From an uncultured Bacilli bacterium (GTDB lineage Bacteria; Bacillota_I; Bacilli_A; RF39; UBA660), in the NCBI GenBank assembly GCA_944363705.1, contig CALVUY010000008.1:1-32852 (forward strand): a stretch of 32,852 nucleotides of DNA, in the 5' to 3' direction. This document shows, piece after piece, positions 1 to 32,852 of this stretch. The translations under genes and the position numbers were made by a program. The notes below the pieces were generated by a model that saw only the letters and a program-made list of their open reading frames with translations, was not told the DNA's origin and ran no database searches. How positions within the stretch are numbered: position 1 is the first letter of the stretch; each line of letters opens with the position of its first letter.

Positions 1-81
1 CTACATAAAATATACGTTCGTCAATACATAAATTCGATTTTCATCCAAAAAAACGCAATTTCCTTATAGATAAAAAATTAA

Positions 82-786
82 TTATAATTTATTATTGTTT
101 CTATTTTTTAAAATTAATAGGAGTAAAATAACAAGTACTACTACTATTACAAAAACAATAGGAGTTAAATTATCTATAATATTTAAATTATATCCATTAC
201 TAACATTATTTTCAGTGTTTATTAACATATCAATACTTTTATTACTGTCTCTATTAAAAACCCATGTATATATATTACCATCAACACTATCAGCATTATT
301 CTCTTCTACAAAATAATCTGTTTTAATATTTACCCTCACTTCTTCTAAAAGAGGATAATCATCAAAATATAATAAACCATTATTATCAGTTGTTATTGAA
401 ATAGTATGATTACTATCATTTACAGAAATATTATAATTTCTAAAACCATCTTTAACAGTTCTAGCTTCTTCGTATTCATTAATATCAAAATTATATCTAT
501 AATTAAATAAATATCCATTACCTAAATCAGTTTCTGTCTTTTCATAATATTTAATATCAGGAAATGGTTGATCTATTTCAGCATCAACAATTACATCAGA
601 AGCATATATAGGAATATAATTTCTAAAAGAAGACTTTATTATATCTTTAGAATAAACAGCATTTTGATAAAAAGTAATATCAACACTCTCATCAATATTA
701 TTATCACTTATTTCAAGATTAACTTCAGCACTACAACCACACATCATAAAAATTATTAATATCAAACTAAAATATTTAATTTTCAT
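82..786 (-). CDS. Putative lipoprotein with C-terminal membrane anchor (LppM-like)
   Basis: 234 aa. The N-terminus is a basic and hydrophobic signal ending in a lipobox-like MMCGC around Cys18, although the -2 Cys and -3 Met are not typical. The body is mostly polar and beta-like. A second hydrophobic stretch near residues 203-226 is followed by a short basic tail, so the protein is probably anchored at both ends with its body outside. The overall layout (lipobox, beta-rich domain, C-terminal TM) resembles LppM-type proteins, which is a weak family guess. The start is supported by AAGGAG six bases upstream. That ribosome site overlaps the stop codon of the upstream NlpC/P60 gene, so the two are translationally linked. 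It is the last recognisable gene of the secretion block; nothing is recognised in bases 1-81. Its role is unknown. Confidence 0.6.
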   Translation of the reverse strand: MKIKYFSLILIIFMMCGCSAEVNLEISDNNIDESVDITFYQNAVYSKDIIKSSFRNYIPIYASDVIVDAEIDQPFPDIKYYEKTETDLGNGYLFNYRYNFDINEYEEARTVKDGFRNYNISVNDSNHTISITTDNNGLLYFDDYPLLEEVRVNIKTDYFVEENNADSVDGNIYTWVFNRDSNKSIDMLINTENNVSNGYNLNIIDNLTPIVFVIVVVLVILLLLILKNRNNNKL

Positions 787-788
787 AT

Positions 789-2150
789 CTAGCTCCTTGC
801 TTGGGTATCATAAAACCCATCCATATTTACCCCCCAATATCCAGATCTAGTGAAAGGTCTTGATGTAAATAATACACCTGTTGTTCTTCCAGAAGCTTCA
901 GCACAAATATAACCATATTCTTCTACTGCTATTACTAAAGCAATATGAGAACTAGATTCTAACAAATCACCTGGTTCTAAAACAGCACTATCTTTTAACT
1001 CTACTCTTTCTGCCCCAGGTAAATTTTGAAAGCTACCCGTTGTTAAAGGAGAAATATTATATCCACCATTATAAATAGCCCAAGTAACAAATCCTGAACA
1101 ATCAAGACCACAAGAAGTATAAGCATGACCATTAGCATAAGTATAACAACGGCCACTTCCCCAATTAGCTTCAGCTCCTTCTGAAATAGTACCATGACCA
1201 CCACCCCAGAAATAAGGAATTTTAACATTATAATTATTACCAAGTTCCGCAATTAAAGTAACAGCTGAGGCTACAACACCAGCTCTAGTTCCATAACCTG
1301 AATCTTCAACATTAGAAGCAATAAGTTCATTAAATTCAGTTAAATTAGTACCTCTACTAACTAAAAAGGTATCTAAAGACTCATTAAGTATTTCATCACC
1401 ATCAGAAACAAGTTCATAATCACCATAATTAATATTACCTACACCACCACTACTAGCTAAAGCAGTATCAGCACCAAAAAGACTATTAAAGAAACTTAAA
1501 ATAAGTATAAAAGGAATCAGAATAGTCAATAATCCTGAAAAAGTACTACCTAATGCTAAAGCAAGTTTTAATTGCTTTGGAATCTTACCAAAAAAACTAA
1601 ACTTACCAGAAAGATTATTACTAAAAAGCGAACCTAAAGGATTAGAAGATTTTTTTTCACTAGTATCATCAGAAGAATTAATATCACTATTACTACTAGT
1701 CGCTCCACTACTACCAGAATCAAGAGTACCATTATCACTCTCTTGACTCTCTGTACTAGCACCTGAAATACCAGTATTTCCAACTGAACCAACATTTCTA
1801 TTACCAATAGCATTTTTAACATTATTAAGCACATTAAGTGCCTTTAAAGCAGGATGTAAATTACTAACTTTATTAAGTGCCCTATTAGCAAGTTGGCTTT
1901 TTAATCCCCCACCAACACTATTAGATCTATTAGAAACAGGTATATTATTATTATTACTAGAACTAAGAGGTTGTTTTCTACTCTTATACTTATTTTCAGA
2001 AACAGCTCCTGCAACATTACTAGCAGCATCCCTAAGTGATGATTTAGAAGAAGACTTAGACTTATCTTTTGTTTCTGAAGTATTTGTATTATTTAACTGT
2101 TCTTGTTCATGATTATTTTCAGTATTTAATTTTTCTTCTTCCACTTTCAT
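789..2150 (-). CDS. NlpC/P60 peptidoglycan hydrolase with cytoplasmic low-complexity N-terminus
   Basis: About 453 aa. The first ~190 residues are Ser/Asn/Lys-rich low complexity without a signal peptide. One hydrophobic segment follows (about 195-222), and then an extracytoplasmic region. The C-terminal ~140 residues carry an NlpC/P60 core: DCSGF with the catalytic Cys near 351, then GDLL and SSHIALVI with the catalytic His near 402. This fold cleaves peptide stems in peptidoglycan. Membrane-anchored NlpC/P60 enzymes are the usual VirB1-like wall-opening factors of Gram-positive type IV secretion systems, which fits the neighbours. The ATG at 2150 is chosen over a GTG one codon upstream; the ribosome site (AGGTG) is weak. 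The long disordered cytoplasmic region is unusual and may bind other parts of the machine. Confidence 0.85.
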   Translation of the reverse strand: MKVEEEKLNTENNHEQEQLNNTNTSETKDKSKSSSKSSLRDAASNVAGAVSENKYKSRKQPLSSSNNNNIPVSNRSNSVGGGLKSQLANRALNKVSNLHPALKALNVLNNVKNAIGNRNVGSVGNTGISGASTESQESDNGTLDSGSSGATSSNSDINSSDDTSEKKSSNPLGSLFSNNLSGKFSFFGKIPKQLKLALALGSTFSGLLTILIPFILILSFFNSLFGADTALASSGGVGNINYGDYELVSDGDEILNESLDTFLVSRGTNLTEFNELIASNVEDSGYGTRAGVVASAVTLIAELGNNYNVKIPYFWGGGHGTISEGAEANWGSGRCYTYANGHAYTSCGLDCSGFVTWAIYNGGYNISPLTTGSFQNLPGAERVELKDSAVLEPGDLLESSSHIALVIAVEEYGYICAEASGRTTGVLFTSRPFTRSGYWGVNMDGFYDTQARS

Positions 2151-2202
2151 CACCTACTATCTAACTCTATTTAACAATATTATAAATTAAATTAATAAAT
2201 TA

Positions 2203-2673
2203 TCAAAGTAATAATTCAACTTCATATTTAAAAACAGCATCAACATAAAAAATAATTGTTTGATTATTACTATTTACAATTGTATAAATAGAACTATTAT
2301 CACCATTTCTAATTTCATAACTAACAACTTTATTACTGTAATAATTATTTATCAAATCAGCTCTAAACATCTGAAAATCCTCTAATAAAACAGCATCTTT
2401 ATTTCTAACTCTCTTATAAGCTCCTTCTAAATCATTAACAACTAAATTTTTAAAATGATTATAATATATGGTTGCAAGTTCTTTATTAGGAATATCTTTA
2501 ACTTCATAACTATTATCAGAACTTTTAGATGAAACATTATTAAACTCACTTAACTCTTCTTCACTTGGAAGATTTCTATTTGCCTCTTCCACACCACTTA
2601 TATTACGAAATATTAAAAAAAGAAGTAAAATAGCAAGTATTATAAAGACAACTATTTTTATAACTCTTTCCAT
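2203..2673 (-). CDS. Small membrane-anchored protein, possible VirB8-like (NTF2 fold)
   Basis: 156 aa. It has an N-terminal TM (about residues 6-24), a Ser/Glu-rich linker, and then a ~90-residue soluble domain outside the membrane. The pattern is helices (NKELATIYYNHFKNLVVN) followed by strands ending in YVDAVFKYEVELLL. This matches the architecture of VirB8/TcpC-type NTF2-like proteins, which sit in the conjugation channel of both Gram types. No conserved motif proves this. The start ATG overlaps the upstream stop (TAATG), so translation is coupled to the next gene, which has the same architecture. The pair may form a heteromer or reflect duplication. Confidence 0.5.
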   Translation of the reverse strand: MERVIKIVVFIILAILLLFLIFRNISGVEEANRNLPSEEELSEFNNVSSKSSDNSYEVKDIPNKELATIYYNHFKNLVVNDLEGAYKRVRNKDAVLLEDFQMFRADLINNYYSNKVVSYEIRNGDNSSIYTIVNSNNQTIIFYVDAVFKYEVELLL

Positions 2674-3197
2674 TAAGAATCACTCTCCCCTATCTTATTT
2701 AAATATATAATATCTGAAATAGGTTCAATAGCAAAAGCTAACTCATTCTCATCAATAGTTACTATATAATAATTATAACCTTGCAATGTTGAAGTATATA
2801 AAGTTTCTAACTTAAGCACTACTTTAACATAATATTTATATACATTTTTATAAGAACTAACTTGATATGCTTCTTCTAAACTACTTTTAATATTAGATTC
2901 ATAATTTCCTACAAAATCATAGATATTAGTAGAAGTAATATTATTTCTTTGCACATAATCTTGATCTAATACTTTAAAAAGAGAGTCACTATTTTTTGAA
3001 GTAACATAAGAAAAATATTTAGAAATAGCAGAATCAATAGTAAAAAAGCGATTAACATCAGCAAGAGCTGTAACAGATGTATCTATCTGTTCTTCTTCCA
3101 CCTGACCTTCAACAATTCTCGTATATATAAGACTAATAGCGAACATAACAATCAAAAAAATAATTATAAATATTTCAATTTTTACTGTTTTACTCAT
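2673..3197 (-). CDS. Small membrane-anchored protein, possible VirB8-like (NTF2 fold)
   Basis: 174 aa from the ATG at 3197, preceded by AGGAGG at good spacing; an upstream in-frame start would overlap the preceding gene and lacks such a site. A TM lies at about residues 6-26. The remaining exported domain begins with helices (DVNRFFTIDSAISKYFSYV) and ends with strands around YYIVTIDENELAFAIEPI. Size, topology and position beside VirB4/VirB6-like genes fit a VirB8/TcpC-like channel component, but the call rests on architecture only. It overlaps the next gene by one base. Confidence 0.5.
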   Translation of the reverse strand: MSKTVKIEIFIIIFLIVMFAISLIYTRIVEGQVEEEQIDTSVTALADVNRFFTIDSAISKYFSYVTSKNSDSLFKVLDQDYVQRNNITSTNIYDFVGNYESNIKSSLEEAYQVSSYKNVYKYYVKVVLKLETLYTSTLQGYNYYIVTIDENELAFAIEPISDIIYLNKIGESDS

Positions 3198-3207
3198 AAT
3201 TAGCCTC

Positions 3208-4935
3208 CTATAAACCAAATATTGTATTTCTAAGTTCTAATTTTTCCTGTAATTGCCAAGCAGTATAATCATTTTGTTCACAAACAGTAGTAGGAACATT
3301 ATCACCAGATGGAACAGTATCACAATAATTAGAACCATATATTATATTTAAATAATAGCAACCTCCCAAACTAGAACTACCAGGGTTATAACGATAATTA
3401 CCTAACCAAGAATAAGCTGATTGCATACCAGCTAACGTTCCTGGAGGTCCATGACCTGCCGGATCACATCCAGCCTCTTCTCTAGCTTGATTTCTTTCCT
3501 CAATTAAACTAGCATTGCTACCACCAGGTTGATATTCTTTTAAAGTATCAGCATACTCACGAATACCTTCTGCAAGCGAATGTAATTGAGGCCCAGCAGA
3601 ACAACTCTGCCCATTAGGAATACCAATTCCCCAAAAATTATAAAGGTCTCCACATTTTTTCCATGATTGTTCTGTACCTGCAGTTACAACAACAAGTTCT
3701 GGATTAACACCTGAATCCATCGATACATCATAAACTTCCTCGGCATGATCTGCAAAGTTAGTACAAAAAGCACTATTACCACTACTATCACAATATGCTT
3801 CCATTTTAGAAATAAACTCTTGTTTTGATAAAGAAGTAGAACCTAATGAAAAATCAACACAACTTGGACGAGGATTATCAATACTAACATAATCTAGTGG
3901 ATCAACTCTATTTTCTTGAGTATCTCCACCAACTCTAACTTCAAAATGTAAATGCATACCTGTAGAATTGCCAGAATGCCCCATTTTACCTATTACTTGA
4001 CCTTGTTTAACAGTATCTCCTGCTCTAACAGTAATACTATTTTGAGCCATATGTGCATAATAAGTATAATTACCATCAGAGTGCTCAATAACAACATAAT
4101 TACCAAAACCACCACCATCTTCATTTCCAAGATAACCATTATCAGCATACTGAGTCTGTGAATCATCAGTAGGATAAATCACAACCCCATCTTTGGCAGC
4201 AATTATATTAGTACCACCTATCTCATTATCATTAGAAATATCAATCGCACCATGGTCACCCTGATGTACATCATCATTACCTGCAAAAAAGGCAGTTATT
4301 TCTGAAGCAACAGGATCCCCACTAGCAAAAGTAATACCATTCTCTGTAGTTGTCTCAGCACTACCAATAGGCCACCAATAAGAATTACCATCACAACTAG
4401 TTGAAGAAGTACCCTCATCCTCTTGTCCTTGAGTAAAGTCTAAATAATCTTCTACATAATCAAAGACATCATTAGCCATAGACTGACAAGTAACATCAGA
4501 AAGATCAGAATCAATTCCTTTAAAATAATCAGCTAACTTATCTTTAGCTTTTTCCTCTGCTTCATCAGAAAAAGTAATCGCTTCACCTTCTTGATCAGCA
4601 TTATCAAGTAATATATTAGCAACTTCACGCATTCTACCTTTACTCATATCATCATAAGTAAAACCTTCTATATGTGAACACATAACAGAAAAAGCAGAAG
4701 TAATAATTAATTTTGAAACATCTTGTTCTTCTTCCCTATATTCATTATATACATCGTCTAATCTATCATAATATTTTTCAGCAGCATCACTATAAGAAAC
4801 ATAATCTATACTATCTATTGTTTTATCTATTCTAAAAAAGCAGGTAACCCCTACAAGAAAAACAGAAAATATTAAACCTATAGTAACAAGTTTTACCTGC
4901 CAAAAAGATCTATTTTTTTTATTATTCTTACTCAT
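3208..4935 (-). CDS. Bifunctional wall hydrolase: M23 metallopeptidase plus lysozyme/glucosaminidase-like domain
   Basis: 575 aa, anchored by a TM at about residues 12-34. Residues 40-180 are helical and acidic. An M23 (LytM) domain spans about 205-350, with zinc ligands visible as HGAID (His228, Asp232), His295 in YYAHM and MHLHFEV (His328, His330). The C-terminal region (about 370-575) looks like a glucosaminidase or lytic transglycosylase fold: NPELVVVTAGTEQSW (candidate catalytic Glu422) followed by FWGIG, plus several Cys residues. M23 enzymes cut peptide bridges and the second domain would cut glycan strands. Two-domain hydrolases of this kind are typical of Gram-positive conjugation systems, where they open the wall for the channel. 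The ribosome site is weak. The M23 call is firm; the second domain is moderate. Confidence 0.85.
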   Translation of the reverse strand: MSKNNKKNRSFWQVKLVTIGLIFSVFLVGVTCFFRIDKTIDSIDYVSYSDAAEKYYDRLDDVYNEYREEEQDVSKLIITSAFSVMCSHIEGFTYDDMSKGRMREVANILLDNADQEGEAITFSDEAEEKAKDKLADYFKGIDSDLSDVTCQSMANDVFDYVEDYLDFTQGQEDEGTSSTSCDGNSYWWPIGSAETTTENGITFASGDPVASEITAFFAGNDDVHQGDHGAIDISNDNEIGGTNIIAAKDGVVIYPTDDSQTQYADNGYLGNEDGGGFGNYVVIEHSDGNYTYYAHMAQNSITVRAGDTVKQGQVIGKMGHSGNSTGMHLHFEVRVGGDTQENRVDPLDYVSIDNPRPSCVDFSLGSTSLSKQEFISKMEAYCDSSGNSAFCTNFADHAEEVYDVSMDSGVNPELVVVTAGTEQSWKKCGDLYNFWGIGIPNGQSCSAGPQLHSLAEGIREYADTLKEYQPGGSNASLIEERNQAREEAGCDPAGHGPPGTLAGMQSAYSWLGNYRYNPGSSSLGGCYYLNIIYGSNYCDTVPSGDNVPTTVCEQNDYTAWQLQEKLELRNTIFGL

Positions 4936-4973
4936 ATAATCACCACTGCTTTATCGTTTAACTATATCAATTA

Positions 4974-6764
4974 CTAAAATCCTCCACCATTTCCAAATGA
5001 CTCTAACTCTTCTTGAGTTACAACTACATTTATTCTCATACGTCTATTACCACAAACAAATAATGCTTCACCTTGAGAATATCTCTTAATACTATCTTTT
5101 TCGTTTTCATTTAAATCTATAAGTAATGATAAATCTTCAACTGCTTGTTTTCTAAGTCCCATAACAAGATAATATGATGAGTTATCAAATATTGCTTTAC
5201 CTTGAGTAATAATAGCAGGACTAGAAAAATCACTAGGTTGTTGTGTAATTACAATAGTACCGGTATTATATTTACGAGCACGTCTTTGTACTTGAGCTAA
5301 GAAATCAGCTCCCTGTTCATTATTAGTACCAAGCAACACATGAGCTTCATCAACCATAAGAATAGTATTAACTGAAGTATCTAAACATAATCCCCAAGCA
5401 TATTTTAAAATGTTAAAGAATAGAGCATTTCTAATATTAGTATCAGAATTCATAAATTCTTTAATATTAAATACCATAAAATCACTATTAGCAGTTATAG
5501 TAGTCTTACCATCAAAATAGAACTTTAATTCTTTAACTAGAGGTCTAATCTTAAGCTCTAGTGTTTGAATAATATCTTTTTCTTTAGTTTGTTCTGTTAA
5601 AGACATAAGTCTACCTCTAATAGTAGCATAAACATCAGAGAAAGTTGGATAATCAGCTGAAGTAAACTTAGAAAAATCAGTATTAAAATCTATTCCAAAA
5701 CGTTTATAAGTATCTTGAACAATTTCACTAAACATATTAAGAACATCTTCACCAATAGATGGATCATAATACTTCATAAACGCTCTAAGAGATTGTAAAG
5801 TTCGAGTTAAAACAGTATACCCAAGTCCCTGACTAATCTCTTCATCATCAGCATCAATAATGACTTCTAACGGATTAATAAGACCATACTCTCCACCTTT
5901 ACCAATATCAACAACATCCCCACCAAAAGTTCTAGTCATCTCTTCTAATTCATTTTCTGGGTCAATTGCCACAATTTGGCAACCATTTCTAATATGAGAT
6001 CTAAGAAGTAGTTTAGCAGCAGTAGACTTACCACTACCAGAAGTACCAAGAATAATCATATTAGCATTATTTCTATTATTTTCTTTTCTAATTTGATAAA
6101 GAAATTGATTAAATAGAATTACACCTCCAGAAAAATCTACACCAAGTAATACAGATAAACCTGGATCTTTAATACTATCAAAGATAAAAGGATACATCGC
6201 TGCAATAGTAGGTGTTGGTATAGGTGTACCAATTCTCTCTTCTATATCTTGACTAGGAAAGATTGGTAAAATACTCTTTAAAACCTTCTCTTGTTCAAAA
6301 CGAAGAGATATCGCTCTTAATTCCATAGCATCCAAATAGTTTTTAACATTTACTTTCTTCAATTCAAGATCTTCCTTAGTATCAGCATTTATCATAATAT
6401 GCATTTGAAAATCAAAGATACGAGATTGACTAGAAGCAAGCATAGAAATAAAAGCTTCTAGACTCTCAGCATCCTGTCTAATTCTTTCCTTAGCAGTTTG
6501 ATCTTTCTCTTGACGATACTTCTCACGTAAATCTGCTACTTGTCTATTAATCATCTTAGACATTGTATTAAATGGTACAGGAATATGCTTAATAACTATT
6601 TTTATACCACTCATAGATGTTAATGTAGATAAATATCCAGGAGAAATAAATTTAGGATAAGATATAACAGAAAGAATAGTTGCATACTTATCACTAATAA
6701 CAAAATCACCAGGATTAAATTGCAATCCTTTAGGAGCTAATTGACTTTTTAAACTTATACTCAT
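4974..6764 (-). CDS. virB4: VirB4-like ATPase, C-terminal (catalytic) subunit
   Basis: 596 aa, cytoplasmic. Walker A is GTSGSGKST (about 240-248) and Walker B is ILMVDEAH (about 468-475), followed by QVQRRARKYNTGTIVITQQ, the arrangement of VirB4/TraE/TcpF ATPases. These hexamers power assembly and transport in type IV secretion. The first ~230 residues (LAPKGLQF, then GDFVISDKYATIL, and a helical hairpin) correspond to the middle part of normal VirB4 proteins. The extreme N-terminal domain is missing here and is encoded by the next gene upstream, which overlaps by four bases (ATGA). Together the two give about 785 aa, the usual VirB4 length. VirD4/FtsK-like coupling ATPases are related, but the N-terminal half and the adjacent PrgI-like gene favour VirB4. 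Confidence 0.9.
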   Translation of the reverse strand: MSISLKSQLAPKGLQFNPGDFVISDKYATILSVISYPKFISPGYLSTLTSMSGIKIVIKHIPVPFNTMSKMINRQVADLREKYRQEKDQTAKERIRQDAESLEAFISMLASSQSRIFDFQMHIMINADTKEDLELKKVNVKNYLDAMELRAISLRFEQEKVLKSILPIFPSQDIEERIGTPIPTPTIAAMYPFIFDSIKDPGLSVLLGVDFSGGVILFNQFLYQIRKENNRNNANMIILGTSGSGKSTAAKLLLRSHIRNGCQIVAIDPENELEEMTRTFGGDVVDIGKGGEYGLINPLEVIIDADDEEISQGLGYTVLTRTLQSLRAFMKYYDPSIGEDVLNMFSEIVQDTYKRFGIDFNTDFSKFTSADYPTFSDVYATIRGRLMSLTEQTKEKDIIQTLELKIRPLVKELKFYFDGKTTITANSDFMVFNIKEFMNSDTNIRNALFFNILKYAWGLCLDTSVNTILMVDEAHVLLGTNNEQGADFLAQVQRRARKYNTGTIVITQQPSDFSSPAIITQGKAIFDNSSYYLVMGLRKQAVEDLSLLIDLNENEKDSIKRYSQGEALFVCGNRRMRINVVVTQEELESFGNGGGF

Positions 6765-7330
6765 ACAGGCATCACCGTCCCAAACTCAGTAGAAATTCCT
6801 CCATTCAAGAAATTTTCCATAATTATTCTTAAATCATCATTACTAACTTGTGAAGCATTAAGTCCACATCCAGCAAGTCCATTAATAAGGAGTCTAACTC
6901 TTTTCTGTAAAAGATCTTCATTACTATCTTTAAATAGAATAAAATACTCAGTATCTACAATATTATTATTCATAAACATATTACCTTTATCTATATCCTG
7001 TAAAATAAGTTTACGAATAGCAGGAGAAACAGCATCATTATATAAAAGCTGTAATTGTGACATATAAACAGAAATATCAACAGGTCTATCTGCAACAACT
7101 AACCAAAACTCAAAATCTATCATATTATAGAAATTCTTAAGACCAATCAAAACATTATCTTGTTCTTGTTGATCAAGAATAAATATATTTCGTGGTGTAA
7201 TCTTAACACCTGTTACTTTCTGTTTATTATCACAAATAATAAATCCATTCTGAATACTAGATATTGGTAACCAATCTTCAGTATATTGACTAATTGCTCC
7301 TTTTTTGGACGTCTTTGACATCTTTAACAC
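6761..7330 (-). CDS. VirB4 N-terminal domain encoded as a separate gene
   Basis: 189 aa from a GTG; an internal ATG three codons later (7321) is an equally possible start. No membrane segment. It opens with DWLPISSIQNGFIICDNKQKVTGVKITPRNI and continues with alternating strands and helices, matching the N-terminal TraC/VirB4-like domain that precedes the ATPase in Gram-positive conjugation systems. It ends with TGA overlapping the ATG of the ATPase gene, so both should be made in fixed ratio. After the TGA the same frame reaches TAA one codon later, so stop recoding would not fuse them. It overlaps the end of the PrgI-like gene upstream. Whether this is a stable split or a recent frameshift cannot be told here. 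Confidence 0.7.
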   Translation of the reverse strand: MLKMSKTSKKGAISQYTEDWLPISSIQNGFIICDNKQKVTGVKITPRNIFILDQQEQDNVLIGLKNFYNMIDFEFWLVVADRPVDISVYMSQLQLLYNDAVSPAIRKLILQDIDKGNMFMNNNIVDTEYFILFKDSNEDLLQKRVRLLINGLAGCGLNASQVSNDDLRIIMENFLNGGISTEFGTVMPV

Positions 7331-7616
7331 ACCAACCTTTCCATATAAACCTTCTTCTATTAGTAAAGAAAGTATAACATTCTATAATTATAGTTAAAAT
7401 ATTATGATAATTAGGTATAGGAATAACAAGAAAAGCACATGTCAATCCAGGTATAAGAACAATAATAACTTGCCAAGTAGAAGCCATTGGAAAAGTCATT
7501 AACAAGACAAGAGAAATTAAAACACCAGTACCTAGTAATATCAAGTCAAAAGGTTTAAACCAACCAAGTATCAAGGTACCCCTCTTTGTATTTGCAGGTA
7601 TTAAATAATTATTCAC
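7290..7616 (-). CDS. PrgI/VirB3-like membrane protein
   Basis: 108 aa. The first residues (IPANTKRGTLILGWFKPFDLI) are followed by two TMs (about 24-41 and 47-67), then a short amphipathic cytoplasmic tail. This is the pattern of the PrgI family, the Gram-positive counterpart of VirB3, which lies immediately before virB4 in conjugative elements, exactly as here. It probably anchors the VirB4 ATPase at the membrane. The start is GTG with AGGAG eleven bases upstream. The end overlaps the VirB4 N-terminal gene. Confidence 0.8.
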   Translation of the reverse strand: MNNYLIPANTKRGTLILGWFKPFDLILLGTGVLISLVLLMTFPMASTWQVIIVLIPGLTCAFLVIPIPNYHNILTIIIECYTFFTNRRRFIWKGWCVKDVKDVQKRSN

Positions 7617-7636
7617 TATATATCACACTCCTATTA

Positions 7637-9694
7637 TCAACTGTTTTTATTAGCATTATGATTTGCACGATGTTTAATATTTTTTATATTAGTACTCATA
7701 TCAGTAGTAGCTTCTGTTGCAGCACCAATTGATGCACCAAGATTTTTATAGTCACCATCGTCATAAATCTCAGCAGCTTTACCACCAGCCTGACTAAAAG
7801 CATAATCTGTCATTCTCTTTTGAGACTTAATTTTTCCATTATTAATATACTTATCTTTATCTTCAACCCCAGAAGCAACATGTCCTTGAGTATATCTAAT
7901 AGCTTGTTGTTTTTTTATTTCTTCCATTACATTCTTATTAAACATACTTACATTATAATCAGTGCCATTATAATTAAACTTACCATTAACATCCTTACCA
8001 TTCATAGCAGCTACTAATTCTTCATAATTAAAATTACCAGTATAATCATTAAAACCATCACTTACTGTAACAGTTCCATAATCTCCAAATTTTAATGCTT
8101 CTTCTTCTATAAGTCCTTTCAAATTTTTTGCTTCACTAGCAGCATTCTTATTTAAATCTAAAATAGCTTGATCTTTTTCAGCTAAAGTTCTACCAGTAAA
8201 CATACCAAAAGCACCACTTGAAATACGACCAGGTAATGTAGAATGTGAAGCTCTCATAGCATTTCTTTTTTGCATAGCAGCCATTACAGAACTAGGAACT
8301 TTTTTATCAGTAGTGGCAAGAGTCTTAGCACCAGTAAAAAATCCTCCAATTCCACTAGTAATACCAGAAGTAATCGCACCTCCTACGCCCATCCAAGCAG
8401 GACGCTTTGCCATTTTATTTTCTTCCCAAGCAGCTCTAGCACCAGTTATAGCAGAACCAGCAAGTCCACCAGTTAAAGCAGCAGCACCTAACAAAGTTCC
8501 AATACCACTAAATAATTTGCCATCACCCTTAAGTCCTAACATATCTTGGAAAAACTTAGGAGCTTCTTTCATAAACATTAAGATACCAATAATAACAAAG
8601 ATTGTTGCAAAGAATGAAGTAAATAAATTTGTACTACTTTGTAAGAATGAGAAATCATTATTAGAATCAGTAATTATAATAATCAAATAAGCACCGAAAT
8701 AAATAATTATTAATCTAACAAACAAACTTAAATATGTTGAAGTTAAAGTTTTAACCCAATTACCAAAAACCCCATCCTTTTCTTGACCTGGACTTATATA
8801 AGAAATAATAGGAATAGGAGCAATAAGTCTTAAAACAGCTAATTTAATAGCCCTTACAGCAACATCAATAGTAAATCCTAAAATAATAATTATCATAATA
8901 ATAGAACAAAACAAACCACCTAAAATAGCATAATCAAAAACATAAACTTCATCACCATCTGAGTCACAAGTACTATTAATATGTGATACAAGTGCACCAG
9001 CAGAAACTCTAGGATTAAAATATGGTGCAGCTTCATTTGTTCCTGGGCAAGCAATATAATCGCCGTTTTCATAATCATCTCTTGTTGTTATCTCATCCTC
9101 ATTTATATCCTCTTTCAAGGCCGGCCTAATAAAAGCTTTAGCAACTGTTGCAGCCATTTGCTCCCCAACAGCAGCCATATTATTAAGTTCCGTACCATTA
9201 GTAGTTCCTTCCCCACTTGTTGAATCAACATTAGAACCTAATATTAATTTACCTAAAACATTATCTTGTATAACAGTATTTTGAATTTGATATAAAAAAC
9301 CAAATAAAATACCATTACTATTAATTTGCTCATTCAAAGGATTTCCATTAGTATCATCAATCTCAACAGGAACAATCAAGCTTAATAAAACAAGTACAAC
9401 CGCAATTCTAGAAATTAAAGAACCAGCTCCTTTTTGTTTATCTTTAAACATATCTGGATTAACAATCATTTGCAAAAGTGTTATTGAAAGCTTGAATATC
9501 ATAAAAACACCTAAAATAAGTTGAACTCTAGAATAAAAGGTATTAATTGCCGTTCCCTGAAAAATATTAGAATTAGTAACTGTAAAGAATATATCATAAA
9601 CAGCACCAAGCAAAAAATAACCAAAATTATCTAATACACTAAATAAAGTTCTAAGTGCATCGTTAAAAAAATTGGGATTTTGAAAAAAGTTCAC
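7637..9694 (-). CDS. VirB6/TrbL-like polytopic channel protein
   Basis: 685 aa. Hydrophobic segments lie around residues 24-39, 57-78, 93-110, 250-275, 280-300, 322-350 and 358-380, with an exported loop at about 111-245. The stretch AIKLAVLRLIAPIPIISYI followed by WVKTLTSTYLSLFVRLIIIY is typical of the large VirB6-like membrane proteins of Gram-positive type IV systems, which form the inner channel. After residue ~380 comes a ~300-residue tail: a Gly/Ala-rich amphipathic region, then a charged soluble region. The start is GTG with AAGGA upstream. It is placed between the pilin-domain genes and PrgI, the usual position for VirB6. The long C-terminal extension is longer than in minimal VirB6 proteins and has no recognised domain. 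Confidence 0.8.
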   Translation of the reverse strand: MNFFQNPNFFNDALRTLFSVLDNFGYFLLGAVYDIFFTVTNSNIFQGTAINTFYSRVQLILGVFMIFKLSITLLQMIVNPDMFKDKQKGAGSLISRIAVVLVLLSLIVPVEIDDTNGNPLNEQINSNGILFGFLYQIQNTVIQDNVLGKLILGSNVDSTSGEGTTNGTELNNMAAVGEQMAATVAKAFIRPALKEDINEDEITTRDDYENGDYIACPGTNEAAPYFNPRVSAGALVSHINSTCDSDGDEVYVFDYAILGGLFCSIIMIIIILGFTIDVAVRAIKLAVLRLIAPIPIISYISPGQEKDGVFGNWVKTLTSTYLSLFVRLIIIYFGAYLIIIITDSNNDFSFLQSSTNLFTSFFATIFVIIGILMFMKEAPKFFQDMLGLKGDGKLFSGIGTLLGAAALTGGLAGSAITGARAAWEENKMAKRPAWMGVGGAITSGITSGIGGFFTGAKTLATTDKKVPSSVMAAMQKRNAMRASHSTLPGRISSGAFGMFTGRTLAEKDQAILDLNKNAASEAKNLKGLIEEEALKFGDYGTVTVSDGFNDYTGNFNYEELVAAMNGKDVNGKFNYNGTDYNVSMFNKNVMEEIKKQQAIRYTQGHVASGVEDKDKYINNGKIKSQKRMTDYAFSQAGGKAAEIYDDGDYKNLGASIGAATEATTDMSTNIKNIKHRANHNANKNS

Positions 9695-9729
9695 TAACCA
9701 TCACTTCCTTATAAATTATATTATAAATT

Positions 9730-10884
9730 TTATAATAAACATACAGTTTGATTAATAAATGACATTAATAATTGAACTAATGTAGGTACAAGGAACAAAG
9801 CCACTGCACAAACTAATCTAACTATTAGTTTAGATTGTGCTTCTTTCATAGCTTTCTCATCAGTACCAACAACTGCTTTTATAAAATCTATTGCACTCAA
9901 TAATACTACTAAAATTGGACCGATTACTTTTATATATCCTAAAATTAAATTAAGTAACCATCCAAATTGTCCTTCTTCTTGACCAAATATATCTTCACAA
10001 CCAATTGGCTCACCCAAACCCTCAAGTGTAGGTTGCTCTCCTAACTCTTCCCAATCTTCTTCCGCTTCTGCTTCAGAAGCAGCATTCTGATGATCTGCAG
10101 GCGCTATAGTTTGAATAGTTATTAAAGAACCATAAGTTTGATCAGCTGACAATCTAAATGGAGTATCAGAATCACATGAATTACTCCAATAAGTATCATA
10201 ATCTTCTTCTCTAACTTTAAAAGTATAATTTCCAACTGAATTAGGTTGATTATAAAGGGCAACACCTTCATCATTTCCAATTTTTATTCTATATTCTTTG
10301 ATTCCATTTGTTTCCGTCGTAGTAAAATACACAGGATGACTTGATTCAACATTTAAAGTATTGGTAAGAGTACAATATGTAACAGTTTTACTAGCACTAC
10401 CACTATTCCCACCCTGTATATTAGGAGCTAGCTCAATACTTATTTCATCATCCCCAACACCATATTGGCCACCAACAAAAAAGGATAATACTGGTGTAGT
10501 TGAACCATAACTATAATTAAACTGCATTCTAGGACAATTATTTCTTTCTTCATATGCTTTATAAAATTTTCCATTTTTATCAAACATCTTACTATAAGAT
10601 AAACGTATTAATGACTGATATTCCAATAAATATCTACCACTTTTAGGAACAACATTAATTTCACTACCATCAGCAGCAGTACCTAAAAATGCTCTTTCTC
10701 CAGTTGAACCATCATCATAAATAGTAACAGTTAATCTTAAATCTTTTACCCAATTATCCATCATTAACTGTTCTGTATTAAGATTATAAACACAAGTTCC
10801 TAATGATTCTTTAGCCATTACATCTTTTGGAATACATAAAAACGCGATAACAAACACAAAGAACAATAGATAAGACTTTTTCAT
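9730..10884 (-). CDS. Exported protein with C-terminal VirB2/TrbC-like pilin domain
   Basis: 384 aa from the ATG at 10884, which has GGGAG upstream and opens a clear signal peptide (MKKSYLLFFVFVIAFLCIP, cleavage after VMA). Residues ~25-270 are a polar, beta-rich exported domain of unknown family with a few Cys. The last ~110 residues have two hydrophobic segments (GWLLNLILGYIKVIGPILVVLL and VRLVCAVALFLVPTLVQLLM) joined by a short charged loop, TDEKAMKEAQSKL. The same loop and topology appear in the two short VirB2-like proteins at 12.3-13.0 kb, so this is a VirB2-type pilin domain with a large N-terminal passenger. The C-terminal region is nearly duplicated in the neighbouring broken gene. 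Extended -10 TGATATACT lies upstream, just after a strong terminator, so it likely has its own transcript. Confidence 0.7.
   Translation of the reverse strand: MKKSYLLFFVFVIAFLCIPKDVMAKESLGTCVYNLNTEQLMMDNWVKDLRLTVTIYDDGSTGERAFLGTAADGSEINVVPKSGRYLLEYQSLIRLSYSKMFDKNGKFYKAYEERNNCPRMQFNYSYGSTTPVLSFFVGGQYGVGDDEISIELAPNIQGGNSGSASKTVTYCTLTNTLNVESSHPVYFTTTETNGIKEYRIKIGNDEGVALYNQPNSVGNYTFKVREEDYDTYWSNSCDSDTPFRLSADQTYGSLITIQTIAPADHQNAASEAEAEEDWEELGEQPTLEGLGEPIGCEDIFGQEEGQFGWLLNLILGYIKVIGPILVVLLSAIDFIKAVVGTDEKAMKEAQSKLIVRLVCAVALFLVPTLVQLLMSFINQTVCLL
9741..10055. repeat. Direct repeat copy A (3' end of pilin-fusion gene)
   Basis: About 315 bases, highly similar without gaps to 10982-11296 (constant offset of 1241). 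It encodes the VirB2-like C-terminal domain. The flanking N-terminal coding regions are dissimilar, giving a mosaic pair. Confidence 0.85.
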
Positions 10885-10906
10885 ATTAAGCACTCCCATC
10901 ATCATG

Positions 10907-10924
10907 ATACAAGTATATCATTTA
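10907..10924 (-). promoter_or_regulatory. Extended -10 promoter with overlapping small palindrome
   Basis: Minus-strand TGATATACT is an extended -10 element upstream of the pilin-fusion gene at 10884. No good -35 is visible because the T-tract of the preceding terminator occupies that position. ATGATA and TATCAT form 6-bp arms around the -10 and could be an operator. Confidence 0.4.
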
Positions 10925-10953
10925 AAAAAAAAAATAGCAATTGTAATTGCTAT
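10924..10953 (-). terminator. Intrinsic terminator
   Basis: An 8-bp perfect stem (ATAGCAAT/ATTGCTAT) with a 4-base loop, followed on the minus strand by eleven T residues. It ends transcription of the broken pilin-fusion gene before the intact one at 10884. Confidence 0.85.
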
Positions 10954-10967
10954 CATATTTACATTAT

Positions 10968-12091
10968 TTATTTTAAAGTACAAACAGTCTGATTAATAAA
11001 TGACATTAATAATTGAACTAATGTAGGTACAAGGAACAAAGCCACTGCACAAACTAATCTCACTATTAATTTAGATTGTGCTTCTTTCATAGCATTCTCA
11101 TCAGTACCAAGTATAACTTTTATAAAATCAATAGCACTTAATAGTATTACCAAAATTGGTCCAATTACTTTTATATATCCTAAAATCAAATTAAGTAACC
11201 AACCAAGCTCCCCTTTTTCTTGACCAAATATATCATCACAGCTAATATGTTGACCCAAACCTCCAAGTGTAGCTTGCTCTCCTAACTCTTCCCATTCTTT
11301 AGTGGCATCATCATTATAATTAGACCTATCCTCATCACTGTCAGTACCAGTATCAATTATATTGACAATATAACTATTAGCATCCTTCCCATACACTTCC
11401 CGATAAGCATATAAATACGTTGGGCAAAAAAATTGATTATCACTATCATAAAAATCATTTTTTACATCTATTTCCAAACTACAACTTGTTGCAAGAAACA
11501 TATCACAGCTCCCACCAACATTGTTATTATTTTTTTTATTGATAGTCACATTACTAGTAATGTTATCATCAACATTTATACGCTGATATTTACAACTACT
11601 ATCGCTAGATTCTAATAACTTATATTGAATATTACTAACAGTTACATCAGAAGCCGATGTATCAGTAGAAACAACAACCCCTCTAAATCATCAGAACACC
11701 TATCCTTTAAATTAAAGAAAGAAGATTGACATGACTTCTTACTTTTATAAATTTTAAATCTCAAAGTAGTATATTGATCATAAACTGAAATATTTGGACA
11801 AGTTCCATCATCATTCAACTTTAAACCTTCCCCATTAGCAAATACTGCAGGTTTTTTTGTAAAAGGGGAAATTACCCTAGTTAATTTATTATCATCATCA
11901 TCTGTTTCTAAAATAAAATCAGCTTCTGTTGTAATTGGATTTCCAATCGAATCTTCAGTCTGTCCTTCATGAAGAGGATCTATCCAATGATATTTACATC
12001 TAGTCTTTGCCTCTACTTCATTAGGACAAATCAAAAAAATTATAAATAAAACTAAACAAAAGAAATTTAAAAAAACTCTTTTAAATAAAAT
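10968..12091 (-). pseudogene. Frameshifted paralogue of the exported VirB2-like fusion protein
   Basis: Two open frames form one gene. The upstream part (to 11642) encodes a signal peptide (frame starts LFKRVFLNFFCLVLFIIFLI, cleavage near EVEA) and a polar exported domain. The downstream part (10968 to about 11690) encodes more of that domain and a C-terminal VirB2-like two-TM region about 85% identical to that of the gene at 9730-10884. Reading jumps frame within a short window holding GGGG (11678-11681); one extra G there would restore a continuous protein of about 374 aa, close to the 384 aa of the paralogue. No ATG, GTG or TTG begins the signal peptide; the only well-placed codon is ATT at 12091, five bases after GGGAGG. 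It may be a pseudogene, a phase-variable gene, a -1 frameshift gene or an assembly error. Confidence 0.7.
10982..11296. repeat. Direct repeat copy B (3' end of frameshifted paralogue)
   Basis: Partner of 9741-10055. Similarity stops sharply upstream, near the sequence encoding EWEELGEQ, where the two proteins diverge. Confidence 0.85.
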
Positions 12092-12199
12092 GCCCCCCTC
12101 CCAGGTAACTATTTGTAAACAAAGTATTTCTCAAAACACACCAGTCACTTCTTACAAGCTTAACAACTTTATATTAACATATTTGTCCAATTATTAACA

Positions 12200-12229
12200 A
12201 TAATATAATTAACACTTTACATTTGTTAA
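12200..12229 (-). promoter_or_regulatory. Possible promoter of the frameshifted pilin-fusion gene
   Basis: Minus-strand TTAACA-N18-TATTAT lies downstream of a terminator and about 110 bases before the ATT start. The interval 12092-12236 otherwise holds only AT-rich sequence with several TTAAC-type repeats; no gene is seen. Confidence 0.35.
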
Positions 12230-12236
12230 CACTGAA

Positions 12237-12266
12237 AAATAATAGTAATGATAGTTACTATTATTT
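12237..12266 (-). terminator. Intrinsic terminator after the second VirB2-like pilin gene
   Basis: A perfect 12-bp stem (AAATAATAGTAA/TTACTATTATTT) with a 6-base loop and trailing T residues on the minus strand. It overlaps the last two bases of the stop codon of the pilin gene. Confidence 0.85.
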
Positions 12267-12618
12267 ACAGTTCCATAGGATTATTCCAACAATTACTCCA
12301 CTTAATCAAATCTTCATTTTCAGTAATATTACCCACCATAGTAAATACTAAATTAATAAGTGTAACAATAAAGAATATTAGTATAGCATAAACACATCTT
12401 CTTAATATTCTTTTAAAAAGTTTTTTATTTTCTTTATCATCACTACCAATAACTGCTTTACCTAAATCAAAAGTACAAAGTACTAATAATACAATTGGTA
12501 CTGCTATCTGTATTACAGGAAATAATCCTTCTTTAATAACTCTTACTAAAGAATCAAAACCATAACAATTACTTCCAACATTTACTACTACTTCATCTAA
12601 TATTTGAAAAAAATACAT
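12265..12618 (-). CDS. VirB2/TrbC-like pilin, second copy
   Basis: 117 aa with two hydrophobic segments (about 29-51 and 76-97) separated by a short charged loop containing LGKAVIGSDDKENKKLFKRI. This two-TM hairpin matches VirB2/TrbC pilins, which polymerise into the conjugation pilus or line the channel in Gram-positive systems. It is a paralogue of the next gene upstream (shared FFQILD start, GFD motif, second TM and SW/KWS-CWN end). There is no cleavable signal peptide. Start is supported by AAAGGA. A weak hairpin separates it from the upstream copy and a strong terminator follows. Confidence 0.7.
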   Translation of the reverse strand: MYFFQILDEVVVNVGSNCYGFDSLVRVIKEGLFPVIQIAVPIVLLVLCTFDLGKAVIGSDDKENKKLFKRILRRCVYAILIFFIVTLINLVFTMVGNITENEDLIKWSNCWNNPMEL

Positions 12619-12639
12619 ATAAAGTCCTTTCTACAATAG

Positions 12640-12661
12640 AAAAAACAGCAATTAAATTGCC
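12640..12661 (-). terminator. Weak terminator or attenuator between the two VirB2-like pilin genes
   Basis: Minus-strand stem GCAAT/ATTGC with a 3-base loop, then TG and six T residues. The short stem suggests partial termination, which would lower expression of the second pilin relative to the first. Confidence 0.5.
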
Positions 12662-12680
12662 ATTTATATCTAACAAAACT

Positions 12681-13040
12681 CTACTCAATACTATTCCAAC
12701 ACTCGCTCCAACTAGTTAAAGCCTGACTACCAGTAATACCACCTACAACAGAAAATAATAGATTAATAAGTGTTACAATAAAGAATACTAATATTGCATA
12801 AATACATCTTTTTATTAATTTAGACTGTGCTTCCTTAACAGCTTTATCATCACTAGATATAACCGCTTTACCTAAATCTAAAGTACCTAAAACTATTAAA
12901 ATAATAGGTATACCTATTTGTAAAATAGGAAACAATCCATTCTTAATAAGTCTAATTACAAAATCAAACCCACGACAAGCTGAATCAGGATTAGCTTCAA
13001 TTACATCTAAAATTTGAAAAAAACTCATAAAATTATTCAT
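12681..13040 (-). CDS. VirB2/TrbC-like pilin, first copy
   Basis: 119 aa from the ATG at 13040, seven bases after GGAG; an ATG two codons upstream lies too close to that site. Two hydrophobic segments (about 27-48 and 71-95) flank the loop KAVISSDDKAVKEAQSKLIKR. The same EAQSKLI motif occurs in both pilin-fusion proteins, tying all four into one family. This topology is that of VirB2/TrbC pilins, which assemble in the membrane. It is the first gene after a near-consensus promoter, so it is probably the most abundant subunit of the T4SS-like part. Confidence 0.75.
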   Translation of the reverse strand: MNNFMSFFQILDVIEANPDSACRGFDFVIRLIKNGLFPILQIGIPIILIVLGTLDLGKAVISSDDKAVKEAQSKLIKRCIYAILVFFIVTLINLLFSVVGGITGSQALTSWSECWNSIE

Positions 13041-13063
13041 AAACATTCTCCTTCACTACAATA

Positions 13064-13092
13064 ATAATATATAAAATCGTTAAATTTGTCAA
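13064..13092 (-). promoter_or_regulatory. Strong sigma-A promoter for the VirB2-like pilin genes
   Basis: Minus-strand TTGACA-N17-TATTAT, a consensus -35 at ideal spacing, in the short gap between the TadZ-like gene and the first pilin gene. It separates Tad genes from the T4SS-like genes transcriptionally. Confidence 0.8.
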
Positions 13093-13095
13093 TTA

Positions 13096-14076
13096 TTATC
13101 TTTTAAATAACCCAAATATTTTTCCTCCACTTTCTTTTTCACTTGTTTTATTAATAAGTCCTATCTTAGATAAAAAATCACTAAGTACAGGATTTTTAAC
13201 TCTATCATTAAGTGGCGGTATATTATAAAAGACTTTAGTTCTTCCTTCATATTCAAAGTCCATAATATCACTATTAGAAAGTAAACTCATATTAAGAACT
13301 ATCTTACGTCCTTTTAATTCCTCAAATACTCTCCTATTTCTTTTCATTAATTTATTTAACCTAAGACTAGAAGGCTCTATTAAATATAAAACATCACTAC
13401 AAGCACCCTCATTATTAGAATCATTTAAATCTATTAAAATTATTGATGCTTCTTTATGTTTAACAACCTCAGTCATTAAATGTTCATCATCAACAGAAAT
13501 CATATTATGACTATTAAAATAAAGAAAATCATGCCTATTAACTTCTATCGCTACAACACTCATACCATAAGTCTGTTCCAATTCTTTCTTTAGCATATAA
13601 ATAAGTGTAGTACTTCCTGCATGATCAGTAACATTCTTTATTCCTATAATTCTCGAACCCGAGATTACTTTCTCATTAATAGTACTAGACAAATCATTGA
13701 GTTGCTGATAATGAGCAACATCTTTATAAGTATTAGGATGATCTAAAAAATATTTAACGCCATCAACAGTAGTAGTAAAATTATAAATTCCCATAGAAAT
13801 AATCTTAGACAAATAACTACTAGATGTTGAAGTCTCATTATTAGGAAGTAAAAGAATAATTTTATCAGCATCAAGACCAATAGATATCTTCTGAATATTA
13901 GTAATATCATCATAATCTTTAATAGCAGTAATATCTAAAATCATTCTTGCAAAAAAGAAGTTCTTGAACATCTCTACAATTTCATCAGCAGTATGAACAC
14001 CATCTACACTTTTAATAACATCAATATCTAATGTAGAAAGCATCGCTTTCGCTTCATTTGCAATAATAACGTTCAT
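13096..14076 (-). CDS. TadZ/CpaE-like pilus localisation protein with degenerate P-loop
   Basis: 326 aa, cytoplasmic. Residues 1-125 look like an atypical receiver domain (alternating strands and helices, IILLLPNNE). Residues ~140-300 resemble a ParA/MinD-like domain: SRIIGIKNVTDHAGSTTLIYML sits where the deviant Walker A (KGGxGKT) normally is, followed by VVAIEVNRHDFLYF. The lysines of the P-loop are missing, so ATP use is doubtful. The C-terminus ends in a short basic amphipathic stretch (KIFGLFKR) that could touch the membrane. TadZ/CpaE proteins place the Tad machine in the cell, and position within the Tad gene set supports the call. Start has AAGGA nine bases upstream. Confidence 0.65.
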   Translation of the reverse strand: MNVIIANEAKAMLSTLDIDVIKSVDGVHTADEIVEMFKNFFFARMILDITAIKDYDDITNIQKISIGLDADKIILLLPNNETSTSSSYLSKIISMGIYNFTTTVDGVKYFLDHPNTYKDVAHYQQLNDLSSTINEKVISGSRIIGIKNVTDHAGSTTLIYMLKKELEQTYGMSVVAIEVNRHDFLYFNSHNMISVDDEHLMTEVVKHKEASIILIDLNDSNNEGACSDVLYLIEPSSLRLNKLMKRNRRVFEELKGRKIVLNMSLLSNSDIMDFEYEGRTKVFYNIPPLNDRVKNPVLSDFLSKIGLINKTSEKESGGKIFGLFKR

Positions 14077-14091
14077 TATCTCACTTCCTTT

Positions 14092-14562
14092 TTAATAAAT
14101 CGTTCTGGTTTCACCATAAACACTTAGAAAATCACCTAATCCTATTATATTATTAATTACAGGAATATCTATATTAACGAAAGTTACAACAGAATAATAC
14201 TTACCATTTCTCTCGCCATCAGCTTCATCAACAGAAACATTATGTTCTATATAACACCAACCATTCTGACAAACTGGCTCAGTAGAAGATTCACCTGTCT
14301 CACTATCGTTACCATATCTGCTTTTAAAATTATTTACGAGCCTTGTAGGAACCTCATAAGTCATTTGATCAATAATACTATTTATTTTAGTAATCGCTTC
14401 ATCATTATAAGGTCCCTCATACTGCTCAATAATATCAACAATCTGATTCTTAATTCGAAATGCTCTAGCATAATTAACAGAATAAGCCATATAACCATTA
14501 ATCAAAATTACAAAAGCTAATATAACTTGTAAAACAAAAACTTGTCCTATCGCATCTCTCAT
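14092..14562 (-). CDS. TadE-like pseudopilin
   Basis: 156 aa. A single N-terminal hydrophobic helix (about 7-27, QVFVLQVILAFVILINGYMA) is followed by an exported domain with a Cys pair (CQNGWC) and a C-terminal IPVINNIIGLGDFLSVYGE segment typical of TadE/TadF-type minor pseudopilins. Such proteins prime or tip Flp pili. It directly follows the Flp-like pilin gene. The start has AGGA upstream. Confidence 0.6.
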   Translation of the reverse strand: MRDAIGQVFVLQVILAFVILINGYMAYSVNYARAFRIKNQIVDIIEQYEGPYNDEAITKINSIIDQMTYEVPTRLVNNFKSRYGNDSETGESSTEPVCQNGWCYIEHNVSVDEADGERNGKYYSVVTFVNIDIPVINNIIGLGDFLSVYGETRTIY

Positions 14563-14583
14563 TACTAATCACATCCTTATTAA

Positions 14584-14745
14584 TTATTCAAATTCTACAT
14601 CTGCTTTCTCATCAACATTATCATCCCAAGTATTTTGAATGCTCTCTTGGATAGTTGGCCAAAAGAAAGCAAAGAAAGCTGCAATTATACCAATTAATAC
14701 AATTGTAACTACAGTCATGTTTAATTCTCCAGTCGCTTCTTTCAT
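14584..14745 (-). CDS. Flp-like major pilin (53 aa)
   Basis: A small gene in the gap between tadC and the TadE-like gene. It encodes MKEATGELNMTVVTIVLIG, then IIAAFFAFFWPTIQESIQNT and an acidic tail ending VEFE. It has a short polar leader, one ~20-residue hydrophobic helix and a small C-terminus, as in Flp/Tad pilins that polymerise through the helix. The leader has a Gly at position 6 followed by Glu, which could be a prepilin peptidase site, though the canonical spacing is not clear. Start at 14745 follows AAAGGAG by twelve bases; an internal ATG at codon 10 has GGAG eight bases upstream and is an alternative. It has its own extended -10 promoter, as expected for a highly expressed pilin. 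Confidence 0.7.
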   Translation of the reverse strand: MKEATGELNMTVVTIVLIGIIAAFFAFFWPTIQESIQNTWDDNVDEKADVEFE

Positions 14746-14783
14746 CTTCTACACCCTCTCCTTTCCCATATCTTACAAAAATA

Positions 14784-14811
14784 ATTATACCAGATTATTA
14801 TCAATTTGTAA
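14784..14811 (-). promoter_or_regulatory. Extended -10 promoter for the Flp-like pilin
   Basis: Minus-strand TTACAA-N16-TATAAT with an extended -10 (TGGTATAAT), between the end of tadC and the pilin gene. Confidence 0.7.
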
Positions 14812-14834
14812 CCTATTTTTATAATACTTTACAT

Positions 14835-15623
14835 TTATAAAGCACTACCAAGACTAGTAATTAAAGATGCAAGTATAACAAGCATTACACTAATACCTGT
14901 AACAACAAGCATAATCATAGTCTGATTACCCATATGATCAAGTCTTTCTTTATACTTAGTATCTCTTGACTTAGCCTGTAAATTAGAAACAGTACGAGAA
15001 AACATTAAAAGCCTTTCCTGTTTTTTATCTTGTCCCCCAAGACCTAAACGATATAAAAGTCTCATCATTCTCATAGAATCTCTAACAGGATAAGTATTAG
15101 CAAAATCCATATATGGTGTAATACTAGAATCACCTGAATTAATCTTCTCAATCATTTCTCTTAAACCTGGTTTAAAAATATCTGGTGCATCATTTATACT
15201 CTTACCTATCGCTACAGGAACAGTATAATGTTGTATTAATATTTCTAAACTCTTTAAATAGTATGGCAACATTATATCAATTTGATGCAAATGAGCTTTA
15301 TAATATTTTTTTAATTGCATATAAGGCATCTTAAATATACCTACGGCCACTAAACATGAAAGTATTACATTGATTAAACTAACATCATCAATGAATAAAA
15401 ACATAAATATAAAGAATGCTGCAATAGCATAAGTTATTCTTTTTTGAAATAACACATTAGGGGTTGCATTATCACCATACTTTGCATAAACAAGAAAATC
15501 ATAATCATCTTCTCTTAATATTTCAAAATATTTCTTATTATCATTAATAAATTTATCTTTATCAATAGTTCTATTATAGACTAAAATAAATAGAATAATA
15601 ACTGCAATAAATACTATTTCCAT
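14835..15623 (-). CDS. tadC: TadC-like pilus assembly membrane protein
   Basis: 262 aa. Hydrophobic segments lie at about 2-14, 65-100 and 235-258, with a cytoplasmic helical domain between. GspF/TadC-type features are the helical bundle and the motif LRMMRLLYRLGLGGQDKKQERLLMFSR before the last TM. TadB and TadC together form the inner-membrane platform on which the CpaF ATPase acts. It starts two bases after the stop of the TadB-like gene, so the two are co-translated. It is somewhat shorter than many TadC proteins. Confidence 0.75.
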   Translation of the reverse strand: MEIVFIAVIILFILVYNRTIDKDKFINDNKKYFEILREDDYDFLVYAKYGDNATPNVLFQKRITYAIAAFFIFMFLFIDDVSLINVILSCLVAVGIFKMPYMQLKKYYKAHLHQIDIMLPYYLKSLEILIQHYTVPVAIGKSINDAPDIFKPGLREMIEKINSGDSSITPYMDFANTYPVRDSMRMMRLLYRLGLGGQDKKQERLLMFSRTVSNLQAKSRDTKYKERLDHMGNQTMIMLVVTGISVMLVILASLITSLGSAL

Positions 15624-15625
15624 AA

Positions 15626-16519
15626 TTATTCAACCCCCACATTCTCATTATAATATTTTTCTCCTTTTAAAAGGAAATAACTATTAAAAATAATAATAAA
15701 GTGTAGTACAACTTGAACCCAAAGGTTTTTAATTAGTTCAATATAACTCTCACTACCAAGCATATATTGAATTAACATAACTAAAAGAAATAACATAATA
15801 CCGTATTGTAAGAATTTCTTATGAAAAGATGCTCTATCCATTCTATCCCTATATACACTTTCAACAAGAGTATCTATATCAAGTTGCATATTTTCCAAAC
15901 TTTCTCCAGTATCCTTTGCACCTTCTTTAGTTATTTGTAGAAATAACTGATGCATATTTTTCACTATATAGTAAGGATACTTATCACTAAAAAATGATAA
16001 AGCTCCATCAATAGAACCCTCTTCATAAGCCATATCAATCATTCTATTAACATCACTAAGTACAGGATCTTCTAAAATCCCAGAATCTCTAACACCTTCT
16101 AATGATTTAACAAAACTCTGAGTAGTAGCAAATTCCATAATAGTATTAGTCGTATAAACCTGTATCTGTTCAAAAATAAACTCACTATACACTCTTTTAC
16201 ATCTTAAAAATGATAAATAAGGAATAAATGCTATAGCAATAACAACATAAATAATTGATACAATTATATTATAAAAATACATATAAGTAACAATACCTGC
16301 AAAGCCACCCATTATTAAAATTTGAATTAAATATTGCCTCGCTGTATATTCCTGACCTAACTGTTTTGTTTTTTCTCTTACAACTTTATAAGAGTATGGT
16401 GCAAATTTATCATATATCGCTTGAACTTGATTAGTAATAAACTTAGAAACGTTTTGTCCTTTATAATTTCTATATAGTAAAATAACAATAGCAATTACTA
16501 ATAGTAAAAAAAGTACCAT
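15626..16519 (-). CDS. tadB: TadB-like pilus assembly membrane protein (GspF family)
   Basis: 297 aa. TMs at about 1-16, 66-105 (two segments) and 240-290. A cytoplasmic helical domain contains EFATTQSFVKSLEGVRDSGILEDPVL and later LFLQITKEGAKDTGESLENM, the pattern of T2SSF/TadB domains. It should sit in the membrane beneath the Flp pilus and couple to the CpaF motor, encoded directly upstream. Start supported by AGGAGG. No sign of truncation. Confidence 0.8.
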   Translation of the reverse strand: MVLFLLLVIAIVILLYRNYKGQNVSKFITNQVQAIYDKFAPYSYKVVREKTKQLGQEYTARQYLIQILIMGGFAGIVTYMYFYNIIVSIIYVVIAIAFIPYLSFLRCKRVYSEFIFEQIQVYTTNTIMEFATTQSFVKSLEGVRDSGILEDPVLSDVNRMIDMAYEEGSIDGALSFFSDKYPYYIVKNMHQLFLQITKEGAKDTGESLENMQLDIDTLVESVYRDRMDRASFHKKFLQYGIMLFLLVMLIQYMLGSESYIELIKNLWVQVVLHFIIIFNSYFLLKGEKYYNENVGVE

Positions 16520-16535
16520 AAAACTCCTCCTTTTT

Positions 16536-17756
16536 CTAAACTATCTCAGTAGGAAATGTAGTATCACTACCTGAATTTTGGCCACCTTGATTACTTTGAT
16601 TTAGATTATTAAAACCATTAAAACTTTGAGATCCCACTACATTAACTTGAGGATTTACATTAACAACCTCATTAACTGCACTATCTATATTACTCATTGA
16701 ATCCCCTTTAGTAAATAAATTATCAATAAAGATATTTTGATTTTCCAAATATTCTCTTAAATACTCACTAGGCATATTTTGAACAGGAGACTTTCCAAAG
16801 GTCTTTTGATATAGAATATGAGACTGAGGTTTATTATTTTCATCAACATAAAACTCAACAACTTCATCAACTTCTCTATGAAATTTACCATATTCTTTAC
16901 TATAATAGGCCTTGATATGAACACCTAATTGAATATAACGATAAATTGTATTTAAAAACTGATCTACATCTATATCACTTTCAAGAAGTGAATACATACG
17001 ATAAGGTATAGCACTAGCTTTATCTGCATGTATTGTAGATAAGATATTATGTCCTGATGATATAGAGTTACGAACTGCTGTAACTGCCTCTGCACTACGT
17101 ACTTCTGATAATAGTATCCATTTAGGATTCTGACGCATACAGGTAACCAAAACATCAGAATAACTAGCAACATTATTAGTCTTCATAGCCACTATATCAC
17201 GATGAGGAAATATCTTATCCAAATGAAGTTCCAAAGTATCTTCTATTGTAATAATTTTTTCGTTTTCTTTAGTATGACTAGCTAAATATTTAACAAACTC
17301 TGTTTTACCTGAACCAGTCTCTCCACTTACCATAATATTACAATGTCCTTCAACACACTTCATCAAAATATCATGAATATTAGCAGTAAAATAATCTTCA
17401 CTAATCAACTTCTCTTTATTAAGTCTAATCTTAGCAGGAGTCTTACGAATAACCACTGCAATACCATTAGTAGCAATAGACTCATGCACAAAGTTAAGAC
17501 GAAGTTCTGTAGATTCAGCATCCAAAAATGGTTTCGCATTATTAAATGTCGTCCCCATTACGTTAGAACATTGAAAGGCTAACTTCTCAACAAAGTTATC
17601 ATTTAACCCTTCAATCTCTACTCTTTTAGATCCTTCTGTTAAAGAACGAACCCAAATTTGACCATGATTACAATATGAAATATCTGTTATATCATCATTA
17701 TCTATTAAAGGTTTAAATAATCCAAAATCTAACTTATCAAATATGGAATCGTTCAT
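16536..17756 (-). CDS. cpaF: CpaF/TadA-family secretion ATPase
   Basis: 406 aa from the ATG at 17756 (AAGGG eight bases upstream; a GTG three codons earlier is less likely). It shows the full set of type II/IV secretion ATPase motifs: Walker A GETGSGKT (about 145-152), Asp box IITIEDTLEL, Walker B WILLSEVRS and His box GHNILSTIHAD. CpaF hexamers drive Flp pilus polymerisation. The SEVR and HAD motifs and the neighbours CpaB, TadB and TadC favour CpaF/TadA over the VirB11 relative of conjugation systems. The C-terminal ~45 residues are Asn/Gln-rich and probably disordered. Confidence 0.92.
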   Translation of the reverse strand: MNDSIFDKLDFGLFKPLIDNDDITDISYCNHGQIWVRSLTEGSKRVEIEGLNDNFVEKLAFQCSNVMGTTFNNAKPFLDAESTELRLNFVHESIATNGIAVVIRKTPAKIRLNKEKLISEDYFTANIHDILMKCVEGHCNIMVSGETGSGKTEFVKYLASHTKENEKIITIEDTLELHLDKIFPHRDIVAMKTNNVASYSDVLVTCMRQNPKWILLSEVRSAEAVTAVRNSISSGHNILSTIHADKASAIPYRMYSLLESDIDVDQFLNTIYRYIQLGVHIKAYYSKEYGKFHREVDEVVEFYVDENNKPQSHILYQKTFGKSPVQNMPSEYLREYLENQNIFIDNLFTKGDSMSNIDSAVNEVVNVNPQVNVVGSQSFNGFNNLNQSNQGGQNSGSDTTFPTEIV

Positions 17757-17775
17757 AATCTTCACCCTTTCTATT

Positions 17776-18603
17776 TTATTGTTGTGTATATGATAAATCT
17801 TCTTCAGTCATCGCTGTAACATTATTAATAAAGTTTCTCAAATCTTCACTAGATAATTCTACATCTCCTGGTTCATCTTCTAAAGACTCTGCAGTAGGAA
17901 CAGGTATAATCTCAGATTCATATGCCCTTAAATACTCTGCTTTACGAAGTAAAATATGATATTCTTCTGGTACAGCAAAGATAACTTGTGAAGGTGCTGT
18001 TTTCTCTTCTACATTAGCAAAAGCATTATTACCATTACTATCAAATACAGCAAGTACTTTAACATTAGATAACAATTTACCAACCATAATTCTATCATCA
18101 TCTACTGTTCCATCAGCACCTTGAGCATTTTGAACTTTCAAATAAATATCAATATAGTTACCTGGATAAATAGAATTACTATAAGAACTAGCCATATCAA
18201 CATCTAGGTTATATAAAACATAACCTTTAGGATAATCCAAAATTATACTATCAGGTAACTGATCACGCGTAACAACACATCTTTTATAAAATAAACTTCC
18301 TTCAGGAATAAGAGTATCTCCACTAGTATACATATCAATAACATCTGCACTATTTGTAATAATATCACTATTATTATTTACCATATCTTGAGGTATTTCC
18401 ATTGTACCTATCATATCCTCAGTAATTTGTGTTCTAGAATCAATATCTTGTGTAGCATATGGAACAGTAATAGGTGTAATCGCTTGATTAATTCTCATAT
18501 TATAACCAACATAAAGTACTACAATAACAAGAATAACACCAACTACTGTAACTGTATTCTTATTAGTAAAGAATTTCTTAATTCCAACCACTAAATTATT
18601 CAT
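17776..18603 (-). CDS. cpaB: CpaB-like Flp pilus assembly protein (SAF domain)
   Basis: 275 aa. TM at about 17-36, then a SAF-like domain (about 44-105) with VPYATQDIDSRTQITEDMI and a second RcpC/CpaB-like region beginning YNLDVDMASSYSNSIYPGNYIDI. CpaB/RcpC proteins act outside the membrane in Flp pilus assembly, possibly binding peptidoglycan or the pilus. Position just before cpaF is the classic order. Start supported by AGGAGG. The acidic C-terminal tail has no known role. Confidence 0.85.
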   Translation of the reverse strand: MNNLVVGIKKFFTNKNTVTVVGVILVIVVLYVGYNMRINQAITPITVPYATQDIDSRTQITEDMIGTMEIPQDMVNNNSDIITNSADVIDMYTSGDTLIPEGSLFYKRCVVTRDQLPDSIILDYPKGYVLYNLDVDMASSYSNSIYPGNYIDIYLKVQNAQGADGTVDDDRIMVGKLLSNVKVLAVFDSNGNNAFANVEEKTAPSQVIFAVPEEYHILLRKAEYLRAYESEIIPVPTAESLEDEPGDVELSSEDLRNFINNVTAMTEEDLSYTQQ

Positions 18604-18623
18604 ATCTAATCCTCCTTACTCTT

Positions 18624-19085
18624 TTAACTATCAACTTCACTATAATCTAATTCTCCAGCTCTAGTCATATCAGTTACATATTTATTTGTTAAATAATCAG
18701 TCTCTAAAATAACACTTACTCTATTAGATAAACCTAAAGCTTCACCATCAATACTAGCAGCTGTCTCTGAAGTGACCCAAACACTAACCTTAGGTGGTGT
18801 TTCATTAATATCATAAAATCCAATATCATAAGTACGACTATTATTAACATTTTCAGAAAAACGTCTAATAAAGCTTTCTACAAACTTCTCTTTATCTATT
18901 CTAAGCAAACCGCTTAAGCGGTAATAACCAACATCAACTGCATCAGTCATTGCCGCTTCAGTAGTCTCTCTTAAAAGATAATAATCAAGCTCATTACCAG
19001 TTTGATAATTTTGAACTATATTAACAACACCAAAAGTAATAATAGCCAAAATGATAATACCAACAATTAACATACCTTTACTCAT
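18624..19085 (-). CDS. TadE/TadG-like pseudopilin or pilus accessory protein
   Basis: 153 aa. An N-terminal TM (about 5-24) follows MSKG, then a helical region (LLRETTEAAMTDAVDVGYYRL) and a beta-rich exported end. The TM plus an alpha spine of the type seen in TadE-like proteins, and its place before cpaB, suggest a minor pseudopilin. Similar short proteins accompany Tad loci in Bacillota, but I cannot name the family with certainty. Start has AGGAG upstream. Confidence 0.5.
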   Translation of the reverse strand: MSKGMLIVGIIILAIITFGVVNIVQNYQTGNELDYYLLRETTEAAMTDAVDVGYYRLSGLLRIDKEKFVESFIRRFSENVNNSRTYDIGFYDINETPPKVSVWVTSETAASIDGEALGLSNRVSVILETDYLTNKYVTDMTRAGELDYSEVDS

Positions 19086-19087
19086 AT

Positions 19088-21895
19088 TTACTTAGCTCCT
19101 TTCAAGATAGCAGATTGGGCCATATATTCATTATAACAAGCAGTAGATGTATCAATAGTGTTAACACAAGTTCCATTATCTTCATTATTACATCCAATAA
19201 GACCTTCTTTTAATAACTCATTACTATTCAATACTTTATGAAGTAAATAACTACGATAAACTGTAATACCAGAAGTCTTATCATCACCAGCATTTAAAAC
19301 TTCACTACTACTATCAGTAGTTGGTTGAGCATAACTATCATATTTATTATTATAAGCCCTAACTTTTTGCATTGTCTCCGGTGTTAATACAATATGATAA
19401 TCTAAGTATCGATCACCCTCATAAATAGTATCACCCAATGTTTGTATTTGATTAATTAATGTAACCGGTTGAACAATATAATCAGGATTCTCTAAATTAG
19501 TAGCAGCACAAGTCCAATTAAATCCAACTTCTCTAGTCTCATTAGCTACTAACACAGCATCATTACCTCTTAAACTTTCAACTTCATTTATTAAGTTAGA
19601 AGCTTGTACTTTAACATCATCACTACTAGTAGGTGTAACAGAATTAGGGAATAAATTATCTAAAGAAATAGATCTATATTCATAAGCATCTATAGCATTT
19701 TCTGTTTCACCACCATTTCCACCATCACATTCTGGATAGTTAGGATCTGTTTCTGGACAACTAGGATCTTCACAAGTAGGCCAATTAGGATCATCTGGTG
19801 TACATTCAGTATCAGTTTCACCTACAGCATAGAAACAACTAACATCAAAATTCCAACCAAAATATCCATAATTTTCAATATGTCCATTTATATTCATAGT
19901 AATTGAATCTTCTATTTCTTGTTTTTGACTATCAGTCAAAGCAGAAGAATCACCACCTTGATTTACTTTCCAATCATACCAAGCAGTATTAATAGGAATA
20001 GAATTCAACTTAGTACAGTATTGATTACCAACATAAGTATAGAAATCTTCACGATCAGGATCCATTGAATGAACAGGTTGTCCTGTCTTATTATTAATCC
20101 AAGTACCAGGGAAAGTAATTATATTATGATAATGCCAAGGATCAGATTCACCATCTTCACAACTACCATCAGTTAATATAACCATATCAGGAAAATCACC
20201 ATCTACCGTAGTACTATTTAATTTTTGTGAAGAAGAGAATGTTTCTTCATCATCAGAACTATCTGAATCATTATCAATATTATCAACAACTATCTCATAG
20301 TCTGTAGTCTCATTAGTACAAGTAGCAGCTTTTTGTTCACAAGCCTTTTTAGCAGCTTTATATTCTTCAACAGCTCTTTTATATTCTTGCTGAGCAAGAG
20401 CTTCAGTTAAAACAGTATTAGAGCCACATGTCTTAGACCAACGACAACTATCACTACATAAAGTATTATCCTTATGTACAGCCTTTAAGAAACCATCATC
20501 TATTTTATAATATCTGTTATATGAGCTATATGAATAATTACCTTGAATCATTTGAATCGTTCTTCTTGTCTGATCTAAACTACGATAATAATATGGTCCT
20601 AAACCACTTGGACATCCATTATTACTATTTTGAACCCATACACCTTTTTTATAAGAACCACCTGGATGTAATTGTCTATATTGATATAAAGTATTAGCAC
20701 TAATTTCTCCATCTCTAATAGATGACTCACTATATATATCACAACTGTTAGCCATCTCAGTAGCTTCATAGAAATTATCAGTAGGAATATATAATGGACT
20801 AATAGCTTTTAAATCATCTTTAGTAAGTTCTTCATCTGAAGTTTTAGTTACATCGCTATTTTTATATACTTTATTATAACATTTATCTATACATTTCTGA
20901 GAATATTCTCCTCCATCACATTCTTCTACACAACTATCAAAATCTTCATTAGGTCCTCCTGCATCAAAAGCATTACCTCCATTAATACAAATTGGATTAG
21001 GATAACATACTTTCTTTCTAGTTGGCGGTTTAGCTGTATAACTAGAATCACAAGTTACTTTAGATTTAATTTCAATTAAGTATTGAAAACACATACCGGC
21101 TTGAGTCGCCACTGGATCACTAAAATTAACTTCTATTTCTTCTTTACATGTTACTTTACAACCTTTACCATCACTCTCTGTACCAACATGATAGTATTTA
21201 TGCATAGTTTCGTAATTATTAGTACTAAAAGCATCGCAAACTAACTTTTCAGTATTTTTAACATCATCTACTTTTTTATAAGAACTATCAATTGTAATAT
21301 CATTACCTCCATCAGAACTATAAATCATTTCATATAATTCTTCAGCTGTATCTATCCATTCTTGAACTTGCTCTACTGTATAAGTTTCATAAGTTTGTTG
21401 TGTATAACAATATGGAACAGCATTTTGCATTACTTCATCATTAACCCATCTATTACGATAATTAACGCACACAGAATCATTATATAAAGGATTATCTATA
21501 AGTCCATCTACATTAACTTGAATAGTACCAATTTCAGTTCCAGCACTAGCTTGACATGTATCAGCCATATCTTCTTTAAGGAAAAAATGAACACTACCTC
21601 CATCAGAAACACTCAAAGTTGCACTAGTACCAGCATCAAAACTACCAGAAGTACCATTAACAGTATCTCCATCAGCATAGAAAGTATAATTTAAGTTAAG
21701 TCCTGAATTATTAGTAATAGTTACTTGATCACCATTATAATTAACATCAACTTTAGCAACATAATTATCTCTAAAAAATTCCGGAGAACAGCTCTCATTA
21801 TTAGCAGCCTCTACACTATTAGTATTAGATAACATAACACCTAAGAAAGCTGTTACAAAAACCAAAGAAATAACCAATAAACTAGACTTCTTCAT
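19088..21895 (-). CDS. Large Cys-rich secreted protein, candidate surface adhesin
   Basis: 935 aa from the ATG at 21895 (AAGG eight bases upstream). A clear signal peptide ends near NSVEA. The mature protein is acidic and rich in Cys (about thirty), Asp, Asn and Tyr. No TM or LPxTG-like anchor is visible at the C-terminus. A short Cys/Pro/Asp-rich hinge near residue 700 repeats the pattern DPNxPxC three times. Part of the middle (QEYKRAVEEYKAAKKACEQKA) is helical. No domain family was recognised. It lies between a class B sortase and the Tad genes and overlaps the sortase gene by 14 bases, so it is probably a substrate, pilus-associated adhesin or stalk protein. The many Cys imply disulfides formed outside the cell. 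Confidence 0.6.
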   Translation of the reverse strand: MKKSSLLVISLVFVTAFLGVMLSNTNSVEAANNESCSPEFFRDNYVAKVDVNYNGDQVTITNNSGLNLNYTFYADGDTVNGTSGSFDAGTSATLSVSDGGSVHFFLKEDMADTCQASAGTEIGTIQVNVDGLIDNPLYNDSVCVNYRNRWVNDEVMQNAVPYCYTQQTYETYTVEQVQEWIDTAEELYEMIYSSDGGNDITIDSSYKKVDDVKNTEKLVCDAFSTNNYETMHKYYHVGTESDGKGCKVTCKEEIEVNFSDPVATQAGMCFQYLIEIKSKVTCDSSYTAKPPTRKKVCYPNPICINGGNAFDAGGPNEDFDSCVEECDGGEYSQKCIDKCYNKVYKNSDVTKTSDEELTKDDLKAISPLYIPTDNFYEATEMANSCDIYSESSIRDGEISANTLYQYRQLHPGGSYKKGVWVQNSNNGCPSGLGPYYYRSLDQTRRTIQMIQGNYSYSSYNRYYKIDDGFLKAVHKDNTLCSDSCRWSKTCGSNTVLTEALAQQEYKRAVEEYKAAKKACEQKAATCTNETTDYEIVVDNIDNDSDSSDDEETFSSSQKLNSTTVDGDFPDMVILTDGSCEDGESDPWHYHNIITFPGTWINNKTGQPVHSMDPDREDFYTYVGNQYCTKLNSIPINTAWYDWKVNQGGDSSALTDSQKQEIEDSITMNINGHIENYGYFGWNFDVSCFYAVGETDTECTPDDPNWPTCEDPSCPETDPNYPECDGGNGGETENAIDAYEYRSISLDNLFPNSVTPTSSDDVKVQASNLINEVESLRGNDAVLVANETREVGFNWTCAATNLENPDYIVQPVTLINQIQTLGDTIYEGDRYLDYHIVLTPETMQKVRAYNNKYDSYAQPTTDSSSEVLNAGDDKTSGITVYRSYLLHKVLNSNELLKEGLIGCNNEDNGTCVNTIDTSTACYNEYMAQSAILKGAK

Positions 21896-22667
21896 TTTCT
21901 TCACCTTCTTTCATTCTTTTCTCAATTTCTTTGTAGTTTTTATTTACATCAACCGTAGAATACTTCATACTTTCACCCTCCCGTAATTCTCTAGCATCTA
22001 CTCTAAATGAATAACTATCAGTAGCACCATAAAACCTTGTACATGTATATAAAGTTAGTAACATATCACTACTATTAACATCAACATCCATATCATACAT
22101 GCTCTCATCTTTAACTTTCTTTATGTAATCATCCAACTCTTCATCATCAAATGTATCATAATATGATGAATACTGAGATTCATCAATCAATGTCACCCCA
22201 AATATCCTATAAATTGAAGTTTCACCTTCAGAATTAGTAAATTCAATAAATTGATTTTCTTCAATGAATTCAGGATATATAAAAGACATCAATTGTTCAA
22301 AATAAGTCATAGTATCATCACCAATTATAGGATTACTAGAAACATTTCTAACATTATGTGATATATAAGTGAAATGATTGCTATTTTCATCAGGAAAAGA
22401 ATTAGTCCAAGCATACTCATATTCTCTATTAGAAACATCAGCTGTATTATTTCTAGCAATTAAGGCTAAATCTATGTTAGTTCCTTCCACTCTTAACCAA
22501 CCAGTGACATCATCACCATATGTTTTCGCTTGTTCAATTTTAGAACTTTCATCTATAGCTTTAAAATCACTTGTTTTTCCAAGGTTTAAATAAAGCAACA
22601 GCAAGCAAGCGACAGCAAAGATAATAATGATACCAAAAACTATCAGATACTTCTTTTTTACCTTCAT
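21882..22667 (-). CDS. srtB: Class B sortase
   Basis: 261 aa with an N-terminal TM (about 7-28). The sortase core has GWLRVEGTNIDLALI, the catalytic His104 in YISHNV, Cys209 in LTLYTCTRF and Arg222 in SFRVDAREL. The long insertion between His and Cys strands (helix around 173-190) is characteristic of class B enzymes. Sortases cleave a sorting motif and attach proteins to peptidoglycan or to pilin subunits. Class B enzymes usually serve one or a few nearby substrates, but no canonical NPxTN or LPxTG motif with a C-terminal TM was seen in this window. Start supported by AAAGGAG. Confidence 0.88.
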   Translation of the reverse strand: MKVKKKYLIVFGIIIIFAVACLLLLYLNLGKTSDFKAIDESSKIEQAKTYGDDVTGWLRVEGTNIDLALIARNNTADVSNREYEYAWTNSFPDENSNHFTYISHNVRNVSSNPIIGDDTMTYFEQLMSFIYPEFIEENQFIEFTNSEGETSIYRIFGVTLIDESQYSSYYDTFDDEELDDYIKKVKDESMYDMDVDVNSSDMLLTLYTCTRFYGATDSYSFRVDARELREGESMKYSTVDVNKNYKEIEKRMKEGEENEEV

Positions 22668-22682
22668 AATTTACTCCTTTAC

Positions 22683-24530
22683 TTAATCTACAAGTGTATA
22701 TGGATCATCCAAAGTACCACTTCCTTCTTCTATTATAACATCTTTATCAAAATATGCTTTAATTTTTACACCTGCAGTTATTGTATCATTAGCAGAAGAA
22801 TAAGTAAGTGTACCAGAAGATCTAACTACAGCTTTTATATTATCCTCTCTTGATGAATCTATTAACCAATACCCTGTATCTGTAGAACCGCTGCCTCTAG
22901 CACTAAAAATATCAAAAGTTGAAGGTATCGTTATTAAAAGACTATAATCTTTCGTATCATGTTTACCTTTATATGTTATTTTTTCATCATAAATAGGAAC
23001 GCTTATTTTTTTATTTACGAACAATCCTGTATTTATATATCTTATCATATCATTTTTTATTTTATATCCAATATTACCTTCTTGATTAGGATTATAAACT
23101 TTCTTTTTATTACCATTTGTATAACTAATATTTACTTGCATACCATCAGACTGTAAAGCAGAATTCATAATAACCTCAGTTGTACCGTCATCTAAAATAT
23201 TACTAATTCTAAATGTATAACCAGAATACTCTACATACTCACCAATTTGTCTTTTGTTTAATTCACTGCTTCTCCTAGCTTTACTTTTTTCTAATATAAT
23301 ATAAGGATCAGTAAAACTTCCATCACCATCTAATATTGCAACAGAATCTTTTAAAGTAATAGCAGGTACTACATTTAATAGACTGTCTTGACTAGTCGCA
23401 GCCAAACTTCCTGGATAAGCAGCTACAGAAGTAATAGCCCAGGCATTATTATCATTTGCAAAATTAGAATACCAGCTAAGATTACTTTTATCAAGATAGC
23501 TAACCATACCATCATAACTTAAATTATAATCCTGCAACGATAAAATACCAACTTTTCTTTTTGCAGTTTCTCTACTACATTTTGTAACAGAAGAAACTTC
23601 TCCTTCAGATACCACATCATCACACCAACTACTAGATTTAATTAAATCTTGATATTCTGGCTCTAATAAATTATAAAAATAATCATTTAACCAACTATCT
23701 AATGAACTCCCAGCAAATCTCCCCTCATTAGTATAATCTACATTAGCAAGAGCATCATTACTTACAATAACAACACTATCATCATCATTAACCCTAACTA
23801 TTCTAAATAACATATTACTAAACATTATATAATTATCAGTAACATTACCAACATAATAACCATTAGTATCTTTCGTAGCTTCTTTTACAATTTTACTAAG
23901 AGATTCTTCCACTTTAACAGTCCTTGTTACAGTAGTTCTATTATCAAGACTATCTCTAGCTGTATAAGTAATATCATAAGTACCTACTGTAGAAGTATCA
24001 ACTTCACCTTTAATAGTTACATTTTCTACATTCATTTTCCCATCAACATTATCAACAACACTTTTAACACCAGGTTCATTATACTGATCTCCTCTACTAA
24101 TACTCATATCAGTAGATCCATTAAGTGTTATTTCAGGTCCTTCATGATCAACATCTGACTCAAAGTTACCACACTTCAAATAAGTATAATATTGATACTC
24201 ACCGTCTTTATTAATCGCTTTAACATTAGATTCTTCCAAATCACATAATTTATTACCATAAGCCTCATATAAGCCATCTAAATAATCTTGCTTAACCAAA
24301 GTATTCAAAGTAACAGAAATAACCCGTCCCTCCTCTTTAGGAAGACGAGAACTATTTATCTCATAGTACCTTTCACCAGCCTCATTTAATTTCTGCTCAT
24401 TATCTTTAAAAACTCTTCTTGGATAAAGATATAAAAACCACACTAATAAAAGAATTACTACAATTACAGCAATAAAAGAAATAATTTTAATTATTTTCTT
24501 TTTATCAATATTTTTTTTCTTATTTTTCAT
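22683..24530 (-). CDS. Anchored surface protein with Ig-like (DUF5011) and two DUF6273-like modules
   Basis: 615 aa. A basic N-terminus and a TM (about 15-36) are followed by a pseudopilin-like segment (helix EQKLNEAGERYYEI, then TLNTLVKQDYLDGLY with paired Cys). An Ig-like DUF5011 domain spans about 129-208 (NEPGVKSVVDNVDGKM, then GTYDITYTARDSLDN). After it come two similar modules (about 210-415 and 420-615), each starting with a short framed motif (NYIMFSNMLFRIVRVNDDD; YVEYSGYTFRISNILDDG) and ending with GxGxxxDPYxL, as in DUF6273-type surface modules. It should be exposed outside the membrane. Start has GGAG upstream. Function is not known; adhesion or pilus-tip roles are possible. Confidence 0.65.
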   Translation of the reverse strand: MKNKKKNIDKKKIIKIISFIAVIVVILLLVWFLYLYPRRVFKDNEQKLNEAGERYYEINSSRLPKEEGRVISVTLNTLVKQDYLDGLYEAYGNKLCDLEESNVKAINKDGEYQYYTYLKCGNFESDVDHEGPEITLNGSTDMSISRGDQYNEPGVKSVVDNVDGKMNVENVTIKGEVDTSTVGTYDITYTARDSLDNRTTVTRTVKVEESLSKIVKEATKDTNGYYVGNVTDNYIMFSNMLFRIVRVNDDDSVVIVSNDALANVDYTNEGRFAGSSLDSWLNDYFYNLLEPEYQDLIKSSSWCDDVVSEGEVSSVTKCSRETAKRKVGILSLQDYNLSYDGMVSYLDKSNLSWYSNFANDNNAWAITSVAAYPGSLAATSQDSLLNVVPAITLKDSVAILDGDGSFTDPYIILEKSKARRSSELNKRQIGEYVEYSGYTFRISNILDDGTTEVIMNSALQSDGMQVNISYTNGNKKKVYNPNQEGNIGYKIKNDMIRYINTGLFVNKKISVPIYDEKITYKGKHDTKDYSLLITIPSTFDIFSARGSGSTDTGYWLIDSSREDNIKAVVRSSGTLTYSSANDTITAGVKIKAYFDKDVIIEEGSGTLDDPYTLVD

Positions 24531-24545
24531 TATCCAACGCTCCTT

Positions 24546-26075
24546 TTAATTCAAATGATAAATATATTGTTCATTCCTAAAAGTAAAAATCAAATCTAAT
24601 GTCCCATCATCTTTAACATCATTAGGTAAACTGTAATATGCATAATTTCCATTGTAATTATTTACTAAAGAAGTGGCATCTATACTATTAATTTCTCCAT
24701 CATTATCCTCATAATTAATTTTAGCATATATATTAGAAAAGTCAACAAAAGATTGTCCTGTAAAATTATTACTTACAAAAGATATTTCTAATATTTTATT
24801 GCTAGAACTTAATGGTAATTCCATTACCCCACAGCCAGTATCATTACAAGAATATCTGCTATAGGTTGTTTCATTAGTTAAATTAAAATTAGTAATTAAT
24901 AGTGTATTATCATCTGGGAAAGTCAAAGTCTCAGTAATTTTAACTTCTTCTTTTGTTTCTAAGTCACGTACATCTTTAACATTTAACTTAACTTTCTTAA
25001 GTAGAATATCATTACTAAGATCAGGATAGTATAAAACATATTTATTAATGTCTAAATCTTTCGAAACTTTATAAACTAAAATAAATGTCGTTGATGAATC
25101 AGTCACTAATTCTCTATTATCATAACTATTACCTAAATCTTTAAAGTTATCATAAAGTCTAGTAACATAATGAAACTCTTCACTTTTATTCATAATTCTA
25201 AATCTATCTAAATTAATCCTTCTTTTTGAAGCATTATTCTTAACAGTAACATTAACAACTAAATAATCGGTATTATTACTAATAATATCACCATTACTAT
25301 CTCTATTAGTCAAATAACTATTATTAACAGTAATATCGTAATAACTAGCACTAAAAGTACTACCTTCCCTATAAGTTTTATTTAAAATTCCAAAATAGTA
25401 ATATGTATATCCAGTAACAGAAACAAATAAAACTACTATAATAGTATTACAAACAAGACGATGTTCAAGATATACATATTTAACATTTCTAATAAACTTC
25501 TTTATATTTCTAGAAATTTTATCTTTATCAAACTCTATATTTACTTCAAATTCTTCTCTATCTTCTTCTTTTATATCTAAATACTCTTCATCTTCTTTAA
25601 AACCAAATTTCTTTAAATCTATTCCTAAAAATCTTATTCCGAAAATAACAAAAACAATAAATTGAGGTATATAAACTATATTAAGAAAATCTCTTCCTGC
25701 CATAATTGATGTTATAGTAGACAACTCATTATAACTAATAAAATAATTTCTTACGTATATTAAAACCCCCAACATGACAGTATATTCAACTATAGGAATT
25801 AAATATACTTTCCAAGGTTTTTTCTTATAACGCAATAAAATTATTAAAATTATACTAACAACAATAATTACAATTATTGAAATGATTAATAAAAAATTTA
25901 TATGATCACTTATTGGTTCATAGTAATTATTATAACTCTCTGTCTCCAAAAAATTTGCTACAAAACTTCTTAAAGCCATTAATTTATAAAAGATATAAGC
26001 ACTAAGTAAAATTAATAATAAATGTATTCTTTGAAAGTATTGTATTAAAAGAGCATATGGTTTTCTAAGTATCAT
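24546..26075 (-). CDS. Polytopic membrane protein with exported Ig-like (DUF4352-like) domain
   Basis: 509 aa. TMs at about 10-35, 58-85, 93-112, 130-150 and 210-230, with a charged Glu/Asp/Lys loop (about 155-205) on the cytoplasmic side. The C-terminal ~270 residues are exported and beta-rich: YDITVNNSYLT, then YLVVNVTVKNNASKRRINLDRFRI, resembling DUF4352-type domains found in surface and stress lipoproteins. No enzyme motif was seen. It is the first gene of the long minus-strand block and has its own promoter. A role in envelope anchoring of the pilus machine is only a guess. Confidence 0.5.
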   Translation of the reverse strand: MILRKPYALLIQYFQRIHLLLILLSAYIFYKLMALRSFVANFLETESYNNYYEPISDHINFLLIISIIVIIVVSIILIILLRYKKKPWKVYLIPIVEYTVMLGVLIYVRNYFISYNELSTITSIMAGRDFLNIVYIPQFIVFVIFGIRFLGIDLKKFGFKEDEEYLDIKEEDREEFEVNIEFDKDKISRNIKKFIRNVKYVYLEHRLVCNTIIVVLFVSVTGYTYYYFGILNKTYREGSTFSASYYDITVNNSYLTNRDSNGDIISNNTDYLVVNVTVKNNASKRRINLDRFRIMNKSEEFHYVTRLYDNFKDLGNSYDNRELVTDSSTTFILVYKVSKDLDINKYVLYYPDLSNDILLKKVKLNVKDVRDLETKEEVKITETLTFPDDNTLLITNFNLTNETTYSRYSCNDTGCGVMELPLSSSNKILEISFVSNNFTGQSFVDFSNIYAKINYEDNDGEINSIDATSLVNNYNGNYAYYSLPNDVKDDGTLDLIFTFRNEQYIYHLN

Positions 26076-26100
26076 AGGCTACACCCCTTTACTATAATTA

Positions 26101-26129
26101 AGTATACCCTAGATTTTAGTTTCCTACAA
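26101..26129 (-). promoter_or_regulatory. Promoter of the Tad/T4SS-like block
   Basis: Minus-strand TTGTAG-N17-TATACT, with the start codon about 25 bases downstream and GGGG-type ribosome site between. The -35 overlaps a palindrome shared with the divergent promoter. Confidence 0.65.
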
Positions 26130-26141
26130 GTACAAACTTGT
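26126..26141. promoter_or_regulatory. Candidate operator: palindrome between divergent promoters
   Basis: ACAAGT-ACAA-ACTTGT, a perfect 6-bp inverted repeat with a 4-base spacer that touches both -35 boxes. A bound regulator could control both directions. Part of the symmetry comes from the TTGT of each -35. Confidence 0.45.
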
Positions 26142-26166
26142 TTTTATTTAATTAACTTGATATAAT
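26138..26166 (+). promoter_or_regulatory. Promoter of the thioredoxin-like lipoprotein gene
   Basis: TTGTTT-N17-TATAAT with an extended -10 (TGATATAAT), 15 bases before the GTG start. Confidence 0.65.
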
Positions 26167-26180
26167 GTTTAAGGAAAGTA

Positions 26181-26597
26181 GTGATAAAAATGAAAAAGAA
26201 AATAAAATATTTATTAATAGGAATATTTATAGTATTTTTAACAGGATGTGGCAATAGCACTAGTACAATTACAGAAATTGATTATAGTAAATTAGAAGAA
26301 ATGTTAGATAATAAAGAAAGCTTTATTTTAGAAATTATACAAACAGGTTGTTCTCATTGTGAAGAATTTTCTCCTAGATTTCAAGCAGTTTTAAAGACGA
26401 ATGACAAAGAAGCTTATTCACTTAATTTGTATAACTTAAATGAGGAAGAAGCTAAAAAGTTTAGTGAATTAACAACAAGTGTAAGTGGTACTCCTACTGT
26501 TCTATATTTCAAAGATGGAAAAGAGACTAATCATAAAATAAATGGAGCAGTAGATAATGAAAATATAGAAGAATTTTTAGATAATATAGAAAAATAA
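26181..26597 (+). CDS. Thioredoxin-like lipoprotein
   Basis: 138 aa and the only convincing plus-strand gene in the window. A signal peptide ends in lipobox FLTGC (Cys23), so the protein is lipid-anchored outside. The thioredoxin fold shows the redox motif CSHC (Cys57, Cys60) after LEIIQTG and the cis-Pro loop SGTPTVLYF. It should reduce, form or rearrange disulfides at the cell surface. GTG at 26181 is preferred because AAGGA lies five bases upstream; ATG at 26190 is an alternative. It is divergent from the Tad/T4SS-like block, whose large secreted protein is very Cys-rich, so a functional link is attractive but inferred. Confidence 0.8.
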   Translation: MIKMKKKIKYLLIGIFIVFLTGCGNSTSTITEIDYSKLEEMLDNKESFILEIIQTGCSHCEEFSPRFQAVLKTNDKEAYSLNLYNLNEEEAKKFSELTTSVSGTPTVLYFKDGKETNHKINGAVDNENIEEFLDNIEK

Positions 26598-26606
26598 ATG
26601 ATATAC

Positions 26607-26643
26607 AAAAGTCTTCGTTATCCCACGCGGAACGAAGACTTTT
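26607..26643. terminator. Terminator hairpin after the thioredoxin-like gene
   Basis: A perfect 13-bp stem (AAAAGTCTTCGTT/AACGAAGACTTTT) with an 11-base loop, starting ten bases after the stop codon. The A/T ends make it able to act in both directions. From here to 26845 no gene is seen, only AT-rich sequence with a short stop-broken frame. Confidence 0.85.
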
Positions 26644-26845
26644 AATATTATGAAATAACTTAAAACTATAGATAAACAAATTGAATTGCTTATTGTAAAA
26701 GATTTAGAAAAATAGGGATTTATCCTAAAATAGACCCCTTACAAAAATGATTTAACATTTTTCCTTGCATAGATAATATAACATAAGTATTAGCCTATAT
26801 CAAACTATTAATCCAAATATTACTATTATCTATCTAACAACAGAA

Positions 26846-26878
26846 AAATAAATAGGCTATAACAAAGCCTATTTATTT
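26846..26878. terminator. Bidirectional terminator at the end of typA
   Basis: A perfect 13-bp stem (AAATAAATAGGCT/AGCCTATTTATTT) with a 7-base loop, overlapping the typA stop codon. T runs follow on both strands. Confidence 0.85.
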
Positions 26879-28683
26879 TTTTTAGCATCTGCCTTTTTTC
26901 TCTCTTCTGTATTTAAAATACGTTTTCTAAGCCTAATAAAGTTAGGAGTAACTTCAACAAGTTCATCTGAATTAATATAGTCAAGTGCATATTCTAAGGT
27001 AATAGGACGAGGTCTTTTTAAGACTACAGTATGATCACTTCCTGCAGCACGCATATTTGTTAGTTGTTTACCTTTAACAACATTAACTGCAAGGTCATTA
27101 TCTCTATTACATTCACCTATTATCATACCTTCATATACTTCAGTACCAGGTTCAATAAACATAGTACCTCTATCTTCTAGATTACCAATTGCATAAGCTG
27201 TAGAGTTTCCATTTTCAACAGAAACTAAGACTCCTAGTTTACGTTCTCCAATATCAACGTTTTCATATGGTTTATAGGAACTAAAGGTGTGATTCATAAT
27301 TCCATATCCCTTAGTCATAGTCATAAAGTCTGTAGAAAAACCAATAAGTCCACGAGATGGAATACTATAGTTAAGACGTACTTGATTTTCAAAGTTAGTC
27401 ATATTCTCCATTACTCCACCACGAGTTCCTAAATGTTCAATAACACTACCAACAACATCTTCTGGTACTTCTATTTGTAACTCTTCCCAAGGTTCACACT
27501 TGACACCATCTATTTCTTTAATAATTACTTTAGGTTTAGATACTTCAAGTTCAAAGCCTTCACGACGCATATTTTCTATTAAAATACCAAGATGTAACTC
27601 ACCACGACCAGAGACAAGAAAGCTATCACTTCCGGCAGGCTCTACTCTTAAAGAAACATCTTTTTGAGTCTCACGGATTAATCTTTCTTCTATCTTACGA
27701 GCTGTTAAGATTTTACCATCACGACCTACAAAAGGACTACTATTAGTACCAAAAGTCATTTGTAGAGTTGGTTCATCTATATGTAAAATAGGTAAAGGTA
27801 AATTATCTCCCATATTACAAATAGTCTCTCCTACTGATATATCAGATAGCCCTGCAATAGCGACAATATCTCCTGCTTCAGCACTCTCAATCTCTATACG
27901 ATTATAGCCATAGTATCCAAATAATTTTTGAATTCTAAAGTTCTTAACAGAACCATCTAATCTAATACAACTAACCATTTCACCAGTCTTAATAATACCA
28001 TTATGTACACGACCAATACCAATACGTCCTACAAATTCATTATAATCTAACAATGCAGGTTGAAATTGTAATGGTTTAGTATTATCCCCAGTAGGAGCAG
28101 GAATCTTATCAATTATTAAGTCAAGTAATGGTTCAAAACCTTTTTTCTGTGTACTTATATCATCACTTAAACTACAAGTCTCATTTAAAGCACTAGCATA
28201 AACTACAGGGAAATCAAGTTGTTCTTCATCAGCACCAAGTTCAATAAATAAGTCAAGTACTTCATCAACAACTGCAGAACATCTTGCACTAGGTTTATCA
28301 ACTTTATTGATAACTACAATAGGCTTAACCCCTGCTTCAAAAGCTTTCTTTAAAACGAATCTAGTCTGAGGCATAGCACCTTCATAAGCATCAACAACAA
28401 GAATAACACCATCAACCATATTCATAATTCGTTCAACTTCTCCTCCAAAGTCAGCATGACCAGGAGTATCAAGAATATTAATACGATAACCGTTATAATC
28501 TAAAGCTGTTGTTTTAGCAAGAATTGTAATACCACGTTCTTTCTCTAAAGCATTAGAATCCATTGATACATTACTTACATCTTCATTATCACGAAACATA
28601 CCAGATGTTTTTAATATACCATCTACTAATGTAGTTTTACCATGATCGACATGGGCAATAATTGCTACATTTCTTTTTTTCAT
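26869..28683 (-). CDS. typA: TypA/BipA ribosome-binding GTPase
   Basis: 604 aa, full length for the family. All G motifs are present: G1 AHVDHGKTTL (residues 10-19), G2 RGITI, G3 DTPGHADF, G4 NKVDKP and G5 SALN. EF-G-like domains follow, and the BipA-specific C-terminus includes SRGLIGFSTDFMT and the KGKQLTNMRAAGSD segment. BipA binds the 70S ribosome and supports 50S assembly and growth under stress or cold. The ATG at 28683 is chosen over a GTG three codons upstream, since GGAG lies ten bases before it but almost touches the GTG. It has its own TATAAT (minus strand, near 28711) and a terminator. Confidence 0.97.
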   Translation of the reverse strand: MKKRNVAIIAHVDHGKTTLVDGILKTSGMFRDNEDVSNVSMDSNALEKERGITILAKTTALDYNGYRINILDTPGHADFGGEVERIMNMVDGVILVVDAYEGAMPQTRFVLKKAFEAGVKPIVVINKVDKPSARCSAVVDEVLDLFIELGADEEQLDFPVVYASALNETCSLSDDISTQKKGFEPLLDLIIDKIPAPTGDNTKPLQFQPALLDYNEFVGRIGIGRVHNGIIKTGEMVSCIRLDGSVKNFRIQKLFGYYGYNRIEIESAEAGDIVAIAGLSDISVGETICNMGDNLPLPILHIDEPTLQMTFGTNSSPFVGRDGKILTARKIEERLIRETQKDVSLRVEPAGSDSFLVSGRGELHLGILIENMRREGFELEVSKPKVIIKEIDGVKCEPWEELQIEVPEDVVGSVIEHLGTRGGVMENMTNFENQVRLNYSIPSRGLIGFSTDFMTMTKGYGIMNHTFSSYKPYENVDIGERKLGVLVSVENGNSTAYAIGNLEDRGTMFIEPGTEVYEGMIIGECNRDNDLAVNVVKGKQLTNMRAAGSDHTVVLKRPRPITLEYALDYINSDELVEVTPNFIRLRKRILNTEERKKADAKKNK

Positions 28684-28730
28684 ACTTATCACACTCCAAA
28701 ATACGTTCTAAATTATATCATAACTTAAAG

Positions 28731-28756
28731 AAAAATACTAGAGTTTTCTAGTATTT
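28731..28756 (-). terminator. Terminator of the rpsB-tsf transcription unit
   Basis: A 10-bp stem (AAATACTAGA/TCTAGTATTT) with a 4-base loop, followed on the minus strand by TTC and TTT. It separates the small unknown gene from typA. Confidence 0.8.
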
Positions 28757-28780
28757 ATATAAAAGACCAATCAGAAAATC

Positions 28781-29119
28781 CTAATTTTTCTTAGTTAAAT
28801 TCTCAATTCTCTTTTTAATTAATCTTTTTTGAATATCTTTCTGATTGTATTCAAAGATAAGCTTATCAACTTCTTCAAAGGGATAAATTCCAATAGATAA
28901 CATTTCTTCAATTAGTTTATCATTTATAATATTATTTTCAAAATAATTAACTAACTTTTTTGGTAAATGAATATTACTATTATAATAAGTTTCCCCTGTA
29001 CCAACCATTAATCCAAAGTTTTTTAATTTTACACCATAATCTTTTCTTTCAAATACAGTTCCTATATGCTTACCCAATCGAATACTATTATCTTCCATAA
29101 CTACAATTTCATATTTCAT
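28781..29119 (-). CDS. Hypothetical protein in the tsf operon
   Basis: 112 aa, soluble, no signal or TM. The N-terminal half is beta-like (YEIVVMEDNSIRLGKHIG) and the C-terminal half helical and basic, ending in IKKRIENLTKKN. It begins two bases after the tsf stop, so it is translated with EF-Ts. A basic helical tail could bind RNA or ribosomes, but no family is recognised. Confidence 0.7.
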   Translation of the reverse strand: MKYEIVVMEDNSIRLGKHIGTVFERKDYGVKLKNFGLMVGTGETYYNSNIHLPKKLVNYFENNIINDKLIEEMLSIGIYPFEEVDKLIFEYNQKDIQKRLIKKRIENLTKKN

Positions 29120-29121
29120 AA

Positions 29122-30000
29122 TTATTTAGCAGCATTAATTTGACTCATTACTTCATCAGCAAAGTTTTCTTCTTTCTTTTCAATACCTTCACCAACAGCA
29201 TAACGAATCATTGATACAATAGCTCCTCCATTATTCTTAACATAAGCACCTACTGTAACATTAGAATCTTTAATAAATGCTTGTTCTTCTAAACAAATCT
29301 CTTTATAGAATTTATTTAATCTACCAGTAACCATCTTTTCAGCTATTTCTGCAGGTTTACCTTCATTCATAACTTGTTCTTTAATTACTTTAGATTCATG
29401 TTCTACCAAATCAACAGGAACACTATCTCTATCTACACAAACAGGAGCCATAGCTGCAACATGCATTGCAACATCTTTGGCAATGTTTTCTGTAGTATTA
29501 TCAAGTACTACTAAAGCACCAATCTTACCTCCCATATGTAAGTAACTACCAAATACCCCGCTATCAGTCTTTTCTACTAATTCACATCTTCTAAAAGATA
29601 TTTTCTCTCCTATTTTAGCAGTTAAACTAACTAACTTAGCTTCTACAGTCTCACCATTATCATCAAATGCTAGCACTTCCTCTCTAGTCTTTAAATCATT
29701 ATTGATGATAGTCTCTGCTAAATAATTAACAAAGTTAACAAACTCTTCATTCTTAGCAACAAAGTCAGTCTCAGAATTAACTTCTAATATAACTGCTTTA
29801 TTATCTTTAACTTCTATCTTACATAAACCTTCTGCAGCAACTCTTGACTCTTTCTTAGCAGCCTTACTAATACCTTTTTCTCTTAACCAATCAACAGCCT
29901 CATCCATATTACCATTACAAGCTTCTAAGGCTTTCTTACAATCAAGCATTCCTGCTCCAGTCTTATCTCTTAATTCTTTTACATCACTTGCTTTAAACAT
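29122..30000 (-). CDS. tsf: Elongation factor Ts
   Basis: 292 aa, normal length. UBA-like N-terminal domain with VKELRDKTGAGMLDCKKAL, then the TDFVAKN motif that inserts into EF-Tu to expel magnesium and GDP, and dimerisation regions. It exchanges nucleotide on EF-Tu during translation. It follows rpsB as in most bacteria. The stop is adjacent to the next gene. Confidence 0.97.
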   Translation of the reverse strand: MFKASDVKELRDKTGAGMLDCKKALEACNGNMDEAVDWLREKGISKAAKKESRVAAEGLCKIEVKDNKAVILEVNSETDFVAKNEEFVNFVNYLAETIINNDLKTREEVLAFDDNGETVEAKLVSLTAKIGEKISFRRCELVEKTDSGVFGSYLHMGGKIGALVVLDNTTENIAKDVAMHVAAMAPVCVDRDSVPVDLVEHESKVIKEQVMNEGKPAEIAEKMVTGRLNKFYKEICLEEQAFIKDSNVTVGAYVKNNGGAIVSMIRYAVGEGIEKKEENFADEVMSQINAAK

Positions 30001-30062
30001 AATTTATTCATCCTTTCTATTTTTATACAAAAGGAAGGAGAGTCCCTCCCTCCTCACCTTTT

Positions 30063-31022
30063 TTATTTAGATAAAGCTTCTATAATATCAGCTTTTTTCA
30101 TACCTGTAGTAGAAATATTTTTTTCTTTAGCAATTTCTTTTAATTCAGCAACTGTCATTTTACTATAATCTACAGCCTCTTCTTTAGTAGTCTCTTCTTT
30201 CTTTTCTTCTACTACTTCTTTTTTCTCTAAGGCTTTAACTTCTTTTTTAGTTTCTTTTCTAGTCTCTTTCTTTACTTCCTTCTTAGCTTCTTTTTTATCT
30301 TTCTTAGCTTTATCTTCTTCACTAATATAATCAATTACTTCATTACCATTAACTTCTGCAATAGCATTAGTTAAAGCTCCAATAAGTAATTTAACACTTC
30401 TTACAGCATCATCATTACCAGGAATAACATAATCAACCATATCTGGATCACAGTTTGTATCAACTACACCAAATACAGGAATATTTAAGATTCTAGCTTC
30501 TTTAATAGCAATCTCTTCTTTTTTAGGATCAACTATAACTAAAGCTTGAGGAAGTTTCTTCATATCTCTAATTCCTCTTAAGTTTTTATTAAGTTTCTCA
30601 TATTCTTTCTTAAGATCAATAACCTCTTTCTTAGGTAATAAATCGAAAGTACCATTTTCTTCCATCTTTTCGATTTCTTCCATTCTTCTTACTCTTGATC
30701 TAATAGTTCTAAAGTTAGTTAATGTACCACCTAACCATCTTTCATTAACAAAGTACATATTAGTTCTAACTGCAGACTCTTCAGCAGCTTCCCCAGCTTG
30801 TTTCTTAGTTCCTACAAATAGAACTTTTCCACCATCTTCAGCAATTTTCTTTAAAGCTTCATAAGCTTTATCTATACATTTAGATGTTTTTTGTAAATCT
30901 ATAATGTAAATATCATCTCTAGTTGTATAGATATATTCTCCCATCTTAGGATTCCATCTTCTTTTTTGATGTCCAAAATGAACACCAGCTTCTAATAAAT
31001 AATTCATTGATACTACGCTCAT
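30063..31022 (-). CDS. rpsB: 30S ribosomal protein S2 with C-terminal Rho_N/SAP-like tail
   Basis: 319 aa, versus about 230-260 in most bacteria. The S2 core (to ~225) has [14 protein letters not shown] and [10 protein letters not shown] Lys/Glu-rich linker follows (about 230-283), and then a 36-residue domain (284-319) with [13 protein letters not shown] and KKADIIEAL, the pattern of Rho_N/SAP/HeH helical nucleic-acid-binding domains. The same domain ends L20 in this genome. S2 joins the 30S late in assembly. The ribosome site is AAAGGAG. It is separated from rplT by a 97-base gap with a hairpin. Confidence 0.96.
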
Positions 31023-31066
31023 ATTTTAATCTCCTTTTCGTTATAATCTTCTATTTTGTTCTAAAA

Positions 31067-31102
31067 ATTATCACTGTTTAATCCAATACAGCACTAGATA
31101 AT
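31067..31102 (-). promoter_or_regulatory. Imperfect hairpin between rplT and rpsB
   Basis: Outer stem ATTATC/GATAAT and inner CTG/CAG, with T residues after it on the minus strand. It could be a weak terminator of the infC operon or part of an rpsB leader. Confidence 0.35.
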
Positions 31103-31119
31103 TCAATTCCAAAATATGT

Positions 31120-31728
31120 TTATTTTTCTAAAGCTTCAATTATGTCAGCTTTTTTCATACCTGTAGTTGCAATACCTTTTTCTTTAGCAATTTCTTTAAG
31201 TTCTGCAACTGTCATTTTACTATAATCTACTTTCTCTTCTTTTTTTGTCTCTTTCTTAGCAGTTTCTTTCTTAGTTGTAGCTTTCTTCTCAGTAGTCTTT
31301 ACTTCTTCTTTAGTACTACTACTCTTAACAGTTACCTCATTAGTAGATTTAACTTCACTTGCTTTTATTTTACCTTCTTTACCTTTTTTAGCTACTTCAA
31401 CTAATTCAGTAAATGCTTTAGGATCATTAATAGCAATCTCACTTAACATTTTACGGTTAACTTCTACACCTGCTTTATTTAATCCTTCTATAAATCTAGA
31501 ATAACTAATACCATTTTCTCTACATGCTGCATTAATTCTAGTTATCCATAATTTTCTAAATTCACGTTTCTTTTGCTTTCTATCACGAAATGCATATTGA
31601 CCAGAATGCATTAATTGTTCTTTAGCACTCTTATAAAGTCTATGTTTACTACCAAAGTATCCTTTAGCTTGTTTTAATACTTTCTTATGACGAGCTTTTG
31701 TAACTGCTCCATTCTTAACTCTTGCCAT
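31120..31728 (-). CDS. rplT: 50S ribosomal protein L20 with C-terminal Rho_N/SAP-like tail
   Basis: 202 aa, against ~118 normally. The L20 core (1-118) is complete: [30 protein letters not shown]-like region, and the [19 protein letters not shown] end. Residues ~125-166 are a Thr/Lys/Glu-rich linker and 167-202 repeat the domain found at the end of S2. L20 is needed for early 50S assembly and in Bacillota represses its own operon through a leader. The extra tail may add rRNA contacts. Third gene of infC-rpmI-rplT. Confidence 0.96.
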
Positions 31729-31745
31729 ACTTCATCCTCCTTAAA

Positions 31746-31931
31746 TTAAATAATGTTCTTTAAACGATTTTGATCTGCTTTAGATAAGCTAGATGCACTT
31801 CTTTTCTTTCTATTAACTTTTCTTGACTTATATCCAGTATTATGTCTACTTCCTGGATGTCCTATTTTATAATCATTTTTTCTTTTCTTAAATACTTTCT
31901 TACTACCTTTATGTGTTTTTAATTTAGGCAT
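31746..31931 (-). CDS. rpmI: 50S ribosomal protein L35
   Basis: 61 aa, highly basic. It shows the family pattern MPKLKTHKGSKKVFKK and the KSRKVNRKKR region. It lies between infC and rplT as in nearly all Bacillota, with an AAGGAGG-type ribosome site. Confidence 0.96.
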   Translation of the reverse strand: MPKLKTHKGSKKVFKKRKNDYKIGHPGSRHNTGYKSRKVNRKKRSASSLSKADQNRLKNII

Positions 31932-31945
31932 TATAATTCCTCCTT

Positions 31946-32479
31946 CTACTTATCTTTCTTTGGTACTAAAAACATTGTCATAGTACGACCATCTAACTTT
32001 GGATGTTGATCAATTGTTGCATAATCTAGAGTCCTATTAGCAAATTTCTCTAATACTTCTTTACCAAGTTCAGTATGAGCCATTTGTCTTCCTTTGAATC
32101 TAATTGTAAGTTTAATCTTATCACCTTTTTGTAAGTACTTAATAACGTTTCTAAGTTTAGTTTCAAAGTCTCCTACATCAATAACAGGAGATAATCTAAA
32201 CTCTTTTAACTCTGCTTGACTTGCTCTTTGTTTTTTCAAAGCTTCTTTTTCTTTCTTTTGTCTTTCATAACGGTATTTATTATAATCCATTACTTTACAA
32301 ACAGGCGGATTACCATTAGGATTCATTAAAACTAAATCTAAATTAGCATATTTTGCAAGTGTTCTTGCATCTTCTATAGATTTAATTCCAACTTGCTCTC
32401 CATTAGGACCAATAACTAATACTTCTTTAGCTCTAATTTGCTCATTAATTAATTGACTCTTATTATCTTTTGCTATAAT
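31946..32479 (-). CDS. infC: Translation initiation factor IF-3, ATT start
   Basis: 177 aa from ATT at 32479. GGAGG lies just upstream, and the protein then begins IAKDNKSQLINEQIRAKEV as in other IF-3 proteins. A longer reading from a GTG at 32524 would run through the ribosome site and leader hairpin. Both IF-3 domains are present: N-terminal to about 80 with SIEDARTLAKYANLDLVLMNP, and C-terminal with EFRLSPVIDVGDFETKLRN. IF-3 rejects non-AUG starts and prevents premature subunit joining. The rare start gives the well-known autoregulation of infC. Confidence 0.97.
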   Translation of the reverse strand: MIAKDNKSQLINEQIRAKEVLVIGPNGEQVGIKSIEDARTLAKYANLDLVLMNPNGNPPVCKVMDYNKYRYERQKKEKEALKKQRASQAELKEFRLSPVIDVGDFETKLRNVIKYLQKGDKIKLTIRFKGRQMAHTELGKEVLEKFANRTLDYATIDQHPKLDGRTMTMFLVPKKDK

Positions 32480-32628
32480 TAACACCTCCATATAATTAAG
32501 AAAAGTGGATATATTTATACCCACTTAAAAACCAAAATAATAATGTATTATTATATCTAATCTTGGCTTTTTACCTATTGACTCACTTATCAATCAGGTG
32601 GTGGGGTATCCCATCTCTTTCCTTTTCT
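32480..32628 (-). promoter_or_regulatory. Structured infC leader, candidate L20 autoregulatory leader
   Basis: About 150 bases between the predicted start site and infC. Elements: a stem ACCT(G)ATTGA/TCAATAGGT, a long hairpin at 32527-32571 with outer arms AAAAGCCAA/TTGGTTTTT, and an adjacent terminator-like hairpin AAGTGG/CCACTT (32503-32526) with trailing TTTTCTT. The infC-rpmI-rplT leader is bound by L20 in Bacillota and causes early termination; the layout here fits. A covariance search would settle it. Confidence 0.6.
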
Positions 32629-32634
32629 TCAAGT

Positions 32635-32663
32635 ATTGTATGCTAAAAAACTAAGTTTGTCAA
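32635..32663 (-). promoter_or_regulatory. Sigma-A promoter of the infC operon
   Basis: Minus-strand TTGACA-N17-TACAAT, a consensus -35 at ideal spacing, about 155 bases upstream of infC. Confidence 0.85.
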
Positions 32664-32743
32664 CAATTTTAATCAAAAAATATTGATTTTTTTAGAGTTT
32701 TAGTTTATTATAAAGTCACTACAAAAAATATTTTGTATAATTC

Positions 32744-32852
32744 GATTGTAGTTTTGATATAATATTAATGTAGATAATATCATATCTACAATCTTGGTCT
32801 ATTATTTATAATGGATCAAACCCGTGTTGGCACCATGTGCCGCTTAAAAAAG
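32744..32852 (+). other. Structured element at the window edge, possible RNA gene start
   Basis: A 50-base imperfect inverted repeat (GATTGTAG at 32744, CTACAATC at 32786) contains an extended -10 (TGATATAAT, ends 32763) and a hairpin TGTAGATA/TATCTACA (32769-32790). Further hairpins follow: TTGGTC/GATCAA (one G-T pair) and GGCAC/GTGCC at 32829-32841. No coding frame is recognised. The arrangement of promoter, anti-repeat-like hairpin and GGC...GCCG stem resembles a tracrRNA, but the sequence is cut by the edge. The remaining part from 32664 to 32743 is AT-rich with no gene. Confidence 0.3.

Follow-up and report, generated by a model that had tools for sequence, protein, structure and literature searches.

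What is a conjugation-type channel doing on the chromosome of an uncultured Bacilli bacterium, head to tail with a Tad-type pilus? The window that we analyzed is a stretch of 32,852 nucleotides in which a Tad-type pilus module and a monoderm type IV secretion system (T4SS) together occupy positions 82-26075. All genes of this block are on the minus strand and run from 26075 to 82, with intergenic gaps of at most 92 bases and one exception of 230. A first-pass annotation had described the Tad and T4SS genes as one same-orientation block, and this is borne out by Pfam matches for CpaF, CpaB, VirB4, VirB6 and an M23 hydrolase. The best reading of the locus places it among Bacillota conjugation apparatuses with a repeated Tad/T4SS pairing. 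As for its function, we propose with middling confidence a chromosomal, relaxase-less monoderm (MPF_FATA-like) T4SS that has its own VirD4, lies beside a Tad-type pilus and is repurposed for contact-dependent translocation.

The block opens with a membrane protein of 509 aa (24546..26075; weak PF11611 match) that has the same position in four relatives (G009, G029, G072 and G094). It is followed by a 615-aa surface protein with an Ig-like domain (22683..24530; PF16403, 69.1 bits), a sortase (21882..22667; PF04203, 28.1 bits with a cut-off of 26.6) and a Cys-rich secreted protein of 938 aa (19088..21904) that differs among genera, sharing 24-38% identity beyond the genus. On a Virgibacillus plasmid, a sortase annotated as class F lies near the Tad genes. 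The next protein has a DUF5411 domain (18624..19085; PF17424, 169 bits), and DUF5411 also adjoins Tad genes on Priestia and Virgibacillus plasmids. Then come CpaB/RcpC (17776..18603; PF16976, 33.0 bits, cut-off 28.8) and the CpaF/TadA motor ATPase of the VirB11 superfamily (16536..17765; PF00437, 99.9 bits). NCBIfam scores this ATPase nearly equally as VirB11 (111.8 bits) and TadA (109.9 bits), both under cut-off, so it is the TadB and TadC neighbours that decide for a Tad motor. A T2SSF scan of these two platform proteins (24 members) gives no match. For the TadB-like protein (15626..16519), hhalign gives a 98.4% link to four plasmid TadBs; two of these score above the T2SSF cut-off and a third falls just under it. 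The structure model of the TadB-like protein itself is poor (pLDDT 68). The TadC-like protein (14835..15623) is linked to four plasmid proteins in the TadC position (97.6%), of which 0/4 match T2SSF, and to a pLS20-type protein of 245 aa (93.2%). The Flp-like gene named in the first-pass annotation is probably the 53-aa reading frame at 14584..14745, which encodes a Flp-sized pilin-like protein with the N-terminus MKEATGELNMTVV and is conserved at the expected position in 58 loci. Two tentative components complete the module: a TadE-like pseudopilin of 156 aa (14092..14562), whose HMM hits (4e-4, set of 85 proteins) the gene that follows TadC on a Priestia plasmid, and a TadZ/CpaE-like protein of 326 aa (13096..14076; 59 loci), whose HMM finds plasmid TadZ (0.0015, same set) and which has no useful match in Pfam or PDB. 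The one A24 prepilin peptidase match in this genome lies outside the locus, and 56 of 60 sampled genomes have one.

The T4SS half begins at the junction with a 121-aa gene (12681..13046; 67 loci, no Pfam match) that is a paralogue of the next one, a tentative VirB2-like pilin of 117 aa with two TM helices (12265..12618; PF18895, 17.8 bits). A larger tentative VirB2-like protein of 391 aa, with a pilin domain and a large ectodomain (9730..10905; PF18895, 14.3 bits), has homologues at the same position in relatives, and a second copy of this long gene (10968..12034) is interrupted into two reading frames of 193 and 130 aa. Both PF18895 scores are below the cut-off of 26.6, and we regard the VirB2-like assignments, like the Flp-, TadE- and TadZ-like ones, as weak. 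The VirB6/TrbL-like polytopic protein (7637..9694) matches PF19597 (38.5 bits, cut-off 27) and NF045848/NF045889, and is linked to the pLS20-type VirB6 (hhalign 96.6%). A VirB3/PrgI-like membrane protein (7290..7616) without a Pfam match is assigned from its position and from weak HMM links to an Exiguobacterium gene in the PrgI position (1.2e-5) and to pZB18 DUF5592 (5.6e-5; set of 85). VirB4 (4974..6764, 596 aa) matches PF12846/PF19044 (AAA_10 49.5 bits, TraG P-loop 46.9 bits), and its Walker A motif is intact in 80/80 loci. Its N-terminal domain is encoded apart as a TrsD-like gene (6761..7330), which aligns to positions 92-276 of the 894 in NF045975 (51 bits, under cut-off) and whose HMM finds plasmid TrsD (5e-13 in the set of 85 proteins). 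Two VirB1-like wall hydrolases follow, an M23 peptidoglycan hydrolase of 575 aa (3208..4935; PF01551, 83.6 bits) and a membrane-anchored NlpC/P60-like protein of 454 aa (789..2153; PF00877, 16.9 bits, under cut-off). Between them lie a VirB8-like protein of 181 aa (2673..3218) and a 156-aa membrane protein (2203..2673) that sequence and position suggest as a second VirB8-like candidate. The earlier suggestion of a VirB8-like gene holds structurally for the former: its AlphaFold2 model (pLDDT 86), with one TM helix and an NTF2-like domain, has TcpC (3ub1) as its top structural match at Z 11.2, with the next row at 9.5. OrfG (7pkw, Z 9.0) and TraM (4ec6, Z 8.7) match too, at values that unrelated NTF2 folds also reach (up to 9.5). 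By hhalign, the TrsD-, PrgI-, VirB8- and TadE-like proteins have no link to their pLS20-type counterparts (all <20%). The last gene of the block encodes a putative lipoprotein or membrane protein of 234 aa (82..786), with weak homologues 5' of VirD4 in two other loci (L107 and L108).

The first reading had taken the coupling ATPase VirD4 to be absent. We looked for it just left of position 1 and found it there, as the next gene leftward. The window begins at base 1 of contig C8, so the contig edge hides VirD4, and in this genome the gene sits at the end of another contig (C43). In G076, a genome of the same genus, VirD4 is the next gene after the block; that copy is 96% identical to the one here and reaches 303.7 bits with the CD1115 model of conjugal VirD4, above the cut-off of 250. 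VirD4 is within 10 kb of the family VirB4 in 77/99 genomes. In 68 named relatives the sequence continues for 9 kb past virB4, and all 68 have VirD4 2.3-5.1 kb after that gene.

On the relaxase the annotation was right: none is found in or beside the locus in searches for PF03432, Mob_Pre, MobP2-type and MobP3-type relaxases. Three relaxase queries have no match in 80 family loci with flanks of up to 10 kb, and the same queries match 7 of 10 comparison loci. A PF03432 relaxase shares a contig with the family VirB4 in 1/99 genomes, at a distance of 72 kb. The pLS20-type (MobP2) relaxase occurs in 3/117 genomes and the MobP3 type in 7/117, neither of them in this one. Uncultured gut bacteria of one large group thus keep a nearly complete conjugation-type channel on the chromosome, often beside a Tad-type pilus; since a DNA-nicking enzyme is not found next to it, the channel probably has another use, for instance moving protein into neighbouring cells. 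Protein would be the likeliest cargo because the relaxase is missing while VirD4 is kept, a choice drawn from the missing relaxase by itself.

Mobilisation of DNA in trans is conceivable nonetheless, since Mob_Pre relaxases match 64/117 genomes and three places in this one, away from the locus; in one relative, G111, a Mob_Pre lies 14 kb from VirB4. The T4SS would then be a standing conjugation helper that moves relaxase-bearing mobilizable elements, with DNA still the cargo, and a retained VirD4 of the conjugal CD1115 family suits that role. We consider it improbable, because Mob_Pre is not enriched with the T4SS (55/99 carriers, 9/18 non-carriers) and selection would hardly maintain a group-wide machine for sporadic passengers. 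The archaeal Ced system, which lost its relaxase and retained VirB4-type pumps and pilins, shows the same pattern of loss and retention in a machine for DNA import. An import or competence role of this kind is very unlikely here. ComEC matches 110/117 genomes, but it is also in 17 of the 18 without this VirB4. A second ATPase, about 27% identical to CpaF and perhaps ComGA/PilB-like, is matched in most genomes and makes a separate uptake pilus plausible, and in known systems VirD4 works on the export side.

Are the pilus and the channel one machine? Tad genes adjoin the T4SS in 52/55 close relatives, and the Tad CpaF and the family VirB4 are within 15 kb of each other in 38/99 genomes. Against this, six same-contig cases have the halves 22-624 kb apart; comparison of gene order thus turned up relatives with the two halves at unrelated sites, the clearest being G111, a single contig with 624 kb between them. 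The Tad CpaF is missing from ten of the 99 genomes that carry this VirB4, and this VirB4 from nine of the 98 that carry the CpaF, which disfavours obligate cooperation. We therefore take the two to be separable machines, adjacent in most close relatives and distant or missing elsewhere. The original picture of a single hybrid machine without DNA-transfer genes, serving pilus display or protein export without a coupling protein, captures the co-directional arrangement and hardly survives the adjoining VirD4 and the separation of the modules. It is also conceivable, if unlikely, that the two are unrelated neighbours, a Tad adhesion pilus and a T4SS that share a chromosomal site by history. The distant and solitary halves speak for this, as does G023, which keeps VirD4, VirB4, TrsD-like, PrgI-like and TrbL genes while its CpaF search is negative. 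A promoter-like sequence at the junction (13092-13064) would fit as well; it is a consensus match only, and overall counts of such matches are about at chance level. Shared history alone sits poorly with the linkage among close relatives, with the correlated occurrence of VirB4 and CpaF (Fisher p 2e-4, uncorrected for relatedness) and with the recurrence of the pairing in no fewer than three VirB4 lineages, those of this group, of the pLS20-type plasmids and of Exiguobacterium/zrk4/G121.

The premise that Tad loci normally stand alone breaks down on several Bacillota plasmids, which have CpaF and genes in the TadB/TadC positions co-directional with VirB4 and usually VirD4. The pairing has precedents on pLS20, pEYLC1.2, a Mycoplasmatota plasmid and, in print, Sulfobacillus. 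The conjugation operons of pLS20 (NC_015148), a Paraclostridium plasmid (NZ_CP079739) and Enterococcus pZB18 have, in one direction, a CpaF/VirB11-type ATPase, two membrane proteins and a short gene in the DUF4320 position, and continue with VirD4 (CD1115), VirB6, a PrgI-like DUF5592 protein, a TrsD-position gene, VirB4 and, where shown, a wall hydrolase. Their CpaF, VirB4, VirD4, VirB6 and TadC-position proteins are linked to the counterparts here, whereas the pLS20 TadB-position protein (267 aa) is not (hhalign <20%; HMM E 0.0026 in the set of 85). They differ in being plasmid-borne, in having relaxases (a MobP2 annotation on pLS20 and a MOBP typing for each of the three) and in the lack of a CpaB match. 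The nearest parts list is that of the Exiguobacterium plasmid pEYLC1.2, whose transfer region has VirD4, a pilin, TrbL, a PrgI-position gene, TrsD, a split VirB4, CpaB, TadZ, CpaF, TadB and TadC; the Mycoplasmatota zrk4 plasmid and a Parageobacillus plasmid have overlapping sets. Here too there are differences: pEYLC1.2 is a plasmid with a MobP3 relaxase, the Parageobacillus plasmid has a MobQ relaxase, and the VirB4s of these plasmids are only about 30% identical to the one here. Published work describes CpaF/TadB/TadC with VirB4, a coupling protein and a relaxase on one replicon in Sulfobacillus plasmids pL15/pY0017 and the integrated Kr1 element (PMC6803676), and a tad locus, VirB4 and a TcpC-like protein on a Cutibacterium acnes linear plasmid (PMC5696575); these are plasmids or an integrated plasmid thought to be conjugative, and the Sulfobacillus backbone has a relaxase. 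The chromosomal T4SS of Patescibacteria (CPR) is common across the phylum and mostly relaxase-less, with TrsD, VirB4, PrgI, VirB6, VirB2-like pilins and wall hydrolases (PMC12102498), and a 2025 review reports that Saccharibacteria need both a T4SS and a type IV pilus for epibiotic growth (PMC12857230). The Patescibacteria pilus is a type IV pilus, in contrast to the Tad type here, and their VirD4 homologues are mostly distant from virB4 (near in 148 of 5,713).

In the translocation reading that we favour, CpaF, TadB, TadC and the TadZ-like protein would power a pilus that extends and perhaps also retracts; its subunit would be the 53-aa pilin, processed by the A24 peptidase whose gene lies outside the locus. 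This pilus may act as a grappling organ that draws another cell near. The VirB1-like hydrolases would then open the cell wall for a channel built from VirB2-like pilins and VirB3-, VirB6- and VirB8-like proteins, through which VirB4 and VirD4 would drive substrates. A putative protein cargo could be handed over when cells touch, either to nearby bacteria or to host surfaces, with pilus and channel cooperating yet separable. That the relaxase-less VirD4-T4SS is kept group-wide in these Gram-positive gut bacteria, guided by a Tad pilus and dedicated to contact-dependent protein delivery into cells, is a more specific proposal that we advance as a doubtful possibility.

Under this last proposal, the recurrent Tad module would also supply the mating pilus that seems absent from many Bacillota conjugation systems, which have been described as pilus-less. 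Two pLS20 papers call Gram-positive conjugation systems apparently pilus-less (PMC11730352, PMC8092201), although the former names a pLS20 virB11 gene, and the 2025 review describes Gram-positive T4SSs as without VirB11 homologues and, except in Patescibacteria, without VirB2 pilins (PMC12857230). A CpaF/VirB11-type ATPase and TadB/TadC-type proteins adjoin VirB4 and VirD4 here and in similar plasmid blocks. As far as the literature searched shows, this would be, after Patescibacteria, the second large bacterial group with a chromosomally fixed relaxase-less monoderm T4SS.

The VirB4 family is found in 99/117 sampled genomes of the order, at 64-100% identity; among 257 genomes of the class's other families, the best match has 320 bits and 33% identity. 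Among the VirB4s compared, those nearest to this family from outside the group belong to Bacilli elements in five genomes, none of which gives a CpaF match above 32 bits, so the Tad/T4SS pairing in this group may be secondary. The trees hold 28 and 23 sequences and have long branches. The locus had also been thought fixed beside core translation genes. Evidence for this stops at the genus: typA is in the flanks of 1 of 15 relatives (G076), two of which (L145 and L151) have flanks too short to tell. The idea of a domesticated conjugation channel combined with a Tad motor thus keeps its chromosomal, relaxase-less and selected channel, and gives way where VirD4 is present and the halves are separable. 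Between this genome and G076, dN and dS are 0.034 and 0.53 for VirB4 and 0.019 and 0.28 for VirD4, ratios of about 0.06-0.07 that indicate purifying selection on both. The wall-facing parts change fast, with a dN of 0.41 for the 454-aa NlpC/P60-like hydrolase.

The minus-strand block at 26075-82 is real and notable in joining Tad pilus genes to genes of a monoderm type IV secretion system (T4SS), as the first-pass annotation had noticed. A Tad-type module (CpaB, CpaF, TadB, TadC, a 53-aa pilin-like gene, and TadE-like and TadZ-like genes) and a T4SS module (VirB6/TrbL, VirB3/PrgI-like, TrsD-like, VirB4, hydrolases and VirB8-like) lie on the two sides of an array of VirB2-like pilin genes. Intergenic gaps in the block are at most 92 bases, with a single exception of 230, and the five terminator-like sites found at 7000-26700 all lie on the opposite strand. 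What remains new here is a group-wide chromosomal T4SS with VirD4, with no relaxase found, and often beside a Tad pilus; the pairing of Tad and T4SS genes is already known, with plasmid precedents. The best inference for its putative role is contact-dependent protein transfer. Our literature searches, with most subscription journals outside their scope, found no paper on this locus. Secretion and pilus terms are absent from PMC7301438 and PMC10868615, and the passages available from PMC6668835 give background on Tad only.

The T4SS side of the block has several features of its own. The small TrsD-like protein aligns with positions 92-276 of the full-length VirB4 model of mycoplasma integrative elements (ICEs), under the cut-off of the model; on this alignment, the separation of the TrsD-like gene from VirB4 is genuine. 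In the pilin array, a second long pilin gene copy (10968-12034) is interrupted and spread over two reading frames, and its C-terminal part is near-identical to that of its intact neighbour (9730-10905). The interruption may reflect gene decay, differences among the copies or a fault in the assembly. Where the Tad and T4SS sides meet there is a sigma-70-like sequence with an 11/12 match (13092-13064, minus strand), in a setting where promoter-like counts overall are about those of chance.

The absence of VirD4, one of the initial claims, turns out to be an effect of the contig edge. The host genome has 1.46 Mb in 112 contigs, and the window begins at base 1 of its contig. A VirD4 ORF of 735 aa lies at the end of another contig of the same genome (C43), and in G076, a relative of the same genus, VirD4 directly follows the homologue of the leftmost gene of the window, with a score above the threshold for conjugal CD1115 proteins. 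Amongst the named loci (the best 80 of 439 relatives), all 68 with at least 9 kb past VirB4 include VirD4, which starts 2.3-5.1 kb after VirB4. The VirD4 family PF02534 matches 108 of the 117 genomes in the order sample. In the 99 genomes with the VirB4 family of this locus, VirD4 is at most 10 kb from that VirB4 in 77, on another contig in 19 (where the match may be a mobile-element gene), more than 30 kb away in two, and unlisted in one. This breakdown uses VirD4 matches down to about E 3e-42; later rows fall in genomes already counted, and G099 (2.3e-11) is scored as without VirD4. In locus L097 on C43, positions 5758-9764, right after VirD4, include two DNA methyltransferase-like genes, identified by eye, and others. 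These are missing from the same place in G076, and form a variable stretch that ends the T4SS block. L098, L100, L102, L103 and L109, which come from several genera, share a short gene one or a few genes past VirD4 whose product, judged by eye, resembles rhodanese.

The relaxase is a different case. Searches with PF03432, Mob_Pre and the pLS20-type and MobP3-type relaxases, including the flanks of the family VirB4, find no linked relaxase. The relaxase queries match none of the 80 family loci; in a control set of ten loci taken from other elements, seven gave matches. PF03432 has matches in 32 of the 117 genomes, 22 of them above the cut-off, and only one is on the same contig as the family VirB4, 72 kb off. 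The pLS20-type relaxase, named for Bacillota conjugation plasmids like pLS20, occurs in 3/117 genomes and the MobP3 type in 7/117. Mob_Pre occurs in 64/117 (the full tally; the itemised list omits G115 and G116, both without T4SS, and second fragments), including three places in the host genome. It is 14 kb from VirB4 in G111 and more than 57 kb away in two others, and its frequency is about equal with and without the T4SS (55/99 versus 9/18). Since Mob_Pre is so scattered, these genomes, small as they are, commonly include mobilizable elements. For Patescibacteria, the passages available from PMC12102498 describe T4SSs of the same class, mostly without relaxase.

The family VirB4 is present in 99 of the 117 genomes of the order sample, at 64-100% identity; all 117 share one family label, and the "order" here may amount to a single family. 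When 296 genomes were sampled across the class, that family contributed 39, of which 34 have this VirB4, and the best VirB4 match amongst the 257 genomes of other families has 320 bits and about one third identity. The neighborhood is less constant: the locus had been described as fixed beside typA and other translation genes, which does not hold, since in the flanks of 15 relatives we find typA only in G076, with two (L145 and L151) ending too early to tell. The motors are under strong constraint and the outward parts are fast-changing. Between the host and G076, VirB4 has dN 0.034 and dS 0.53, and VirD4 has dN 0.019 and dS 0.28, while the hydrolase, VirB8-like and lipoprotein-like genes have dN of 0.2-0.4.

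We read the Tad and T4SS modules as two machines, cooperating yet separable. Tad genes are found in 52 of 55 close-relative loci with 9 kb upstream (the exceptions are L018, L027 and L029), and VirB4 and CpaF co-occur above chance (p 2e-4, relatedness ignored). The co-occurrence counts take in VirB4 matches from about 380 bits and CpaF matches from about 360 bits upwards; weaker VirB4 matches are of the mobile-element type, at 22-36% identity, and weaker CpaF matches have about 27% identity. Across the 99 genomes, CpaF is at most 15 kb from the family VirB4 in 38, at 15-30 kb in one, farther on the same contig in five, on another contig in 45, some of which may be assembly breaks, and not found in 10. 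The last include three genera at two genomes each, and nine genomes have CpaF without the family VirB4. In G111, a single contig, 624 kb separate the two halves. The T4SS there is itself in two blocks, one from pilin to VirB4 and one from hydrolase to VirD4. The strict version of the original proposal, a single hybrid machine, does not fit modules that separate in this way across the 117 genomes. We also considered DNA uptake as the main role, and rejected it because ComEC occurs with and without the T4SS.

Tad loci had been taken to stand alone normally, and Bacillota plasmids that pair Tad and T4SS genes contradict this, even if stand-alone plasmid Tad blocks also exist. The closest parts list to the window locus is that of the Exiguobacterium plasmid pEYLC1.2, in the order MobP3 relaxase, VirD4, pilin, TrbL, PrgI-position gene, TrsD, split VirB4, CpaB, TadZ, CpaF, TadB, TadC and DUF4320. 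Tad genes adjoin VirB4 in the Mycoplasmatota plasmid zrk4 (the record of G161) and, in a genome of a different family (G121), at locus L126. In pLS20 and relatives, CpaF and two membrane proteins are followed by VirD4, VirB6, a TrsD-position gene and VirB4. According to the published passages available (PMC6803676, PMC5696575), both sets also occur on plasmids of Sulfobacillus and on one of Cutibacterium. In the VirB4 tree, the group is a clade beside five Bacilli elements whose genomes have no CpaF match above 32 bits; the pLS20-type and the Exiguobacterium, zrk4 and G121 sequences branch elsewhere, and some branches are long. Because this tree separates the paired lineages and puts the group beside those five elements, gain or loss of the pairing must have happened repeatedly. 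In the CpaF tree, the group joins the pLS20-type and G121 CpaFs weakly (83/74). Inheritance of the whole pairing from a pLS20-like ancestor was considered, and the VirB4 tree instead places the group next to elements in whose genomes no Tad-type CpaF was found. Either a single or a repeated origin of the pairing is possible.

Several parts have weak matches, and the VirB2, TadZ, TadE and Flp identities are tentative. A Pfam scan finds T2SSF in none of 24 TadB/TadC members, PDB profile searches with TadB and TadC give chance-level rows only, and the TadB structure model is poor, with no PDB match at E 0.001. Pfam and PDB profiles give nothing useful for the TadZ-like protein, and PHROGs matches are weak or reflect only a shared P-loop. 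Just four of 90 profile-profile comparisons with hhalign exceed 20%. TadB matches plasmid TadB at 98.4% (E 6e-15); TadC matches plasmid TadC-position proteins at 97.6% (E 3e-12) and a pLS20-type 245-aa protein at 93.2%; and TrbL matches the pLS20-type VirB6 at 96.6%. Amongst the four plasmid TadBs compared, T2SSF is over the cut-off in two, slightly under in one and without a match in one. T2SSF has no match in the four TadC-position proteins compared from plasmids, and does match that of zrk4, outside that set. For the VirB8-like model, a first Foldseek pass has no matches at E<=0.001, with VirB8 chains amongst the top rows. This model, of the 181-aa protein, has one TM helix and then an NTF2-like domain, and the structure closest to it is that of TcpC, a protein of conjugation (Z 11.2, rmsd 3.3, 109 residues).

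In the pLS20-type plasmids L135, L139 and L141-L143, proteins of about 47 aa follow the DUF4320-position gene. These are possible pilins of a mating pilus that the literature passages available do not describe. The Priestia (L134) and Virgibacillus (L138) plasmids include a Tad block with DUF5411, and VirB4 is not annotated in the stretch shown. The Virgibacillus Tad stretch also has a class F sortase; the window likewise encodes both DUF5411 and a sortase.

What the first reader, a model, noticed from the sequence alone, without database searches (positions are those of the whole stretch)
9730..13040. Family of four VirB2-like pilin-domain proteins, two fused to large exported domains
Two short two-TM proteins and two signal-peptide proteins share the loop motif EAQSKLI (or a variant) and the same hairpin topology. 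VirB2/TrbC pilins are normally ~100 aa; carrying a ~250-residue exported passenger would let a pilus or channel display folded domains. I do not know a described system of this design.
Basis: partly seen in the sequence, partly recalled or inferred. Interest (0 to 1): 0.62.

Follow-up and report, generated by a model that had tools for sequence, protein, structure and literature searches.

The report
T4SS pilins carrying swappable exported domains
A conserved type IV secretion locus in an order of small gut bacteria encodes VirB2-like pilin domains welded to interchangeable exported domains, which in sister genomes are often cell-wall-cutting enzymes, suggesting a contact weapon or adhesive surface built on the pilin itself.

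Summary
Four genes carry one homologous two-helix domain; three have EAQSKLI exactly, the fourth (12265-12618) has a variant. One passenger gene (10968-~12085) is frame-broken here but intact in relatives. Profile comparison links the domain to T4SS_pilin (PF18895, VirB2-like) and to nothing else in the locus. It lies directly before VirB6-, VirB3- and VirB4-like genes and after a Tad-like block. The same gene order recurs across the order. Nearly all genomes sampled have a VirD4 coupling protein and most lack a relaxase, the window's genome included: a co-opted T4SS, not a conjugation system. Within the genus, VirB4 is 93-96% identical while passengers are mostly unrelated. In sister genera the pilin domain is fused at either end to CHAP, NlpC/P60, M23, VanY, S11, amidase, endolysin-like or GDSL domains; many of these genes are followed by a small exported protein. 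I propose pilins as carriers for displayed or delivered domains, with antibacterial antagonism the likeliest use (inferred). The window's own passengers have no recognised fold. I found no description of this design. New variant of a known kind.

The parts
12681..13046 (-). Short VirB2-like pilin (pilA), 121 aa, no passenger; conserved in the core loci compared
   Evidence: AF2 model: helices 28-64 and 67-105, pLDDT 75.5
12265..12618 (-). Second short VirB2-like pilin (pilB), 117 aa; loop motif variant
   Evidence: 58% identical to pilA
10968..12085 (-). Passenger pilin 1: signal peptide + passenger + pilin domain, split over two frames (11642-12034 with upstream start, and 10968-11549)
   Evidence: intact relatives L038:8477-9559 and L059:124-1236
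9730..10905 (-). Passenger pilin 2: signal peptide, ~270-residue exported beta-rich passenger, acidic linker, C-terminal pilin hairpin
   Evidence: AF2 model mean pLDDT 56.8
7637..9694 (-). VirB6/TrbL-like membrane protein
   Evidence: PF19597 1.2e-9
7290..7616 (-). VirB3/PrgI-like small membrane protein (inferred from position, size and topology)
6761..7330 (-). VirB4 N-terminal part as separate ORF (inferred from position)
   Evidence: split conserved in all genera compared
4974..6764 (-). VirB4 ATPase, C-terminal part
   Evidence: NF045975 8e-104; 72-95% identical across genera
3208..4935 (-). M23 wall hydrolase, VirB1-like
   Evidence: PF01551 1.2e-23
2203..3218 (-). Two small exported proteins (2203-2673, 2673-3218), candidate VirB8-like by position only
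   Evidence: no Pfam support
789..2153 (-). Membrane-anchored NlpC/P60 protein (weak match)
   Evidence: PF00877 0.006; conserved
82..786 (-). Lipoprotein of a family that also follows pilin-hydrolase fusions in other genomes
13096..14076 (-). TadZ/CpaE-like protein (inferred by position)
14092..14562 (-). TadE-like minor pilin candidate (inferred)
14584..14745 (-). Flp-like 53-aa pilin candidate MKEATGELNMTVVTIVLIG...
   Evidence: similar small ORF in the same gap in relatives
14835..15623 (-). TadC-like (inferred by position and topology)
15626..16519 (-). TadB-like (inferred by position and topology)
16536..17765 (-). TadA/VirB11-family ATPase
   Evidence: PF00437 1.6e-28; TIGR02788 3e-32, TIGR03819 1.4e-31
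17776..18603 (-). CpaB/RcpC
   Evidence: PF16976 6e-8

Best explanation
The four genes encode VirB2-like (PF18895-type) pilins of a chromosomal, co-opted type IV secretion system that is conserved across an order of small gut Bacilli and encoded in one block with Tad-like genes. Each pilin domain is a membrane hairpin with a cytoplasmic loop and both ends outside (inferred from the signal peptides, two flanking cysteines and passengers at either end). Short pilins act as plain subunits (inferred); passenger pilins carry an exported domain that is held on the extracellular face of the channel or pilus, where it can be presented to, or delivered into, a touching cell (inferred). Passengers are exchanged as modules. 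In related genomes many are wall or ester hydrolases, often followed by an exported partner protein, so I judge contact-dependent antagonism of other bacteria the most likely purpose, with passengers such as those of the window serving as binding domains or uncharacterised effectors. Shown: homology, gene order, conservation, module exchange, enzyme fusions, VirD4 presence, relaxase absence. Inferred: pilus assembly, delivery, killing, immunity.
For: Pilin homology with negative controls. Core order TadA...TadZ-pilA-(pilB)-passenger pilin(s)-VirB6-VirB3-VirB4-M23 kept across genera. Pilin domain in 272 of 288 genomes, 95 of 102 genera of the order. VirD4 in 55 of 60 genomes including this one; the 4 of those 60 without a pilin match all lack VirD4 (p 1e-5). 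PF03432 relaxase in 16 of 60, none in this genome. Within the genus VirB4 93-96%, TadA 87-92%, pilin domain 70-88%, passengers mostly 16-25%; five passenger families unrelated by hhalign. Of about 24 C-terminal-passenger pilins scanned, 13 carry hydrolase domains over Pfam's cut-off: CHAP, NlpC/P60, M23, VanY, S11, ELLD, GDSL, S9-type, C39-like; N-terminal passengers include Amidase_3+NlpC and M15. 11 of 28 are followed within 100 bp by an exported 110-330 aa protein against 104 of 791 other genes (p 7e-4).
Against: No experiment shows a pilus, secretion or killing. The window's own passengers match no enzyme or known fold and have no partner gene of this kind downstream. The candidate-immunity signal is moderate, and the same lipoprotein family accompanies CHAP, VanY and endolysin-like fusions and also sits in the core locus, so it may be a general hydrolase partner, not cognate immunity. 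Gram-positive T4SSs use anchored wall hydrolases (VirB1) on their own wall (PMC12857230). The window pilins are below the Pfam cut-off.
Confidence: 0.55

Rival explanations
1. Pilin-anchored wall enzymes and surface domains serve the cell itself: they open or remodel its own wall around the T4SS/Tad channel or form a wall-spanning stalk, an extended VirB1 role, with no target cell.
For: Membrane-anchored CHAP/LytM VirB1 proteins are standard in Gram-positive T4SSs (PMC12857230). Lipoproteins of the 82-786 family follow both core hydrolases and fusions. Some fusions sit beside an mltG-like wall gene.
Against: The core locus already has M23 and NlpC proteins; the repertoire includes carboxypeptidases and lipases/esterases; up to 17 pilin-domain matches in one genome; passengers are replaced between close species.
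Confidence: 0.25
2. Passenger pilins are adhesins or receptor-binding decorations only, diversified by phage or host-surface pressure, and the T4SS moves something else (DNA or unfused effectors).
For: Core-locus N-terminal passengers are exported, mostly lack enzyme domains and vary strongly; the window's is predicted beta-rich. X-T4SS VirB2 proteins have variable C-terminal extensions suggested to bind targets (PMC6536674).
Against: Many passengers elsewhere are enzymes.
Confidence: 0.15
3. The hairpin is only a convenient membrane anchor, unrelated to pilus or T4SS function.
For: Dispersed fusions lie far from the T4SS genes.
Against: Specific PF18895 homology, position before VirB6-VirB3-VirB4 and joint absence with VirD4.
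Confidence: 0.05

Closest known systems
Patescibacteria T4SS with VirB2-like pilin arrays (PMC12102498)
   Same: Chromosomal, relaxase-poor T4SS in monoderms; VirB2-like pilins (searched with PF18895 among others) in variable arrays near virB4; VirB3-, VirB6- and VirD4-like proteins
   Different: No passenger or enzyme fusions and no Tad block reported in the passages read; different phylum
X-T4SS, bacteria-killing T4SS of Xanthomonadales (PMC6536674)
   Same: T4SS with VirD4; dispersed wall and lipid hydrolase effectors with exported lipoprotein immunity proteins
   Different: Effectors there carry a C-terminal XVIPCD signal, not a pilin domain; diderm core complex VirB7/9/10; the window's genome shows no enzyme fusion of its own
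Evolved Hcp/VgrG effectors of T6SS (own knowledge)
   Same: Structural subunit of a secretion machine fused to an effector domain
   Different: Unrelated machine; here the subunit is a membrane pilin
Conjugative plasmid of Bacilli with T4SS plus Tad-like genes (Exiguobacterium pEYLC1.2, NZ_CP082335)
   Same: Pilin-TrbL-VirB4 together with CpaB, TadZ-like, ATPase and TadB/C-like genes
   Different: Has MobP3 relaxase and VirD4 beside the pilin, small plain pilin, plasmid-borne
Chromosomal T4SS of another Bacilli family (L139/L092)
   Same: Short pilin, VirB6-size gene, VirB4 and a 511-aa signal-peptide passenger pilin over the PF18895 cut-off
   Different: VirB4 is one long ORF; no Tad genes detected nearby

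Membership tests
T4SS_pilin / VirB2-like (PF18895) | Profile match | tested here: met
   Top family for 35 of 43 homologous domains, best 7e-8; relatives over cut-off; hhalign 92-96% against reference members, controls at most 12%. The window's own four are below the curated cut-off
T4SS_pilin / VirB2-like (PF18895) | Two-helix membrane hairpin | tested here: met
   AF2 model of pilA, helices 28-64 and 67-105
T4SS_pilin / VirB2-like (PF18895) | Match to a solved VirB2 pilin fold | tested here: inconclusive
   Only generic hairpins: Foldseek no E below 0.001, VIA Z up to 7.2
T4SS_pilin / VirB2-like (PF18895) | Encoded with VirB4/VirB6 | tested here: met
T4SS_pilin / VirB2-like (PF18895) | Polymerises into a pilus | not testable with these tools
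   needs microscopy
TrbC/VirB2 (PF04956) | Profile match | tested here: not met
   Absent from the Pfam results listed for all members
Conjugative T4SS | Relaxase encoded | tested here: not met
   No PF03432 match in this genome; 16 of 60 in the order; other relaxase families not searched; genome about 90% complete
Protein-translocating T4SS | VirD4 coupling protein | tested here: met
   G000 contig 43, 6.5e-59
Tad pilus | CpaB and TadA-family ATPase | tested here: met
   (the ATPase scores VirB11 and TadA models alike)
Tad pilus | TadB/TadC, TadZ, TadE, Flp | tested here: inconclusive
   Position, size and topology only; no Pfam hits
Tad pilus | Prepilin peptidase | tested here: met
   PF01478 in G000 contig 18, 4.5e-14
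X-T4SS effector/immunity | Effector with adjacent exported immunity protein | tested here: inconclusive
   11 of 28 fusions in relatives, none in the window; function untested
X-T4SS effector/immunity | XVIPCD C-terminal domain | not tested
   No profile used; the fusions carry a pilin domain

The most novel reading that the evidence does not exclude
A T4SS that kills competitors by using its own pilin subunits as effector carriers: polymorphic pilins with exchangeable wall- and lipid-hydrolysing domains, paired with exported immunity proteins, order-wide in gut Bacilli.
Probability: 0.42. Interest if true: 0.9.

Novelty: new variant of a known kind. Interest (0 to 1): 0.72.

Why it matters
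VirB2 pilins are described as small and as essentially absent from Gram-positive-type T4SSs, Patescibacteria being the named exception (PMC12857230). An order-wide T4SS whose pilin domain is a chassis for swappable exported domains would give a second monoderm case, a new effector-recognition principle (the pilin itself as tag) and a candidate explanation of how very small-genome gut bacteria interact with neighbours. Reading passengers off pilin domains would also be a way to find new effectors and immunity proteins.

Tried and rejected
Chance motif sharing: rejected by profile comparison with controls. Conjugative element: rejected as a present function, because no PF03432 relaxase was found in this genome, the locus lies beside tsf/rpsB/typA-type genes and VirB4 is highly conserved across genera. 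TrbC/VirB2 in the strict Pfam sense: not matched. PDB sequence profile searches gave only chance-level membrane proteins. Foldseek and VIA searches of pilA and the Foldseek search of the passenger pilin gave no VirB2 and no passenger fold; the low-confidence passenger model makes that uninformative. tblastn of the passenger pilin in plasmids: none. An iterated pilin profile pulled in nine VirB6 proteins; removed before counting. Passenger families were not found in intact non-pilin proteins of the fetched loci.
Full report
What is there. The window is a 29% G+C contig of a 1.46 Mb genome; its closest named relatives are Candidatus Onthousia, class Bacilli. All genes of interest are on the - strand in one run: sortase and exported proteins, CpaB, a TadA/VirB11-family ATPase, TadB/TadC-like, an unlisted 53-aa Flp-like gene (14584-14745), TadE-like, TadZ-like, two short pilins, two passenger pilins, VirB6, VirB3-like, VirB4 in two overlapping ORFs, an M23 wall hydrolase, two small exported proteins, an NlpC-like protein and a lipoprotein. 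TadB/C/E/Z, VirB3, the VirB4 N-terminal part and VirB8 assignments rest on position, size and topology; the ATPase, CpaB, VirB6, VirB4 C-terminal part and M23 rest on profile matches.

The four genes. Three contain EAQSKLI exactly and 12265-12618 a variant. The gene at 10968-~12085 is read in two frames; each half matches the same passenger family from intact relatives. Conserved features are a cysteine before helix 1 and one after helix 2, a proline in helix 1 and an acidic/basic loop.

Family. hmmscan of every aligned member puts PF18895 (T4SS_pilin) first for both groups. hhalign against PF18895 reference proteins taken from other genomes of the class gives 95.7% and 91.6%, and at most 12% against ten other alignments of proteins from the same loci. 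The two groups are homologous to each other (99.6%). The window's own four fall below Pfam's cut-off, but relatives reach 39 bits.

Distribution. The pilin domain occurs in 272 of 288 genomes of the order; outside the order only two weak hits appeared in a class sample. Gene order is kept across genera and VirB4C is 72-95% identical between genera. VirD4 is present in 55 of 60 genomes; the four of these without any pilin match also lack VirD4. In at least one other genus a VirD4-like gene lies just downstream of the core locus's M23-type gene. PF03432 relaxases are in 16 of 60 genomes and not in this one. A prepilin peptidase is encoded elsewhere in this genome. A conjugative Exiguobacterium plasmid carries pilin, TrbL, VirB4 and Tad-like genes with relaxase and VirD4, so the core probably descends from such an element and was domesticated (inference).

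Passengers. Among 185 pilin-domain ORFs in the fetched loci (after removing VirB6 false positives) 83 have N-terminal, 28 C-terminal and 3 two-sided passengers, and 71 none. The same genomes are sometimes represented by two overlapping loci, so these are counts of ORFs, not of independent genes. Passengers at either end fit a hairpin with both ends outside. Within the genus VirB4 is 93-96% identical but most passengers are at the level of unrelated sequences, and five passenger families show no profile relation. One passenger type is shared with a distant genus. Many C-terminal passengers are hydrolases: CHAP, VanY, S11, NlpC/P60, M23, endolysin-like, GDSL, S9-type, C39-like; YkuD and further C39 matches are marginal. 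N-terminal ones include Amidase_3+NlpC (L052) and M15 (L177). A 99-aa pilin plus a 511-aa passenger pilin beside VirB4 also occurs in another family of the class.

Partners. After 11 of 28 C-terminal-passenger genes an exported 110-330 aa protein follows within 100 bp, against 13% of other genes (p 7e-4) and none of 56 N-terminal-passenger genes. Partners of CHAP, VanY and endolysin-like fusions belong to the same lipoprotein family as window 82-786. This resembles effector/immunity pairs, but a shared partner family for different enzymes also fits a general hydrolase inhibitor. Export was judged by a simple hydropathy rule, not by a trained predictor.

Mechanism. Most likely the short pilin forms the basic subunit and passenger pilins insert with their domain outside, so that the T4SS presents or delivers it on contact. 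Evidence for the machine and the fusions is direct; assembly, delivery, killing and immunity are inferred. The window's own passenger 2 has a beta-rich, low-confidence model without a PDB match, so its activity is open: binding domain or unrecognised effector.

Literature. The full-text library gave no paper on passenger-bearing VirB2 pilins or on this order's T4SS. A 2025 review says VirB2 is not found among Gram-positive T4SSs except Patescibacteria (PMC12857230), and the Patescibacteria paper reports variable arrays of pilins without mention of such fusions in the passages read (PMC12102498). Bacteria-killing T4SSs use dispersed effectors with lipoprotein immunity proteins but a different recognition domain (PMC6536674). 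Most subscription papers and preprints were not searchable.

Noticed in passing
4974-7330: VirB4 is encoded as two overlapping ORFs in every genus of the order compared, unlike the single-chain VirB4 models.
   Followed up: partly
14584-14745: A 53-aa Flp-like pilin candidate (MKEATGELNMTVVTIVLIG...) sits between TadC- and TadE-like genes here and in relatives.
   Followed up: partly
19088-24530: Sortase, a 938-aa exported protein and an Ig-like surface protein lie next to the Tad block; the 938-aa protein is conserved with the locus.
   Followed up: no
L140:9731-10102 (G000 contig 25): A short pilin without passenger sits beside mltG- and methyltransferase-like genes, a neighbourhood where other genera carry pilin fusions with C-terminal domains (L157, L162, L168).
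   Followed up: partly
L141:7255-12936: Four tandem pilin genes with different C-terminal domains, one of them C39-like, in a genome with 17 pilin-domain matches.
   Followed up: partly
L139:7698-13176: Chromosomal T4SS of another Bacilli family with a short pilin and a 511-aa passenger pilin next to VirB4.
   Followed up: partly
L038:15642-20000: A lipoprotein of the 82-786 family follows both the M23 and the NlpC gene, suggesting a hydrolase partner role.
   Followed up: partly
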